This document shows positions 1 through 64,000 of a stretch of 64,000 bases of DNA, piece after piece (positions within the stretch are counted from its first letter, which is position 1; each line of letters starts with the position of its first letter). The stretch is from positions 62,001 to 126,000 of the forward strand of contig NZ_JAFKCU010000005.1 of the NCBI RefSeq assembly GCF_017254845.1, given 5' to 3'. The notes under the pieces were generated by a model. The model saw only the letters and a list, made by a program, of their open reading frames with translations, did no database searches and had not been told where the DNA came from. A program made the position numbers and the translations under genes. Origin of the DNA: Algoriphagus pacificus (GTDB taxonomy: Bacteria > Bacteroidota > Bacteroidia > Cytophagales > Cyclobacteriaceae).

Positions 1-386
1 TTGAAAAAATCCTCAGAAGCCAGTAAAACTCCTTTTTGCCTGCCCAGATTGGTATCTCTTGATGGAATCCCGATTATAGTTTCACTCAGCGTATAGATGT
101 GAGTGCTTTCTTCAATTCCTGAAATCTCTTCTTCAATTTGCTCACCCAAAGGAAATGGCACTCCAGGATTGGGGTAGATATTTCCTCTATAAATAGACTG
201 TGTGGTCACTCTGAAAATCCTATCTCCATCTGGATGAAACTTATCAAAGCTATGCGCATGAAACACCACATTGAAAATCAAAAAACAGATAGAAATTCCT
301 ATTGAAAGACCCAAAACATGAATGGCTGTCCTAAACTTATTTCGAAGGATATTTCTCCAAGCTATTTTAAAGTAATTTTTTAACAT
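1..386 (-). CDS. FtsX/MacB-type ABC permease, N-terminal part (cut by window edge)
   Basis: The 128 visible residues are the start of a permease; the rest lies beyond base 1. The ATG at 384-386 opens MLKNYFKIAWRNILRNK, matching the complete paralogues. One membrane segment follows (about residues 20-40), then the start of a periplasmic MacB_PCD-like domain with the family motif SFDKFHPDGDRIFRVT. Only 48 bp separate it from the stop of the next permease upstream and no promoter element is visible there. It is therefore probably the third gene of an operon that starts at 5404. Confidence 0.9.
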   Translation of the reverse strand, partial: MLKNYFKIAWRNILRNKFRTAIHVLGLSIGISICFLIFNVVFHAHSFDKFHPDGDRIFRVTTQSIYRGNIYPNPGVPFPLGEQIEEEISGIEESTHIYTLSETIIGIPSRDTNLGRQKGVLLASEDFF

Positions 387-434
387 GTTTCTCTGATTTG
401 CCCCTTTGTCTTTTCTTTTTTTTCTAATTGGAAA

Positions 435-2879
435 CTACTCGTCTTTCAACGTTTTCACTGGATTCATCTGTGTTGCCTTGAAAGCTTGAGCAGATACAAT
501 CATCAGGGTAAACACAATCCCTCCAATTGCCAAAAGCACGAAATTCATATAGGAAGGCCATTCTTTGATGGCAAATTGGGCCAACCAGCTTTGCATTAAA
601 TACAAACTCAGCGGTAAAGCGATCAGCACTCCTGCAACAGTAATCATAAGAAACTCCCGATTAAACATCCAGGAAATACTCAAACTGGAAGCGCCCAATA
701 CTTTTCTGATTCCGATTTCTTTGGTGCGACCGGCAATGCTCAAAGCTGCCATTGCAAACAATCCCATTGCTGCGATCAAAATGGCTATCCCGGCAGCTAA
801 AAACACCATTTTACCCAAACGTTCATCCGCTTTGTATTGCTCCTCAACAGTTTGATCCAAGAAACTAAAACTGAATGCCTCCAATGGAAAAATACGCTCC
901 CATTCACCTTCTAGCATCGATCTGAAAGCTTCGAAATCATTTCCTGTTCCTTTTACAAGCACTTTGGGATTAGTAGATGAACTGATGCTGAGCATATTGA
1001 TCCCACTGAAGAAAGTAGCAGGATTTTTAACTAGCAGCACTGGTTCAATTTCTTTGTATAGTGAATTGTGATGAAAATCTTTCACAACGCCTACAATCTG
1101 ATGTGGATCGAATTGAGTATTTGGCATCATTTCACCCAAAGGATCATTCCAGTCCATAGCTTTTGCAAAAGCCTCATTGATGATGAAAGCACTGCTGTCA
1201 GCTCCAGGATCTGGATTAAATGCTCTTCCTTCTACCATTTCCAATCCAAGGGTATTGATATAATCTCCTCCGACAAAATTTACTCTAAAATCGAACTGAT
1301 CCCCATTCTCCAATGCAAAACCTGCGTCCCAAAATGCCTCATCTCCATAAGTAGAAACAGTAATACCCGCAGTTTGGACTTCGGATCTTCCAATTAAGGC
1401 TTGACGATATAATTCTGCCTGCTGGAAACCCAGTTGAATGGAGCTGACAAAACTTTTGGTAGGAACATACGGTACGTCAACCAAGACCACCATTTCCTGA
1501 TCAAATCCCAAGTCATAATTCCGGATCGCATTCATCTGATTCACCATGATCAAAGTCGATGCGATAAGCAGGAATGAAATGAAAAACTGAAAAGCAACCA
1601 ATCCTTTTCTAAGTGCTTGTTTTCCAAAATGCATGGAAAGGTTTCCTTTTAGCACTTTGATCGGTCTCAAGTTAGACATGAAAAATGCAGGGTAAGCACC
1701 TGCCATTGCAGTAATCAGCACAACCAATCCAAATAAAATCAAGATTTGAACTGGACCATAAACTAGCGTCAGTTCTTTCTCAAAGAGATTGTTAAAAGTA
1801 GGCACCAATAGCTCTGCCAATACCAACCCCAATACTAAAGCAGTCACAGTTGTCAGAAATGCTTCCGTCAAAAACTGAAATACCAATTGGCTAAAATCTG
1901 CCCCCATGGTTTTTCTTACCCCAACTTCTTTTGCCCTGGTAGTGGATCTTCCGATCGCCATCGTGGTGAAATTGATACAGGCTATCAAGAGAATGAGAAA
2001 TGCAATCCCTGCCAATATCCACAACAACTTAGGGCGTGTAGTTTCAGCCATTCCGGAATTGGTATCATCCGTCAAATGAATTTCAGACATAGGCTGAAGG
2101 GTGAAATAGTAGGTCCCTTCTTCATAATCTTCTCCCAAAACCTTTTTCATCATGGCATCCACACCAGCTTCGATGGAGGCCTTGGAGCTTGCAGAATTCA
2201 GTTTTACATAGGCCTCACCATAGACATTGAACCAGTTATTTTGATTTTGCTCGGCAATGTTGAAATCCAGGTTTTGATCATTCATCAAGATCTCAAACTG
2301 AATACTGGAATTGGCTGGGACATTTTCAAGAAGACCAGTAACTCGGTACTCCTCATAGTTATCACCCATTTTCAAGCGGATTGATTTACCAATTGGATTG
2401 GCTTCACCAAAATATTTCTTGGCCACTTCTTCAGTGACCACAATCCCGAATTTGTCATTCAGCACTTGATTTTTATTTCCTTCGATCAAATCAAAATCGA
2501 AGATTTCCAGAAAGTCTGGACTCACCATCAACAATCTTTGGTTTTGAGTAGTTGACTCATCCAAATAGGCCTGGGCCGAGCTGGAAATCATCCGGGTTAT
2601 GTTTTCAATCTGAGGAAACTCATTTTCAAAAGTTGGCGCCGTGATAATCGGTGTTGAAAAAGAAGAAAACTCCTCTCCCTCGTTGACCTCATGCCTTTTC
2701 AACCTAAAAATCCGTTCGCTGTCCTCATGAAAATCATCAAAGCTCGCCTCGAACTGAACAAAGAAAAATATCAAAATACTGACCCCGAGACCTAGCGTAA
2801 GCCCGATCAGGTTTATCCCCGTATGCAACTTGTTTTTCAGGAGATTGCGAAGAGCGATTTTAAAATAATTCTTAAACAT
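435..2879 (-). CDS. FtsX/MacB-type ABC permease, two-module (814 aa)
   Basis: Membrane permease of the MacB/FtsX (COG0577) kind. Proteins of this family use ATP hydrolysed by a separate cytoplasmic ATPase to drive conformational work across the inner membrane, as in lipoprotein release or peptide and antibiotic export. Layout: TM1 at about 20-40, periplasmic MacB_PCD domain to about 270, three TMs of an FtsX domain with loop signature AKEVGVRKTMGAD, then the same order again in the C-terminal half, with TKEIGIRKVLGAS at about 719. That makes about eight TMs; the tail is NPVKTLKDE. There is no nucleotide-binding domain, so an ATPase from elsewhere must serve it. It is the middle gene of a three-permease operon, 53 bp after the 2933-5404 gene. 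The substrate cannot be read from sequence. Confidence 0.95.
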   Translation of the reverse strand: MFKNYFKIALRNLLKNKLHTGINLIGLTLGLGVSILIFFFVQFEASFDDFHEDSERIFRLKRHEVNEGEEFSSFSTPIITAPTFENEFPQIENITRMISSSAQAYLDESTTQNQRLLMVSPDFLEIFDFDLIEGNKNQVLNDKFGIVVTEEVAKKYFGEANPIGKSIRLKMGDNYEEYRVTGLLENVPANSSIQFEILMNDQNLDFNIAEQNQNNWFNVYGEAYVKLNSASSKASIEAGVDAMMKKVLGEDYEEGTYYFTLQPMSEIHLTDDTNSGMAETTRPKLLWILAGIAFLILLIACINFTTMAIGRSTTRAKEVGVRKTMGADFSQLVFQFLTEAFLTTVTALVLGLVLAELLVPTFNNLFEKELTLVYGPVQILILFGLVVLITAMAGAYPAFFMSNLRPIKVLKGNLSMHFGKQALRKGLVAFQFFISFLLIASTLIMVNQMNAIRNYDLGFDQEMVVLVDVPYVPTKSFVSSIQLGFQQAELYRQALIGRSEVQTAGITVSTYGDEAFWDAGFALENGDQFDFRVNFVGGDYINTLGLEMVEGRAFNPDPGADSSAFIINEAFAKAMDWNDPLGEMMPNTQFDPHQIVGVVKDFHHNSLYKEIEPVLLVKNPATFFSGINMLSISSSTNPKVLVKGTGNDFEAFRSMLEGEWERIFPLEAFSFSFLDQTVEEQYKADERLGKMVFLAAGIAILIAAMGLFAMAALSIAGRTKEIGIRKVLGASSLSISWMFNREFLMITVAGVLIALPLSLYLMQSWLAQFAIKEWPSYMNFVLLAIGGIVFTLMIVSAQAFKATQMNPVKTLKDE

Positions 2880-2932
2880 TGTATTAATGGTTTATTTTTT
2901 TGAATCAGATTTTAAATCTCAAACTGGATTTC

Positions 2933-5404
2933 TTATTCATTTTTAATGGCATCTACTGGATTTGCCAATGCAGTTTTTAAAGACTGAATCGATACGGTAG
3001 AATATGCCAAAATCACAGAGATAGCAGCAGAAATAAGGAAGAACCAAATAGAAATCGGAACTTTAAAAGCAAACTGATCCAGCCATTCCTGCATGAGATA
3101 ATAGCCCAAAGGCAAAGCAATCAGCAAGGAAACTCCAACGAGTATCAAAAATTCGGAAGTAAGCTTATTCACAATCGTCATAGCTGAGGCTCCAAGTACC
3201 CTTCGGATTCCAATCTCTTTTCTTCTGGATTCTGCGGTGAAAATCGACAATCCCAATAGCCCTAAGCAGGAAATCATCAATGTCAGGAAAGCAAATGATC
3301 CCAATAGTGTACTGGTTTGTGCCTGCTGTTTGTATTGCATGGCGATGTCATCATCGAGAAAATTGTAATCAAACGGCAATCCTTCATTGACAGCTTTCCA
3401 AGTGCCTTTTAACTGATCCAGAAGTTCTGGATTAATACCTTGGTCTGCTTTGATTAAGACATGTCTGGTTCCATCAAATGCTGCATTTTTCGCAGGTAAA
3501 AAGACTGTAGGCTGAATAGAATACCTCAAATCGCGCGTGTGATAGTCTTGGACCACACCCACAATATTTCCATTGTAGTTGGAGTATAGCTCGCCATTTT
3601 CTTCGGTAAAAACTCTCAAATCAGCTCCTAAAACATTGTCCAGATCTTTTTCCATCCATTCCACAGCAGCCTCATTGATGATCATGGCCACATTGTTCAG
3701 GTCAGGAAACCTTCCTCGCATTAATTTGGAAATGCCTCGATCTGCACTTTCATCAATGAACTCCCTACCTACCAATACCGGAACACCCAAAGTTTCAAAG
3801 AAACCTTCGTCCACATATTGCACATTGATTCCTTTTCTCACTCCTTCCTTGATTCCCGGATAATCTGCAGATGGATTCCAACCAGTATCCACTCCCGGTC
3901 TATCACTTGAAAAATGAACTGCCCCTACTCCCGGAATAGCTGAAAGCTCTTGTTTCAAAACATCTGCTTTTTCCTTTGCCAGCTCCCCCATTTTTACAGA
4001 AACTAATCCATCCGGATCAAATCCCATAGAGGCATTGGTCATAAACTGATGCTGGTAGAATGCGACTGAAGCACAGAAAACAAGAAGCGTGGATAATACA
4101 AATTGGAATACAACCAGAGATTTTCTCAAGACTGATTTCCCTTTGCTCAAAGGAGACTGTTTCAGGATCATTTCTGGCTTCAAACCAGAAAGGTAAAATG
4201 CTGGGAAAATACCTGCCAAAACCGATGAACTGATCCAAATTCCAATTAAAAGAAGTTGTAACTGACTATCTCCAATCAGGTCAATCTGGATTTTCAAGGA
4301 AATACTTGACTCGATCAGAGGGACAAAGACATAAACCAGAATGAGCCCCAAAATCATGGAAATAGCATTGATCAAAAAGGACTCAGCCAAAAACTGAGCA
4401 ATCAATTGCGTTCTATGAGCACCATTCACCTTTCGAATTCCGATTTCCTTCATTCGTTTGATTGCTCGTGCAGTGGCAAGGTTGATAAAGTTGATGCAAG
4501 CCAAAACCAAGACGAAAATGCCAATGGAAAGGAAAATCCAAAGCGTCTGCTCAGACATTGTCGGAGTCAATTCCCCTTGAAAACCGGATTGGGTATGAAC
4601 TTCAGTAATAGGCTGTAAAAAATGAACATAAGACTTCGCCTCCTCAGGATTTCTATAGTTCGGATTGATTTCAGGAATCTTTGCACTGATCGAAGAAGGA
4701 TCCTGCTGTTGGTTTACCTTGACATAGGTATAAGTCTGAGGCCACCAAAAACTTCCAAAATCAGCCGTTAAAGGAAAGTCATTGAATGCTTTAAAGGAAT
4801 TCATACTAGAAACAAGATCGAATTCCAAGTGAGTATTAGAAGGCATTTTCTTCAAAACTCCTCTTACTTCGAATGAAAAATCTCCGGTTGAGATCAAAAC
4901 CTTTCCAATCGGATCCGCATCTCCAAAGTATTTTGTTGCTAGTTCTTCTGTGATTACCACCTGATAAGGATTTTCAAAAACTCCTTTCCAACTTCCTTTG
5001 CTCAGTTCAAATCCAAAAATTCTGTCGAAACCTTCGTCTGCAAAAATAAAGTGGTCTTCACGGAAGCGTTCGTCAGGAGCAATCCCATCTGGAGCATATA
5101 AATAAGAACTGATTTGAGTCAGGCTGACCACTTCATCAAGTTTTCCCTCAAATTCCTTTCGCAGCATTGGCGCCACGGCACCGCCTACCCAAGCCCAGGA
5201 ATTAGTTTTTTGAACTTCTTGCACCACTCGAAAAACCTGCTCTGAATCAGGGTGAAAAGTATCATAGGATTTTTCGTGCTTGACAAAAGCCAATAAGATC
5301 AGGCAACAAGCCAAACCAACAGATAAGCCTAGCACATTGATTAGGGAAAATGATTTTTGCCTAACCAAATTTCTCCAGGCGATTTTAAAGTAGTTTTTTA
5401 ACAT
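2933..5404 (-). CDS. FtsX/MacB-type ABC permease, operon-leading copy (823 aa)
   Basis: Same two-module layout as the 435-2879 protein, with loop signatures MKEIGIRKVNGAH (first half) and RKEIGIRRVLGAS (about residue 728). It starts MLKNYFKIAWRNLVRQK and ends NPVDAIKNE. It has the longest second periplasmic domain of the set, with an extra acidic stretch around the ESADRGISKLMRG segment. It is first in a run of three closely spaced permeases (gaps 53 and 48 bp). A sigma-54-like box at 5529 and a palindrome at 5589-5604 lie upstream. It is therefore likely the promoter-proximal gene of the operon. The substrate is unknown. Confidence 0.95.
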   Translation of the reverse strand: MLKNYFKIAWRNLVRQKSFSLINVLGLSVGLACCLILLAFVKHEKSYDTFHPDSEQVFRVVQEVQKTNSWAWVGGAVAPMLRKEFEGKLDEVVSLTQISSYLYAPDGIAPDERFREDHFIFADEGFDRIFGFELSKGSWKGVFENPYQVVITEELATKYFGDADPIGKVLISTGDFSFEVRGVLKKMPSNTHLEFDLVSSMNSFKAFNDFPLTADFGSFWWPQTYTYVKVNQQQDPSSISAKIPEINPNYRNPEEAKSYVHFLQPITEVHTQSGFQGELTPTMSEQTLWIFLSIGIFVLVLACINFINLATARAIKRMKEIGIRKVNGAHRTQLIAQFLAESFLINAISMILGLILVYVFVPLIESSISLKIQIDLIGDSQLQLLLIGIWISSSVLAGIFPAFYLSGLKPEMILKQSPLSKGKSVLRKSLVVFQFVLSTLLVFCASVAFYQHQFMTNASMGFDPDGLVSVKMGELAKEKADVLKQELSAIPGVGAVHFSSDRPGVDTGWNPSADYPGIKEGVRKGINVQYVDEGFFETLGVPVLVGREFIDESADRGISKLMRGRFPDLNNVAMIINEAAVEWMEKDLDNVLGADLRVFTEENGELYSNYNGNIVGVVQDYHTRDLRYSIQPTVFLPAKNAAFDGTRHVLIKADQGINPELLDQLKGTWKAVNEGLPFDYNFLDDDIAMQYKQQAQTSTLLGSFAFLTLMISCLGLLGLSIFTAESRRKEIGIRRVLGASAMTIVNKLTSEFLILVGVSLLIALPLGYYLMQEWLDQFAFKVPISIWFFLISAAISVILAYSTVSIQSLKTALANPVDAIKNE

Positions 5405-5510
5405 AGAATTAAACCTTTAGCGTAAAGTCTTTCTTGTTTTCTTATTGGAAGAGCTTTTTCAATAGAAATTGAGTAGCTGCATGCCAAATCCTATTTCAGA
5501 CTATTCTAGT

Positions 5511-5613
5511 TAATTCTACTTTTATGCCATGAAAAAACCTCCAAAACAGCTTGTAATGGAGGTTCTTGGAAATAATCTTAAAATAATGCGGACAAATTTG
5601 TTCGCTTGCGGAC
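5511..5613 (-). promoter_or_regulatory. Sigma-54-like promoter with upstream palindrome for the 5404 operon
   Basis: On the minus strand TGGCATAAAAGTAGA starts at 5529. TGGCA and the G of the -12 region fit sigma-54, but TAGA replaces TTGC. The palindrome CGGACAAATTTGTTCG is at 5589-5604, centred 67.5 bp upstream of the -24 T, with GGAC following five bases later (5610-5613). The spacing matches the other permease promoters. A second TGGCAT, at about 5485, lacks a fitting -12. Confidence 0.55.
5532..5564 (-). terminator. Terminator-like hairpin between operator and promoter
   Basis: AACCTCCA (5536-5543) pairs with TGGAGGTT (5557-5564). On the minus strand the stem is followed by six T's (5532-5537) that run straight into the TGGCAT box. 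It would end transcripts coming from the DUF4097 gene (5645-6577) and insulate the permease operon. Confidence 0.6.
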
Positions 5614-5644
5614 TATCTAATTGTATCGCATTAGATGAAATTTA

Positions 5645-6577
5645 TTAGTTGAAAAACTCAAGGTTAATACTTCCCCCAGAGCTTTCCATATTCAAAACTG
5701 ATCCTCCGCCATTTAATTTCCCTACGATCAGATCACGCTTGATCTCTCCACTGAAGTTTGGAAGCTTGGTATTGACTCTTCCACCTCTCAGATTTAAATC
5801 CAATCCCAATCCCTCTGGAATTCTAGCAGTAATGCTTCCACCGGAAGATCTGAAATTCAAATCCTGATCAACTCTCAATAAACTTGCACGGATAGATCCA
5901 CCACTAGTACTGGCATTGATTCCTCCAGAAATATCATCAACGCTAACGCTTCCACCAGAAGTTCTCACACTTAGCATTCCTGTCATTCCATTGATTTTCA
6001 CTGCTCCACCACTGGTTTCCACATCTACATCACCCATGAATTCTTCTAGAGAAAATGACCCCCCAGAACTACGGGTACTTACTTTACCTCCTGATTCTGC
6101 TATTCTGATACTGCCTCCTGAGGTGGCTACAGTTTGACTTCCCTGAACACCATAAATTGAAATTGAGCCTCCACTGGACTTAAACTCGGAAGAGATTTCT
6201 GTAGGTGCCATGATCTTAAAAGAAAGCTGTAAACGTTCCCCTCTCTTCCAGTTTGAATTGTTATTACTTTTTACTTTGACAGAAACCGTATTTCCACTTT
6301 GATCAATGGTGATATTATAATTCTCCAGTAATCTTTCCACTTCTGCATTGCCTGGGTTCATTTCTTCCCCATTCAATTTTACATACATTTCTACCTCTAT
6401 TTCATTTCCATTTCCACCAGCGACAGAAACACTCGCTCCTGAGGTTTCCACATCCAGCATGGCATTAGAAGAGACTTGAAATTGCTTCTTCAAGTAAGGT
6501 TCCGCAGCAAATGACTCCAATGAAAAAATCATTAGGGTCAATAAAAATGCTGCTTTCAGATTCATTCCTATTTTCAT
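5645..6577 (-). CDS. DUF4097-type secreted beta-solenoid protein (310 aa)
   Basis: A predicted exported protein. A signal peptide (hydrophobic segment about residues 8-24, ending SFAAEP) is followed by about 280 residues built from short strands with the recurring motif SSGGS/TSGGS, roughly every 17-20 residues. This is the pattern of the DUF4097/DUF2807 adhesin-like right-handed solenoids. No catalytic residues are evident. It lies between two permease units but has its own copy of the shared promoter (-24 at 6653, palindrome 6714-6729). That suggests it is made together with the permeases, as a surface partner, sensor or cargo. The role is inferred; the fold family is fairly sure. Confidence 0.85.
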   Translation of the reverse strand: MKIGMNLKAAFLLTLMIFSLESFAAEPYLKKQFQVSSNAMLDVETSGASVSVAGGNGNEIEVEMYVKLNGEEMNPGNAEVERLLENYNITIDQSGNTVSVKVKSNNNSNWKRGERLQLSFKIMAPTEISSEFKSSGGSISIYGVQGSQTVATSGGSIRIAESGGKVSTRSSGGSFSLEEFMGDVDVETSGGAVKINGMTGMLSVRTSGGSVSVDDISGGINASTSGGSIRASLLRVDQDLNFRSSGGSITARIPEGLGLDLNLRGGRVNTKLPNFSGEIKRDLIVGKLNGGGSVLNMESSGGSINLEFFN

Positions 6578-6638
6578 GGTTTTTGATTAAAATTATTGAT
6601 TGACACGTTTTCAAAGGATTACTCCTACTCTAATTAAT

Positions 6639-6738
6639 TCTAATTTGATGCCAATCAAAATCCACTAAATCAAGCTCTAAAGCCATTTTTTGAAGAAACA
6701 GCTGGATTTTATTCGAACAGCATTGTCCGATTTTGGGC
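6639..6738 (-). promoter_or_regulatory. Sigma-54-like promoter with upstream palindrome for the DUF4097 gene
   Basis: The minus-strand TGGCATCAAATTAGA starts at 6653, about 75 bp before the start codon. The palindrome CGAACAGCATTGTCCG is at 6714-6729 (centre 68.5 bp upstream), with GGGC at 6735-6738. An imperfect inverted repeat (AAAATCC ... GGATTTT, about 6658-6710) fills the spacer. This non-permease gene carries the same element as the permeases. Confidence 0.55.
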
Positions 6739-6821
6739 AAAATTATTTTCCAGTTTTCAGTGATCAGTACACAATAATCAGAAGCATAAAACCCATTTTA
6801 CCATTTTAACTATTATTTAGC

Positions 6822-9260
6822 CTATTCATTTTTCAAACTCTCAATCGGGTTGATAACAGCTGCACGGTAGGCCTGCGAAAATATGATCCCAATACTGATC
6901 AAAAGGATTACAGCTACTCCAATTCCAATAGGTACCACTCCGATACTGACTCTGGATGCAAAAAACTCCAACCAGAAATTATTGATGAAATAAGCAGTAG
7001 GAACTGCCAGAAGAATAGCTACTCCGAGCAACTTCAAAAAGCCTTTGGAAAGCAAGAAGATAATCTGAGAAATACTTGAACCCAAGGTTTTTCGGATTCC
7101 AATCTCTTTGATTCTGGTTTGAGCCGTGTAAGTGGCCATACCCAACAATCCCAAACAGGAAACAAAGATTGCCAAGAAGGAAATCAAACCAATGACGGCC
7201 ATCACATCTCCCAAAACCTGATGAATAAACAGAAGTTCCTGATCCAGATATTTGTATGAGAACTTAGAATCCGGATTTACTTCTTTCCAGGTTGACTCCA
7301 AAGAAGCGATTGTTTGGGCTTGATTCGCACCCGAAACTTTCACCAATGCAAATCCCAAGGCATCATTTCTATTTCTTAAAACCAAGCTTTGCATAGGCCT
7401 ATCAGGAGATAGAAATTGGAAATCTTTTACGACACCGGCAATCTGAACATTTTTAAAATCTCCTCCATCTTCTAATGCCAATTGCTTCCCCACAGCTTCC
7501 TCACTGCTCCCCAGATTAAAACTATTGACAGCAGATTCATTGATTAAGATGAGATTATCACTTCCTTCTACAGGCAGATTTTTCCCGGAAACTAGCTCTA
7601 GATCCAAAACATCCACAACTCCACTGTTAACATCAAAAAAGTTGGTTTCCAAGCTATCCAATGGATAATCAGGATTGATCACTTCAGTGCCAAAATTCCA
7701 TCCTCCAGCTGGGATAAGAGAAGATCCACCTACTGAAGAAACAGCTGGATTGGAATTCAATGCCTGCGCAAACCTTGCATAATTTTCAGGTTTGTAAAGT
7801 TTCACAGTCACCACATTTTCCTTATCAAATCCATAATCAAAATTCAAAATATGTTTTGCCTGGGATTGAATCAAAACCACAGAAATGATGAAAATAAGTG
7901 AGATGGAAAACTGAATCACTAGCAAAACATTTCTCAAACCCATGCTTTTGAAAAGTCGAACGCCGCTCAGTTTATTGAAAAGGTTGACTGGATTTAGTTT
8001 TGCAACATAAGTAGCTGGAAGCACTCCTGCTACTATCCCAACCAAAATGCTAAAGCCAATAAATACCAAAATCCCTGGTATACTTTGCTTTAAGGATATT
8101 TTGAGATATTGATTAAAAGTCAAACCGTCCATCCCGCTTTCCAGAATCTGAAGCATCAAAAAGGCAAAGAATAAAGAGCAAAGAGAAATGACTACCGCCT
8201 CCGTTATAAACTGGGCAAAAATCTGTCTTTTATTAGCTCCCGAAACTTTCCTGATTCCTACCTCTTTCACGCGGGTCAAAGCCCGGGCAACAGACATGTT
8301 GGTGTAATTCAAACATGCAGAAAACATCACGATCAGACACAGAATCGACAAAATCAACAAGACAACTTTTGGAATTGACACATGCGTCGTATTACCAATA
8401 AAACCAATTGGAGTAATCTCACTTAGAGCTACAGCCTTAAAAGAATGTTTGTTATCATACTTATCCCCATAAATTTCTTCCGAGATATTATCCAGATTTG
8501 CCTGTAAATCCTCTTTGCCATTCCCTTCTTTTAAAAGCACATAAGTATAATTTGACCAGACATTTTCCCAGTTATTTTCTGAGAATCTGAGCGCTCCTTC
8601 TGGAAGAGATTTCATCGTACTGAGAGAAGCAAATAATTTGAAAGGAAGATGGGTTTTTCCTGGTGTTGGATTCAAAACCCCTGTAATGGTAAAATACCCA
8701 AAATCAGTTTCTGTATTCCCTTCCTCAATATCCAAAGCCCGCATATCTTTATCATGGAAAGCAACCGTTTTACCTAGAGCTGATTCATCTTTGAAAAGGA
8801 TTTCTGCCATATCGGATGAAATCACAAGTGAGTAAGGTTCTTCCAATGCTGTATTTGGATCTCCTTCCTTGAATGAAAAATCCAGAATTTTGAAAATGTT
8901 GGCATCAGCGAAATATCCTCCACCCGTTGCAAATTTCTCATCATAAATCACATCTCCTCCAATTTCACTATTCAGGGCAGCCGCTTCTTCAATGATAGGA
9001 TAGTCACTTTTCAGTTTCTCTGCCAAAGGCAAAGCCGAACTGGCTGTTTCGCCATTGTTCTGCTGATATCTAGTAGTGTGAACCCGATAAATCCTATCCT
9101 TTTTACTGTGATAGGTATCGTAACTGTATTGATCCATCAGGATCATAATGATGAGGAGACAGACGGACATGCTGACAGCTAGTCCAAGGATATTGATGAA
9201 ACTAAAGGACATGTTCCTTTTTAGGTTTCTCCAGGCGAGGATGATGTAATTTCTAAGCAT
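6822..9260 (-). CDS. FtsX/MacB-type ABC permease (812 aa)
   Basis: Two-module permease with loop signatures VKEVGIRKVSGAN and IKEIGIRKTLGSS. It begins MLRNYIILAWRNLKRNM and ends NPIESLKNE. The first periplasmic domain is of ordinary length and carries the family motif SYDTYHSKKDRIYRVH just after TM1. The gene is a single-gene unit: its own promoter element lies at 9332-9433, and the downstream DUF4097 gene has another. The next gene upstream is the response regulator at 9516, 255 bp away. Confidence 0.95.
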   Translation of the reverse strand: MLRNYIILAWRNLKRNMSFSFINILGLAVSMSVCLLIIMILMDQYSYDTYHSKKDRIYRVHTTRYQQNNGETASSALPLAEKLKSDYPIIEEAAALNSEIGGDVIYDEKFATGGGYFADANIFKILDFSFKEGDPNTALEEPYSLVISSDMAEILFKDESALGKTVAFHDKDMRALDIEEGNTETDFGYFTITGVLNPTPGKTHLPFKLFASLSTMKSLPEGALRFSENNWENVWSNYTYVLLKEGNGKEDLQANLDNISEEIYGDKYDNKHSFKAVALSEITPIGFIGNTTHVSIPKVVLLILSILCLIVMFSACLNYTNMSVARALTRVKEVGIRKVSGANKRQIFAQFITEAVVISLCSLFFAFLMLQILESGMDGLTFNQYLKISLKQSIPGILVFIGFSILVGIVAGVLPATYVAKLNPVNLFNKLSGVRLFKSMGLRNVLLVIQFSISLIFIISVVLIQSQAKHILNFDYGFDKENVVTVKLYKPENYARFAQALNSNPAVSSVGGSSLIPAGGWNFGTEVINPDYPLDSLETNFFDVNSGVVDVLDLELVSGKNLPVEGSDNLILINESAVNSFNLGSSEEAVGKQLALEDGGDFKNVQIAGVVKDFQFLSPDRPMQSLVLRNRNDALGFALVKVSGANQAQTIASLESTWKEVNPDSKFSYKYLDQELLFIHQVLGDVMAVIGLISFLAIFVSCLGLLGMATYTAQTRIKEIGIRKTLGSSISQIIFLLSKGFLKLLGVAILLAVPTAYFINNFWLEFFASRVSIGVVPIGIGVAVILLISIGIIFSQAYRAAVINPIESLKNE

Positions 9261-9331
9261 ATACTTTTAGATGAAAATGTGTGGAAAAAAGTTACAGACT
9301 CAAGTCCCTCCTTTTTCCACCTATTCAATCC

Positions 9332-9433
9332 CGTATTTTTATGCCATTTTGAAAAAATCTTTAAATCACTGTTTTTAAGCTATTTATTTAAAAATCCCTG
9401 CTCTTTTCCGAACAGCTATGTTCGGAATTGGGC
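9332..9433 (-). promoter_or_regulatory. Sigma-54-like promoter with upstream palindrome for permease 6822-9260
   Basis: TGGCAT starts at 9346 on the minus strand. The -12 region reads TACG and is the poorest match of the set. The palindrome CGAACAGCTATGTTCG at 9409-9424 is perfect in its outer six bases and extends to 18 bp with the flanking C/G. Its centre is 70.5 bp upstream of the -24 T, and GGGC follows at 9430-9433. Confidence 0.5.
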
Positions 9434-9515
9434 AAGATTCTAGCTAAAAAAATCTTGTTCTTTATTCTGTATTTCTGTGGGGTGAAAAAATTAAATACAG
9501 ACTAATTTTCCACCT

Positions 9516-10163
9516 TTAGATCAAACCCCAATCAACCGCTTTTTTGATCATTCCAACAGAGTTTTTTACATCCATCTTCACAAACAAATTTCGCTTGTGA
9601 GTAGCCACTGTATTGGTGCTTACGAATAGTGCATCTGCGATTTCCTGTGTGGTAAATTCTTGCGCGATTAATTTCACCACTTCAATTTCTCGCTTGGTGA
9701 TTTTCGGAATTTCTCCTTCTCTGGGTTTTGGGTTATCATGGAGACTTTCAATCATTTTCTCGGTCAAATGTGCACTCAGAACTTTCTTTCCTTCAAAGGC
9801 ATCTTTGATTCCTTGAATGAGATATTCTTTGGATGCATTTTTAAGCAAATAACCTGTAGCTCCTACTTTAAACAAAGAGGTTATAATACTTCCTTCGTCG
9901 TTGGTTGTCAGCATGATGACTCTGACATCCGGATGTGATTTATTTACATGCATGGTAGTTTCCAAGCCATCCATAACGGGCATTTGCAAATCGAGCAAAA
10001 GAACATCCACTGGTTCATTTTTCAGGAATTCCAGCACCTCTAATCCATTGTTTGCAGTTCCAACCACCTCTATGGATTTGTCTTTTGCAAAAATAGCCTT
10101 CAATCCATCCAACATGATTTGATGGTCATCAGCCAATAGAACTTTGATCTTTTCCATATACAT
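9516..10163 (-). CDS. NarL/LuxR-family response regulator (215 aa)
   Basis: Cytoplasmic transcription factor of a two-component system. The receiver domain (about residues 5-122) has the acidic pair ADD near residue 12, phospho-acceptor D58 in LLLDLQMPVMDG and the conserved TTND and K region. A C-terminal LuxR-type helix-turn-helix (about 150-212) has KITKREIEVVKLIAQE and TVATHKRNLFVKMDV. Its start is 13 bp after the stop of the kinase gene, so the two are cotranscribed. A second ATG two codons in is an equally possible start. It lacks the AAA+ domain needed to activate sigma-54, so it is not the obvious regulator of the shared permease promoters. Its own targets are unknown. Confidence 0.95.
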   Translation of the reverse strand: MYMEKIKVLLADDHQIMLDGLKAIFAKDKSIEVVGTANNGLEVLEFLKNEPVDVLLLDLQMPVMDGLETTMHVNKSHPDVRVIMLTTNDEGSIITSLFKVGATGYLLKNASKEYLIQGIKDAFEGKKVLSAHLTEKMIESLHDNPKPREGEIPKITKREIEVVKLIAQEFTTQEIADALFVSTNTVATHKRNLFVKMDVKNSVGMIKKAVDWGLI

Positions 10164-10176
10164 TTCAATTACATGA

Positions 10177-12048
10177 TTACCCTTCAGTTGTGGGATGAAG
10201 CGGTATATTGATAGTTACTAATGTTCCGACTCCCGGTCTACTATTTATATCATAAGTACCGCCAATAAATTCTGTTCTGAATGCAATACTTTTCAAACCC
10301 ATTCCCTTTTCCGGATCAACACTTTTTGGATCAAAACCAACTCCATCATCTTCAATTGTCAAGTCAAACCATTCATCTGAATAGGTTATCTGAACAGAGA
10401 CTTCCGAGGCATTGGCATATTTCACGATATTGTTCAAAGCCTCTTGGACGATCCTATAGAGCATGACATTCGTGTTGTCATCAAATGTTTTTTCAATACC
10501 ATGCACATGGAATTCGGCATCAAATGCATGAGTCGCATCCATTTTCAGGACCAGATCCTCCAAGGCTTTTCTTAGCCCAAGCTTTTTCAATGCCTGAGGC
10601 ATCATTTCATGGGCAATTTTTCTGACTTCAGTACAGGCCTCGTCGATCATTTGACTCGCCGAACCAAATAATTTCTTTGAATTATTGTCGTCAAAATTGA
10701 TTTGAATACTTCCGAAATTCACCTTCAAAGTAGAAAGCAGATTTCCCAGCCCGTCATGAAGATCCCTTGCAATCCTAGACCTTTCCTTTTCTTGACCTTC
10801 CAGCATGGATCGCATGGATACAATCTGCTGCTCGCGATGAGCTTCATTGAGTTCAAGTTGTGCAGATTTGACTCGGTTCTGGTAATACAGAAACCCGATT
10901 ATGGAAATCAGAAACAACCCTGCTAGAGATATTATTAATAGAGTCACTTGCACTTGCTTTTTTTGGTTTAATACTTCTTCTTCTAATAATCTGATAGTCA
11001 GTTGGTCTTTTTCAAATTTGACCTTTAAGTCTGCCATCGCTTCCAGACTACTCTCACTTAATTTATATTCTTCTAATATTTTCTTTTGTTCTAAAAGGAG
11101 TTCATATGCAGCTTCATAATTTCGATTCAATACAAATCTCCTTCTCTTTACATCCATGATAGATTCCTGGATGCCGATGCGATCTTTTATACCCTTGGTA
11201 TTTTCTGCATTTTCAATGAGCTGAAGGGAACTTAGGAAACCATTTTTATTTAAAATTCCATGGATAACCAACGTATCATTTCCTTGCTCAGCTGCATCAT
11301 ACATCATTGAAGCAATGCTTAGCATGGACTCAACAACACCTATATTATTTGCTGATTTTCTATGTTCATACCCTTTTAAATAATTTTGAGTTGCCAGCAC
11401 CAAATCACCTTTCATTCGGTAGCATTCACCCAAACCTTGATATAATCTCGCTATGTCTATGTGGGAAATGGGATTTTCATTGATTCTAAATTGAAGCGCT
11501 GTGGAGAATTTCTCGATAGCCTCACCAACATTCCCTCTGGTATATTCAGCGATAGCCCAATTATTTAATACTGCTGCTTTTCGTTCTTCATTTTCAATCT
11601 CAGAGTAATAATCATATGCTTTTTGGTATGACTCATTGGCATCATCCAAGGATCCATATTCCATCAAAATGGTGCCTTTCGTATCGAACACATAGCCTAA
11701 GCCGTAGTAATCGCCTATCGAAGTAAAGGTAGTCGCTGCACTATCCAAATAAGCTGACTTTTTGTCCATCTCATCCAAGCCATGACACCAGGCTAAGCGG
11801 TGATAGGCTTTTCCGATTAACCTTGGACTCTTAAGTTTCTTCGCCAATTCCAGCCCCTTTTGAGCATACATTTCCGACTCATTTCCTGCATAAAGAACAT
11901 AGGCAATTCTCAGGTAGGTCTCAGTCTTTAAGGAATCCTCCGGCATCAATTCAACCAAATTTTTCAAGCTATCAAGCTCATTGGATTGAGCCATAGCAAG
12001 TTTACCGGTCAATAGAAGAATGAAAATAAAAAGCCTTTTTACCTGCAT
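10177..12048 (-). CDS. TPR-containing HisKA_3 sensor histidine kinase (623 aa)
   Basis: Membrane sensor kinase for the adjacent response regulator. A signal peptide (about 1-20) leads into a periplasmic tetratricopeptide-like helical region (about 25-330) and a coiled coil. One TM follows at about 370-392, then a HisKA_3 dimerisation domain with the phospho-acceptor H431 in RDLHDGLGN. The HATPase_c domain (about 520-620) has N-box EALNNIVKYA, DDGVGFDP and GMGLKSI. This architecture is common in Bacteroidota, where the TPR part is thought to sense envelope or nutrient signals through protein contact. The kinase precedes the regulator by 13 bp. No shared permease-type promoter is seen upstream; the region to 12335 is divergent with the cyclase fusion gene. 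Confidence 0.93.
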   Translation of the reverse strand: MQVKRLFIFILLLTGKLAMAQSNELDSLKNLVELMPEDSLKTETYLRIAYVLYAGNESEMYAQKGLELAKKLKSPRLIGKAYHRLAWCHGLDEMDKKSAYLDSAATTFTSIGDYYGLGYVFDTKGTILMEYGSLDDANESYQKAYDYYSEIENEERKAAVLNNWAIAEYTRGNVGEAIEKFSTALQFRINENPISHIDIARLYQGLGECYRMKGDLVLATQNYLKGYEHRKSANNIGVVESMLSIASMMYDAAEQGNDTLVIHGILNKNGFLSSLQLIENAENTKGIKDRIGIQESIMDVKRRRFVLNRNYEAAYELLLEQKKILEEYKLSESSLEAMADLKVKFEKDQLTIRLLEEEVLNQKKQVQVTLLIISLAGLFLISIIGFLYYQNRVKSAQLELNEAHREQQIVSMRSMLEGQEKERSRIARDLHDGLGNLLSTLKVNFGSIQINFDDNNSKKLFGSASQMIDEACTEVRKIAHEMMPQALKKLGLRKALEDLVLKMDATHAFDAEFHVHGIEKTFDDNTNVMLYRIVQEALNNIVKYANASEVSVQITYSDEWFDLTIEDDGVGFDPKSVDPEKGMGLKSIAFRTEFIGGTYDINSRPGVGTLVTINIPLHPTTEG

Positions 12049-12193
12049 TTCAGGATTTTTTTAATTGGAAAAAAACTAAAACTCTATGCTTTCTCTCCAC
12101 TTGGAAAGTGAATAGTCAACCTAGGAAAATCACTTGATCAAAGTTATCCAATTCTGATTTTCTCACAACACCCAAAAGAATGACTCTTTAGTA

Positions 12194-12209
12194 TCACACA
12201 ATTGTGTGA
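12194..12209. promoter_or_regulatory. Perfect 16-bp palindrome in the divergent intergenic region
   Basis: TCACACAATTGTGTGA is a perfect inverted repeat lying 126 bp before the cyclase-globin start and 146 bp before the kinase start. It is a plausible operator for either divergent gene. It resembles neither the CGRACA palindrome of the permeases nor a CRP site, whose half-sites point the other way round. The binding protein is unknown. Confidence 0.4.
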
Positions 12210-12334
12210 GAAAAGCTCTACTAGAAGGATGATTTTTAGAAATCATTGTATAGGGTGTCAAATAAAAAATGGAGGCCATCTACCTTTGGATCGTTCGTTA
12301 AGTCATTTTTTATCAACTACTTATATTTTACATC

Positions 12335-13705
12335 ATGTCAAATAAAATCATTTATTCAGCAATCAATCGACAAGTTGATTTTAATCCAATGGGGCAAACG
12401 CTCCTGGATATATCGATTGCCAATAAGATACCTCATATGCATGAATGTGGTGGTCATGGTATCTGTACAACCTGTAGAGTACGAGTGTTGGATGGAATCC
12501 AAAATCTCAGTCCTAAAACTGAATATGAAAAATCAAGTTGCCATGCCCGCAAGTGGGATCCATCTATAAGACTAGCTTGTCAGGCTAGACCTAAAGGAGA
12601 TGTTTCATTACAGCGACTGATTTGGTCCAGTGGAGAGGTCAACAACCTTCAAAAAGAACTGGTGCCTCAGGGAAGAGCTGAAGAGCGGCCAATTGCCATC
12701 CTATTTTGCGACTTGAGGAATTACACCCAGCTCTCCGAGAAAAATTTCAATTTCGATATCGCCTACATGTTAAATAAGTTCTATACCGCTTTGGGAGAAC
12801 CAATTCTCATGAATAATGGGATTATCTATCAATATGCGGGAGATGAAATTGTTGGGGTTTTTGGGACAACCGGGGGAACAGCTGAGAAAAACTGTGAGGA
12901 TGCCGTAAGAGCTGCTCTAGGAATGCAATACGCGCTGGATATTCTCAACAAATCCGAACTCAAGGATATTGAGGTCAAACTAAAATGCGGAATAGGGATC
13001 AATTTCGGAACAGCATTTTTGGGACTTTTGGGTCATCCTACTTTTAAGCAGTTCTCCGTGATCGGTGATCCAGTCAATGTGGCCAGTAGAATTCAAAACG
13101 AGACAAAAGCCACTCAAACGTCCATACTTATTTCTGACACTGTTTATGAAAACCTCAATCGTGAAGCTTTCGAAATCGGGCAGATTTTCAATAACAAAGT
13201 AGCAGGAAAAGAAGATCCTTTAAAGCTTTTAGAACTCATAGGATTCAAGGAAATGAATCTTCAGTTGGAGTTGCAATCCTCTCTAAACACCATGCTAGAA
13301 GATGAAGACCTATTTGCCACAATTTTTTATCAAAAAGTCTTCGAAATGGCACCAGGTGTCAGAGCACTTTTCAGGAATAACCTGACAGATCAAGGGAGGT
13401 TATTGACCCACATGTTGGGTGGAATCGTCTATTCACTTTCCAGACCGGAGCATTTGAAGAAAGGCCTTGAAAAACTGGGGCAAAGTCATGTCCATTATGG
13501 GGTCAAAGCGGAATATTATCCTGTCGTCAAAAAGGCCATGATCGAGACAATAGAAGAGGTCATGGGAGAAAACAAAACTTCCAGAACGATTGAGGCATGG
13601 AATACTGCGCTCGATTTCGTGATCGATACGATGAAATCACACGCTTATCCTTCGACTGGCAAAACAGCACACCAGGAAGAAGCACCCAAAATCATATCCA
13701 AGTAG
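12335..13705 (+). CDS. [2Fe-2S] ferredoxin - class III nucleotide cyclase - globin fusion (456 aa)
   Basis: Three-domain cytoplasmic protein. Residues 1-95 are an adrenodoxin-type ferredoxin with cluster ligands C38, C44, C47 and C82 (C-x5-C-x2-C-x34-C). Residues about 115-300 are a class III adenylate/guanylate cyclase: the metal aspartates appear as D126 (FCDLR) and D170 (YAGDE), and the transition-state residues N248 and R252 lie in GDPVNVASR. Residues about 308-440 match globins: MAPGVRALFRNN, then DQGRLLTHMLG for the distal helix and LGQSHVHYGVK with proximal heme ligand H385. The likely job is making a cyclic nucleotide under control of heme ligand (O2, NO, CO) and redox state. The substrate-specifying position is not a clear lysine, so cAMP versus cGMP is open. 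The oxidase gene follows 44 bp downstream. Confidence 0.9.
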   Translation: MSNKIIYSAINRQVDFNPMGQTLLDISIANKIPHMHECGGHGICTTCRVRVLDGIQNLSPKTEYEKSSCHARKWDPSIRLACQARPKGDVSLQRLIWSSGEVNNLQKELVPQGRAEERPIAILFCDLRNYTQLSEKNFNFDIAYMLNKFYTALGEPILMNNGIIYQYAGDEIVGVFGTTGGTAEKNCEDAVRAALGMQYALDILNKSELKDIEVKLKCGIGINFGTAFLGLLGHPTFKQFSVIGDPVNVASRIQNETKATQTSILISDTVYENLNREAFEIGQIFNNKVAGKEDPLKLLELIGFKEMNLQLELQSSLNTMLEDEDLFATIFYQKVFEMAPGVRALFRNNLTDQGRLLTHMLGGIVYSLSRPEHLKKGLEKLGQSHVHYGVKAEYYPVVKKAMIETIEEVMGENKTSRTIEAWNTALDFVIDTMKSHAYPSTGKTAHQEEAPKIISK

Positions 13706-13749
13706 GCTTAAAGCAATTTTTAATACCATCACTAGTAAAACTTATAATC

Positions 13750-15162
13750 ATGTCAACAAAAGTTAAAGATTTAGAAAATTCTGTCATTGAAGCATTTGTT
13801 ACTCAGATTAGAGGAAAGGTAATTTTTCCAAAAGATGAGGAATACGATCAGACAAGACAGGTTTTTAATGCGATGATAGACAAGCGACCAGGTATGTTTG
13901 TCATGTGCGTAGATATAGCAGATGTAATCTACGCTGTGAATTTTGGAAGGGAGAATAATCTCTTGGTAGCTGTCAGAGGAGGCGGTCACAATGGAGGCGG
14001 CTTAGGACTCTGTAATGATGGAATGGTCATAGACCTTTCAGGAATAAAATTCGTGCAGGTGGATGTCGAAACCCAAACTGTAAGAGTGGGTGGCGGTAAT
14101 TTATGGGGAGAAGTGGATCATGCCACGCATCCTTTTGGATTAGCTGTACCAGCTGGAATTATTTCTACAACAGGAGTCGGCGGATTGACTCTTGGCGGTG
14201 GAGTCGGATATCTGTCCAGAAAATATGGCTTAACCATTGATAATCTTTTGGAAGCAGAAATAGTCTTGGCAGACGGTACTTTTGTAAAAGCCAATGCTGA
14301 GGAAAACACGAATCTTTTTTGGGCCATCCGTGGCGGAGGTGGAAATTTTGGGATTGTCACAGCTTTTAAATTCCAGGCCCATCCAGTCAAAAATGTAATT
14401 GGAGGCCCTTCACTTTGGCCTATTGAAAAAATAGAGGAAGTTATGGCTTGGTACCATGAATTCATCAACAATGCCTCTGATGATCTAAATGGATTTATTG
14501 CGACCATGGTGATCCCTGGACCTCCATTCCCAGAGGCCCTTCACAATAAAATGTTCTGCGGAATAGTTTGGTCATACCTTGGCGATCCTGCCAAACAGGA
14601 AGAGGTATTTAAGCCAATTCTCGCTATGGAACCGATTTTCCATCATGTAGGAGAAATGCCTTATCCATCACTGCAGACATTATTTGACGGAATGCTTCCT
14701 CCAGGTTTGCAATGGTATTGGAGAGGGGATTATTTCAAGGAACTGGGTCCAGAAGTAGGTGCAAAACATTTGGAGTTTGGATCTAAAATCCCCACTCCTC
14801 TTTCCCAAATGCATCTATACCCAATAAGTGGAGCGGCAAGCCGGGTAGCTCCTGACCAAACTCCTTGGGCTCATCGAGACGCCAAATATGCTGCTGTGTA
14901 TGTGGGTGTGGATCCTGATCCTGCCAATGCGGACAAAATCACAAAATGGTGTAAGGAATATTGGGAAGCTTTGCATCCTTATTCCTCAGGGGGAGCCTAT
15001 CTAAACTTCATTCAGGATGAAGGCCAGGAACGAATCAAAGCCAGTTACAAAGACAATTATGAAAGGCTGGCTAGAATAAAGCAGGTATATGATCCGACCA
15101 ACTTCTTTAAAGTGAATCAGAATATCAAACCTGCAGCTGTAGCGGAGCCTATCAGTCACTGA
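13750..15162 (+). CDS. FAD-linked oxidase, berberine-bridge-enzyme family (470 aa)
   Basis: Flavoprotein oxidoreductase of the PCMH/VAO fold. The FAD-binding half has AVRGGGHNGGGLG near the N-terminus, whose histidine is the usual covalent flavin attachment site. GVGGLTLGGGVGYLSRKYG and AIRGGGGNFGIVT follow. The second-attachment cysteine of bicovalent relatives is absent from the region before GGGVG, so a single histidyl linkage is expected. The C-terminal BBE motif YERLARIKQVYDPTNFF is complete. Substrates in this family range from sugars to alkaloids and cannot be told here. ATG 13750 is chosen because a longer frame would overlap the cyclase gene. The 44-bp gap suggests cotranscription with the ferredoxin-cyclase-globin gene. 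Confidence 0.92.
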   Translation: MSTKVKDLENSVIEAFVTQIRGKVIFPKDEEYDQTRQVFNAMIDKRPGMFVMCVDIADVIYAVNFGRENNLLVAVRGGGHNGGGLGLCNDGMVIDLSGIKFVQVDVETQTVRVGGGNLWGEVDHATHPFGLAVPAGIISTTGVGGLTLGGGVGYLSRKYGLTIDNLLEAEIVLADGTFVKANAEENTNLFWAIRGGGGNFGIVTAFKFQAHPVKNVIGGPSLWPIEKIEEVMAWYHEFINNASDDLNGFIATMVIPGPPFPEALHNKMFCGIVWSYLGDPAKQEEVFKPILAMEPIFHHVGEMPYPSLQTLFDGMLPPGLQWYWRGDYFKELGPEVGAKHLEFGSKIPTPLSQMHLYPISGAASRVAPDQTPWAHRDAKYAAVYVGVDPDPANADKITKWCKEYWEALHPYSSGGAYLNFIQDEGQERIKASYKDNYERLARIKQVYDPTNFFKVNQNIKPAAVAEPISH

Positions 15163-15181
15163 TATTAGACTCCTAAAAGCA

Positions 15182-15215
15182 AAAGCCCAATTCCGGAAAT
15201 CTGGAATTGGGCTTT
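15182..15215. terminator. Bidirectional terminator between convergent genes
   Basis: AAAGCCCAATTCC (15182-15194) pairs perfectly with GGAATTGGGCTTT (15203-15215) around an 8-base loop. It lies between the FAD oxidase (plus) and permease 15247-17610 (minus) and can serve both strands. Confidence 0.8.
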
Positions 15216-15246
15216 CTCATTTAAGCTTTGGATTTATTTAAAACTC

Positions 15247-17610
15247 TTATTCGCTTTTTAGTGTATTTGCCGGATTTGCCAAGGCGGCTTTTATAGCCTG
15301 AGAGCTCACGGTCAAAAGTGCTATCAAAAGCGTTATTATTCCAGTCAGTAAATAGATTTTCCAATCGATTGATGTTTTGTAGTCAAAGGTATCCAACCAG
15401 TCTTTCATAAAATACCAAGAAAGTGGAATCCCTATGATTACTGACAATAATACCAAACGGCTAAATTCGGTGGAAAGCAAAGTCACTAGATTGGAAACAG
15501 AAGCGCCTAATACTTTTCGTACCGATATCTCTTTTTTCCTTCTTTCAGCAATGAATGTTGCCAAACCAAACAAACCCATGCAGGATATTACTACAGCCAA
15601 TCCAGAAAATAGAGAAGTTAGAGCTGCTGTTCTTTTCTGGGACTGAAACTTTTTCGCATTTACTTGATCCACAAACTGGTATTCAAAAGGAGATCCTGAA
15701 TTGAACTTAGCGAATACTTTCTCCACGCTGGCTAATGAATTGACCATATTTTGGTTCTCACTCAGGCGGATATGGATGAAGTTTAGGTTTCTCTTTGGCC
15801 CCATTACAACGATTGGCTTCACTTCCGCAAAAGGTGATTCCATGATGAAATCCTTCACCACTCCAACTATAGCAAACTCCAGTTCATCATCTTTGATAAC
15901 TTGACCAATCGGATCATCAAATCCCAGTATTTCAGCAGTCCTTTCATTAATGATTGCCGCCATACTATCACTTGCATAAGTGAATACGTCAATATCACGA
16001 CCAGCTATCAGTTCCATTCCTGCAGTTTTGACTAAGTTGGCATCTGATCCCATCCTATACATAGTTGGTCTATAATCAGGATCTTTCCCTTGCCAATCCA
16101 TCATATTGGTATCACTGTAAATCTCAGTTAAAGGGGAAAATGTATAAGTGACACTTTCCACTTCTGGAAGAGCCAACAATTCATTTCTCATCGCTTCCTT
16201 ATTTTTTCGGATGGATTCAGTCACTTGATGAAAAATCAAATTATCCTCATTAATTCCCATATCCCGATTTTGGACATATTCTACTTGATCTCGGATGATC
16301 CAAACACTTGAAATCAATGCTACTACTACCGAAAATTGAAATACCACCAAGACTTCCCTTGGCTTGATACCAAAGCTTTTATTAACTCCCATTTTTGATC
16401 TAAAAATAGAAGTTGGGTTAAAGGAGCTCATCAAAAATGCAGGGTAGCTTCCAGCTAAAACCCCAACAAAAAGGATATAGACGAGAGATAAAATCCAGAA
16501 AAACGGTTGATAAAAAGGATTGGCTAACTCCTGCCCGATCAAATTAGTAAACCAAGGAAATGAAAGGGAAACAATAACCAAAGCCACCAGATAAGCACAG
16601 AGGGCAATCAGTATTGATTCAGACAAAAACTGACCGATCAACATTCCTTTTCCTGCTCCTGAAATTTTACGAATTCCTACTTCTTTGGAGCGTTTATCGC
16701 TTTGAGCAGTACTTAAGTTTACAAAATTGATCCCTGCAATGATCAACACAATGATTGATACAATCCCAAACATTCGAATCAACTCAATTTTCCCCCCTAC
16801 TGACTCCCCATTTTCAAATTTGGAATAGAGATGCAAATCCTTGACAGGAAATAAAAAGTCAGAAATCTTATCCTCTAATCCTCCATACTTTATTGAAAAG
16901 TTGCTGTATTTTTTATTGAACAATTCGACATCTGATCCCTCAGTAAGCATTGCAAAAGTTCGCATGGAGTTATTTCCCCAATAATCATCCACCCATCCCA
17001 TGGCTTCCAGCTTTTTGAAAGGAATAAATGCAGTAAAAGAAAACTCTGTATTCTGAGGCAGATCTTTGATCACAGCCTTTACTTCAAAATCCAATTGATC
17101 CTCCACTTTGACGGATTTCCCCAACGCGGAAGTTTCTCCAAAAAGCTTCTTTGCCACAGATTCCGTCAAAACTATATTATCTGGTCCAGTTAAAGCTTCC
17201 ACCGGATCCCCTTCCAATACTTCAAAACTGAAAATTTCAAAAAATCCGGGATCAGTAAATGTCGGCAGCTCAGAGAATTTTTTATCCCCAACAGATAAAA
17301 TCATGGGATCCCATTCAGTAATTCGGGCAGTTGACTCCACTTCAGGAAAATTCTCCTTTAAAGTAGGCCCATAAGGAGCAGGAGTATAATCCCAACTCAC
17401 GGGTTCTCCTTCGATTTCGGTCGTTCTCCACACTGCAAAAATTCTATCAGAATTTTCATAGAATCTATCCACAGAAATCTCAAATTGAACCCAAATAAGA
17501 ATCAAAATTGAGGCTGCAATCCCAATTCCTAAACCACCGATATTGATAAATGCATAGCCTTTACTTCGGGCAATGTTTCTCCAGGCAATTTTGAAATAGT
17601 TTTTGATCAT
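15247..17610 (-). CDS. FtsX/MacB-type ABC permease, short form (787 aa)
   Basis: One of the two shortest copies (787 aa). The loop signatures are SKEVGIRKISGAG and KKEISVRKVLGAS, and the tail NPANTLKSE deviates from the usual NPV. It opens MIKNYFKIAWRNIARSK. The first periplasmic domain begins with SVDRFYENSDRIFAVW. It is a monocistronic unit: the shared promoter element lies upstream at 17701-17800 and a strong terminator at 15182-15215. Together with the 787-aa copy at 48632-50995 it may form a subfamily, since both open MIKNYFKIA and have a compact first periplasmic domain. Confidence 0.95.
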   Translation of the reverse strand: MIKNYFKIAWRNIARSKGYAFINIGGLGIGIAASILILIWVQFEISVDRFYENSDRIFAVWRTTEIEGEPVSWDYTPAPYGPTLKENFPEVESTARITEWDPMILSVGDKKFSELPTFTDPGFFEIFSFEVLEGDPVEALTGPDNIVLTESVAKKLFGETSALGKSVKVEDQLDFEVKAVIKDLPQNTEFSFTAFIPFKKLEAMGWVDDYWGNNSMRTFAMLTEGSDVELFNKKYSNFSIKYGGLEDKISDFLFPVKDLHLYSKFENGESVGGKIELIRMFGIVSIIVLIIAGINFVNLSTAQSDKRSKEVGIRKISGAGKGMLIGQFLSESILIALCAYLVALVIVSLSFPWFTNLIGQELANPFYQPFFWILSLVYILFVGVLAGSYPAFLMSSFNPTSIFRSKMGVNKSFGIKPREVLVVFQFSVVVALISSVWIIRDQVEYVQNRDMGINEDNLIFHQVTESIRKNKEAMRNELLALPEVESVTYTFSPLTEIYSDTNMMDWQGKDPDYRPTMYRMGSDANLVKTAGMELIAGRDIDVFTYASDSMAAIINERTAEILGFDDPIGQVIKDDELEFAIVGVVKDFIMESPFAEVKPIVVMGPKRNLNFIHIRLSENQNMVNSLASVEKVFAKFNSGSPFEYQFVDQVNAKKFQSQKRTAALTSLFSGLAVVISCMGLFGLATFIAERRKKEISVRKVLGASVSNLVTLLSTEFSRLVLLSVIIGIPLSWYFMKDWLDTFDYKTSIDWKIYLLTGIITLLIALLTVSSQAIKAALANPANTLKSE

Positions 17611-17700
17611 ATTTCAAAGTATTTGTTGAGACATTTCTGAGTTAAATAATGGACTTTCCCATTCGGTTGAAATCGATAGAGAAAATCACTTGAATTCATT

Positions 17701-17800
17701 TCCACTTTTGTGCCATTAAAAAAGTCTCCAAATTGGCTAAAAGACCAAGTTTCCAAAAGTTTAGAGCAAAAGCCCCGAACAAAAATGTTCGCCTACGGGC
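17701..17800 (-). promoter_or_regulatory. Sigma-54-like promoter with upstream palindrome for permease 15247-17610
   Basis: TGGCACAAAAGTGGA starts at 17715 on the minus strand; the box is complete at -24 and has TGGA at -12. The palindrome CGAACAAAAATGTTCG lies at 17776-17791, centred 68.5 bp upstream, with GGGC at 17797-17800. A T-run (ACTTTTTTA) directly precedes the box. Confidence 0.6.
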
Positions 17801-17873
17801 AAATTCATTTTCTAAGAACCCTTTCATTCTATACTTTTTGGAAATGCCCTATTTTACAGGAAAGCTCTACCAT

Positions 17874-18449
17874 TCAAAACCCCAGCCTTTTCACTACCAA
17901 TTCATCGAGTTCCTTGAAAAGTATTTTAGGATGCTTCGTCCTCCAAGAGATATCATTGAGTTTGCCTCCCATCACCAAGTACTGATCGATTCCAAACTTG
18001 CCCATTTCTGAGAGGACATGTTCTCTCGCATTCAAAATAGCAATCCAACCTTCCTCCAGTTCATCCTGCCATTCTTCATAATAATCCACTGAATCCAAAT
18101 CAGAATGGAAATTGAAGACATTTTCGCAGATCAAGATGAATTTATTGATCCCCTCTCCGATCATTACCTCGATCACATCTCTTTTCAAGGTCATGATATC
18201 ATTGTTTAGAAGGTCATTCCATTCACCCAAAAACTCAATAATTGCAAACCCTAGATTATAATCCGCAAAAAGCACCTTCAAATAGAGCGTCTCACTTCCA
18301 AAATTATCCCATTGAGGATGGATGAGGTAATTATAAATCTGGTCAGTAAAGTAAACTTCAGAGTTTTCATAGCCAAAAAATGGAGATCTCTGATCTTCAG
18401 CGGCGATGTATATATTCCTCCAATTGTAATTAGGTTCTAGGGTATGCAT
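17874..18449 (-). CDS. Conserved hypothetical protein (191 aa)
   Basis: Not assigned to a function. A soluble, acidic protein without signal peptide or membrane segment. It has a globular-looking alternation of hydrophobic strands and helices (LKRDVIEVMIGEGINKFILICENVFNF) and a C-terminal part rich in charged residues (HPKILFKELDELVVKRLGF). It follows a second small gene (18534-18815) by 84 bp on the same strand, and the pair lies behind permease 19004-21385. The permease region is thus interrupted by two cytosolic proteins of unknown role. The start ATG at 18449 is the first in frame. Confidence 0.75.
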   Translation of the reverse strand: MHTLEPNYNWRNIYIAAEDQRSPFFGYENSEVYFTDQIYNYLIHPQWDNFGSETLYLKVLFADYNLGFAIIEFLGEWNDLLNNDIMTLKRDVIEVMIGEGINKFILICENVFNFHSDLDSVDYYEEWQDELEEGWIAILNAREHVLSEMGKFGIDQYLVMGGKLNDISWRTKHPKILFKELDELVVKRLGF

Positions 18450-18533
18450 AAGTTGCTGTTCATTCTATTCGTATTGGAACAGAACAAAGGAAAGGGAGGA
18501 TTCTTTCTTAAACAAAGGATCCTATTCAAATCC

Positions 18534-18815
18534 TTACCTTACCTGCATCCACTTTTTACTTTCCTTGCTCACAAAAGTAATCGGGACAAATTTGTCCGTA
18601 GGAGCCCCAATGTAATAGACAGTCCAGTTGGGATCATGATGGGAAAGCATATCCGAGATACAATCGGCTCGATGTCCTTGGGGATTGGCGCAGTCATCCC
18701 AATAAAACAATTCAACTTTGTAATGCAGGGATTTTACTTCATTGTTGATAATTACCTGTATTTCTATATCCTGTTTACCAGGAAATGTCGGGATAGGAAT
18801 GGCGATATGGCTCAT
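18534..18815 (-). CDS. Small hypothetical protein (93 aa)
   Basis: Unrecognised. No signal peptide; composition looks protein-like (WTVYYIGAPTDKFVPITF). Two cysteines sit near the centre (DDCANPQ and ADCISD). It lies 188 bp behind permease 19004-21385 and 84 bp before the 191-aa gene, so all three could share a transcript. Its coding sequence contains a perfect GGACAAATTTGTCC palindrome at 18584-18597 that matches the core of the permease-promoter operator. Confidence 0.6.
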   Translation of the reverse strand: MSHIAIPIPTFPGKQDIEIQVIINNEVKSLHYKVELFYWDDCANPQGHRADCISDMLSHHDPNWTVYYIGAPTDKFVPITFVSKESKKWMQVR

Positions 18816-19003
18816 GGCTCAAAAGGTTTAAGTGTGTAATTATTGATGCATTTATTTTTAGGTTGTTTATTCTTACTAATTCTTTATTTAAAGCAGGTTC
18901 TGGTTTCAATATTTTTCAGACCAAATATTGATTCCTTAATCTATAACAAACTGACTCTAAACACTTTTCACTTCGTATTTTTCACTTTGCACTTCGTACT
19001 TTA

Positions 19004-21385
19004 TTATTCATCTCTCAAGCTATTCACTGGATTCATTAGAGCGGCTTTCAGGGATTGTGTTCCCACAGTGAATAAGGCGATTACCATAGTCAGGATACCG
19101 GCTCCTACGAAGAACCACCACTCCAAATCAATTCTGAAAGCATAGTCACTGAGCCAATCGGAACTGATCCAAAAAGCAACTGGAGAGGCTACAACAAATG
19201 CCAATACAAGTAATAGCATGAATTCTTTGGAAAGCATCATAAGGATGGTAGGCGAACTCGCACCCAACACTTTTCTGACCCCGATTTCTTTTGTTCTTCT
19301 ACCGGCACTATAAGCTGCCAATCCTACTAAGCCAAAGCATGCAATAACTATGGCTAAGATTGAAAAGCTCATGACAATCTTTCCTGCGATTTGGTCGGCT
19401 CTGTATTGCCTATCTAAGGCCTGATCCACAAAACTGAACTGAAATTCAGATTCCTGATCGTATTTTTTATATAATGATTCAATCGAGGTTAATGCTTCTT
19501 TCACTTGGTTTTCCCTTATCCTAACCAGTAAGTTGGATTTTGCATACTGAGGCCAATTTCTCAAAATCATTGGTCCAACCGGAACATTCATCGGTCTATA
19601 ATTGAAATCCTTCACCACACCGATCACCGTTCCGGGTTGGTCCCAAAAAGAAAATTCTTTGCCCAATGCTTCTTCAGAAGTCCATCCTAATTCTTTAACC
19701 GCTGTTTCATTAAGTATAAATGATGCAGTGTCACTGGACATTTTAAAATCAAAATTTCTTCCGGAAACCAACTCCATTCCTGTCGTGGGCAGAAAATCCG
19801 GATCCACGTTCATATGGGCCCAAAGAATTTTGGTTTCCAAATCATTTCCTTCCCAATCGACATTATCAGAAGAAGTGGTAAGATTTATGAGGTTGCTGGA
19901 GGCTAGGGAAACTTGAGAAATACTGGCTTGTCCCAGCAGGTCGCTTTTATATAATTCTGATTTGTCTTGGACCCCTTTTTTCAAATAGACACTGACTAAA
20001 TGAGATTTATCGAATCCTAATTCACGTTGCTGTAAAAAATCCAATTGCCTGTAAATGGTCACTGTACTCACCATCAAAACCATGGCAAAAGTAAACTGGA
20101 CAACGATCAGAAACTTACCAAAACTCTGGTTTTTGGTGGCTGATCCTATTCCAACTGATTGGAACTTGGAGTTTTTAAATCTGGAAAGGAAAAATGCAGG
20201 ATAGACACCAGCCAATAGGCTCAACAAAACAGTCCCGAGGAAAAGAATTAAGGGGAATGTTATTGTTTGAAATGGCAAAACCATTTCTTTCCCGGTAATC
20301 TCATTGAGTATAGGGAGAACTAGTTGAAATAGCACCAAGGCCAATAGTATCGCTACAAAACTCACAATAAAAGCTTCTGTCAGAAATTGATAAATCAATT
20401 GCCCTCGCATGGCCCCCATGATTTTGCGGACATTCACTTCCTTGGTCCGGTTGAAAGCACTGGCAGTAGAAAGGTTGATAAAATTGAAAATGGCAATCAA
20501 CAAAACGATAATTCCTACGGAAACAAAAATCCGGATATAAGCCACATTTCCTGTTTTGCTCCAGTCTGTTTGGAAATCAAAGTCTGAATAAAGGTAAATA
20601 TCAGAAAGGGGTTGAATTGCCAACTTGGTAGTTGTATCTGAAGAATATTCTTTAAAAATCGGTTCTATCTTGCTTTCAAATGCTTTTTCATCTGAGCGAT
20701 CGTCCAACATCACATAAGTATGAAAATTATTGCTCCCCCAGTTGTAATTATACTTGCTCGACTCCTCCACTTTAAATGAAGTCAACACCTCAAATTGAAT
20801 ATGGGAATTTGCCGGAGGGTCTTGCACCACACCTGCAATTTGCAATTGCTTAGTATTATCAAAAGTGATTTGTTTTCCTATTAGGCTTTGGCTTGCCCAA
20901 TCTGGACCGAAGAGCTTTGAGGCGAAACTTTCAGTAATCACCACATCACTTACATCATTCAAAGCAAAACTGCTGTTTCCCTGAACCATAGGAAAATCGA
21001 AAATATGAAAGAAGGAGTTTTCAGTAATCAGAATAGACTTTGATTCCAGACTTTGTTGTTCAGTTTTAACAATCACTGGTTGCCAGAATCTACCGATCCT
21101 CACGGTTTCTTTGACCTCTTCATAATTGGACTTTAGCACTGGAGCCAAAGGTCCCGGAGTAACAGCCACATGATAGATATCCCCGCCTTGGATTTGTTCC
21201 TCCACGATTCGGTAGATTTCCCCATTGTTTTTGTGAAACCGATCAAAGCTATATTCATCAAATACAAAGAATGAAATGGCAATACAGCAGACAAGGCCAA
21301 TCGCCAATCCTCCTATTTTGATAAGGGAATTTGCTTTCTCTTTTAGGAGATTCCTAGTCGCTATTTTCAGATAGTTTTTCCACAT
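19004..21385 (-). CDS. FtsX/MacB-type ABC permease (793 aa)
   Basis: Loop signatures TKEVNVRKIMGAM and TKEIGVRKVLGAS; opening MWKNYLKIATRNLLKEK; tail NPVNSLRDE. The first-half signature has VNVRK rather than the usual VGVRK. The periplasmic entry motif is SFDRFHKNNGEIYRIV. The 282 bp upstream (to 21667) hold no TGGCA box and no CGRACA palindrome. It is therefore probably read from the promoter at 29279 as the fourth permease of a long operon (29204, 26644, 24094, 21385), or from an unseen weak promoter. Confidence 0.95.
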   Translation of the reverse strand: MWKNYLKIATRNLLKEKANSLIKIGGLAIGLVCCIAISFFVFDEYSFDRFHKNNGEIYRIVEEQIQGGDIYHVAVTPGPLAPVLKSNYEEVKETVRIGRFWQPVIVKTEQQSLESKSILITENSFFHIFDFPMVQGNSSFALNDVSDVVITESFASKLFGPDWASQSLIGKQITFDNTKQLQIAGVVQDPPANSHIQFEVLTSFKVEESSKYNYNWGSNNFHTYVMLDDRSDEKAFESKIEPIFKEYSSDTTTKLAIQPLSDIYLYSDFDFQTDWSKTGNVAYIRIFVSVGIIVLLIAIFNFINLSTASAFNRTKEVNVRKIMGAMRGQLIYQFLTEAFIVSFVAILLALVLFQLVLPILNEITGKEMVLPFQTITFPLILFLGTVLLSLLAGVYPAFFLSRFKNSKFQSVGIGSATKNQSFGKFLIVVQFTFAMVLMVSTVTIYRQLDFLQQRELGFDKSHLVSVYLKKGVQDKSELYKSDLLGQASISQVSLASSNLINLTTSSDNVDWEGNDLETKILWAHMNVDPDFLPTTGMELVSGRNFDFKMSSDTASFILNETAVKELGWTSEEALGKEFSFWDQPGTVIGVVKDFNYRPMNVPVGPMILRNWPQYAKSNLLVRIRENQVKEALTSIESLYKKYDQESEFQFSFVDQALDRQYRADQIAGKIVMSFSILAIVIACFGLVGLAAYSAGRRTKEIGVRKVLGASSPTILMMLSKEFMLLLVLAFVVASPVAFWISSDWLSDYAFRIDLEWWFFVGAGILTMVIALFTVGTQSLKAALMNPVNSLRDE

Positions 21386-21667
21386 AGTTTTAGAATTGGA
21401 AATTAAAAGATTGAAATAACTTGTCCGCCGTGGCGGATTGGAAAATTGGATACACGAAATTGGTTAAGGTTTAAGGCGTCACCCTGAGCGAAGTCGAAGG
21501 GTTGTAATGTTTATTCAAACTGAGCCTCTCTGATAGTCATCCTTAAAGAGGTTTCGCTTCTAGTTTCTTAAATCAATTTTTCTTTAAAACAGATTACCAA
21601 GTCTTCGTTTCTCCCCACTGCAAGAAGGTCCCAATCGTAAATCCGAAATCATAAATCCGAAATCGTT
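21386..21667. other. 282-bp gap between permeases with short repeats
   Basis: No gene seen. It contains an inverted motif TCCGCC ... GGCGGA at about 21423-21436, CCCTGAGCGAAGTCGAAGGG at about 21482-21501 (a common Bacteroidota intergenic repeat, related to 48550-48580), and an ATCATAAATCCGAA microrepeat at about 21639-21665. No shared permease promoter is present. Confidence 0.5.
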
Positions 21668-24094
21668 TTACTCACTCTTCAAACTCTTCACCGGATTCAT
21701 CAAAGCAGCTTTGATAGCTTGGAAACTAATAGTTACCAAGGCTACAATCACAGCCAAGATACCGGATACCAAGAATACCCACCAATGCACTGGGACTTGA
21801 TAAGCAAATCCTTCCAGCCACTTGTTCATCCCAAACCAAGCTACAGGCGTTGCCACTATTATTGCTACTAGAACCAGTTTCACAAAGTCTTTGGAAAGCA
21901 AACCCACAATGCTTCCTATATCTGCACCAAGCACTTTTCGGATTCCGATTTCCTTGGTTCTTTGCTCGGCTGTGTAGGTAGCCAATCCCAACAATCCCAG
22001 ACAGGCAATCAAAATTGCCAATATTGAGAAGCTGGTAAAGATCTGTCTAAACCTGAAATCTGATTCGTATTGTCTATTGAAATCCTCATCCAAGAAACTG
22101 TAGATAAATGGTCTATGAGGTGCCAGTTGATTCCATACACTTTCTATTTCGGCCAAAGTTGCTGGTAAATCTTCTGTTGAAAGCTTCAAACTCATATACC
22201 GACTGGCATAGGCTTCAAATGGCAAAGTCAAAGGTTCAACAGTATTATGTAAGGAGATATAATTGAAATCCTTCACCACTCCGATGACTTCTCCTGCTCT
22301 TCCCCATTGATCGAATTTTTTACCAATAATATCCGCAGGATTGGCATAACCATATTGCCTTGCCGCAGCTTCATTCACGACCAATGCTGAAGTAGAATCT
22401 GAGGGGTAATCCCTGCTGTATGACCTTCCAGCAACCAATTCCAAATTGAAATGATCGATAAAATCCAAGCCAACCTGGAATATGGCCTGACCTTGTTGTA
22501 TCATTTCACCTTCTGGGTTTTCAATGATGGTTCCTGCATTGGGAAAATGGCTACCCGGAACGCTTCTGGAAAAAGCAACCGAAGCAATATTTTGGTTTTT
22601 CTCTAATTCATTTTCCAAGGAAGAAGACACATTATTGACTTGCTCATCATAGTTGTAATCTATCACAAGCATTTGCTCCTTGTCGAAGCCCATATCCTTA
22701 TCCAGCAAATGACTCATTTGGTTATAGACGATGATGGTACCTGCTATCAAAGCTATAGAAAGACTGAATTGGAAAATCACAAGCCCCTTGCGGAGATTGG
22801 CTCCCTTGGCATCCGATTTATTGATCCCTTTGAGAATGGAAACAGGTCTGAAACTGGATAATACCAAAGCAGGATAAGAACCAGCAAGCAATCCAACCAG
22901 TATCACGATCCCAAAGAAGAATGGAATGGTTTGCCAGTTCAGGACTCGATTGACCAATAGATCTTTCCCTGTCAAATCATTCATCCAAGGCAAAGCAAGA
23001 GAAACGAACAAGACAGCGAGCAAACCTGATAAAATTACGATGACGAGGGATTCACCAAGAAACTGGAAAATCAAACTGTTTTTATCAGCTCCGATAGACT
23101 TTCGGATTCCCACTTCCTTGGCACGCTCCATGGATCTAGCTGTAGACAGGTTCATGAAATTGATGATGGCAATCGCCAAAATGAAAAATCCTATGACCGA
23201 GAAAACATAAATATTAGAAAGGGACGCTGTATCTCCTGGTTGTCTCTGAACCTCTGATCTGAGGTAGACATCTTTAAGCGGTTCAATGCCAATTGTATAA
23301 TTCGGTCCGTTTTCTTCACTCGCTCTTCGGGAGATAAATTCCGGAAGCTTTGCCTCAAAAGCCTGCTGGTCGAATTGATCATTCGCCAAGAAATAGGTGT
23401 ATGTATCCACATAACCCCAGTTATCAAATACACTAGGTCTGGATTGATAGAATGTACTTAAGGAAAGCAGAGAATTAAACTTCAAATGTGAATTGGATGG
23501 CATATCCTTCATCACTCCGGTGACTGTGTAATCACCCGCATTTGCCCTTCCAGCAACATCAGATCCTTTCAGGGTTTTGCCTAATGCTTCCTCGTCTCCA
23601 AAATATTTTTTCGCTGTAGTCTCCGAAAGCACAACGCTAAAAGGTGCGACCAAGGCATTTTTGGGATCACCCTCGAGCAATTCATAAGAAAACACTTCGA
23701 AAAAAGTCGAATCCATGAAGACGATTCCATCTTCCTGCTGGATCTCATCTCCGGTTGAAAACAAGATATCTGCCCTGCCTGAAAACCTAACAACCTTTTC
23801 AACTTCCGGAAAATCCAACTCTAAAGCCGGACCAACCGGAGCATTTCCCCAAACCCAATAATTTTCACGAGAATTGCTCTCAGATTGCTCATCTTCTGCT
23901 GAATAATTGTGGACCACTCTGTAAATCCTATCTCCTTTTTCATTGAATTGGTCATAGGATAATTCATCCTGAACAAACATAAAAATAAGCACACAGCAGG
24001 CCATGCCGATACCCAAACCAACCATGTTGATAAAGGAATAGACCTTCTTTTTCAAAAGGTTTCTATAGGCGATTTTCAAATAGTTTTTCCACAT
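21668..24094 (-). CDS. FtsX/MacB-type ABC permease (808 aa)
   Basis: Loop signatures AKEVGIRKSIGAD and TKEIGIRKVLGAD; opening MWKNYLKIAYRNLLKKK; tail NPVKSLKSE. TM1 contains a Cys pair (GIGMACCVLIFMFV). The entry motif is SYDQFNEKGDRIYRVV. It sits 114 bp behind the start-proximal neighbour 24209-26644, with only short A/T and TACGAAGTAC-type repeats between. It is probably the third gene of the operon that begins at 29204. Confidence 0.95.
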   Translation of the reverse strand: MWKNYLKIAYRNLLKKKVYSFINMVGLGIGMACCVLIFMFVQDELSYDQFNEKGDRIYRVVHNYSAEDEQSESNSRENYWVWGNAPVGPALELDFPEVEKVVRFSGRADILFSTGDEIQQEDGIVFMDSTFFEVFSYELLEGDPKNALVAPFSVVLSETTAKKYFGDEEALGKTLKGSDVAGRANAGDYTVTGVMKDMPSNSHLKFNSLLSLSTFYQSRPSVFDNWGYVDTYTYFLANDQFDQQAFEAKLPEFISRRASEENGPNYTIGIEPLKDVYLRSEVQRQPGDTASLSNIYVFSVIGFFILAIAIINFMNLSTARSMERAKEVGIRKSIGADKNSLIFQFLGESLVIVILSGLLAVLFVSLALPWMNDLTGKDLLVNRVLNWQTIPFFFGIVILVGLLAGSYPALVLSSFRPVSILKGINKSDAKGANLRKGLVIFQFSLSIALIAGTIIVYNQMSHLLDKDMGFDKEQMLVIDYNYDEQVNNVSSSLENELEKNQNIASVAFSRSVPGSHFPNAGTIIENPEGEMIQQGQAIFQVGLDFIDHFNLELVAGRSYSRDYPSDSTSALVVNEAAARQYGYANPADIIGKKFDQWGRAGEVIGVVKDFNYISLHNTVEPLTLPFEAYASRYMSLKLSTEDLPATLAEIESVWNQLAPHRPFIYSFLDEDFNRQYESDFRFRQIFTSFSILAILIACLGLLGLATYTAEQRTKEIGIRKVLGADIGSIVGLLSKDFVKLVLVAIIVATPVAWFGMNKWLEGFAYQVPVHWWVFLVSGILAVIVALVTISFQAIKAALMNPVKSLKSE

Positions 24095-24208
24095 GGTATG
24101 TATGGTTTTAAGGTTTAAAGTCTAGAAATCTGAATACCCTCCAAACTCATTGTTTTTTATTTTTTATTCGTAATATTTGGTACTTTGTACCTCGTACTTC
24201 GTACTTAT

Positions 24209-26644
24209 TTATTCACTTTTTAGACTTTCCACAGGATTGACTTTAGCAGATTTGATGGCATGATAACTCACAGTAAACAAAGCCATAAGTGCAGCTAAGA
24301 ATCCCGACAAAGCAAAGGACTGCCAACTGATATCTATCTTATAGTCATAGTCTTTCAGCCAATTCTCCATCATATAATAAGCGACAGGACAAGCGAGAAC
24401 CATTGAGCCCAAAACGAGTAAGAGGAATTTTTTGGTGAGCATTCCGTAGATGCCTTCAAAAGAAGCCCCCATCACTTTTCGGATACTTACTTCTTTGCTT
24501 CGCTGCTCCACCAAAAAGGCAGAAAGTGCAAATAATCCCAGACAAGCGACTACGATGGCAAGTATAGCAAAGCTTGTAAGGATCAATTTCACCCTTCGTA
24601 CATTGTCATACATCTGGGCAAAAGAATCATCCATAAAAGCGTATCGAAATGCCAGATTGGGTGCAAACTGATTCCATTTTCCCTCGACCGTCTCCAATAA
24701 TCCTGGTATGTCTGCTGAATTTATTTTGACAGACATGATGGTATTGCTTTTTCCCATAAACAGAGCCAAAGGCTCAACTCGCTCCTTGAGGTTATCAAAT
24801 CGAAAATCTTTTACCACTCCGATGATCTCACTCAAATCTCCATAGCGGGAAATCCTCTTTCCGATAGGATCGCTTAATCCAAGTTCTTTAGCCATTTCCT
24901 CATTAATAATGGTAGCCTTCTGATCTGAAGCTATGGTTTTATCGAAATTCCTTCCGGCAATCAATTCAATTCCCAATGTGGAAAGGTAATCTTCATCAAC
25001 CACCCAAGCTTGTCCTGAAATTGTCTCGTCTATATTATCTCTACCTTCATTGACAAAGGAATTCCCATTCCTCTTGGTGTTTTCCAAAGGCAAATAATCA
25101 CTGATGCTGACAGATTCTACTCCTTGCAATCGGGCCAATTCCTCCTTAAAGACTTCATCCTTCTCCCCTAACATATTGGTTCCGTAAAGTTGGATAACCT
25201 GTTCTTTCTCAAAGCCAACTTTCGCATTCAGAATAAAGGACATCTGCTCGTTGATAATGAGAGTGCCAATTATCAGGATGATAGAAACAGTAAACTGGAA
25301 GACCACCAAACTACTCTGCAACCCTCCGGATTTACTTCCAAGGCGCAATCTTCCTTTAAGTACCTGAATCGGTGAAAAGCCAGAGAGGTAGATTGCCGGG
25401 TAGGATCCAGCCAAGCCTCCCACAAAGAGTGCTGAAAGAAACAGAATCGGAATGAACAAGGGTTGATCCCAAGGCATTTCCAAAGCGATACCACTCATAT
25501 CTTTGAATAAAGGCATGAGCAGTTCTGCCATGACCAATCCTATCCCAAATGCAATGACAGAAATCAGGATTGATTCGGCCAGGAACTGGAAAACCAAATT
25601 CGACCTACCTGAGCCAATCACCTTTCTCAAACCTACTTCCTTGGCGCGGTTAGCTGATCTTGCTGTTGATAAATTCACAAAATTGATAGAGGCAAGCACC
25701 AGAATAAAAAATGCAACTGTTCCAAAAATCCAGACAATCCTAATGTCATTTCGAATGTTGGACTCTCCATCGATAGAAGCTGAATAGAGTTGTATATCGG
25801 TCATTGCCTGAAGAAAAGTATCCGCCTTTTCTTCAATAGTTTCAGCCATTGCCAATCCTGCCGCGACCATAGCAGGTTTTAGGTATTTCGAAATTAATGT
25901 CTCGTTCAGTGTTTCGCTAAAAACTTCTACATTGACATCGGGACGTATCTTAAGGTATGTCTTGTAATTGCTTTGAATCCAACGGGTCTGCTCACCTTTA
26001 CCAAACTCCACTTCCGATAGTGTCAGAAAATAGTCGTAATCCAAATGTGAATTACTCGGAAAATCGTCCATGACTCCTGAAATCGTCCGAGGGTCATCCC
26101 TTCTTCCATTCAGATAGATCACATGTCCAATTGGATTTTGGTCTTTAAAAAACTTTTTAGCTATAGACTCCGAAATCACCAAGGAATTGGGTTGAAGTAA
26201 TGCGGTCTTACGATCACCATATACCATCGGAATGCTAAAAATATCCAGGATAGACTGGTCCGCATAGGCAAACTTTTCTTCATGATGTTGCATGGGATCA
26301 TCATCAATCTGGATTTCATTAGTTCCAGCCCCATAGAATAAATCATTTTCCATGATCCTTCCTGCCATTTCTACTTCATCAAAATCAGCCGCAACGGTTC
26401 TAGCGGTATTTGCGGAAAAATGCACATCCTGCTGCTTTTCTGTCCCAAAATCATATTGGCGAACCAAGCGATAAATGTTTTCGGATTCAGGAACAAATTT
26501 GTCATAGCTGGTTTCATGAAGGATATAAACTGAAATCAAAATACAGGCAGAAATCCCAATGCTGAGACCAGCAATATTGATGAGTGAAAAACCTTTGGCT
26601 TTCAGGATATTTCTCCAGGCGATTTTTAGGTAGTTCTTAATCAT
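24209..26644 (-). CDS. FtsX/MacB-type ABC permease (811 aa)
   Basis: Loop signatures AKEVGLRKVIGSG and SKEVSIRKVMGAS; opening MIKNYLKIAWRNILKAK; tail NPVESLKSE. The first periplasmic domain is longer than average and includes a helical insert (SETLNETLISKYLKPAMVAA). The entry motif is SYDKFVPESENIYRLV. It follows permease 26778-29204 by 133 bp without a shared-type promoter and is taken as the second gene of that operon. Confidence 0.95.
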   Translation of the reverse strand: MIKNYLKIAWRNILKAKGFSLINIAGLSIGISACILISVYILHETSYDKFVPESENIYRLVRQYDFGTEKQQDVHFSANTARTVAADFDEVEMAGRIMENDLFYGAGTNEIQIDDDPMQHHEEKFAYADQSILDIFSIPMVYGDRKTALLQPNSLVISESIAKKFFKDQNPIGHVIYLNGRRDDPRTISGVMDDFPSNSHLDYDYFLTLSEVEFGKGEQTRWIQSNYKTYLKIRPDVNVEVFSETLNETLISKYLKPAMVAAGLAMAETIEEKADTFLQAMTDIQLYSASIDGESNIRNDIRIVWIFGTVAFFILVLASINFVNLSTARSANRAKEVGLRKVIGSGRSNLVFQFLAESILISVIAFGIGLVMAELLMPLFKDMSGIALEMPWDQPLFIPILFLSALFVGGLAGSYPAIYLSGFSPIQVLKGRLRLGSKSGGLQSSLVVFQFTVSIILIIGTLIINEQMSFILNAKVGFEKEQVIQLYGTNMLGEKDEVFKEELARLQGVESVSISDYLPLENTKRNGNSFVNEGRDNIDETISGQAWVVDEDYLSTLGIELIAGRNFDKTIASDQKATIINEEMAKELGLSDPIGKRISRYGDLSEIIGVVKDFRFDNLKERVEPLALFMGKSNTIMSVKINSADIPGLLETVEGKWNQFAPNLAFRYAFMDDSFAQMYDNVRRVKLILTSFAILAIVVACLGLFALSAFLVEQRSKEVSIRKVMGASFEGIYGMLTKKFLLLVLGSMVLACPVAYYMMENWLKDYDYKIDISWQSFALSGFLAALMALFTVSYHAIKSAKVNPVESLKSE

Positions 26645-26777
26645 ATATTTCTAATTTTCTAAGCTTATTGGAATACCACCAAAGCTCTTTTTTCATTTCA
26701 CTTTTCATACTTCCCCACTTCCTCTCTCGTATTTCTTACTTCGTCATTTATACTTCCCACTTCGTACTTCCTATTTC

Positions 26778-29204
26778 TTATTCGTCTTTAAGGCTCTTCA
26801 CCGGATTTGCCTGAATACTTTTATAGGTCTGGAAGAAAATAGTCAGCACTGCCAGCCCTAAACAACTTCCAATTGCTAATGCAATCACCCAAACGCTGAT
26901 ACCAGTCTTATAGGCAAATTCCTCCAACCACTGATTCATAAAATAAACTGCAAGTGGAATGGCCAAAGCCACAGATATCAAAACCAAACGGAGGTAGGAA
27001 GCAGATAACATGACAAAGATTTCCGCCATAGAAGCGCCAAATACTTTTCGGATTCCAATTTCCTTGGTTCTCAAATGAGTGGTATAAGCGGTCAATCCAA
27101 ATAGTCCCAAACAGGCTATCAAAATGGACATGAAAGTCAGTACTTTCAGAAGATCAGCCATTTTCATTTCGGATTGATAGACTCTAGCAAAATCCTGATC
27201 CATAAATGAATAATTCATAGGAACCCGTGGCTCGTAAGCTTCCCAACCTGCCTTCAATTCATTAATGGCAGATTCCGCCTGATTTCCCTGAACTCTCACA
27301 GTGATATAATCCCTCAAGTAATAATCATGCATGTATTCGATGACCAAGGGTTTGATCTCGTTTCTGTAGGTTTCGAAATTGAAATCCTTCACCAATCCAA
27401 CCACTTCCAAAGAAGCTTCATCATCCTCTCCCTCATTTTTCACTAAAATCTGTCCAATTGGGTCCTCAGCAATTCCAAGGTATTCAGCAGCTTTTTCATT
27501 GATTATGATTTTTCCGACATCTGCTCCTGAAGTTTGTGCAAAGTTTCTTCCCTTCAATAATTCAAAATGATAAGTAGTCAGGTATTCTGCATCTGCTTCA
27601 TACCAGTTCATCCCCTGATCTTCTTTGGAATTAATGGAGTTAAAAGAGCGCATTTGGTATTGACCGGTCATCGGAATTCCTGTGGAAAAGCTCATGGATT
27701 CGATTTGGCTGCTGGATGCAAATCGTCCTTTGAAATCTTCCCGCTGTGAATTCTGAATTTCTCCATCATTGTGGATGATGAGCAGTTGCTCTTTGTCAAA
27801 GCCTGGATTGGAATTTTGTATAAAACTCATCTGACGCTGCACCAAGAGGGTACAAATAATCAGGGTCAAAGAAGTAGCAAATTGAAAAACCACCAAGGCA
27901 TTTCTGAAGGAATGGGCATTCTTTCCAACAGTCAATTGCTTCTTCATGATTAGCAAAGGCTTGAAGGAAGAAAGGTAAAATGCCGGATACGCGCCAGAGA
28001 TAAGTGTCAATCCGATCAAGAGAATTGGAATCATACCCAATACCAATGGATTACTGAATAAATTAAACTGAATGTCTTTGCCGGAAATCTGATTGAAAAG
28101 TCCATTTGACAACTGTACTACAACCAGTGAAAGCGCTACAGAGATCAAAACCAAGATGAAAGCCTCTGTCAAAAACTGGTAGACCAATTGGGACTTTGCC
28201 GACCCCATTACTTTCCTCACTCCTACCTCCATGGACCGAAGTCCAGCTTTGGCAGTAGCCAAATTCATAAAATTGATACATGCCAAAAGCAACACAAAAA
28301 CCGCTACCAAAGAGAAAATATACACATAGCTTTCATAGCTGTTGGCTTCCAATTCCCTTAGCAAATGAGATTTCAAATGGATATCCTGAATCGACATCAA
28401 CTGAAGATTGTAATCTGAACCCTCACCCTCTTTCTCAATAGCCGGAAATGCATAATTCGAAACGATCTGATCTAATTTCGCCTTCACTGCTTCACTGCTA
28501 CCATTTTCGATTTTCACATAGGTATTTAGGATAGGCCAAGTCCAGGAGTCCATCAAAAAGATCTCTTGATTCATCCATGGCTCATAAACCAGCATATCAA
28601 AATGTAAATGGGACTGGGCAGGGATATCCTTAATCACAGCTGCTATTTTACGGGGAGTGGGATCATTACTACCGATCAATAATGCCTTTCCAAGGACTTC
28701 CTGAGGAGGGATTTCTCCAAAATACTTCTTTGCCAGAGATTCTGTTATCGCAATAAAATTGGGTTGGGAAAGCGCCTTTTCTTTGCTTCCTGCCACTAAA
28801 GGCATATCAAAAACCTGAAAGAAATTTGGCTCAGCATAGAAAACATTCTCCTCACGGAATACCTGATCCATATTGGTTCCGGATCCTGGCTGAATTGTAA
28901 AGTCATTCCATTTCAAAATTCTCGTCACCGCATTTACTTCCGGAATATCGGAGGCAATTCTTGGCCCCAAAGCCGGAGGGGCTGTAGCATAGCTTGCTGT
29001 TTTAAAATCTCCCCAATGGGAACTCACCCTATAAATAGATGAGGATTCAGAGAGATATTGATCATAACTGAGTTCATCCTGAATAAAAAGTGTGATCATC
29101 AAAAAACCACTGATCCCAAGAGTCAAACCAAAAATATTCAGTCCAGTATACAGTCTGTTTTTCTTAAGTACTCTCCAGGCAATCTTTAGGTAGTTTTTTA
29201 GCAT
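26778..29204 (-). CDS. FtsX/MacB-type ABC permease, operon-leading (808 aa)
   Basis: Start set at ATG 29204, which gives MLKNYLKIAWRVLKKNR like its paralogues. An in-frame ATG 90 bp upstream would add 30 residues and overlap the promoter element, so it was not used. Loop signatures SMEVGVRKVMGSA and TKEIGIRKVFGAS; tail NPVKSLKDE. The SMEVG first loop also occurs in the 36925-39351 copy, suggesting close kinship. Promoter element at 29265-29364. First of four permeases with gaps of 133, 114 and 282 bp. Confidence 0.94.
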   Translation of the reverse strand: MLKNYLKIAWRVLKKNRLYTGLNIFGLTLGISGFLMITLFIQDELSYDQYLSESSSIYRVSSHWGDFKTASYATAPPALGPRIASDIPEVNAVTRILKWNDFTIQPGSGTNMDQVFREENVFYAEPNFFQVFDMPLVAGSKEKALSQPNFIAITESLAKKYFGEIPPQEVLGKALLIGSNDPTPRKIAAVIKDIPAQSHLHFDMLVYEPWMNQEIFLMDSWTWPILNTYVKIENGSSEAVKAKLDQIVSNYAFPAIEKEGEGSDYNLQLMSIQDIHLKSHLLRELEANSYESYVYIFSLVAVFVLLLACINFMNLATAKAGLRSMEVGVRKVMGSAKSQLVYQFLTEAFILVLISVALSLVVVQLSNGLFNQISGKDIQFNLFSNPLVLGMIPILLIGLTLISGAYPAFYLSSFKPLLIMKKQLTVGKNAHSFRNALVVFQFATSLTLIICTLLVQRQMSFIQNSNPGFDKEQLLIIHNDGEIQNSQREDFKGRFASSSQIESMSFSTGIPMTGQYQMRSFNSINSKEDQGMNWYEADAEYLTTYHFELLKGRNFAQTSGADVGKIIINEKAAEYLGIAEDPIGQILVKNEGEDDEASLEVVGLVKDFNFETYRNEIKPLVIEYMHDYYLRDYITVRVQGNQAESAINELKAGWEAYEPRVPMNYSFMDQDFARVYQSEMKMADLLKVLTFMSILIACLGLFGLTAYTTHLRTKEIGIRKVFGASMAEIFVMLSASYLRLVLISVALAIPLAVYFMNQWLEEFAYKTGISVWVIALAIGSCLGLAVLTIFFQTYKSIQANPVKSLKDE

Positions 29205-29264
29205 AATCAATCTAGAATTTAATAGGCCGGGCATAATAGAGCCCATTGTCTCTCTTTCTACATT

Positions 29265-29364
29265 TCCAGTTTTGTGCCATAGAAAAAAGCCCAAAACAGC
29301 GTTGTTTTGGGCTTTTTATCTAATGTTTCATAAGTCAAGCGAACAATTTCGTCCGCTCGTGGTC
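29265..29364 (-). promoter_or_regulatory. Sigma-54-like promoter with upstream palindrome for the 29204 operon
   Basis: TGGCACAAAACTGGA starts at 29279 on the minus strand. The palindrome CGAACAATTTCGTCCG lies at 29340-29355 with its centre 68.5 bp upstream; one inner base departs from the TGTYCG half. GGTC follows at 29361-29364. The predicted start point leaves a leader of about 50 nt before ATG 29204. Confidence 0.6.
29283..29317 (-). terminator. Strong hairpin terminator abutting the 29204 promoter
   Basis: AAAAAGCCCAAAACA (29284-29298) pairs with TGTTTTGGGCTTTTT (29303-29317). On the minus strand it ends in a T-run three bases before the TGGCAC box. It ends permease 29380-31803 and stops read-through into the next unit. 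Confidence 0.8.
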
Positions 29365-29379
29365 AAATCCAAAAAATCA

Positions 29380-31803
29380 CTATTCATCTGATAAACTGTC
29401 CACTGGATTAGCCAAAGCGGATTTGATTGCTTTGGATCCTACCGTCAAACCGGTGATCAGTAAAGAACAAATCATAACGATAACAAAGAGTCCTGTCGAA
29501 AATGGGATTTTGAAGGCAAAATTCTCAAGCCATCTTTCCATCATCCAGTAAGCAATCGGAACAGCTATAAAGAAGGCCAATAAAACCATAAGGAAATACT
29601 CTCTTGAAAGCATAAAAGTAATTTGGGAAACAGAGGCTCCAAGCACTTTGCGAATTCCGATTTCCTTTACTTTTTGACTAATCATAAATGAGACAAGTCC
29701 ATAGAGTCCGATGCAGGAAATCAGGATAGAGATCCCAGCGAAAATCTTGAATACCAAAGCTAATTTTTGTTCGCTTTCATAGAATTTCTGAATAGATTCA
29801 TCTAGGAAATACCCATGATAAATCTGCTCAGGATAGACCTTATCAAAGGCTTCCTCCACTTTGGCTACGTTTTCCAAAGAAGCATTTTGATCCAATTTCA
29901 AACCAACCACACGATAAAATTCCTTCTTTGGAGCTATCACCAATTGCTTGATTTCGTCTCGCAAAGAATTAACAGTAAAATCTTTGATTACGCCCGTTAC
30001 AGTCGCCCATTCTCTCATCATCCCCAATCTAAACTGCTTTCCTATCGCATCATTAGGGTCTTCGATTAATAGCCTTTTAACCATGGTTTCATTGATTACC
30101 ACCTCTTTGATGGTATCACTTTGTTGGTAAGGACCACCTGCGACAAACTCTATATCATAGGTCTCGAAATACTTTTCATCTCCAAACTTTGCATAGGCAG
30201 GAAATGGAACATCTTCTTTCTTCCCGTCAAAATAAAAGTTGAACAAGCTATTATTGTCAGAAGCGGGTACATCGGAAGCCAAGCTTGCGGTGACTACGCT
30301 TGGATTTCCCTGTAATTCCTGCTTGAAATATTCTATTCGGCGCTCATCTTCTGTGTCAAAGGGAACCTCCACAAAATACACATGCTCTTTAGTGAATCCC
30401 AGATCTGCATCTTGGACCATATTCATCTGCTGAATGGCAATGATCGTACTGATCATCAAGATCTGCGCAATGGCAAACTGCACTACCACCAATGCCTTTC
30501 TTACAGATATTCCACCCACATGATTTTGCTGGAACTTACTTTTCAAAGCGTGAATAGGCTTGAACTTAGAGATTACCAAGGCTGGATAGAAGCCTGAAAG
30601 TAGGGTCAAAGTCAAAACCAAAATGCCAACAAATGCCAAAATAATCGGTTGGAAGAAATCCATCTTTTCCGGGACATCCGCTATCAAACTCAGGAATGGA
30701 AGCAGAAAAGTAGCTGCCAGCATCCCGATCAATGCTGCGATCAAAACAGATAGAAAAGTCTCTCCGAATGATTGAAAAATGATCTGGGTTTTAGTACTTC
30801 CCATCACTTTCCTAACACCGATTTCTTTCCCTTTTCCAATGGCTCTGGAAGTTGCCAAATTCACAAAATTAATGGAAGCCATAACTAGGATAAACAATCC
30901 GATGATCGCCAAAGTATTGACGGTAGTTAGTCGAGTCACACTACCACTGATGCTCCCATAAACCTGGTCAAAGTGAATATCTTTATATGGTTGTAGGATC
31001 AAAGCCTTCTCTGAATTCCCTCTACCCTCAAAATTCTTTTTGGTAAAACCATCCAAAGCTGATTGGGCACTAGCTAAATCGGCATTTTCTGCCAAGCTCA
31101 CATAAAGTTGATTGTCACTTCCCAAACTTCCCCAAGACTCTAAATCATGATCATAAATCTCTGGATTAGATCGTATGGTCTGGTAGGAAACCAGCATATC
31201 AAAAAACATATTGCTGTTATCCGGGATGTCTTCGACAATCCCTCCTACTGTTAAATTCAAACCACTGGAAAAATCTAAAGTTTTGTTTTCAGCCAATTCC
31301 CAGCTACCAAAAAACTTGGCTGCGGTGGTCTTTGTCAGAATAATTTTATTGGGTTCTGAGAGGCTCTGGATATCACCGGAAGCAAATTCCAGATCAAAAA
31401 GATCAGCAAAATCAGGTGTGGTATAAAAAGTATAGTCGATTTCATACTTGTCCGGAATCCCTGCTTTCGCAGCATCCTTGTAAATATTCACTTGTGTGTT
31501 GTAAGCAGATTTGACAGGCACTACTTCCTCAAAAGGCAAGTTATCTGCGGCAATCGCATCGGGAACAGGGTTGTTTACTCCGGGATTGTAATCGAATCCA
31601 TCTGGGTATTTGTCTTTGGAAACGATCCTGTAAATCTCATTGTAATGGCTTTGAAATTTATCAAAGCTCATTTCATACTGGATGATGACAAAAAGTAAAA
31701 GAGAGGCGGTAATCCCTATGGCTAATCCAAAAATATTAATGGCACCAGCCCATTTGCTCCGGACCAGATTTCTCCAAGCAACTTTCAAATAATTTGTAAA
31801 CAT
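29380..31803 (-). CDS. FtsX/MacB-type ABC permease (807 aa)
   Basis: Start set at ATG 31803 (MFTNYLKVAWRNLVRSK). An in-frame ATG 33 bp further up adds 11 residues that no paralogue has. Loop signatures GKEIGVRKVMGST and VKEIGIRKVLGAS; tail NPVDSLSDE. The entry motif SFDKFQSHYNEIYRIV follows TM1. Own promoter at 31860-31960 and own terminator at 29283-29317 make it a single-gene unit. Confidence 0.94.
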   Translation of the reverse strand: MFTNYLKVAWRNLVRSKWAGAINIFGLAIGITASLLLFVIIQYEMSFDKFQSHYNEIYRIVSKDKYPDGFDYNPGVNNPVPDAIAADNLPFEEVVPVKSAYNTQVNIYKDAAKAGIPDKYEIDYTFYTTPDFADLFDLEFASGDIQSLSEPNKIILTKTTAAKFFGSWELAENKTLDFSSGLNLTVGGIVEDIPDNSNMFFDMLVSYQTIRSNPEIYDHDLESWGSLGSDNQLYVSLAENADLASAQSALDGFTKKNFEGRGNSEKALILQPYKDIHFDQVYGSISGSVTRLTTVNTLAIIGLFILVMASINFVNLATSRAIGKGKEIGVRKVMGSTKTQIIFQSFGETFLSVLIAALIGMLAATFLLPFLSLIADVPEKMDFFQPIILAFVGILVLTLTLLSGFYPALVISKFKPIHALKSKFQQNHVGGISVRKALVVVQFAIAQILMISTIIAIQQMNMVQDADLGFTKEHVYFVEVPFDTEDERRIEYFKQELQGNPSVVTASLASDVPASDNNSLFNFYFDGKKEDVPFPAYAKFGDEKYFETYDIEFVAGGPYQQSDTIKEVVINETMVKRLLIEDPNDAIGKQFRLGMMREWATVTGVIKDFTVNSLRDEIKQLVIAPKKEFYRVVGLKLDQNASLENVAKVEEAFDKVYPEQIYHGYFLDESIQKFYESEQKLALVFKIFAGISILISCIGLYGLVSFMISQKVKEIGIRKVLGASVSQITFMLSREYFLMVLLAFFIAVPIAYWMMERWLENFAFKIPFSTGLFVIVMICSLLITGLTVGSKAIKSALANPVDSLSDE

Positions 31804-31859
31804 GTTGGCAATTGTTTCGGTAGTACTAAATCTCAAAACTTAAAATCCCTGCTATCTAT

Positions 31860-31960
31860 TCCACATTAATGCCAAAGGAAAAAAGCACAAAACGACTCAA
31901 ATAGCCGCTTTTAGGGATTTTCAAGTAAAAAGTAACGGACAATTTTGTTCGCTAGTGGGC
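31860..31960 (-). promoter_or_regulatory. Sigma-54-like promoter with upstream palindrome for permease 29380-31803
   Basis: TGGCATTAATGTGGA starts at 31874 on the minus strand. The palindrome CGGACAATTTTGTTCG at 31936-31951 is centred 69.5 bp upstream, with GGGC at 31957-31960. A weaker inverted repeat (AAAACGACT, AGCCGCTTTT; 31889-31912) lies in the spacer. Confidence 0.6.
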
Positions 31961-31970
31961 GATTTCTGTT

Positions 31971-32021
31971 TCAGTAGGCAGTCGCAGGAAGCAGTTGCAG
32001 TAGACAGTGTCAGTAGGCAGA
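31971..32021. repeat. Degenerate CAGTAGGCAGT microrepeat
   Basis: Several imperfect copies of CAGTAGGCAG (for example about 31972, 31995 and 32010) in tandem, between the permease operator and the REP-like copy. Non-coding appearance. Nothing else recognised between 31961 and 32116. Confidence 0.5.
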
Positions 32022-32116
32022 ACTATTAGCTTTCAGCCTGAGCACTTGAGAAACGAGAGTCTCGAAATCGAAGGTATTGAACAAATTGCCTCCCAGTAAT
32101 AAATCGCTTTTTTGCG

Positions 32117-32202
32117 CGTCATTGCGAGGGAGGAACGACCGAAGCAATCCCGATGGAATGGACGAGATTGCCACGTCGTCGTACCTCCTCCTCACAATGA
32201 CG
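32117..32202. repeat. REP-like palindromic repeat, CGTCATTGCGAG family, single copy
   Basis: The outer arms CGTCATTGCGAG and CACAATGACG pair, and inner arms GAAGCAATC and GAGATTGCC pair, giving a long imperfect hairpin. The same family forms the arrays at 42.7-51.4 kb. From 32203 to 32314 only short TCGTAAATCGTATTTC-type repeats are seen. Confidence 0.7.
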
Positions 32203-32314
32203 GTCCGAAGGAAAATTTATCTTTCGAGATGGTTCCGTTTTTGAATGTCATTTCGAGCATGCAATCTCGTACTTCGTAAATCGTATTTCCTAAATCTTCC
32301 TTCAAAAATCAATG

Positions 32315-33325
32315 CTACTCCATCACTTTCGATCTCTGAAAACTAAACAGAAGATAAAAGAGCGAGGGAAGGATAAACAGACTCCCAATTAACAGAGCCC
32401 AAGCTAGTGTTTCTATGGGTTTTCCGATTGCTGCGGAATTAAAAACAGAAAGATTTTCGCCAGACTGGGTGATGATGATATCTGGAAAATAATGGTAGCC
32501 GAAAGCAATCAAAATAGCACTCACGACAAATCCACTAAGCGCTCTGCTCAACTTCCTGTTTCCTTTTTCAACTTGAAACCAAAGAAAAACCAAAGCAAGT
32601 GTCGCCAGCAAAAGTATGGAAAGCGTCAAGGGTTCTTGTATCAATAGGCTGACCAAAGCAATACCTTCCAATTCCGCCGCCAAAAAGACCAATCCTCCCG
32701 CCAAAACAGTTGCCACCATAAATATCCGAGATCGCTTTATTAGAAATGATTTCAACTCTTTTTCCTTCGTTTCTCCAACCAGAAAAACAGCAGCAAGAAA
32801 CCCACAGATAGCCACTGTAAACAGTCCAATGGAAAGGCTAAAGAAATTGAACCAAGGATGGATAAAGGAATCGTAAAAGTTAGCTGCATCAGGATTGATG
32901 TTACCACTAACTGTAGCTCCGAAAATCAAACCCAGGAACAACGGAGTTACAAAACTTGAATAGGTAAAAATCAAATTATAAATCCGCTGCATATCATCTT
33001 TGACAGCATCGTAATGCCTAAAAACAAAGGCGGTTCCCCTTCCAATAATACCAATTAACAGCATTACCAAAGGAATATGCAAATGCACGGAAAGCATGGT
33101 ATAAATAGCCGGAAAGCCCACAAATAGAATCACAATCGTAATAATCAGCCACATGTGATTGGCCTCCCAAATCGGCCCGATTGTCTGATAAGTTACAGCT
33201 CTGACTCGATCCCGAATTTTAGCCGGTGTAGTCATTTCCACGATCCCTGCACCAAAATCAGCTCCTCCCATCAGGACGTACAACGAGATTGACAAACCCA
33301 GAAAAACAATGACCACGTATAGCAT
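32315..33325 (-). CDS. cydB: Cytochrome bd ubiquinol oxidase subunit II (336 aa)
   Basis: Membrane subunit of the bd-type quinol oxidase, which oxidises quinol and reduces O2 to water in the inner membrane without pumping protons. The diagnostic N-terminal motif GGADFGAG is at residues 20-27. About eight to nine hydrophobic segments follow, and the length is normal for CydB. It starts 10 bp after cydA, so the pair is translated from one message. Divergent from the bestrophin-like gene via the 272-bp region 34683-34954. High-affinity oxygen use fits the O2-sensing cyclase-globin elsewhere in the window, but no link is shown. Confidence 0.95.
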   Translation of the reverse strand: MLYVVIVFLGLSISLYVLMGGADFGAGIVEMTTPAKIRDRVRAVTYQTIGPIWEANHMWLIITIVILFVGFPAIYTMLSVHLHIPLVMLLIGIIGRGTAFVFRHYDAVKDDMQRIYNLIFTYSSFVTPLFLGLIFGATVSGNINPDAANFYDSFIHPWFNFFSLSIGLFTVAICGFLAAVFLVGETKEKELKSFLIKRSRIFMVATVLAGGLVFLAAELEGIALVSLLIQEPLTLSILLLATLALVFLWFQVEKGNRKLSRALSGFVVSAILIAFGYHYFPDIIITQSGENLSVFNSAAIGKPIETLAWALLIGSLFILPSLFYLLFSFQRSKVME

Positions 33326-33335
33326 GTGCTAGAAT

Positions 33336-34682
33336 TTAATTGTTGGCAATAAATGGTTTAGGACTCTCTGTATTGGCTTCTTTCAAGGATTCCGGAACAG
33401 CTTTGATCTGTCTTATCAATAGGAAAGTCACCACCAGAGCAAGTGAGATGTAGATCGCTGAAAACAGATAAAAAGAATATACGATGCCAGGGATTGGAGT
33501 CACTGCATCCTCCGTTCTCAATATTTCATTAATAATCCAAGGCTGTCTTCCCACTTCCGTAACAGTCCAGCCTGCTTCAACCGCTATAAAACCGAGGGGA
33601 GTTGCCAAGGCAAAAAGCCAAAGAAACCAATTCGCTTTCAACCATTCCTTCTTTTTCCAATTGGAAAGGAAAAAGAGCAAAGCCAAGCCCATCATTACCA
33701 TTCCTAAGCCAACCATTATTTGAAAGGCAAAATGGGTTACCATCACGGGAGGATGATTTTCCTCGGGAAACTGATCCAAACCAATTACCTCAGATTCAAA
33801 GTCTCCATGCGCCAAAAAGCTCAAGGCTCCCGGAATTTTCAGAGCATAATTAACTTCCTTCGCCTCCTCATCAGGAATCCCACCGATGATCAATGAAGCG
33901 CCTTTTTCAGTTTCAAAATGAGCTTCCATTGCTGCCAGTTTTGCAGGTTGACGTACCGCAATATCTTTCGCAGAAATATCCCCAGAAATAGGCTGAAGCA
34001 ATGCTGCAACTCCACCAAAAACCAAAGCAATGCGAAAGGCCTTCCGATGAAATTCGATGTTTTTCTTTTTCAACATCATGTAGGCATGGATGCCCGCTAC
34101 CGCAAATCCTGTTGCCGTAAATGCCGCCAATGTCATATGCAAAGCCTGAGAAAACCAAGCATCATTAAACAAAGCCTGAATCGGATCAATATTGAGATAT
34201 TCTCCATTCACATACTCAAAACCGGAAGGGCTATTCATCCAGCCATTTGCAGCTACCACCAATATTCCAGATGCCAAACCACTGATTCCTACCACCACTC
34301 CGGTAAACCAATGAAACCATGGCTTGAATTTTCCCCAGCCATATAGAAAGAACCCCAAGGCTATCGCTTCTATAAAAAACGCCGTTCCCTCTAAAGAAAA
34401 CGGCATTCCAAAGATCGGTCCGGCATGAAGCATAAACTTTGGCCACAACAGTCCCAGTTCGAAGGAAAGCATGGTTCCTGATACAGCACCTGTTACAAAA
34501 AAGATTGCAACTCCCTTACTCCAGGCTTTGGTTAGATCTTTATAAAGGGGATTTCCTGTTTTCAGGTATTTATAATGGGAAGTGGCCATAAAAAAGGGCA
34601 TCACCATTCCTATACAGGCAAAAATAATGTGAAACCCCAGTGAAAGTGCCATTTGGGAGCGGGCAGCGAAAAGGTCCTCCAT
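33336..34682 (-). CDS. cydA: Cytochrome bd ubiquinol oxidase subunit I, short-Q-loop type (448 aa)
   Basis: Catalytic heme subunit of bd oxidase. H18 in ALSLGFHIIF is the expected heme b595 ligand and GRQPW at 378-382 is the signature near the heme cluster. At 448 residues the quinol loop is the short version found in cyanide-insensitive-type oxidases and most Bacteroidota. It is first in the cydAB pair. A small CydX-like ORF was not found downstream. The upstream region 34683-34954 shows no permease-type box. Confidence 0.95.
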   Translation of the reverse strand: MEDLFAARSQMALSLGFHIIFACIGMVMPFFMATSHYKYLKTGNPLYKDLTKAWSKGVAIFFVTGAVSGTMLSFELGLLWPKFMLHAGPIFGMPFSLEGTAFFIEAIALGFFLYGWGKFKPWFHWFTGVVVGISGLASGILVVAANGWMNSPSGFEYVNGEYLNIDPIQALFNDAWFSQALHMTLAAFTATGFAVAGIHAYMMLKKKNIEFHRKAFRIALVFGGVAALLQPISGDISAKDIAVRQPAKLAAMEAHFETEKGASLIIGGIPDEEAKEVNYALKIPGALSFLAHGDFESEVIGLDQFPEENHPPVMVTHFAFQIMVGLGMVMMGLALLFFLSNWKKKEWLKANWFLWLFALATPLGFIAVEAGWTVTEVGRQPWIINEILRTEDAVTPIPGIVYSFYLFSAIYISLALVVTFLLIRQIKAVPESLKEANTESPKPFIANN

Positions 34683-34954
34683 TTGACTTCTGTAGTTTAA
34701 GGCCGGCTATTCAAACCAACCAAGTACTTAAAACTTCTTACCTGACTGACGCACAAATTCAGAGATTAGTTCAGCTTTTTCAAACTATTTTTTATTCCTT
34801 TTTTCAGTAATAGGATCAAAGCCCAAACCCTGCGAAAGCTCGGTAAAACTAAGCGATCAAAATGAAAGGATTCGTGTTTTTTAGCACAATATCAGAGGCT
34901 TAGAGAAGTGATTTTTAACAAAATTCTGTAGCTTAAAGACAAAAAACCACTTTT

Positions 34955-35941
34955 ATGTACGTCAAACGGTATTACAGTTTTTGGATGACAGTTCGCTGGT
35001 CCAAATTTTCTTTGATTTATGGCATACTCTACTCCTTTGTCATCATTGTTCTCTACGAAATCACCTCCATCCCTTTCTCTCTTCCATGGCAACCAATCTC
35101 TGTGATTGGTGTTGCTGTAGCCTTCTTTCTGGGATTCAAAAACAACAGTTCTTATGACCGAACCTGGGAAGCAAGAAAAATCTGGGGAGCCATCGTTAAT
35201 GAAAGCAGAACCTTTGCTACTGGAATCCTAAGTTTACCAAACTCTAACTTGCCTTTTGAGAGTAAAAAGAAGATAGTCTACAGACATTTGGCTTGGCTTA
35301 TGGCTTTGAAGCATGTCATGCGCCAAGAAAAAACTTGGGAACATAATCTCCCAGTGAACAAGCTGAATTTCATTCCCGGTTTTATCAAGGAGTATTACGA
35401 TGGCATCTACGCTGAAATCGAAAGATATCTTTCTGAAGAAGAATTGACCGAACTCAAAACCCACTCCAATATCCCATCTCATATTCTTAAGAATCAAAGT
35501 AATGAGATCTCTAAATTAAAAGAGGAAGGCTTCATGAGTGACTATATTCATGTCAGACTTCATAGCCTTATCGGAAATCTATATACGCATCAGGGAATGT
35601 CCGAGCGGATCAAAAACTTCCCATTCCCTAGGCAATATGCTTCCACAGGACTTTGGATTACTTATATTTTCTGTGCTATGATCCCTTTTGGCTTGTTAGA
35701 TATTTTTGAACAATCCAGAGCCTTGCATTATTGGTTGACCATTCCTTTCTCAGCCATTATTATCTGGGTTTTCTTCTTGGTAGATCGAATTGGTGACTAT
35801 TCGGAAAACCCATTTGAAGGCGGATACAATGATGTTCCTATTTCTTCTGTAGCCAGAGCAATTGAGATTGATCTCCTGGAAATGGTCAATGATGAAAACA
35901 TTCCTGCTCCTTACAAAACTGAAAATGGTTTCTTGATGTAA
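34955..35941 (+). CDS. Bestrophin-family anion channel-like protein (328 aa)
   Basis: Integral membrane protein of the bestrophin/UPF0187 (YneE-like) family. Its members form pentameric pores; bacterial homologues have been described as sodium-permeable rather than chloride-selective. TM1 is at about 20-40 and TM2 at about 47-62. The family signature FLGFKNNSSYDRTWEARKIW follows, then a cytosolic helical region and a second TM pair at about 230-275 (LWITYIFCAMIPFGLLDI, IPFSAIIIWVFFLVDRIGD). The C-terminal NPFEGGYNDVP is also characteristic. It is transcribed divergently from cydAB and ends at a bidirectional terminator. Confidence 0.9.
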   Translation: MYVKRYYSFWMTVRWSKFSLIYGILYSFVIIVLYEITSIPFSLPWQPISVIGVAVAFFLGFKNNSSYDRTWEARKIWGAIVNESRTFATGILSLPNSNLPFESKKKIVYRHLAWLMALKHVMRQEKTWEHNLPVNKLNFIPGFIKEYYDGIYAEIERYLSEEELTELKTHSNIPSHILKNQSNEISKLKEEGFMSDYIHVRLHSLIGNLYTHQGMSERIKNFPFPRQYASTGLWITYIFCAMIPFGLLDIFEQSRALHYWLTIPFSAIIIWVFFLVDRIGDYSENPFEGGYNDVPISSVARAIEIDLLEMVNDENIPAPYKTENGFLM

Positions 35942-35953
35942 GTAGGCTAAAAC

Positions 35954-35989
35954 AAAAAAAGACCACTAGTCGCCTAGCGGTCTTTTTTT
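35954..35989. terminator. Bidirectional terminator, bestrophin gene / DUF2807 gene
   Basis: AAAAAAAGACC ... GGTCTTTTTTT (35954-35964 and 35979-35989), with inner CTAG/CTAG pairing, gives a stem flanked by A and T runs on both sides. It serves the plus-strand bestrophin gene and the minus-strand gene ending at 36008. Confidence 0.8.
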
Positions 35990-36007
35990 GTTAGTGGTTT
36001 ATTTTAA

Positions 36008-36703
36008 TTATCTCTTTCGGATACTGCTAGATCCTGAAACTTTGATATCCCCCATTCTTGGAGATCCTGAGTAAACAACATCTCCCGAACCTGAAGATCT
36101 TACAGAAATTTCTCCCAAATCACCTACAAAAGTATCTCCGGATCCTGATTTAGAAACTTCCAATTCTTCGATAGAAAGGTCTTCAGCTACGAAATCACCT
36201 GAACCTGATTGGCTGATTTCTGCCTCACCAACAGATCCACTTTGGATTTTGATTTTCGCAGAACCAGAAATAGATGCATCCAATTCATCTGCTCTTAGAT
36301 TTTTCATATAGACATCACCTGATCCCGACAATCCTATGTAAAAGTCTTCCGCTATCACATCAGATTCAACATGCATTTCACCTGAACCAGAACATTTCAA
36401 ACCTTCCAAATCTGTATAAGTCACATAAAACTTAACTGATACATTTCTATAATTACCATTCACCAAGCCTAGTTTAAGGACATCTCCGTCGATCTCGGTT
36501 TTCACCTTATCCAGATCAACTCCTTTGGCCTCAATTCTGATTTCTTCTGTATTTCCTTCTGTCAAGATCACTTCCCAACTGCCACCTGAATGTACTTTGG
36601 TGAAATGACCTGGTTTTCTTGTTTCTGTCTGTTGTGCTTGTGCGCATGAAACCATCACGAATGCCGAAATGGCCAATGCTGCTAGTTTTGAATAGATTTT
36701 CAT
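36008..36703 (-). CDS. DUF2807 (GIN-domain) secreted protein (231 aa)
   Basis: Predicted exported protein. The signal sequence, ending near VSCAQAQ, could be a lipoprotein signal (VMVSC) or simple secretion. It is followed by a head domain (TEEIRIEAKGVDLDKVKTEI) and a solenoid with GSGD/GSGE repeats about every 18-20 residues. DUF2807 proteins are Bacteroidota surface proteins resembling autotransporter adhesin heads. It is the last gene of a DUF2807-permease-DUF2807 run whose only visible promoter is at 40169. Closely related to the 39434-40123 protein, so probably a duplicate. Confidence 0.9.
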   Translation of the reverse strand: MKIYSKLAALAISAFVMVSCAQAQQTETRKPGHFTKVHSGGSWEVILTEGNTEEIRIEAKGVDLDKVKTEIDGDVLKLGLVNGNYRNVSVKFYVTYTDLEGLKCSGSGEMHVESDVIAEDFYIGLSGSGDVYMKNLRADELDASISGSAKIKIQSGSVGEAEISQSGSGDFVAEDLSIEELEVSKSGSGDTFVGDLGEISVRSSGSGDVVYSGSPRMGDIKVSGSSSIRKR

Positions 36704-36924
36704 TGTATTGAAATTAAATATTGGAAAATTTTAAAATTGAATATTCTCTGAACTTCACTTACCCTTTCAGATGATGTTTCTGGAGAAAAGGTTGCATGAA
36801 AATATTTTTTACTCTCATTTCTTTAACCTCCACTCTAACTTTGTACTTTATACTTTTTACTTCGGACAATCCTTTTCCTTCTTCCCACCTCGTATTTCTT
36901 CCCTCGTATTTCGTATTTCCCTAA

Positions 36925-39351
36925 TCACTCGCTTTTAATACTTTTCACCGGATCAGCCCAAGCTGCTTTCAATGATTGAGACATAACAGTGATTCCGGCT
37001 ATGAAACCAGCAATCAATCCAGCCCAAAGGAAGACAGTCCAGCCTATTCCGATTTTGTAGGCAAAGTCTTCCAGCCAACTGTCCATTCCAAACCAAGAGA
37101 TCGGAACAGCGATCACAAAGCCTATCAAAACGAGTTTCATAAAGTCTTTACCAAGCAGGATCAGTATGTTATTCGTTTCGGCTCCCATTACTTTTCGGAT
37201 TCCGATTTCACGGGTACGCTGTGCAGTAGCAAAGGTGGTCAAGCCCAATAACCCAAGCACAGAGATCAAAACTGCCAAAGCTGAGAAGAATGTGAAAATC
37301 GTTTTCACACGTTGCTCAGCTTCGTATTGCCTGTTAAATCCTTCATCTACGAATATGGGTTCGAAAGGAAATCCTGGATTTAAATCCGCCCATTCTGTTT
37401 TCAAATATGCCAAAGTCTGATCCTTGGAGGCGGCATCCATCTTGATACTCACTTGATTGGAGCGATCCTGAGTGATCATAAATACTATCGGCACAATGGG
37501 CTGATGCAAAGATTCGAAGTGAAAGTTTTTCATCACTCCCACAACAAAGCCATTTCTACCTCCATAATTAAATTTCTTTCCTACAGCTTCCTCTGGTGTG
37601 GCCCAACCGATATCTCTGATGGCAACCTCATTCAGCAGAAATGCCTCCGAAGAATCACTGGCCATCTGAAAATCAAAATCCCTTCCTGCCACGATCGGAA
37701 TCCCATAGGTTTTCACAAATTCATGCCCCACATGGATATCAGCAATTCTCACATCCAATTGTGACATTTCACCATTGACTTCAGCAGTTCCATCTTGGGA
37801 ATCCAACAACCTGCCTGAAGGAACTCTGCTTGAAATGGTCACGCCGTTTATTCCCGGTTGATTGAGCAAGCGATCCTTAATGATCTGGTAGTTTTCAACG
37901 ATTTTTGGACTGGCAGGCAAAACCACAATATCCTCTTTTTGGAAACCCAAATCTTTGGATTGCATAAAGTCCAATTGTCTTACTACGACAATTACTGCGA
38001 CAATCAAAATAACCGAAATCGCAAATTGGCCAACAACTAAAATTGATCTAAAATTCTCATGTCCCTTGCCTGCTTTGAAGGTTCCTTTTAAAACTTTGGA
38101 AGGTGAAAAACCAGATAGGAACAAAGCCGGATAGCTTCCTGCCAATAAGCCAACTCCAATTGCCAATCCTATCAGTCCCAATAAATACTCTGGATTTTGG
38201 ATAAAGTTGAGACTTAATTGTTTTTGGGTAAAGTCTGAAAAAACCGGAAGGAAAATCCATACCATCAGCACCGCAATCAGCAATGAGATAAAGGTCATCA
38301 CAAATGATTCACCCATAAACTGGTTGACAAGCTTACTTCTATCTGCTCCCATTACTTTTCTCAAGCCAACTTCCATGGATCTCAAAGAGGATCTGGCTGT
38401 TGACAAGTTCATGAAATTAATACAGGCAATCAGCAGAATAAACAAGGCTACCGCAAAGTAAACATAGACGTAATCAATGTTTCCATTAGCTTCAATTTCA
38501 GAATCCAGATTGGAATACAAATGGATATCTTCAATAGGCCAGAATTGGAGTGAGGTGACTTTTGACATGGGAACACCTGCTTGCGCTTCTCCCATATTTC
38601 GATCAATCAGAGCAGGCAATTGCGCCTCTAGTGCTTTATAATCATATCCTTCTTTCAGCAGAACATAAGTTGAAAAATTATTTCCCCCAAAGTTCTTCAT
38701 AAATGCTTCCAAGCCTCCATAAAACTGAATTACCGGATTCATGGTAGCAATGAAATCAGGATGCATGTGGCTATTGTCAGGAATATCTTCAAAAACTCCA
38801 CGAACCTGAAAAGTCAAAGTCAAGCCTTGAATTTCACCGATCAATTCCTGTCCTACAGCTGGAGCATTGCCAAAATATTTTTTAGCCATTTCCTCAGATA
38901 TCAATACTCCATCCCCGGATTCCAGTCCAGCCTTAGGATCTCCTTCAATCATCTTCCAGGAAAAAACATCAAAGACCTCAGGATCCGCAAAGAAAAAGTC
39001 ATCCTCCATAAAGGCATTTTCGCCATTTCGAATCAACAAACCATTATTGGTAAGTCTGACAACTTCCTCTACCTGATCTCCAAAATCGGATTTAATCAAT
39101 GGCCCAAAAGGAGCCGCCACATGCCCCAGATGCAAACTGACTTCTCCATCTGCATTGTACCAGCTACGGGAAACTCTAAAAATCCTATCCGAATTAGCAT
39201 GGTAGGTATCATAACTCAGCTCATGCTGTACAAATAAAAAGATCAGGATACTTACCGCCATCCCGATCGACAATCCAAGAATATTTATAAAGACGTAAAG
39301 CGGATTCTTCTTGGCATTCCTGAATACAATTTTGAAATAATTCTTAAACAT
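36925..39351 (-). CDS. FtsX/MacB-type ABC permease flanked by two DUF2807 genes (808 aa)
   Basis: Loop signatures SMEVGLRKVMGAD and TREIGIRKVMGAE, the latter with TRE where the others have TKE. Tail DPVKSIKSE, the only copy with Asp in this position. Opening MFKNYFKIVFRNAKKNP. It starts 82 bp behind a DUF2807 gene and is followed after 221 bp by another. There is no promoter element in either gap, so the three are probably one transcript. The sandwich is the clearest sign that the solenoid proteins and the permeases work together. Confidence 0.95.
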   Translation of the reverse strand: MFKNYFKIVFRNAKKNPLYVFINILGLSIGMAVSILIFLFVQHELSYDTYHANSDRIFRVSRSWYNADGEVSLHLGHVAAPFGPLIKSDFGDQVEEVVRLTNNGLLIRNGENAFMEDDFFFADPEVFDVFSWKMIEGDPKAGLESGDGVLISEEMAKKYFGNAPAVGQELIGEIQGLTLTFQVRGVFEDIPDNSHMHPDFIATMNPVIQFYGGLEAFMKNFGGNNFSTYVLLKEGYDYKALEAQLPALIDRNMGEAQAGVPMSKVTSLQFWPIEDIHLYSNLDSEIEANGNIDYVYVYFAVALFILLIACINFMNLSTARSSLRSMEVGLRKVMGADRSKLVNQFMGESFVMTFISLLIAVLMVWIFLPVFSDFTQKQLSLNFIQNPEYLLGLIGLAIGVGLLAGSYPALFLSGFSPSKVLKGTFKAGKGHENFRSILVVGQFAISVILIVAVIVVVRQLDFMQSKDLGFQKEDIVVLPASPKIVENYQIIKDRLLNQPGINGVTISSRVPSGRLLDSQDGTAEVNGEMSQLDVRIADIHVGHEFVKTYGIPIVAGRDFDFQMASDSSEAFLLNEVAIRDIGWATPEEAVGKKFNYGGRNGFVVGVMKNFHFESLHQPIVPIVFMITQDRSNQVSIKMDAASKDQTLAYLKTEWADLNPGFPFEPIFVDEGFNRQYEAEQRVKTIFTFFSALAVLISVLGLLGLTTFATAQRTREIGIRKVMGAETNNILILLGKDFMKLVLIGFVIAVPISWFGMDSWLEDFAYKIGIGWTVFLWAGLIAGFIAGITVMSQSLKAAWADPVKSIKSE

Positions 39352-39433
39352 GGGCTGGTGGATTAAGGGCGTGAAAAAAGAAAAGTTTCCGGTTCAGATA
39401 GGATCTCCAAACTCGGAAACGATTTTTAAGCTT

Positions 39434-40123
39434 TTACTTTCTTATAATTCTTCCAGATCCTGAGCTGGCAATAGATTGATGCTCAGGGTCTCCTTTGATG
39501 TAGACATTTCCCGAACCGGAAGAAGCTACTTTCAAGTCACCCTCTACTCCAATTGAAGTAGAACCAGAACCTGATTTACCGATTTTGACATCGCCAGCCA
39601 TCAAATCCAAGGCATCAAAAGCACCGGATCCAGATTGACCAATATTTGCAGTTTCGCAAGAACCTCCCTCAATGATAACTCTTCCAGAGCCACTCATTCC
39701 CACGCTTAGTGTGCGGGTGTCAACATCCTGCATCTTGATATTTCCACTTCCTGAACTCCCGATAGAAAATGTGCGGGAAGAAACATCCGAAGTCACATCA
39801 ATATTTCCAGAACCACCTAGACCAATTGCCTCAAGTTCACGGACTGTAACATAGGCTGTGAAATTCACATTGTTATGTCTTCCTTTCTCCAATTTGATTT
39901 CAAGCTTTCCGTCTTCCACTTCAGTAATAACTTTATTCAAATCAAATCCTTTGGACACCAATTTCACTTCGTCTTTATCTCCCAAAGAGATAATTACATC
40001 CCAAGAACCCGAAGAATTGACTCTTGTAAAATCACCTGGAGTTCTTACTTCTGTCTGTGCCTGAGCAGTTGTCCCCATCAAAAAAAGCAGGAATACAAAT
40101 GCGTAAATAGTTGATACTTTCAT
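39434..40123 (-). CDS. DUF2807 (GIN-domain) secreted protein (229 aa)
   Basis: Start set at ATG 40123 (MKVSTIYAFVFLLFLMG), a clear signal peptide ending TAQAQT. An upstream in-frame start would put 18 non-signal residues ahead of it and overlap the promoter. The mature part has the head motif DEVKLVSKGFDLNKV and a solenoid of GSGNI/GSGRV/GSGST repeats. First gene of a unit that continues with permease 36925-39351. It is preceded by a shared-type promoter at 40154-40258, so the solenoid protein, not the permease, leads this operon. Confidence 0.9.
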   Translation of the reverse strand: MKVSTIYAFVFLLFLMGTTAQAQTEVRTPGDFTRVNSSGSWDVIISLGDKDEVKLVSKGFDLNKVITEVEDGKLEIKLEKGRHNNVNFTAYVTVRELEAIGLGGSGNIDVTSDVSSRTFSIGSSGSGNIKMQDVDTRTLSVGMSGSGRVIIEGGSCETANIGQSGSGAFDALDLMAGDVKIGKSGSGSTSIGVEGDLKVASSGSGNVYIKGDPEHQSIASSGSGRIIRK

Positions 40124-40153
40124 TTTTAAATAGATTAGTTGGTACTTAAATGA

Positions 40154-40258
40154 TCCAGAGACTGTGCCAAGCAACAAAAAACCCTTTCAGAGGCCTGAAA
40201 GGGTCATTTGAAGATTAAACTTGTCCGCACAGATCGGATTTTGACCGAATGCGAACAA
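40154..40258 (-). promoter_or_regulatory. Sigma-54-like promoter with degenerate operator for the DUF2807-permease operon
   Basis: TGGCACAGTCTCTGG starts at 40169 on the minus strand. The operator is degenerate in its core (GATCGGATTTTGACCG, 40232-40247), but wider arms TTGTCCGCA (40221-40229) and TGCGAACAA (40250-40258) share the same centre, 70.5 bp upstream of the -24. Confidence 0.45.
40175..40204 (-). terminator. Terminator of permease 40274-42694
   Basis: ACCCTTTCAG (40181-40190) and CTGAAAGGGT (40195-40204) form a perfect 10-bp stem. On the minus strand it is followed by TTTTTTG, then the TGGCAC box of the next unit six bases on. Another terminator lying between operator and promoter. 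Confidence 0.8.
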
Positions 40259-40273
40259 AGAAACTCCTAGTGT

Positions 40274-42694
40274 TTATTCGCTTTTTAAACTTTTGACTGG
40301 ATTCACAATAGCCGCACTGATCGCCTGATAACTCACTGTCAATAAAGCAATTACTAAAGTCAGGACTCCTGCTATCAAAAACACATAGATTCCCAGATCT
40401 ATTTTGAAGGCAAAAGATTCCAACCAGCTATCCATCGCAAACCATGCAATAGGTACAGCAAATAGGAATGCTATTGCAACTAGCTTCGCAAAATTAAGAG
40501 AGAGCAAAACCACAATACTTCCCACTGAAGCACCTAATACTTTTCTCACTCCGATTTCTTTGGTGCGTAGGAAAGCCGTGTAAGCTGCCAATCCAAACAA
40601 GCCAATACATGCAATCAGGATCGCAAGGATTGAAAAGACACCCAGAATTTTGCTGGAAGTTTGCTCGTTTTTATAAAGCTCGGCTAAGCTGCTGTCCAGA
40701 AAATAATAGGAAATCGGGAGCCCATCGGCTTGCTCTGACCATTTTTGTTCTACTAATTCCAACAATTCGCTTTGTCGGTTTGCCTCAAATCGTATTGCGA
40801 GGAAATTGGTAAATCCAGCTGGGTTCTTGGTATTAAAAATTGCCAGTGGAGTGACTTTGGTATGCAGGGACTCAAAATTAAAATCCTCCACTACGCCTAC
40901 TACAGTCAGTTCTGAGGTAACATTTTCCCCATTGATATTATTTGTAGTATTTAGATGCTGACCTATTGGATCCTCATCTCCAAAAAAGACTTTTACGGCA
41001 GCTTCATTTAAAATCAAGGAAAGTGAATCATTGAAGTTTTCGTCAAAAACTCTTCCCAGTTTTGGCTCTAAACCGATAGTAGAGAACAAATCAGCCTCGG
41101 CAGAAAAACCTTTTGTCGTTAACACATCTCCACCGCCTGGTTTGGTAAACTGCACACCAAATGTACCCTGTCCTGGCATGGTACTGGTTTTCCCTGCTGA
41201 AATCACCCCAGGCATATTTTCAATCTCCTGTTTCAGAGAATTATTATTAGGTTGACCTCCGAATCTTCTTAAAACAAGTACATTTTCCTTGTTAAAGCCC
41301 AAACTCGTAGACTGGATGAAATTGATCTGATCATTGATTATCAGAGTTCCGGAAATTAGCACGATCGCGATTCCGAACTGAAAAACCACCAAACCGTTTC
41401 TCAGCCAATTCCCTTTGCTGGTTTTCAATTTACCTTTAAGGATGCTGATTGTGTTAAACTTGGAAATATGAAATGCCGGATAATAACCTGCCAGCAAACC
41501 TACCACCACTCCGAAAAGCAACAAAAGTGGGAATACCGATAGCATGGCTTTCCAATCAAACACCAAGGATTTTTGAGCCAAATTGTTAAAGAAAGGAACC
41601 GCAAAACTTACCAAAACAATTCCAATCAGTAAGCTGAACATGGTCAAAAGAACAGCTTCCATCAGGAACTGGGTGATAATTTGTTTTCTATCCGAACCCA
41701 TGGCCTTTCTCACTCCCACTTCTTTGGCTCGATCAGCAGATCTTGCCGTGGCAAGATTGATAAAATTGATACAGGCTAAAACCAGAATAAATACTGCGAT
41801 TGAAATGAAAATATAGACATAGAGGTAATTGCCATTTGCCTTAAACTCCCCTTCCAGATTGGAATGCAAATGGATGTCGGCTACAGGCTGCAAAAAATAA
41901 TTGTATCCATTTCCCGCTGCAGTATAATCGGCATAGCTTATCCCCAGATTTCTCTCTATTTGGCCGGAGGCATATTTTGTCACCAAAGCAGGAATTTCAT
42001 TTTCAACTTCCTCTGGAGCCACTGATGGATCAATTTTCAAGTAGGTATGTGCAGCAAAAGAGGTGTAATTTTCCTGTTCAAGAAAGGGGAAAGAAGTATT
42101 GGAAACCAGGTAATCCAGCTTCATATGGGAGTTTTCAGGGATATCTTCCATCACTCCCGTGATCTCATATTCAGCCTCTCCCTGCTTGAGGGTTTTGCCC
42201 ATGGGAGATTGACCATTGAAGATTTTTTGTGCAGCCTCCTCCGAAATAACTACTGTATTCGGCTCTGCCAAAGCTGTTTCTTTATTGCCTTGAATTAATA
42301 CAAAGTCAAAAACATTGAAAAAATTAGAATCTACTGCCGCCAAAAAATCCACTTCATAAGAGGTTTCCTCATAGCTGATGATATTTCCTCTACCAAAATA
42401 AAAAATCCGCGTGGCTTCCTCCACTCCTTTGATCTCCTCTTGCATCACTTCGGCAAAGCTTGGAGGTATGATGGAATAAAAATTCACATGATCCGGATAA
42501 ATCCGCTCCAAGGCTACCCGGTGAATCTGCTCATGATTGGGAATGAATTTGTCATACGAAAGTTCATCCTTAACATGGAGCATGATTAGCATGCAGCATA
42601 AAAAACCCAAGGTCAATCCCAGCACATTAATGATGGAATAGACCTTGTTTTTCTGGAGATTTCTGAGGGCAATCTTGAGGTAATTTTTAAACAT
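40274..42694 (-). CDS. FtsX/MacB-type ABC permease (806 aa)
   Basis: Loop signatures AKEVGVRKAMGSD and TKEIGVRKVLGAS; opening MFKNYLKIALRNLQKNK; tail NPVKSLKSE. TM1 has LGFLCCMLIMLHV and the entry motif is SYDKFIPNHEQIHRVA. It ends at the terminator 40175-40204. Upstream (42695-43159) there is no shared promoter box, only REP-like repeats. It may be transcribed through from permease 43160-45565 or have a promoter of another kind. Confidence 0.95.
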   Translation of the reverse strand: MFKNYLKIALRNLQKNKVYSIINVLGLTLGFLCCMLIMLHVKDELSYDKFIPNHEQIHRVALERIYPDHVNFYSIIPPSFAEVMQEEIKGVEEATRIFYFGRGNIISYEETSYEVDFLAAVDSNFFNVFDFVLIQGNKETALAEPNTVVISEEAAQKIFNGQSPMGKTLKQGEAEYEITGVMEDIPENSHMKLDYLVSNTSFPFLEQENYTSFAAHTYLKIDPSVAPEEVENEIPALVTKYASGQIERNLGISYADYTAAGNGYNYFLQPVADIHLHSNLEGEFKANGNYLYVYIFISIAVFILVLACINFINLATARSADRAKEVGVRKAMGSDRKQIITQFLMEAVLLTMFSLLIGIVLVSFAVPFFNNLAQKSLVFDWKAMLSVFPLLLLFGVVVGLLAGYYPAFHISKFNTISILKGKLKTSKGNWLRNGLVVFQFGIAIVLISGTLIINDQINFIQSTSLGFNKENVLVLRRFGGQPNNNSLKQEIENMPGVISAGKTSTMPGQGTFGVQFTKPGGGDVLTTKGFSAEADLFSTIGLEPKLGRVFDENFNDSLSLILNEAAVKVFFGDEDPIGQHLNTTNNINGENVTSELTVVGVVEDFNFESLHTKVTPLAIFNTKNPAGFTNFLAIRFEANRQSELLELVEQKWSEQADGLPISYYFLDSSLAELYKNEQTSSKILGVFSILAILIACIGLFGLAAYTAFLRTKEIGVRKVLGASVGSIVVLLSLNFAKLVAIAFLFAVPIAWFAMDSWLESFAFKIDLGIYVFLIAGVLTLVIALLTVSYQAISAAIVNPVKSLKSE

Positions 42695-42756
42695 AGCGCT
42701 GGGGTTTGGGGCTGTTAACTTCTCAAAACTATACTTATTTCATTCTCTGGCTATTT

Positions 42757-43111
42757 ATTGGCCGACGTGGCAATCTAAGAATTATTAGAACTTATTATCA
42801 CGAGATTGCTTCGCTCCTTCCTCGCTCGCAACGACGATCCAAAATTCATTTTTCGATCGTCATTGCGAGGAGGCTTTTTAGCCGACGTGGCAATCTAGAA
42901 ATCTTTAGCACTAACTAGTTCGAGATTGCTTCGCCACTCTCAAAGAGGATCCAAAATTCATTTTTCGAACGTCATTGCGAGCCTGTCTGCCGATAGGCAG
43001 GGAGGCCCAAAGGCCAACGTGGCAATCTAGAAATCTTTTGCACTAACTAGTTCGAGATTGCTTCGCCTCGTTCCTCGTCTCGCCCGCCTCCCGGAGGGCA
43101 GGCAATGACGG
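42757..43111. repeat. Array of three CGTCATTGCGAG-family palindromic repeats
   Basis: Three consecutive units. Each runs from CGTCATTGCGAG through GACGTGGCAATCTA, an A/T-rich loop with TTAGCACT, GAGATTGCTTCG, and back to GCAATGACG or a remnant. The third carries two extra hairpins, CTGCCGATAGGCAG in its left arm and CCCTCCGGGAGG-type in its right arm. The remainder of the gap (43112-43159) is an ATCATAAATCCTA microrepeat. No gene is seen in 42695-43159. Confidence 0.75.
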
Positions 43112-43159
43112 CCTAAATCTTATATCATACATCCTAAATCATAAATCCTACATCCCTCA

Positions 43160-45565
43160 TCATTCGTCTTTGATAGAATCCACCGGATTAGACCAAGCAG
43201 CTTTCAAAGCTTGAGATCCAACCGTCAAAATCGCTATCAACAAGGTCAACCCACCTGCTACCAAAAAGGAAAGAACAGATAATCCGGCTTTGTACGGAAA
43301 CTCCTCTTGCCAGCTTCGCATCGCATACCAAGCCAGAGGAAATGCAAATACCATTGCGATTCCAACCATGATAATAAAATCCTTACTGACCAAGCTTAAG
43401 AGATTACCACTACTGGCACCGAGAACTTTTCTGATTCCAATCTCTTTGGCTCTTTGCTGAACTGTGTAGGCTGCCAAACCAAATAAACCCAAGCAGGAAA
43501 TCAGAATCGCCAGAATACCTGCGATAGTGAAAGCCTTGCTCAATTGCTGTTCTGATTGGTATTGGGAAGCAAATTTCTCATCCATGAAAAAGTAAGTAAA
43601 TGGATTGCCAGGGAAGATTTCCTCATAAATGGATTGGATAGAAGCCAGATTATCCGCCATTTGATTGGGATCCACTACCAAAGAAAAGAAACCATCCGCC
43701 TGAGAAGGAAGGAAAATCATCGGAGAGATTTTTTCACGCAAGGACAAATGATGATAATCCTTGACCACTCCTATCACTTCGTATGGATCTCCCCAAAGGA
43801 TGTTTTTACCAATGGCATCTGCAGGACTTTCGAAGCCTAATTCTCGCACCGAACTCTCATTTAAAATAAGCTTTTTGGCAGCACCCCAACCTTGCTCTGC
43901 ATCTGCTTGGCTAAAATTCCTTCCAGCCACCAATTCAATTTCATAGGTTGGAATAAACTGATCGTCCATGATCATCATGGCGTAGTTTTTCTCCTTGTCT
44001 TCCGGTCTTGGAACCATCGGGGTGATCCCACCAGCGGTAAAATTATAGCTGATCCCAGGAAGCGCATTGGAAGCTCCCAATCCTTTGACAAAAGTCTGAG
44101 AAAGCAGACTCTGCTTAAAGTTTGCCATTTTGTTTTTCTTGTTTTCCCCTACATCATCAGGTCCCTCCACAATGATCTTCTGATCCAGATTCATTCCAAG
44201 ATTCTTGCTTTGCATAAAGTTCAACTGATCCCGAATCACCAAGGTGCAAACAATAATCCCAATGGAAATCACAAACTGAAATACCACCAAGCTCTTTTTC
44301 AGGATTTCGCTACTTGGAGCTTGGAATCTCAACTCAGATTTATGATCAAATTTGCCCGACAGGGCCACCACATAAAATCCGGAAATCAAAGCACAGATAC
44401 CGATCACGCCTACAAGCAAGATCCAGAAAACCGGTGTCTGGAAAGCTCCCATCCAAATTGATTTCCCAATAATTGACTCTGCGAGATTCTGTCCCAGATA
44501 CACCAAAGAAATACCGATCACCGTAGCAAAAACCATCAAAAGAATGGTTTCCACCATAAACTGCTCTGCTAATTGCCAACTTTTCGCACCCAGCACTTTA
44601 CGCATTTTGATCTCTTTGATGCGGGTCAAAATACTAGCTGAGGATAGATTCAGGTAATTCACATAGGCAATTCCCAAAATCAAGAAAGCCATGATGGCAA
44701 AAACCAAAATGGTGGCTAGACTGCCGTAGGAAGGCAAGGAATCAGAAATACTGGAACCCAAGTGCATTTCTGTGAGCGGCTGGAGCGTGATAGTGACTTC
44801 CTCTGAACCCGGATTTTTTCGAATGAAATCAGTGATCTGCTGGGATAAATCCTTCGCATCTACCCCTGATTTACTTAAAGCAAAAAGATTCACAAATCCA
44901 GAGTCCACCCCATTCGGATCAGCCCAATCATTTCCTCCTCGGTTTTCTGGGTTTTCCAGCGTATGAATGGAAATAAAGATATTGGCAGCCAAATCAGATC
45001 TGGCAGGTATTTCGGCAAGTACGCCTGTTACCGTAAAATCATGCTTTCCGAACTGATTGCTCAGGCTAAAGGATTTACCCAAGGCATCTTCTTCTCCAAA
45101 GTATTTTTTGGCAAGTTCTTCCGTGATGACGGCAGTTTGCGAAGCACTTAAATCTGCGGTGCCTCGTAAAATCGGAAATGAAAAATCCTCAAAAAAGCGT
45201 CCTTCCACGAAGCTGACTTGATTTTCCTTGAAGGCCAAATCCGTTCCCGGAATCGCGATCAATCCACCACCGATAAACTCAGCCAATCGATCCACAGCCT
45301 CAACATCCGCAAACTGATCTTTGAGAATAGTTGCATAACCGGGAGGCAAATAGACATTAGGATCTTGATTTCCGTCCGTTACCACCACTCGATAGAGACG
45401 GTCTTTGTTGGCGTGAAAATCATTGTAAGTCCACTCTGTTGCCAAAAAGGCGAACAAAGTCAAAAAGGTGACCAGTCCTAAAACCAATCCTATGACATTG
45501 ACGAAACTGAAAAGTCTCCTTTTCCGAAGACTACGAAATGCAATTTTGAGGTAGTTTTTCCACAT
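43160..45565 (-). CDS. FtsX/MacB-type ABC permease, divergent copy (801 aa)
   Basis: Start set at ATG 45565 (MWKNYLKIAFRSLRKRR). A longer frame adds 42 residues that overlap the promoter. The first loop, IKEIKMRKVLGAK, is the most divergent of the set, whereas the second, AKEIGIRKVLGAS, is standard; tail NPVDSIKDE. The entry motif is TYNDFHANKDRLYRVV and TM1 reads LVTFLTLFAFLATEW rather than the usual I/L/V/C pattern. It has its own promoter at 45661-45761. It could head a transcript that also covers permease 40274-42694. Confidence 0.93.
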   Translation of the reverse strand: MWKNYLKIAFRSLRKRRLFSFVNVIGLVLGLVTFLTLFAFLATEWTYNDFHANKDRLYRVVVTDGNQDPNVYLPPGYATILKDQFADVEAVDRLAEFIGGGLIAIPGTDLAFKENQVSFVEGRFFEDFSFPILRGTADLSASQTAVITEELAKKYFGEEDALGKSFSLSNQFGKHDFTVTGVLAEIPARSDLAANIFISIHTLENPENRGGNDWADPNGVDSGFVNLFALSKSGVDAKDLSQQITDFIRKNPGSEEVTITLQPLTEMHLGSSISDSLPSYGSLATILVFAIMAFLILGIAYVNYLNLSSASILTRIKEIKMRKVLGAKSWQLAEQFMVETILLMVFATVIGISLVYLGQNLAESIIGKSIWMGAFQTPVFWILLVGVIGICALISGFYVVALSGKFDHKSELRFQAPSSEILKKSLVVFQFVISIGIIVCTLVIRDQLNFMQSKNLGMNLDQKIIVEGPDDVGENKKNKMANFKQSLLSQTFVKGLGASNALPGISYNFTAGGITPMVPRPEDKEKNYAMMIMDDQFIPTYEIELVAGRNFSQADAEQGWGAAKKLILNESSVRELGFESPADAIGKNILWGDPYEVIGVVKDYHHLSLREKISPMIFLPSQADGFFSLVVDPNQMADNLASIQSIYEEIFPGNPFTYFFMDEKFASQYQSEQQLSKAFTIAGILAILISCLGLFGLAAYTVQQRAKEIGIRKVLGASSGNLLSLVSKDFIIMVGIAMVFAFPLAWYAMRSWQEEFPYKAGLSVLSFLVAGGLTLLIAILTVGSQALKAAWSNPVDSIKDE

Positions 45566-45660
45566 ACAAGATTCAATTTGGCTGATGAAGCTAAAAAAAT
45601 GCAGAAATGGATTTTCCGGTACCAAAAGGCACAGAACATTCTCAAATCCGAACCTTAGAA

Positions 45661-45761
45661 ATCCACTTTCATGCCATCCAAAAACCGTCAAATCAATGCT
45701 TTAGGGCAGTTTAAGCTGAAATTGCTTCAAAACTATCGGACAAAATTGTTCGCCTGCGGTC
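45661..45761 (-). promoter_or_regulatory. Sigma-54-like promoter with upstream palindrome for permease 43160-45565
   Basis: TGGCATGAAAGTGGA starts at 45676 on the minus strand. The palindrome CGGACAAAATTGTTCG at 45737-45752 is centred 68.5 bp upstream, with GGTC at 45758-45761. A T-run (GGTTTTTGGA) precedes the box. Confidence 0.6.
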
Positions 45762-45773
45762 GAAGATACTCGA

Positions 45774-46199
45774 ATGTCATTGCGAGTCTGTCTGCCGATA
45801 GGCAGGGAGGCACATAGGCCGACGTGGCAATCTAGAATTCATTAGCACTATCTTTTGACGAGATTGCTTCGCTCCTTCGTCACTCGCAATGACGATCCAA
45901 AACCTGATGCTCGAACGTCATTGCGAGCCTGTCTGCCGATAGGCAGGGAGGCTATTTAGCCGACGTGGCAATCTAGATTTCATTAGCACTTTCTTTTGAC
46001 GAGATTGCTTCGCTCCTTCGTCACTCGCAATGACGATCCAAAACCTGATGCTCGAACGTCATTGCGAGCCTGTCTGCCGATAGGCAGGGAGGTTATTTAG
46101 CCGACGTGGCAATCTAGATTTCATTAGCACTTTCTTTTGACAAGATTGCTTTGCCTCGTTCTTCGTCTCGCCTGCCTCCCGGAGGGCAGGCAATGACGG
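45774..46199. repeat. Array of three CGTCATTGCGAG-family repeats
   Basis: Three nearly identical units at about 45774-45895, 45917-46035 and 46056-46199, each with the inserted CTGCCGATAGGCAG hairpin in the left arm. The last also has the CTCCCGGAG hairpin in the right arm. It lies between the permease promoter and the end of the NamZ-like gene. Identity among units is high, suggesting recent duplication. Confidence 0.8.
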
Positions 46200-46238
46200 T
46201 CCAAAAAGCCAGACCGAGGTGAGGCCGAAAAAATACCT

Positions 46239-47453
46239 TTAAGGATACAGCAAATACTTCAACCGCATTTCCTTATAAGCAGAAAGCTCCGGCTCCCAAC
46301 CAGCCCTAATCGTCTCCATAGGTACATTATCGATAATCTGCTGTCTGAAATCCCCTCTCCCGATTTGGATTTCGATATTGTTCATCTGGTTGCTCAAACT
46401 TGAATCAAAAAACTTTTCCTTTTCAGGACTGGCCTGATAGAGTTCGCGGATCCACTCAAAATTGATTTGACCTCTTTTTCGTAATTGCTCGGTATCATAA
46501 TCACGCAAATCAATCCCATAACAAACCTGATCCATAAATAATGGGGTTTCGGCCATTCCCTTAATGCCTGTTGGGGTGAAACTGAACTCATAAATCCCCT
46601 TATAAGCTGGACTTCCAAGAACAGTGAAAGGAAAATAGGTGCCACGACCCAAATTGATATAAGTGCCTTCAAACATGCATAAACTAGGGTAAAGCAAAAC
46701 CGATTGTGGCGTATTCAAATTCGGTGAAGGAGCAACAGGCAAGACATAAGACATTTCATGGGTATAATTGGCAACCGGGATCACAATAATATCCGCTTGG
46801 ACTTGATTAGTCAGCCAACCTTCACCATTTGCCATCTTGGCAAACTCCCCAACTGTCAGCCCATGCGCCATTGGGATTGGGAACATGCCGATTCCGGATT
46901 TGTACTTCATATCCAACACAGGACCATCGATCAGATAGCCATTTGGATTGGGCCTATCCAAAATCAACAAAGGTTTGTTGTTTTCCTCACAAGCCTCCAT
47001 CAGGCGAGCCAGAGCATTGATATTGGTATAAAAACGAACGCCAACATCCTGCAAGTCATAGATCAACACATCCACATCAGCTAAATCCTCTTGGCTGGGT
47101 TTGTTTTTCTTGCCATAAAGGGAAATTATCGGGATGCCCGTTTGCTCGTCGACTTCATCTGAGACTTTGGCGCCTGCACTGGCATTTCCCCTGAAACCAT
47201 GCTCCGGACCGAAAACTTTGACAATGTTCACTCCCAGTTTTTGGAGGCTATCCACCAGATGCGTTTTGCCGATGATAGAGGTTTGATTTGCCAGTACGGC
47301 AACTCTTTTCCCTTCAAGTAGTGGCAGATACAAATCCGTTTGCTCCGCTCCTGTTTTGATTTCCTGCTTTGGTTCTTCAACTTGGTTGGCAGGAAGTTTA
47401 GTGGTGCAAAAACAAAGGAGAATACTCAGGGCAAAAAGTGAAAGGTATTTCAT
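46239..47453 (-). CDS. NamZ-like exo-beta-N-acetylmuramidase, DUF1343 (404 aa)
   Basis: Periplasmic or outer-membrane-attached peptidoglycan-recycling glycosidase family. Characterised NamZ removes N-acetylmuramic acid from the non-reducing end of wall fragments. The N-terminal signal ends LLCFCTT, and a cysteine near residue 14-16 would allow lipidation though the lipobox is not canonical. Family motifs are FGPEHGFRG (81-89), YDLQDVGVRFYTN, LDRPNPNG, APSPNLNTP and GTYFPFTVLGSP. Length is normal. It stands alone between repeat arrays, with no operon partner. Function is by family resemblance. Confidence 0.9.
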   Translation of the reverse strand: MKYLSLFALSILLCFCTTKLPANQVEEPKQEIKTGAEQTDLYLPLLEGKRVAVLANQTSIIGKTHLVDSLQKLGVNIVKVFGPEHGFRGNASAGAKVSDEVDEQTGIPIISLYGKKNKPSQEDLADVDVLIYDLQDVGVRFYTNINALARLMEACEENNKPLLILDRPNPNGYLIDGPVLDMKYKSGIGMFPIPMAHGLTVGEFAKMANGEGWLTNQVQADIIVIPVANYTHEMSYVLPVAPSPNLNTPQSVLLYPSLCMFEGTYINLGRGTYFPFTVLGSPAYKGIYEFSFTPTGIKGMAETPLFMDQVCYGIDLRDYDTEQLRKRGQINFEWIRELYQASPEKEKFFDSSLSNQMNNIEIQIGRGDFRQQIIDNVPMETIRAGWEPELSAYKEMRLKYLLYP

Positions 47454-47541
47454 GGAATGCTAGGGGTATTTTTACGATTTTGAAAAATACGTCTTTGTTA
47501 GGAACTAGGCAATTTGGATTTGATAGGGAGGGATTTTTGAA

Positions 47542-47781
47542 GGTCATTGTGAGCCTGTCTGCCGATATGCAGGGAAGCTTTTTTGCCTACTTGGCAATCT
47601 AGAATTCATTAGCACTTTCTTTAACGAGATTGCTTCGCTCCTTCGTCACTCGCAATGACGATCCAAAACCTGATGATCGAACGTCATTGCGAGGAGGCTA
47701 TTTAGCCGACGTGGCAATCTAGAAATTATTAGCACTTAACCTTAACGAGATTGCTTCGCTCCTTCGTCACTCGCAATGACG
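47542..47781. repeat. Two CGTCATTGCGAG-family repeats
   Basis: Two units at about 47542-47665 and 47682-47781. The first is the most diverged (GGTCATTGTGAG, GATATGCAGG), the second intact. They begin about 90 bp upstream of the NamZ-like gene start, so its promoter must lie in 47454-47541, where no clear box was found. Confidence 0.7.
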
Positions 47782-48070
47782 ATCCAAAAGCCGAGCCGCG
47801 GTCTGTGAGACACAGACCGAGGTGATATACTCAGACCGAGGTTGAGGTTCCATCTTGCTGGCTTAACGGTTCTGTCTCCGAAAGAAAATCCTGGGCCAGC
47901 GCTGAGGAATTCTAATCCATTTTTTACCCAGGGTTAAAACCCTGGGCTATTAAGCTTTGACCCCGCTGGGGTCTGGAATTACTCAGTCGAGGACATTTAC
48001 ATTTCGATCTTAGATTAGATTCCATCTTGCTGGCTTAACGGTTCTGTCTGTGAGATATAGACCGAAATTA
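47782..48070. repeat. Mixed non-coding repeats between two REP-like arrays
   Basis: No gene seen. A 30-bp exact direct repeat, containing CTTGCTGGCTTAACGG, occurs at 47848-47877 and 48019-48048. CCCAGGGTT/AACCCTGGG (about 47928-47946) and ACCCCGCTGGGGT (about 47959-47971) are inverted repeats. CAGACCGAGGT occurs several times at 47812-47843. Confidence 0.6.
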
Positions 48071-48524
48071 GGAGATTGCTTCGCCTCGTTCCTCGTCTCG
48101 CAATGACGGTCCAAAACCTGATGATCGAACGTCATTGCGAGCCTGTCTGCCGATAGGCAGGGAGGCTATTTAGCCGACGTGGCAATCTAGAAATTATTAA
48201 CACTTAACCTTAACGAGATTGCTTCGCTCCTTCGTCACTCGCAATGACGATCCAAAAACTGATACTCAAACGTCATTTCGAGGAGGCTTTTTTGCCGACG
48301 TGGCAATCTAGAATTCATTAGCGCTTTCTTTTGACGAGATTGTTTCGCTCCTTCGTCACTCGCAATGACGATCCAAAACCTGATGCTCGAACGTCATTGC
48401 GAGCCTGTCTGCCGATAGGCAGGGAGGCTATTTAGCCGACGTGGCAATCTAGAAATTATTAACCTTAACGAGATTGCTTCGCTCCTTCGTCACTCGCCCG
48501 CCTCCCGGAGGGCAGGCAATGACG
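48071..48524. repeat. Array of four CGTCATTGCGAG-family repeats, first one a half-unit
   Basis: A right half at 48071-48108, then units at about 48131-48248, 48271-48370 and 48390-48524. Units differ mainly by presence or absence of the CTGCCGATAGGCAG hairpin, so full and deletion forms alternate. With the neighbouring blocks it makes the 1178-bp gap 47454-48631 almost wholly repetitive. Confidence 0.8.
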
Positions 48525-48549
48525 GTACAAAATAGATACTTGTCAGTCC

Positions 48550-48580
48550 GAGCGGAGTCGAGGACCCTTCGACTCCGCTC
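48550..48580. repeat. GAGCGGAGTCGA inverted repeat
   Basis: GAGCGGAGTCGA and TCGACTCCGCTC pair around a short loop. It lies 52 bp beyond the stop of permease 48632-50995 (minus strand) and could act as its 3' stem-loop, though no long T-run follows. Confidence 0.6.
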
Positions 48581-48631
48581 AGGGCGGCAATTACCTACAT
48601 CATAAATCTAATATCTTAAATCCTACCCCCC

Positions 48632-50995
48632 CTATTCGCTTTTAATCGCCTTCACAGGATTCGAATGGGCAGCTTTTAGGGATTGGAAAGTCACCGTGAT
48701 CAGCGCAACTCCCATAATCGTAATTGCTGCCAAAGGTATAAACCACCATTCGAAGTTGATCTTGTACTGGTAGCCATCTAGCCAGTCTTGCATCAGCCAG
48801 AAGGCAACTCCCGAACCGATCAAAATAGATAGGAAAACAATCAGGATAAACTCTCGATTGATCACCTGAAGGATAGAAAAAGTAGAAGCTCCCAAGACTT
48901 TGCGGATGCCGATTTCCTTGGTCTTTTGCTCGGCGATATGTGCCGATAATCCCAAGAGTCCCAAACAGGAAATAATGATCGTCAGAATGCTGAAATATTG
49001 CGCCAGATCCCGCAATCTCACATCTTCCTGATACAAGCGGGCATAGTTTTCATCCATAAAGCTATACTCGAAAGGAAACTCTGGATTCAAGTTTGCAGCT
49101 GTCTTTTCCATAAAAGCAATCGTCTCCTGAATATTCTCTGTATTGACTTTCACATAGCCTTGCCAGGTATTTCCAGGATCAAGAATCAAGATAGCAGGAG
49201 CCACATTTTGACGGAAGCTTTCGAAATGAAAATCCTTCACCACTCCCGTAATCGCACGTTCACCTTCCCACATTCTGAAAAACTCCGAACCTTCATGGTC
49301 CTTTTGCATCAGGTCGTATGCTGTCTGATTTAAAATTGCACCTGCAGTGGAATCTGCGCCATTCAATCGGTCAAAATCCCTTCCCTTCACCAATTCCAAA
49401 CCTGCTGTTTTCAAGAAATCATAATCCACACGGATGATTTCAAAAAGCGCTGCATTTTCCGGGTCTTTTCCTTCCCAGGAAACCCCACCCGTATTGGAGT
49501 TTCTGCCGAGGAAGCCAAAGGAAGAGCGACTCACCGACTCAATATTTTCATTTTTCTCCAATTCGGTTTTGAACACATCAAAGCTTTCCAGCGTCTTTCC
49601 TTCCAATGGAATCTGGATCAGTTGATCTTTAGAATAACCCAAATCCTGATTCATAGCATAATTGATCTGCTGATATACCACCAGAGTAGAAACAATCAGT
49701 ATTGTGGCGAGAATAAACTGAAATAAAACCAGACCTTTTCGGGCCATAACCACGCCCTTGCCGGATTTGGTGAAGGAACGGAAGACCGAAACAACTTTGG
49801 TAGCGGAAAGATAAAATGCCGGATAACTGCCTGCCACGATCCCAGTGAAAAGGATAATCGCCATCAGCTGCAACCAGAAAAACAAGGATCCATAAGGAAC
49901 AGACATGACTTTGCCGGTCAGGCTATTGAAAATCGGCAGGGAAGCCTGTACCAAAAGCACTGCAAGAATCCCGGAAAAGAAGGTGATCAGCAAAGACTCA
50001 CTCAGAAACTGGTAGACCAAAGTCTGTTTGTTGGCGCCGGCAACTTTTCTCACACCCACCTCTTTGGCGCGCTTCTGAGACTTGGCCGTGCTCAGGTTCA
50101 TAAAATTGATGCAGGCAATTATCAAAACGAACAATCCGATCATCGCAAAAAGCTTCACGTTTTTGATTCTACCTTCTACAGGCTGACCGCCTTTCCACTG
50201 CCCATGCAGGTACAAATCCGCCAAAGGATAAGCAAAAAGGCGAACATTGGAATCCTCATTTCGCTCTTTGATATAATTCTCTATTCCAGCTGAGAAAGCT
50301 GCTCCGTCCGCACCTTCCCGAAGTCGGATGATAGTGCGCGGACCATTACTTCCCCAATCTTGCAGCCATTCGTTTTCGGCAAAAAACTTTGAATAGGGAA
50401 GCAGAAAATCAAACTTAATAGAGGAACTGGCAGGAAAATCCTTCACCACTCCCTGCACAATAAAGTTTTCAGATTCCGTCCCTCCTTTGATCTCCACATC
50501 TTCGCCAACCACGTCTGTTCTACCGAAAAGCGAAATCGCCCCACTTTCAGACAAGACAACATGGTTATTGGCCGTCAACATGCTATTCAAATCCCCTTCG
50601 ATAACACCGTAATCATAGATTTTCAAAAAGTCAGGCATAGCAAATAAACCTTCCAGTTTGATGCTCTTGTCCTTTTGCACAAAGAGAAATTTCTCCATCC
50701 AGGTATAGGTGGAGGCAAGTTCCACCTCAGCCAAGTTTTCCTTCATGCTTTCTGCCAACATGCCCGGAGTGGATGAAAAAGTGAAAATATCGGCACCGTA
50801 GCTTTGATGTTCCATCATCTGATAGACCCGCTCCACCTGAGGAACGTCCTTGTTGACGGAAAGCTCCGAATTGACCCAGAGACCGATCAGGATCGCGGCC
50901 CAAAGGCCAAGGGAAAGTCCGAAAAGATTGATAAAAAAAGTGAGTTTATGCTTGGCAAAACCCCGCATGGCAATTTTAAAATAGTTTTTGATCAT
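48632..50995 (-). CDS. FtsX/MacB-type ABC permease, short form (787 aa)
   Basis: Loop signatures AKEVGVRKVAGAN and TKEIGIRKVLGAS; opening MIKNYFKIAMRGFAKHK; tail NPVKAIKSE. After TM1 the entry motif is unusual (SVNKDVPQVERVYQMM), lacking the aromatic SYD/SFD of the others. The promoter at 51140-51213 is of a variant class shared only with permease 58732-61155. Isolated between long repeat blocks. Confidence 0.95.
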   Translation of the reverse strand: MIKNYFKIAMRGFAKHKLTFFINLFGLSLGLWAAILIGLWVNSELSVNKDVPQVERVYQMMEHQSYGADIFTFSSTPGMLAESMKENLAEVELASTYTWMEKFLFVQKDKSIKLEGLFAMPDFLKIYDYGVIEGDLNSMLTANNHVVLSESGAISLFGRTDVVGEDVEIKGGTESENFIVQGVVKDFPASSSIKFDFLLPYSKFFAENEWLQDWGSNGPRTIIRLREGADGAAFSAGIENYIKERNEDSNVRLFAYPLADLYLHGQWKGGQPVEGRIKNVKLFAMIGLFVLIIACINFMNLSTAKSQKRAKEVGVRKVAGANKQTLVYQFLSESLLITFFSGILAVLLVQASLPIFNSLTGKVMSVPYGSLFFWLQLMAIILFTGIVAGSYPAFYLSATKVVSVFRSFTKSGKGVVMARKGLVLFQFILATILIVSTLVVYQQINYAMNQDLGYSKDQLIQIPLEGKTLESFDVFKTELEKNENIESVSRSSFGFLGRNSNTGGVSWEGKDPENAALFEIIRVDYDFLKTAGLELVKGRDFDRLNGADSTAGAILNQTAYDLMQKDHEGSEFFRMWEGERAITGVVKDFHFESFRQNVAPAILILDPGNTWQGYVKVNTENIQETIAFMEKTAANLNPEFPFEYSFMDENYARLYQEDVRLRDLAQYFSILTIIISCLGLLGLSAHIAEQKTKEIGIRKVLGASTFSILQVINREFILIVFLSILIGSGVAFWLMQDWLDGYQYKINFEWWFIPLAAITIMGVALITVTFQSLKAAHSNPVKAIKSE

Positions 50996-51139
50996 GGCTA
51001 GCAGATTGGAATGTGGAATAAGGGATTTTAGATATCAGATTTTAGATTTTAGATTTTAGATTTTTCACTTCTCATTTCGTCCCTCGTAATTTATTGGTCC
51101 CTCGTACTTTTAAAAGATGCAGTTAACAGCCAAAGAGTT

Positions 51140-51213
51140 GCATGGGCTATGCCAAATGCCAAAAAAAGTGCTGATAGCCAGCAAAGGCATGATTGGTAGA
51201 AGGACTTTTGTCC
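51140..51213 (-). promoter_or_regulatory. Canonical sigma-54 promoter, variant operator, for permease 48632-50995
   Basis: TGGCATAGCCCATGC (minus, starting 51154) matches the sigma-54 consensus at both the -24 GG and the -12 GC with correct spacing. The palindrome GGACTTTTGTCC (51202-51213) is two bases shorter inside than the standard operator and is centred 53.5 bp upstream. The block is closely similar to that upstream of permease 58732-61155. Confidence 0.65.
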
Positions 51214-51281
51214 GCCTTACTTCGATTTTGCTCGCTTGCGGACGAAGAAGACTTGGTCGATGGACTACGGTCGACATTTAA

Positions 51282-51402
51282 TCGCCATTGCGAGGAGGCT
51301 TTTTAGCCGACGTGGCAATCTAGAAATAATTAGCACTTAACTTTTACGAGATTGCTTCGCTCCTTCGTCACTCGCCCGCCTCCCGGAGTGCAGGCAATGA
51401 CG
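51282..51402. repeat. Single CGTCATTGCGAG-family repeat
   Basis: Complete unit from CGCCATTGCGAG to GGCAATGACGG, with the CTCCCGGAG-type hairpin in the right arm. It abuts the 21-bp tandem repeat that begins at 51410. Confidence 0.75.
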
Positions 51403-51409
51403 GTCCAAA

Positions 51410-51647
51410 AAGCTCCAAGCTTGAGGCTTTTTGGTTCGCGATTGCAGCAAATTGCTTCGATCGAGGACCTTTTCGCTGCATGCTTGAAGTATTTTGCTCC
51501 AAGTACCCACCTCATTGCTCCTCGTTTGCACCTTTTTGCTCCATGATTGCAGCTATTTGCTCCATGATTGCGCCTTTTTGCTGCACGTTTGGACCTTTTT
51601 GCTCCGTGCATGCACCTTTTTGCTCCGCGCTTGCACCTTTTTACCCC
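51410..51647. repeat. 21-bp tandem repeat, about 12 units in exact register
   Basis: A TTGCTCC-like core recurs at 51410, 51431, 51452, 51473, 51494, 51515, 51536, 51557, 51578, 51599, 51620 and 51641, always 21 bp apart. The left units are diverged (TTGGTTC, TTGCTTC) and the right ones nearly identical (CCTTTTTGCTCC). Because 21 is seven codons, all frames stay open. The minus strand reads heptads like HGAKRCK and the plus strand LLHDCTF. No start signal or known family supports either, so coding is not claimed. 51648-51842 holds nothing else recognised. Confidence 0.8.
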
Positions 51648-51842
51648 CCCCCTTGAGCTTCGAAAAGCAAAAGGAATATTTTAATCCTAAAGCTTACTAT
51701 CACTAAAAACACTTGCAGAACTAAAATTATGGAGCTATTTTCAGCAGCTTTTTAGAGGAGATAAACGGCAATTTTTTGAGATATAAAAAGTCGAGAAGGA
51801 GCATCTATAAATAAGATGGGCGCCATGTAAAAATACCACAGA

Positions 51843-53756
51843 ATGAAAGAAAAAAAATTTGTACAAGGGACATTATTCGAGGACGACTATTTAGTTCGGA
51901 CGTTAGGAAGTCTAGGAACTCAACCTGATATTGCTTTGACGGAATTAGTTGCGAATGCATGGGACGCAGGAGCAACACAAGTGGATATTTTTATTCCTGA
52001 AGAAAAAGGTCAAAAACTGACAATACAAGATAATGGAACGGGACTGACTAAAGAAGAATTTTATAATCGATGGATGAAATTGAGCTACAACAGGCTCAAG
52101 CACCAAGGAAAAATGGTTGAATTTCCAAAAGGCATTGACTTAAAGAGATATGCTTACGGCCGCAACGGTGTTGGCAGACATGGTTTGTTATGCTTTAACA
52201 GTGAATATCAAGTTATCACTAACAAAAACGGAACTGAATCTACATTTACTCTTACAACCAAGAATGAAAATCAACCTTTCATTATAAAAGATGAGTCCTT
52301 TAATAAGTCTAAACAAATTGGCACCCGACTAGAGGTAATAGTTGAAAAAAATCTTCCTAATCCAACTACCATACTTGAAGTAATATCTGCAAGGTTTTTA
52401 CATGATCCCAAATTTTTAGTTTCAATTAACAGGCAAACGATTCAATTGGAAGAACATAAAGGTTTATTAGAGTCCACTACTGTTAAAGTAGGCGACATAA
52501 CACTTCAAGTAAATCTCATTGATTCTAAAAAATCTAGGAAATCTACGCTCTATCAAGGAATAGCAATTTGGCAAGGTGGAAGACTTGTAGGCGAACCCTC
52601 ATGGATTCTTGGAAATATTATGGTTTTAGATGGTAGGTCAAAAGAGGCAAAAAGATATTCCGTAGTAGTTGAATCTACAGACCTCGCGGACTTCATTAAA
52701 GAAGATTGGACAGGTTTCAAGAAAGATGAGAGGCTTGATATAATTTACCAAGCAATAAATGAAGAAGTCCAAAATATATTCTCCATAATTGCCAAAGACA
52801 ATATCGAGGAAACAACTAAGCACATTAGAGGTCAATTTAAGAAAGAATATAACGACTTAAGTCCTTTAGGTAAATATGAATTTAACGAAGCAATTCACCA
52901 TATTTCAACTACAAATCCTACCGCACGAGACGAATCAATCTCATTGGCATTAGAAACAGTGATTAAGTTAGAAAAAACACGAAGTGGTAGTGAACTCCTT
53001 CAAAAACTTTCAAATCTATCCCATGAAGATATTGAAGGCTTAAACAAACTGTTAGATAATTGGAGCGTTAAAGATGCCCTGACAGTTCTTGATGAAATTG
53101 ACAAGCGAATTTCAGTAATTGAAGCAATTAGAAAATTATCTTCTGATTCCAATGTTGATGAATTACACGTTTTGCACCCACTTATCGCAAATGCAAGATG
53201 GATTTTTGGTCCTGAATATGATTCTCCTGAATATTCGTCCAATAGCCAACTTCAAACAACAGTTGAGAAGGTATTTGGAAAAAAGATTGACAAAAACGTT
53301 TTCAACAACTATAAAAAACGTCCAGATATTGTGGTTATGGGAGATTCTACTTTTTCAATCACAGGGACAACAGATTTTGACCATGACAACGGCTTAAGTT
53401 CACTTAGAAAAATATTAATAATTGAACTAAAGCGTGGGGGGTTTAAAATCGGTAGAGATGAAAGAAATCAAGCAGTTGGCTACATTGAAGATTTTTCAAA
53501 TTGCGGAACATTAATTGGTAATCCGTATATCAATGCTTTTGTAGTTGGAGAATCATATAGTGAAAAGGTTCAACCCTTTCAAACTATTGAAAATGATAAT
53601 AAAGTCGAGATTGGTAAAGTACACATATGTTTATTCTCGCAAATAGTTGATTCGTCTGAAAAAAGACTATTTAATTTACGGGAACGACTAAATGAAAGGT
53701 ATGCAGACATTGCAGGTATTGACCTCTTTCACCAACAGAAAAAATTAGCTATTTGA
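51843..53756 (+). CDS. GHKL ATPase with C-terminal PD-(D/E)xK nuclease-like domain (637 aa)
   Basis: Soluble protein. Residues about 15-200 carry the GHKL (HSP90/MutL/MORC-like) ATP site: N-box E34-LVAN38 with D41, G1 box DNGTG at 63-67, and lid GRNGVGRHG at 106-114. The middle is helical. A C-terminal domain has RPD (493-495), an acidic stretch, then ELK (E528-K530) in a strand ILIIELKRGG, the pattern of PD-(D/E)xK nucleases. ATPase-plus-nuclease proteins of this kind are frequent in phage-defence and DNA-processing loci. No partner gene is adjacent. The region looks AT-richer than the permease genes and is bordered by repeats, consistent with acquisition. Function is inferred; it may act alone. 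Confidence 0.75.
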   Translation: MKEKKFVQGTLFEDDYLVRTLGSLGTQPDIALTELVANAWDAGATQVDIFIPEEKGQKLTIQDNGTGLTKEEFYNRWMKLSYNRLKHQGKMVEFPKGIDLKRYAYGRNGVGRHGLLCFNSEYQVITNKNGTESTFTLTTKNENQPFIIKDESFNKSKQIGTRLEVIVEKNLPNPTTILEVISARFLHDPKFLVSINRQTIQLEEHKGLLESTTVKVGDITLQVNLIDSKKSRKSTLYQGIAIWQGGRLVGEPSWILGNIMVLDGRSKEAKRYSVVVESTDLADFIKEDWTGFKKDERLDIIYQAINEEVQNIFSIIAKDNIEETTKHIRGQFKKEYNDLSPLGKYEFNEAIHHISTTNPTARDESISLALETVIKLEKTRSGSELLQKLSNLSHEDIEGLNKLLDNWSVKDALTVLDEIDKRISVIEAIRKLSSDSNVDELHVLHPLIANARWIFGPEYDSPEYSSNSQLQTTVEKVFGKKIDKNVFNNYKKRPDIVVMGDSTFSITGTTDFDHDNGLSSLRKILIIELKRGGFKIGRDERNQAVGYIEDFSNCGTLIGNPYINAFVVGESYSEKVQPFQTIENDNKVEIGKVHICLFSQIVDSSEKRLFNLRERLNERYADIAGIDLFHQQKKLAI

Positions 53757-53828
53757 AAAAACACGAACGCCCTTCTAGATTTCTTCAGATTTTTCTTAAT
53801 CAAAGATTGTAATTATAACTCTCCCCCC

Positions 53829-53866
53829 TCTAGGTGTAGTCAGAAAGTCAATGCACTGGGTGTAGT
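53829..53866. repeat. GTGTAGTC-type repeat, copy 1
   Basis: A unit with GTGTAGTC at both ends and CAGAAAGTCAATGCACTGG in the middle, in the 164-bp gap between the GHKL gene and the SRPBCC gene. Same family as 56432-56632 and 58536-58577. Confidence 0.7.
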
Positions 53867-53920
53867 CTGCGACAATGGTCGGGAGTAAAACCCTCAAATA
53901 CGATAAACTCAAAACTCCAG

Positions 53921-54397
53921 ATGCCAAGCATTGGAATTACCACGGAAATAAAAGCAGATATCTCGGTAGTTTTTGATCTTTCGAGAAGTATTGACTTGCA
54001 TAAAATATCCACAAGTCATACGAATGAAACGGCTATAGCCGGTAAGACAGAAGGGCTAATCGAATTAGGGGAATTCGTTACCTGGAAAGCAAAACATTTT
54101 GGAGTTTATCAAAAGTTAACCACTAGAATAACTGAATACGAACGACCCAGTTTCTTTGTAGATGAGATGGTTAGTGGAGCTTTTAAATCTTTCCGACATG
54201 AACACCATTTCAAGGAAACTACCACAGGTACAATGATGACAGATTACTTTCATTATGTTTCGCCATTTGGATGGATTGGAAGACTAGTGGATACTTTGTT
54301 TCTCAAAAAGTATATGACAAAGCTGCTTTTAAAAAGAAATGAAACTATTAAGAGCTTCGCGGAAAGTGATCGATATAAAGAATTGATCGGCTTTTGA
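53921..54397 (+). CDS. SRPBCC (START-like) family protein (158 aa)
   Basis: Small soluble protein of the helix-grip fold used by polyketide cyclases and lipid or hydrophobic-ligand binders. Typical signs are the N-terminal strand ITTEIKADISVVFDLSRSI, a central ITEYERPSFFVDEMVSG, and HHFKETTTGTMMTDYFHYVSPFGWIG, followed by the long C-terminal helix. Length is standard for a single-domain member. The ligand is unknown. It lies alone between repeats in the accessory stretch. Confidence 0.85.
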   Translation: MPSIGITTEIKADISVVFDLSRSIDLHKISTSHTNETAIAGKTEGLIELGEFVTWKAKHFGVYQKLTTRITEYERPSFFVDEMVSGAFKSFRHEHHFKETTTGTMMTDYFHYVSPFGWIGRLVDTLFLKKYMTKLLLKRNETIKSFAESDRYKELIGF

Positions 54398-54607
54398 AAG
54401 ATCCTCTTCTAAGAACTGTCGAATTGTCCTTTGTTCTAACAATTGTCAAGTACACTATTCGAGAGTAGCCATGACTATTTTTCAATACCAACTGCTAGAA
54501 TATACCCAATATAGGGTATTGTTCAAAAAGGATTTTTCCTTTTTATTTCGTCAAAAAGGAAATTAAAACATCCTTTCAAACACTTTCTCCCCCATGTAAA
54601 TTCCTAG

Positions 54608-55621
54608 ATGAACAAGACTAAATTATTACTTAGTATTTCTCTGATTTTTATCCTCAGTTCCACTTTTGCACAAAATGAAAAAGTCCAAAAACTTGTCTCG
54701 GAAGGCATAGAATTTCATGATCAGGGAAATTATAAAAAGGCTATTGAAACTTACAAGAAGGCCTTGAAGGTTGATGAAAATTCCAGTCTAGCGAATTACG
54801 AAATCGCTTTATCATACATTTCCACAAAGGATCTTAAGAATTCAATTGCTCATGCTAAAAAAGTAATTGAGCTTAATGAAAACCATTTAATAGAAGCATA
54901 TGTCCTTTGGGGAAATGCGCTTGACATGGATGGCAAACCAGAAAAGGCAATAGAAGTCTATGAGGTTGCCATGAAAGAATTTGACAATCACCTAATAAAT
55001 TATAATTACGCAGTAACCTGCACCAATGTAGGGGAAATTGATAAGGCTTATGATGCACTTCTGGATGGAATCAGTATTAACCCATCACATGGAAGTAGTC
55101 ATATGCTTTTAAGTCAAATAATGACTATGAAAGGTTCTAGAATCAAAACCATTTTGCCATTGTATTTTTTCTTACTTCTAGAACCCGATTCCAATAGATC
55201 AAGAAGTGAATATCAAAAACTAAGAGATTTGCTAAGTCAGGGGATCTCCAAAAAATCAGAAAAAGATATTGACATCAATATTGCTTTTTCTGGAGGAGAT
55301 GATTCTGATTTTGATGCAGCTGAACTAATGATCAGTCTTTCGGCTGTTTCAGGTACGCTTGAGGAAAACGAAGAAAAATCCGAATTAGAATTATTTAGTG
55401 AACAAAATGAATTGATTTTCAAAACTCTAGGCGAGCTAAAAAAAGAAAACACAGGATTGTTTTGGGAATTATATGTTGCCTTATTCAGTGATATGGCAAA
55501 TGCAGGTTTTACCAAACCTTTCAGTTATTACATTTCCCAAACTAGTGGTCCAGAAGTACAAGATTGGCTAAACAACAACGAGGAGGAATTTCAAAAATTC
55601 TTGGATTGGATAAATAATTAA
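54608..55621 (+). CDS. Secreted TPR-repeat protein (337 aa)
   Basis: Signal peptide 1-21 (ending SSTFAQN), then about five tetratricopeptide repeats (residues 25-190) such as EGIEFHDQGNYKKAIETYKK and WGNALDMDGKPEKAIEVYEV. TPRs serve as protein-protein contact scaffolds, here in the periplasm or at the cell surface. The C-terminal 140 residues (SGGDDSDFDAAELMISLSAV and on) form a separate acidic helical domain that I do not recognise. It starts 210 bp after the SRPBCC gene. Confidence 0.85.
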   Translation: MNKTKLLLSISLIFILSSTFAQNEKVQKLVSEGIEFHDQGNYKKAIETYKKALKVDENSSLANYEIALSYISTKDLKNSIAHAKKVIELNENHLIEAYVLWGNALDMDGKPEKAIEVYEVAMKEFDNHLINYNYAVTCTNVGEIDKAYDALLDGISINPSHGSSHMLLSQIMTMKGSRIKTILPLYFFLLLEPDSNRSRSEYQKLRDLLSQGISKKSEKDIDINIAFSGGDDSDFDAAELMISLSAVSGTLEENEEKSELELFSEQNELIFKTLGELKKENTGLFWELYVALFSDMANAGFTKPFSYYISQTSGPEVQDWLNNNEEEFQKFLDWINN

Positions 55622-55626
55622 TCTCT

Positions 55627-55675
55627 CTCTAGGTGTAGTTTTCCTACCCTATGGTCTGGTCCATTGTTAAAACAT
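55627..55675. repeat. GTGTAGTC-type repeat, partial copy 2
   Basis: CTAGGTGTAGTT followed by a tail that resembles, with mismatches, the tail after the 56559-56599 copy (TGGTCTGGTCCATTGTTAAAA against AGCTGGCCCAAGGCTAAAA). This shows that the mobile unit extends beyond the GTGTAGTC core. Confidence 0.55.
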
Positions 55676-55757
55676 CGGCAGAATGATTTCTTTAGAATTA
55701 TTCTGTCTGAACTTCAAAATAAATCACTTTACCTATCACAGAGAACAAATAAAAACT

Positions 55758-56420
55758 ATGGGAATAGGAAGAAGACAATTCCTCAAATTATCAAGTCTTG
55801 CATTAACAGGTCTTACTGTTGACCCTTTAAATGCTGTTGCTATAAACGATAGGGTTTATGTAAATAAAAAACTGGGAATTCTATTCCATATACCAAAAGA
55901 ATGGGGTTTCATAGCAGTTAAAGACTTTGGAAAAATTAAAAGTGATCAAATAATTGGAGAAGGGCTTGAAGATACCCAAGAAGAAATTTGGGAGGAATTA
56001 GGAGACCCAATTTGTATTGCTACAAAATATTATGAAGACAAACCCGAGCATACAGGTGTATTCTCTCCAACAATTACTTTAAACATTACGGCAAAAGAGG
56101 AACTCGATTATTTAGGACACGAATCTTTCGAAGAACTATTGGAAATGTCTGAACACGGGACTTCTATGATTTTAAAAGGCTTCAAGGTGATAAAAAAATA
56201 TGAGCCTTATTATATAAGCAATTGTAAATTTTATGAGTTTGACGCTGAATACTTATTCGAGCATGTGGAAATAAATGGACCATTGAAAGTTGAGCTAAAA
56301 GTCTTGAAAACAGAACATAATGGATTCTATTACGACTTTAACTGTCACCAATCAAAAGCTCAAAATCAACTAGCGAACATAGAATTTGATGAATTTAAAA
56401 AATCAATAAAACTAATTTAA
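55758..56420 (+). CDS. Twin-arginine-signal hypothetical protein (220 aa)
   Basis: Start set at ATG 55758 (MGIGRRQFLKLSSLALTG), which gives a clean twin-arginine (Tat) signal peptide with cleavage near LNAVA. A longer frame would bury it. The mature protein of about 195 residues begins with a segment of the kind seen before small secreted beta-proteins (LGILFHIPKEWGFIAVKDFG). No cofactor motif or catalytic signature is recognised, though the Tat route usually implies folding or cofactor loading before export. The role is unknown. Confidence 0.75.
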   Translation: MGIGRRQFLKLSSLALTGLTVDPLNAVAINDRVYVNKKLGILFHIPKEWGFIAVKDFGKIKSDQIIGEGLEDTQEEIWEELGDPICIATKYYEDKPEHTGVFSPTITLNITAKEELDYLGHESFEELLEMSEHGTSMILKGFKVIKKYEPYYISNCKFYEFDAEYLFEHVEINGPLKVELKVLKTEHNGFYYDFNCHQSKAQNQLANIEFDEFKKSIKLI

Positions 56421-56431
56421 ATAATACCTTT

Positions 56432-56632
56432 TCTAGGTGTAATCAAAAAGTTTTAGCACTAGGTGTTGCTATCCCTTCTAAGTGTAGTCAGAAAGTCAAT
56501 GTACTGGGTGTAGTCCCCTCTAAGTGTAGTCAGAAAGTCAATTCACTGGGTGTAGTCTCCCTCTAAGTGTAGTCGGAAAGTCAATGCACTGGGTGTAGTT
56601 TGCCTGCCCTACAAGCTGGCCCAAGGCTAAAA
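56432..56632. repeat. Cluster of GTGTAGTC-type repeats, copies 3-6
   Basis: A degenerate unit at 56432-56466 is followed by three near-identical units (about 56475, 56517 and 56559) with a 42-bp period. Each is CTAAGTGTAGTC, AGAAAGTCAATGCACTGG, GTGTAGTC. A tail AAGCTGGCCCAAGGCTAAAA follows the last unit. They lie 97 bp from the transposase stop. The rest of the 308-bp gap (56633-56728) shows nothing else. Confidence 0.8.
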
Positions 56633-56728
56633 CAATTCACTGAATTGTTTTTTTTAACGCCTTGTCCTACCCAAATATCCATACCATATTGAACCGCTGT
56701 CTGTATTAAATTAATCCTAACGAACTAT

Positions 56729-57214
56729 TTACCAATAATCCACCTCAATCAGACCTTTCAATCCTGAGTAATTTCTTGCGCTAGAATTCAAGTAATCTTC
56801 TGGTTTTTCAACAATTCCAGCTCGAACAGGATTGTCATGAATATACTTCATTCTAGACTCTATCATCTCAGTTCGATAGAGTTCAATTGCGTGATTTTCA
56901 TGAGTCCAGAACTGTAAGTCACCAGCTCTTTTGTTAAATTTCGCATGGTATTCAAAGATCATTTGAAGCCATTCTTTCCTACTTTCTTGCGGGTTTTCAA
57001 GAATAATTTTCAATAATTTCTTACTTGTAAATTTCTTGAAGTCTCTTACCCATTCTGACAATTTTCCCTCCTTTTGCTGGACTACTAAATGGATATGGTT
57101 GCTAATGATAACATAACCATATGGGTACAACCCTTTTTCAATTCGAGAATAAGTCAAATTTTCCAAAATAAAATCACAATAGACTTTTCTTGAAAATACA
57201 TCAGCCCAACCCAC
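56729..57214 (-). CDS. REP-associated tyrosine transposase (Y1/IS200-like), N-terminus apparently lost (161 aa)
   Basis: Family of single-domain HUH endonucleases that mobilise or maintain REP-type palindromes. The HUH motif is H40-I-H42 in YVIISNHIHLVVQ. RDFKKFTSKKLL, QFWTHENHAIELY and KYIHDNPVRAGIVEKPEDY are typical of the Bacteroidota branch. The frame opens with GTG at VGWADVF, whereas relatives have about 20 residues before VGW. An in-frame TAA lies four codons upstream. The previous bases, read in another frame, give NVYLTNTVIG, reminiscent of the missing strand. It is therefore probably frameshifted and possibly inactive. The GTGTAGTC repeats on both sides are its likely substrates. 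Confidence 0.8.
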   Translation of the reverse strand: MGWADVFSRKVYCDFILENLTYSRIEKGLYPYGYVIISNHIHLVVQQKEGKLSEWVRDFKKFTSKKLLKIILENPQESRKEWLQMIFEYHAKFNKRAGDLQFWTHENHAIELYRTEMIESRMKYIHDNPVRAGIVEKPEDYLNSSARNYSGLKGLIEVDYW

Positions 57215-57326
57215 TACCTGAGATTAATCCAATTACAGTATTTGTAAGGTAGACGTTTTCAAGGTATTTGATATCTGTATTTAATGACTTAGACAAATTA
57301 TCCAACTAAAGCATTGAAATATTCTA

Positions 57327-58502
57327 TCATTCTATATTCAACTCAAACTTAAAAATCCTGAAATAATCCTGCTCTGATTCTGTATCAAAAGATTCCAGCA
57401 TCCAAATCTCATTATCTCGGAGGACCATACTACCTGGAATAAATCCTTCCATAGGAAAGTGACTTAGAACCTTTCCTTTATTATTCAAAATTGCCACTTT
57501 ATGAGGATATTTCTCATTCATTCTTTTTTGAAACAACATACTTTCCTCTCTTGATTTATTTTCAAATTGCTCTTGTGTATCGGTAAAATCAAATCCTGGG
57601 AAGTAGACGATTATAAAAAATTCTCCAATTTTCTTGATATTCAATATCCTTCCTGATGTTCTTCTCTGCCCAAAAAAACTGACATCTGAAGTGATTTTCT
57701 CTGCCCCTTTAAAGTAGTTGTATTCAGGCAATTCAAGATTGGTCTTTGAGATCAAAGAGTATGGAGGATGTTTATCATAAGAATATATAACCGGCTCCAC
57801 TCCAAATACAACATATACAAAGTTGTCCGCAATTGTAAATGCAGGGTCCCAAGCATTATTGAAAAAAAAATTGTCTCCACGGAAAATACTAGAGTTTGGG
57901 AAACTGATAAATGGCTCCTTTTCCCCTGTTGACTGATCTAGCCATGTTAAAATTTTCAGTTCTTCATAAAACTTTCTTTCGTTTTTACTATAGTCTGGTA
58001 TTTCTATATTTACATATAAAAGACGGTTTCCTGATTTTTCCATTCCACCCCCAAGCCCGATTCGATTAAATCCAAAATAGTCGAAATCCGGATGTTTTAC
58101 TCTAGATAGTAACTCTCCATTAAAATCATAAGTTAAAAAACCTCTTGAACCATAAGCGATAAATGAATTGCTATTATCGATTAAAAGTGGGGCAATTAGG
58201 TTTCCATAGGAATCAGGAACATCCCCCCATTTTGAGAAGGTATTACGAATAGTTCCATCAAAATCTGCCAGAATTATTTCTTGGGATGATAGCATGTGCT
58301 CCATGAACAAAACTGTTCTTGAAGATGGATCTATATCATGTACAGTTGGATTACCTAAATAGGGAATTTTAATACTATCAAGCTTTTCTAAGGAATATAC
58401 TTTTTCACCAGTACTGATTTCAGTTTTTTGAAACTTATCTTTATCAGGCTTGCAGCCTGACATTAATAAATAAATAAAAATAAATGATAGAAAATACTTC
58501 AT
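57327..58502 (-). CDS. DUF4221-like lipoprotein (391 aa)
   Basis: Start set at ATG 58502 (MKYFLSFIFIYLLMSGC), which gives a lipoprotein signal with C17 as the lipidated residue. The longer frame runs through a GTGTAGTC repeat and is not credible. The mature protein is rich in beta strands with repeated aromatic/Asp turns (TVLFMEHMLSSQEIILADFD, AILNNKGKVLSHFPMEG), suggesting a beta-propeller, as in Bacteroidota DUF4221 and 6-bladed propeller lipoproteins. No catalytic motif. Family assignment is moderate. Confidence 0.7.
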   Translation of the reverse strand: MKYFLSFIFIYLLMSGCKPDKDKFQKTEISTGEKVYSLEKLDSIKIPYLGNPTVHDIDPSSRTVLFMEHMLSSQEIILADFDGTIRNTFSKWGDVPDSYGNLIAPLLIDNSNSFIAYGSRGFLTYDFNGELLSRVKHPDFDYFGFNRIGLGGGMEKSGNRLLYVNIEIPDYSKNERKFYEELKILTWLDQSTGEKEPFISFPNSSIFRGDNFFFNNAWDPAFTIADNFVYVVFGVEPVIYSYDKHPPYSLISKTNLELPEYNYFKGAEKITSDVSFFGQRRTSGRILNIKKIGEFFIIVYFPGFDFTDTQEQFENKSREESMLFQKRMNEKYPHKVAILNNKGKVLSHFPMEGFIPGSMVLRDNEIWMLESFDTESEQDYFRIFKFELNIE

Positions 58503-58535
58503 ACTTTTTCGTTGGTTAAGCAATGTGCTAAATCC

Positions 58536-58577
58536 CCCCCTACGTGTAGTCAGAAAGTCAATGCACTGGGTGTAGTC
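58536..58577. repeat. GTGTAGTC-type repeat, copy 7
   Basis: CTACGTGTAGTC ... CACTGGGTGTAGTC unit just upstream of the DUF4221-like gene start, on the far side of the transposase from copies 3-6. Confidence 0.7.
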
Positions 58578-58651
58578 CCCGAATCTGATATGCTTCACCC
58601 ATGAAATGAAAATAAACCGAAACACCCGAATTACAAATTCTTTGAAATATA

Positions 58652-58676
58652 AAGGTGTAGTTGCAAACTACACCTA
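58652..58676. repeat. Inverted form of the GTGTAGT repeat end
   Basis: AGGTGTAGTT and AACTACACCT (58653-58662 and 58666-58675) form a perfect 10-bp hairpin with a 3-base loop. Two repeat ends have met head to head. It lies 56 bp beyond the stop of permease 58732-61155 and may serve as its terminator stem. Confidence 0.65.
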
Positions 58677-58731
58677 GTCCCCAAAATATTCCCAGTCATA
58701 GTGAAGTAAGTAGCAACCTATCTATTTCAAC

Positions 58732-61155
58732 CTATTCATTTTTCAGATAATCCACCGGATTAGAGGCTGCTGTTTTGAAACTCTGGTAACTTACCGTCAG
58801 CCAGGCAATCAGGATAGAAATCATTCCTGCTATCAGAATAAGTCCTAGATCTATCTCTGTTCGGTAGGCAAAGTTTTGAAGCCAATATTTTTCCAAGAAG
58901 AAATAGCTTAGTGGTCCCGCCAGAATGAAGGCGATGATGACCAAAAGGGTGAAATCCTTACTCAAAATCGTCACCAAGCTAGCCATGGAAGCGCCTAGTG
59001 CCTTTCGAATACTAATTTCTTTGGATCTTTGCTCGGTCGTATAGGCAGCTAATCCAAATAAGCCCAAGCAGGCAATCCCAATTGCCAAGACAGTGAAAAT
59101 AAGAATGATATTTCCCATCTTCTGTTCTTTTTGGAAAAGGAGATTGAAGTCAGCATCCAAAAACGAATACTCAAATGGGGCCCCGTCTGCATGCTTATTC
59201 CAGGTCTGTTCGAGAACATCCAATTTATCGGAAATTTGACCAGGATTGATTCTGATAGCTATTTCATTGAAATCATTTTTCACCCCTTTCATCATTACCA
59301 AGGGCCGGACATTTTGCCGTAGGCTCTCGTAATTGTAATCTTCCAATATCCCAATCACCTTTCTGTAAGTAATTGATCCATCATCATCCCAAAAACCGCC
59401 CACTGCTTGATTTCCATCAAGTTCCGTCCATCCCATTTGGGCAAATGCTGCTTCATTCACTAAAACTGCCCCAGTGTCTGAAGGAATATCCTTTGAAAAG
59501 AACCTTCCGCCAACCAATTTCAAACCCATGGTTTCCAAGAAATTTTCATCCACCACATTGATATTGCAAAGGATATCCTGTTGATTGTCCTTTGTTCTCA
59601 TCACTGAGCTCCAGTCGATTCTCGGAGGAAGAGAATTGGCAAAACTCGCATTGGAGAAACCTGTCTGACTGATTAAATCCTGTTTGAAAGCTTCCTGATT
59701 ATTTCCCAATGCCCGAATGTGTAAAAGGGATATAACATTCTCCTTGTCAAAACCCAGATTCTTTTCCTGCATATAACCCAGCTGCTTGTAAACCACCATG
59801 CTGCTAATGATCAGAACCGTGGAAATAAAGAACTGAAATACCACCAGACCGCTACGAAGGTGAGACCTTTTCACGCCTGACCTGATTTTTCCTTTAAGCA
59901 CCGATGCAGGGGAAAAAGAGGTGAGGAAAAAAGCGGGATAAGAGCCTGCAACCAAACCTATCAAAAGAATAAAGGTCAAAAATCCGAAAACAAATTGGGG
60001 CTGGATTAGAAAGCTCAGTCCAATATCTTTCCCGGAAATTGCATTAAACGGCTGAAGAAGAATCAAAATGATTCCAAGAGCAATCAGCCCCGCAAAGACA
60101 CTGTTTAATATCGACTCTGTTAAAAATTGGGTGATCAAGCGACTTTTGTAGGCACCTATGGATTTTCTCACCCCTACTTCTTTGGCTCGATTGGCAGATC
60201 GGGCTGTGGACAAATTCATAAAGTTGATACAGGCGATAAGCAAAATAAAAACAGCAATCCCTCCAAATAAATACAGGTATTGCATGTTTCCTGAAGCTTT
60301 GATTTCGTCATCGGTATCTGACTTGAGATAAATATCGGGAAGTGCCATGGTATGAATTCCATAGGCATTGCCCTGCTCTTTGAAAGCATCTAAAGAAATT
60401 CCAAGAAATTTCTGGATCTCATCTCCAACATATTTAACCACAAAACCATTGAGGGCAACGTCAATATCTGCCGGATTGGCTCCTTCCACAAGTTTATAAT
60501 AAGTGTAGATGTTGTTACTAGTCCAGTTTTCCTGATCAAAAAACCACCAATTTTCTCCTGAAATTACCGCATCAAAATCCAAGTGTGAATTTGCCGGCAC
60601 ATCAGATACCAAACCTGTTACTTCCAAGGGCTTCTTTTCAGAACCACTGAAAATCGTTTTTCCAATGGGATCTTCCTCACCAAAATATTTCTCAGCAACG
60701 GTTTGAGTCAGAACAATTTTATCTGGTCCTGAAAGAGCGGTTTCAGGATTTCCTTTGATCAATTGAAATCCGAAAAAACTGAGAAAATTAGGGTCAGCAG
60801 CCAAGACAATTGGTTCGGTAAAAGCCTTATCCTCCACTCGAAGGGGAAAAGTCCGCATCATCCCAAAACGTACAGTTTCCTCCACTTGCGCAATTTCGTT
60901 TTCCATTGCAGGTCCCATAGGGGTGGCTGAGGTTGCGGAAGTAAACTCATTGCCATTCATTTTCCCGCTGACATTGGCTCGGTAAATCCTATCCGCATCG
61001 GGAATAAACTTTTCATAACTGAGTTCATCCAAGATAAAAAGGCAAATCAAAATACTTGCTGCCATCCCCAAACTTAGGCCGATAATATTGATGGCGGAAT
61101 AGATCTTATTGCGCTTCAAATTGCGCATGGCGATTTTGAGATAATTTTCCCACAT
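58732..61155 (-). CDS. FtsX/MacB-type ABC permease (807 aa)
   Basis: Loop signatures AKEVGVRKSIGAY and SKEISIRKALGAS; opening MWENYLKIAMRNLKRNK; tail NPVDYLKNE. WEN replaces the usual WKN at the start. It is separated from the main permease block by about 7.7 kb of accessory DNA, including the transposase. Its promoter is nonetheless of the same kind and nearly a copy of that of permease 48632-50995. The two genes were probably neighbours before the accessory segment arrived, or their upstream regions were duplicated together. Confidence 0.95.
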   Translation of the reverse strand: MWENYLKIAMRNLKRNKIYSAINIIGLSLGMAASILICLFILDELSYEKFIPDADRIYRANVSGKMNGNEFTSATSATPMGPAMENEIAQVEETVRFGMMRTFPLRVEDKAFTEPIVLAADPNFLSFFGFQLIKGNPETALSGPDKIVLTQTVAEKYFGEEDPIGKTIFSGSEKKPLEVTGLVSDVPANSHLDFDAVISGENWWFFDQENWTSNNIYTYYKLVEGANPADIDVALNGFVVKYVGDEIQKFLGISLDAFKEQGNAYGIHTMALPDIYLKSDTDDEIKASGNMQYLYLFGGIAVFILLIACINFMNLSTARSANRAKEVGVRKSIGAYKSRLITQFLTESILNSVFAGLIALGIILILLQPFNAISGKDIGLSFLIQPQFVFGFLTFILLIGLVAGSYPAFFLTSFSPASVLKGKIRSGVKRSHLRSGLVVFQFFISTVLIISSMVVYKQLGYMQEKNLGFDKENVISLLHIRALGNNQEAFKQDLISQTGFSNASFANSLPPRIDWSSVMRTKDNQQDILCNINVVDENFLETMGLKLVGGRFFSKDIPSDTGAVLVNEAAFAQMGWTELDGNQAVGGFWDDDGSITYRKVIGILEDYNYESLRQNVRPLVMMKGVKNDFNEIAIRINPGQISDKLDVLEQTWNKHADGAPFEYSFLDADFNLLFQKEQKMGNIILIFTVLAIGIACLGLFGLAAYTTEQRSKEISIRKALGASMASLVTILSKDFTLLVIIAFILAGPLSYFFLEKYWLQNFAYRTEIDLGLILIAGMISILIAWLTVSYQSFKTAASNPVDYLKNE

Positions 61156-61240
61156 ACTAGTTGGTGTTTAGTTGGTTTAGTTTCTGTAAAAAGTTGGTTT
61201 AGCTTTCACTAAATCAGATGCAGTTAGCCGCCAAAGAGTT

Positions 61241-61316
61241 GCATGGACTATGTCAAAAACCATAAAAAATTTGCCGATCGGCTAAAAAGGCTTTCTTAGA
61301 GAAGGGTATTTGTCTG
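61241..61316 (-). promoter_or_regulatory. Sigma-54-like promoter, variant class with mutated -24, for permease 58732-61155
   Basis: TGACATAGTCCATGC (minus, starting 61255) keeps the -12 GC but has GA in place of GG at -24. The upstream block GGGTATTTGTCTG (about 61304-61316) aligns with the 51202-51213 operator and is also centred about 53.5 bp away. Long identity with the 51140 region continues downstream (CAAAGAGTTGCATGG). Confidence 0.45.
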
Positions 61317-61622
61317 ACTTGCAGATCTAAAAAATGGGAAATAAATAGATCAGACTGCATTAGTTGAAGTCTTGTAAAATTTCCTTTTTTCAAAGGTACG
61401 TATAGAAGGGAACTAGAGCGAGATGGAGTTGTCCAGGCTCGTGTCTCCACAAGCCAATAATTCCTTCTGTTCGTGAAGACACGAACTTGGGCGAAAAAAT
61501 CACATACCTAATATCATAAATCTTATATCTTATATCACAATTCCCAACTTCCACTGTTGCAACTTGATCGGGATCTGCGTTTAGTTTTAGATTAACAACT
61601 ACTTGTACTTTTTACCCTTTCT
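61317..61622. other. 306-bp gap without a gene
   Basis: Contains GTTCGTG/CACGAAC (61469-61486), a short perfect hairpin, with outer TCGTGTCT/AGACACGA arms, and a microrepeat ATCATAAATCTTATATC at about 61510-61540. No coding frame with family features and no clear promoter for the following gene. Confidence 0.5.
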
Positions 61623-63092
61623 ATGACAAACTTTAAACTGCCTTCCCAACTCGCTTTATTTTTTATGTTTTGCTTTGCTCTATTTGGTTGTTCCAATTTA
61701 GAGGATGAAAAACTGGAGGCTTTTAACAGTCAAGTTGCCGGGATAAAAATTACCGCCTATGACTCGATATTCTCAACAACTATCAAGGAACAAACCTTAA
61801 AAATTTTTCCTCAGTTCTTGAATGGAGCTGATGAAGAGGTTTTTTTAGAAGAACTCCCCAAACAGGTAATTTACATCAATGATAAAGTCAGCAAAGACTT
61901 GGTCATAGACACCAGTGAAGAAGCTGAATATTCGGTTTTTATGAAGGTAGGAAGCGTTAAAAGCAATACCCTTCGGATAAAAGTCATGGATGTGAATACC
62001 CGAACCTATATTTCAAGAATAGCAATCTCACCGGGAGATTCTACTTTCTCGCCTTATGCTATTTCCGGTATTTCCAGAATTGATTTGAAGCCAAGGATCT
62101 ATAATTACAAGGAAAGAGAATTCGAGACAGACTTTTATCCAAATTATTCTGTTTGGTTTGATGGGGTAGAATATCCGAACCCAACAAACATCCTGGTGAA
62201 CCGGACAGGAAATATTCCTTATTATGTTGTTTCGGGAGATAAGAAATCTGAGGTGCAATATATTATTTCAAGAGAAAAGCCTGATTTGTCACCTGTCTAT
62301 AGCCTACCAATTATTTTTCATTTAGTAAAGGGACCAGGAAGCAGAGAAGCTTATTCAGAAGAAATTCCTGGGATTCTTGAAAAGGCAAATGAACAATTTA
62401 GAAATGAACCAAGTACTTTCAGACAAAGCCATAATTCATTCGATTCCGGAATTCAATTTACTTTGGCACTCACTGATACGCTTGGCAATTTATTAAACGA
62501 ACCTGGGATTCATCGGATAAACACTGATATAGACAAATTCCCCTATAATTCTAATCTAACCAATGAATTCATTTTTGAACATCTTTGGGATCCAGAAAAG
62601 TACATTAATGTTTTCATCTTGGAACTGACTGGAGCAGGAGGTTTTGCCAATTTTCCCAGAGAATATCCAGCCGATCAAATCCCTCCTCTAAACTTTAATT
62701 ATGCAGTTGCAGTTGGTATGTCTTCCTACCGAAACTCTACCACTTTAACCCATGAATTGGGTCATTTATTTGGTCTCCCCCACATATTTCATAACAATGA
62801 ATACGACCCTTGTAAAGATGGGGATGGAATACCTGACACTGAGTCTTACCTGAAAAAGGGCGATATCTTGGCTTCCAAACAAGACATTTATTGCAACGAT
62901 ATTCCATTCTACTCCACTAATTATATGGACTATATCGGGGCCAAGAATAGCTTCACTCTCGACCAAGTGATAAAAATGAGAGAAGTGGTATCAAAAAATA
63001 TTTATTTGCCAGCCATAGATTCCAAGGGAAGAATAGACCAAGGCTCATTTGTAAAAGGAACCCTGGATTTGAGTATTAAAGCAGTTCAATAA
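61623..63092 (+). CDS. M43-like zinc metalloprotease lipoprotein (489 aa)
   Basis: Exported lipoprotein (signal with lipobox ALFGC, C23) carrying a metzincin site HELGHLFGLPH. H377, H381 and H387 are the zinc ligands and E378 the general base. The following CKDGDGIPDTES, a second cysteine segment (YCNDIP) and NYMDYIGAKNSFTLDQV match the pappalysin (M43) family, where NxMDY supplies the Met-turn. The N-terminal 210 residues are beta-rich and may be Ig-like or propeptide. Surface or secreted protein degradation is the likely role. It is monocistronic. Confidence 0.9.
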   Translation: MTNFKLPSQLALFFMFCFALFGCSNLEDEKLEAFNSQVAGIKITAYDSIFSTTIKEQTLKIFPQFLNGADEEVFLEELPKQVIYINDKVSKDLVIDTSEEAEYSVFMKVGSVKSNTLRIKVMDVNTRTYISRIAISPGDSTFSPYAISGISRIDLKPRIYNYKEREFETDFYPNYSVWFDGVEYPNPTNILVNRTGNIPYYVVSGDKKSEVQYIISREKPDLSPVYSLPIIFHLVKGPGSREAYSEEIPGILEKANEQFRNEPSTFRQSHNSFDSGIQFTLALTDTLGNLLNEPGIHRINTDIDKFPYNSNLTNEFIFEHLWDPEKYINVFILELTGAGGFANFPREYPADQIPPLNFNYAVAVGMSSYRNSTTLTHELGHLFGLPHIFHNNEYDPCKDGDGIPDTESYLKKGDILASKQDIYCNDIPFYSTNYMDYIGAKNSFTLDQVIKMREVVSKNIYLPAIDSKGRIDQGSFVKGTLDLSIKAVQ

Positions 63093-63323
63093 GAGATATT
63101 AGATACTCTTGAATTGTATAAAAGATGGTATAGAATCTAAACTCCTGAATTTACAGACATAGGATGTCTACATTTTGTAGGGTTGGAATAAAATATCCTT
63201 ATAAAACAACTATTTTACCTTGGAATTAACTTTGCATTTCCAGCGTCAAATCCAGAAAAGGTTTAAATTTGATCTACTACAGAATTAAGTCTTAAGCCAC
63301 AAACCGGAAAAATATCCTAAACC

Positions 63324-63743
63324 ATGAACGACTCTCCATCCAATAAAATCCATCAAGGTAGAAACGTCAAACGCTTCAGGGAAATGCTAGGCATCAAGCA
63401 GGAAGCCCTGGCTTATGAGCTAGGTGAGGACTGGAACCAGAAAAAGATTTCCCTGCTGGAACAAAAGGAAGAAATTGAAGCTAGTCTTTTAAGCCAGATT
63501 GCTGAGGCACTCAAACTTCCTGTTGAAGCATTTCAGAATTTTGATGAGGAACAAGCCGTGAATATTATTTCTAATACTTTTCAAGATTTCAAAGAGGGTG
63601 CTGTGGCTATTAATGTAAATCCAACTTTTCACCCAATAGATAAATTGATCCAGCTTCACGAAGAAAAAATTGCATTGTACGAGCGTATGCTCAAGGAGAA
63701 AGATGAGATGATGGCCAGGCTGGAGAAGTTGATCGGAAAGTAA
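63324..63743 (+). CDS. XRE-family helix-turn-helix regulator (139 aa)
   Basis: Small DNA-binding protein. Residues about 10-65 are an HTH_3 domain (NVKRFREMLGIKQEALAYEL, then WNQKKISLLEQKEEI), followed by a linker and a C-terminal coiled coil (about 105-139, LHEEKIALYERMLKEKDEMM) suited to dimerisation. No adjacent toxin or phage gene is visible up to the window end. Target unknown. Confidence 0.9.
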   Translation: MNDSPSNKIHQGRNVKRFREMLGIKQEALAYELGEDWNQKKISLLEQKEEIEASLLSQIAEALKLPVEAFQNFDEEQAVNIISNTFQDFKEGAVAINVNPTFHPIDKLIQLHEEKIALYERMLKEKDEMMARLEKLIGK

Positions 63744-64000
63744 TGGCATCTTTTTAATTACCTTAAATCCCTCAAGGCCTTTCCTATCACTCTTCCTACC
63801 ATCTTTGCTACATTTTCTCTCCCAATAAAAGCAGCTTACTAGCATCATCAGCATAGTATACTTTAGTGTAAAACCATTCTATGACCAATCCAAAAACAAT
63901 CTGAAATCAATCCATAATTAATAAATTATTGGTTTGAAGATAATTGTAGAGTGATTTTAGATAAAAAACAAACTAATTTATTGTGTGATTATTCTTTTTT
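63744..64000. other. Window-end intergenic stretch
   Basis: No gene, repeat or RNA is recognised in these 257 bases; they are AT-rich. Confidence 0.5.

What the first reader, a model, noticed from the sequence alone, without database searches (positions are those of the whole stretch)
5511..61316. One promoter architecture shared by permease and solenoid-protein units
Seen: eight units (starts 5404, 6577, 9260, 17610, 29204, 31803, 40123, 45565) have TGGCAY about 45-125 bp before the start codon and a palindrome CGRACA-N4-TGTYCG whose centre is 67.5, 68.5, 70.5, 68.5, 68.5, 69.5, 70.5 (degenerate core) and 68.5 bp further up. In seven of them GGNC follows the palindrome after exactly five bases. 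Known: sigma-54 promoters use TGGCA-N7-TTGC and are switched on by AAA+ enhancer-binding proteins bound at palindromes about 80-150 bp upstream of the start point. Inference: a dedicated bEBP regulon for these permeases and DUF4097/DUF2807 proteins. The bEBP is not in this window.
Basis: partly seen in the sequence, partly recalled or inferred. Interest (0 to 1): 0.88.

Follow-up and report, generated by a model that had tools for sequence, protein, structure and literature searches.

The report
Shared enhancer-promoter of a transporter regulon
In a soil-and-water bacterium (probably Algoriphagus) and its relatives, one conserved DNA switch (a sigma-54-like promoter with an activator site about 60 bases upstream) stands before many ABC-transporter permease genes, and the probable activator gene lies in the same gene cluster, just outside the window.

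Summary
All eight spacings check out; seven units are strong, one (40123) is degenerate. The extended motif occurs 7 times in the 5.28 Mb genome, always in this cluster, with 0 reversed-control hits. The coupled motif has 181 hits in 78 of 295 family genomes against 5 control hits. A candidate activator sits 11.4 kb right of the window: an NtrC-type bEBP with a histidine kinase, divergent from a HlyD-ATPase-permease operon with the same promoter. The motif is in 50 of 55 genomes with a >=79% bEBP ortholog and in 28 of 240 others. In ortholog genomes 87 of 89 fetched motifs precede system genes. Refinements: 'GGNC' is a third half-site of an alternating array with 10-bp period; spacing to the -24 box is 58-62 bp in all 89; the spacer has phased A/T tracts; the -12 box is mostly T-K-G-R, not TTGC. 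A 2025 survey reports sigma-54 enrichment for the FtsX-like permease COG in Bacteroidia (passages); none of the papers listed by searches describes this bEBP, site or geometry. Transcription is inferred; no RNA or binding data.

The parts
5589..5616 (-). activator half-site array (UAS) of unit 5404
5514..5529 (-). -24/-12 box TGGCAT-N5-TAGAA, spacer 59 bp; predicted start point about 5503
2933..5404 (-). duplicated MacB_PCD/FtsX permease, first gene after the promoter; permease 435-2879 follows 53 bp on, probably the same operon
6714..6741 (-). UAS of unit 6577
6638..6653 (-). -24/-12 box TGGCAT-N5-TAGAA, spacer 60 bp
5645..6577 (-). toastrack-like protein; LiaG-family match far below its cut-off, no Pfam hit; five homologs in other genomes follow the same motif
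9409..9436 (-). UAS of unit 9260
9331..9346 (-). -24 box TGGCAT with weak -12 (TACGG), spacer 62 bp
6822..9260 (-). permease (812 aa)
17776..17803 (-). UAS of unit 17610
17700..17715 (-). -24/-12 box TGGCAC-N5-TGGAA, spacer 60 bp
15247..17610 (-). permease (787 aa)
29340..29367 (-). UAS of unit 29204 (CGGACG in place of CGRACA)
29264..29279 (-). -24/-12 box TGGCAC-N5-TGGAA, spacer 60 bp
26778..29204 (-). permease; permeases 26644-24209 and 24094-21668 follow after 133 and 114 bp with no motif of their own, perhaps one operon
31936..31963 (-). UAS of unit 31803
31859..31874 (-). -24/-12 box TGGCAT-N5-TGGAA, spacer 61 bp
29380..31803 (-). permease
40232..40257 (-). degenerate half-site array of unit 40123 (TGTTCG-N4-CGGTCA-N4-CCGATC)
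40154..40169 (-). -24 box TGGCAC; -12 register one base off (weak member)
39434..40123 (-). DUF2807 toastrack protein; permease 39351-36925 follows
45737..45764 (-). UAS of unit 45565
45661..45676 (-). -24/-12 box TGGCAT-N5-TGGAT, spacer 60 bp
43160..45565 (-). permease

Best explanation
The shared element is an enhancer-promoter read by a sigma-54 holoenzyme and one dedicated NtrC-type activator (bEBP1: receiver, AAA+, Fis-type HTH), coded at C38:137387-138775 with its histidine kinase. bEBP1 dimers bind an array of alternating half-sites (TTYGTYCG-N4-CGRACA-N4-TGTYCG, centres 10 bp, about one helical turn, apart). They contact sigma-54 polymerase at a TGGCAY-N5-TKGR box 58-62 bp downstream, across a spacer whose phased A/T and G/C tracts (period 9.5-10) probably bend the DNA in a set direction. 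The output is a tripartite-type ABC exporter set (HlyD, two ATPases, TolC) plus many duplicated FtsX/MacB permeases and toastrack-like proteins. The likely physiological sense is an envelope or antimicrobial-compound stress response in which permease variety is switched on together. Shown by sequence: motif, spacing, conservation, gene content, co-occurrence. Inferred: that bEBP1 binds the array, that sigma-54 starts transcription there, the bending, the inducing signal, and that few ATPases serve many permeases.
For: Near-exclusivity to the cluster in the genome. 181 against 5 control hits in 295 genomes. bEBP1 has the sigma-54 interaction domain (E=5.6e-68), receiver and HTH_8. A palindrome (up to one mismatch) within 600 bp upstream of bEBP1 with TGGCA 60-62 bp on in 60 of 61 ortholog loci (>=79% identity); in 0 of 17 more distant loci. 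Motif in 50 of 55 ortholog genomes against 28 of 240 others; G130, G040, G187, G205, G218, G096, G102, G211, G224, G249, G266 and G272 lack both ortholog and motif while congeners have both. Downstream frame is a permease, ATPase, TolC, HlyD or toastrack homolog in 87 of 89 fetched places of ortholog genomes. Without a preset distance, TGGCAY falls 58-63 bp from 79 of 115 oriented palindromes. T11 and G13 of the -12 box, not selected for, occur together in 159 of 173 promoters. At 68-74% bEBP identity, 14 of 17 HlyD promoters have a 3-half-site lattice starting 87-90 bp before TGGCAY (0 of 3400 mononucleotide shuffles). Spacer GC power at period 10 is 0.64, control stretch 0.07, null maximum 0.012. 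Fewer MacB_PCD matches without bEBP1 in four of five genera.
Against: No binding, TSS or mutant data. The -12 box lacks the canonical GC: TTGC 0 of 173, GC 16 of 173. 5 of 55 ortholog genomes have no exact motif (two of them, G267 and G021, have hits with the other pattern), and one of 61 bEBP1 upstream regions (L171) has no palindrome within one mismatch. 28 genomes without the ortholog carry the motif, and 10 of 16 such places fetched precede permease or toastrack homologs, so other bEBPs probably use a like site. In genus g68 genomes without bEBP1 have 8-27 MacB_PCD matches, those with it 16-23. The spacer periodicity peaks at 9.5 (0.74) and is weaker at 10.5 (0.38), off the B-DNA repeat. 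A paralog, bEBP2, has a nearly identical recognition helix and two CGGACA-type palindromes before its own gene. 8 of 14 window permeases carry no copy, though some may be operon-borne. The promoters counted are related by descent, so counts are not independent.
Confidence: 0.83

Rival explanations
1. The array is bound by the paralogous activator bEBP2 (C12:331873) rather than by bEBP1.
For: Recognition helices are nearly the same (TRASLYRRLEKYGL against TRSSLYRRLEKYGL) and CGGACA-N4-TGTCCG sites lie before the bEBP2 gene.
Against: Genomes without a bEBP1 ortholog but with another bEBP match at about E=1e-185 to 1e-191, such as G130, G040 and G211, have 0 motifs. The regulon clusters with bEBP1. 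The distribution of bEBP2 itself was not tested.
Confidence: 0.08
2. The palindrome is the operator of a LuxR-type regulator, such as the response regulator at 9516-10163 inside the cluster, and the TGGCA box is incidental.
For: A two-component pair lies inside the cluster, directly upstream of permease 9260.
Against: In 27 other genomes tested, 25 of which carry the motif, 17 have no match at E<=1e-40 and 10 have matches of only 38-43% identity. TGGCAY lies 58-62 bp away in all 89 ortholog-genome places.
Confidence: 0.03
3. The promoters are alike only because the permease genes arose by tandem duplication with their upstream DNA.
For: The permeases are paralogs, many in tandem. The 52 bp below the -12 box score slightly above shuffles (-6.2 against -7.6 +/- 0.8).
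Against: Seven promoter-borne permeases are only 27-33% identical (21 pairs); the 60 bp above the array are no more alike than shuffles (-8.9 against -8.5 +/- 0.8), while the spacer is (1.0 against -7.6). Different gene types (HlyD, ATPase, toastrack-like) carry it too.
Confidence: 0.04
4. The reader's palindrome (half-sites 2+3) is the single dimer site and the third half-site is auxiliary.
For: An isolated CGGACA-N4-TGTCCG stands before bEBP2; half-sites 2 and 3 vary least, though they were the search seed.
Against: Flanking columns outside the seed are mirror-symmetric around the half-site 1+2 centre (0.21) and not around 2+3 (0.017); the best centre from unselected columns is -2.5 (0.174), closely followed by -2.0 (0.173). 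Marivirga keeps TTCGTCCG-AATT-CGGACGAA, i.e. pair 1+2.
Confidence: 0.3

Closest known systems
NtrC/AtoC/ZraR-type sigma-54 two-component systems
   Same: Receiver-AAA+-Fis HTH activator with linked kinase; nearest NCBIfam models PEP_resp_reg and AtoC, both below cut-off.
   Different: GSFTDA instead of GAFTGA loop; array-to-promoter distance 58-62 bp, against mostly 100-250 bp in Clostridiales (PMC6615313, passages).
Darobactin exporter DarBCD / ADOP duplicated permeases
   Same: HlyD, ATPase and permease best match DarC, DarD and ADOP (then DarB) models.
   Different: Those matches are below the curated cut-offs (HlyD does pass the general RND_mfp model); here many permeases per ATPase and a shared regulatory element.
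Sigma-54 link to FtsX-like permeases, COG0577 (PMC12316311, passages)
   Same: Reports sigma-54 enrichment for this permease COG in Bacteroidia, among other classes.
   Different: In the passages seen: COG-level prediction from promoter matrices, with no activator, UAS or geometry for this group.
Sigma-54 (SM4) regulon of Flavobacterium psychrophilum (PMC9723704, section 15 part 1 of 2 and passages)
   Same: Sigma-54 promoters mapped by 5'-end RNA-seq in Bacteroidota, one tested by mutagenesis; envelope-stress theme.
   Different: The table seen (a selection) lists chaperones, gliding and other genes, no permease of this kind under SM4.
LiaFSR/PSP toastrack stress systems (PMC11237479, passages)
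   Same: Toastrack proteins with two-component systems and, in some operons, ABC transporters.
   Different: The passages seen describe no sigma-54 activator with permease arrays.

Membership tests
sigma-54-dependent promoter | -24 box TGGCAY | tested here: met
   Part of the search pattern, but its position relative to the palindrome is fixed also without preset distance.
sigma-54-dependent promoter | -12 box with GC exactly 10 bp after GG (TTGC) | tested here: not met
   T11 and G13 in register in 159 of 173, but GC in 16 and TTGC in 0. The groES upstream region of the same genome has TGGCAC-N5-GTGCT.
sigma-54-dependent promoter | rpoN in the genome | tested here: met
   One PF04552 match, E=1.1e-56; RpoN box ARRTVAKYRE seen by eye in the printed protein, motif name recalled.
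sigma-54-dependent promoter | start point about 12 bp past the -12 box, rpoN dependence | not testable with these tools
   No RNA data.
NtrC-type bEBP | receiver, sigma-54 interaction and Fis-type HTH domains | tested here: met
NtrC-type bEBP | GAFTGA loop | tested here: inconclusive
   GSFTDA or GAFTDA in the ortholog loci; the distant L189 has GAFTDA beside a canonical GTGC box, so no simple loop/-12 pairing.
NtrC-type bEBP | binds the UAS | not testable with these tools
   Co-occurrence only.
darobactin exporter DarBCD | curated model cut-offs | tested here: not met
   DarC 194.5 of 450, DarD 287.5 of 375, DarB 131 (permease 5404) and 112.7 (permease 17610) of 700 bits.

The most novel reading that the evidence does not exclude
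A hard-wired sigma-54 enhancer: an activator lattice of alternating half-sites one helical turn apart, a 60 +/- 2 bp phased, probably bent spacer that would take the place of IHF-type looping, and a modified -12 box. It is kept over many genera and acts as one switch for a large, fast-changing set of orphan permeases that share few ATPases and may themselves sense envelope-active compounds.
Probability: 0.4. Interest if true: 0.75.

Novelty: new variant of a known kind. Interest (0 to 1): 0.6.

Why it matters
It gives a testable activator and operator for a large set of uncharacterised permeases in Bacteroidota. It also offers a natural set of 173 distinct promoter sequences for asking why some sigma-54 enhancers are held at a fixed distance while others tolerate variable distance.

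Tried and rejected
Hairpin or terminator in the spacer: z < -2 in 20% of 167 spacers against 11% of control stretches; not general. Canonical TGGCAY-N5-TTGCW in the own genome: 2 hits against 3 control. TGGCAY-N5-TRGAA alone: 19 hits against 5 control; of the 13 outside the cluster, 10 lie inside sense reading frames, 2 inside antisense frames, 1 in neither. Co-adaptation of the activator loop with the -12 box: not supported. In-cluster response regulator as binder: rejected. Palindrome at 18583: no promoter. Plasmid search with bEBP1: 78 records, all below 60% identity, not followed. Paper searches; several gave capped listings (55: 15 of 451 shown; 70: 12 of 9,604; 51: 15 of 29).
Full report
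Check of the observation. Seven units are strong; 40123 keeps only the outer half-site well and its -12 register is off by one. The extended pattern has 7 hits in the 5.28 Mb genome, all in this cluster and in one orientation, with 0 for the reversed pattern. With one mismatch allowed, the palindrome alone has 21 places against 19 control, so only exact or promoter-coupled copies mean anything. Two further copies lie outside the window: C38:52979, before a permease-ATPase-TolC operon, and C38:137162, before HlyD.

The regulator. The genome holds one rpoN match and nine PF00158 matches, seven of them strong. One bEBP (462 aa) with a 450-aa kinase lies at C38:137387-140117, 11.4 kb right of the window, divergent from HlyD-ATPase-permease-permease. 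The genus is probably Algoriphagus, the genus of the most similar named loci. Of the 78 loci, 61 code a >=79% ortholog. In 60 of these 61 a palindrome (up to one mismatch) lies within 600 bp upstream of the bEBP gene with TGGCA 60-62 bp on; in 0 of the other 17. That the neighbour is HlyD was checked only for the own genome, some loci and 17 of 20 regions.

Distribution. TGCCA-N56..67-CGRACA-N4-TGTYCG occurs in 78 of 295 family genomes and 32 of 84 genera: 181 hits against 5 control. A bEBP ortholog of >=79% identity (next best 74%) is in 55 of 295. Motif present: 50 of 55 with ortholog, 28 of 240 without; Fisher p = 1.9e-30, which ignores relatedness. Of the five ortholog genomes without it (G111, G021, G146, G267, G220), G267 and G021 have hits with the other pattern. 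Within genera, G130, four g41, one g21, one g32 and five g68 genomes lack ortholog and motif while congeners have both. MacB_PCD matches (domains, not genes): G130 7 against 19-72 in four congeners and 45 here; g41 7-8 without, 12-20 with; g21 8 and 12; g32 8 and 20; g68 no difference (8-27 without, 16-23 with). G579 was also counted (9), but its bEBP status was not examined.

Targets. I fetched 105 of the 181 places, chosen by me from a capped listing and leaving out several that lie beside the bEBP gene: 30 loci and 74 regions, one region holding two. Taking the longest frame starting within 900 bp, 87 of 89 in ortholog genomes match cluster proteins (permease 66, second ATPase or TolC 14, toastrack-like 4, first ATPase 2, HlyD 1); 10 of 16 in other genomes. 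Spacing is 58-62 in all 89, and 56-66 in the 16.

Anatomy. Half-sites alternate in orientation with a 10-bp period. In HlyD promoters of relatives with 68-74% bEBP identity (20 regions fetched, 17 with a HlyD match), 14 of 17 have a strict 3-half-site lattice starting 87-90 bp before TGGCAY, 10 of them four half-sites; shuffles 0 of 3400. A related pattern is found in 118 of 390 genomes of the order, family genomes included; I counted 20 control hits in 17 genomes by eye. The spacer GC profile of 106 promoters is periodic (0.74 at 9.5, 0.64 at 10, 0.38 at 10.5; control stretch 0.08 or less), read here as phased tracts that bend DNA (inference). The -12 box is mostly T-K-G-R (T11 with G13 in 159 of 173, purine at 14 in 146), while groES in the same genome has the canonical dinucleotide.

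Against duplication. Seven permeases with the promoter are 27-33% identical. Across nine promoters the spacer is more alike than shuffles, the 60 bp above the array are not, and the 52 bp below the -12 box only slightly.

Function. The exporter parts are nearest to DarC, DarD and ADOP models, all below cut-off. The kinase has one or two N-terminal membrane stretches and no large outer domain by hydropathy, which recalls kinases that listen to a transporter (BceS-BceAB, recalled, not tested). Envelope-compound stress is my inference.

Literature. PMC12316311 (passages) reports sigma-54 enrichment for the FtsX-like permease COG, so the broad link is in print. PMC9723704 (passages and section 15 part 1), PMC6615313 (passages), PMC7057263 (passages) and PMC11237479 (passages) give context. 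Searches listed no paper that by title or abstract start treats this activator, site or geometry; some listings were capped and the library holds only open-licence papers.

Noticed in passing
12335-13705: Fusion of 2Fe-2S ferredoxin, guanylate/adenylate cyclase and globin domains in one 456-aa frame.
   Followed up: no
L092:7914-7970 (C12): Two CGGACA-type palindromes 41 bp apart before the paralogous bEBP2 gene, whose recognition helix is nearly that of bEBP1.
   Followed up: partly
upstream of 50995 and 61155: Two permease genes share a related upstream stretch (around CATGCAACTCTTTGGC) but no half-site array at the usual distance.
   Followed up: partly
L093:2286-2821 (C12): groES has a sigma-54-like box TGGCAC-N5-GTGCT and lies near another bEBP gene, in line with the chaperone regulon reported in Flavobacterium.
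   Followed up: partly
435-61155 and C38 flanks: 19 permease frames of about 790-840 aa with MacB_PCD lie in C38:50459-134536 (14 in the window); five longer frames (861-908 aa) with this domain lie elsewhere in the genome.
   Followed up: partly
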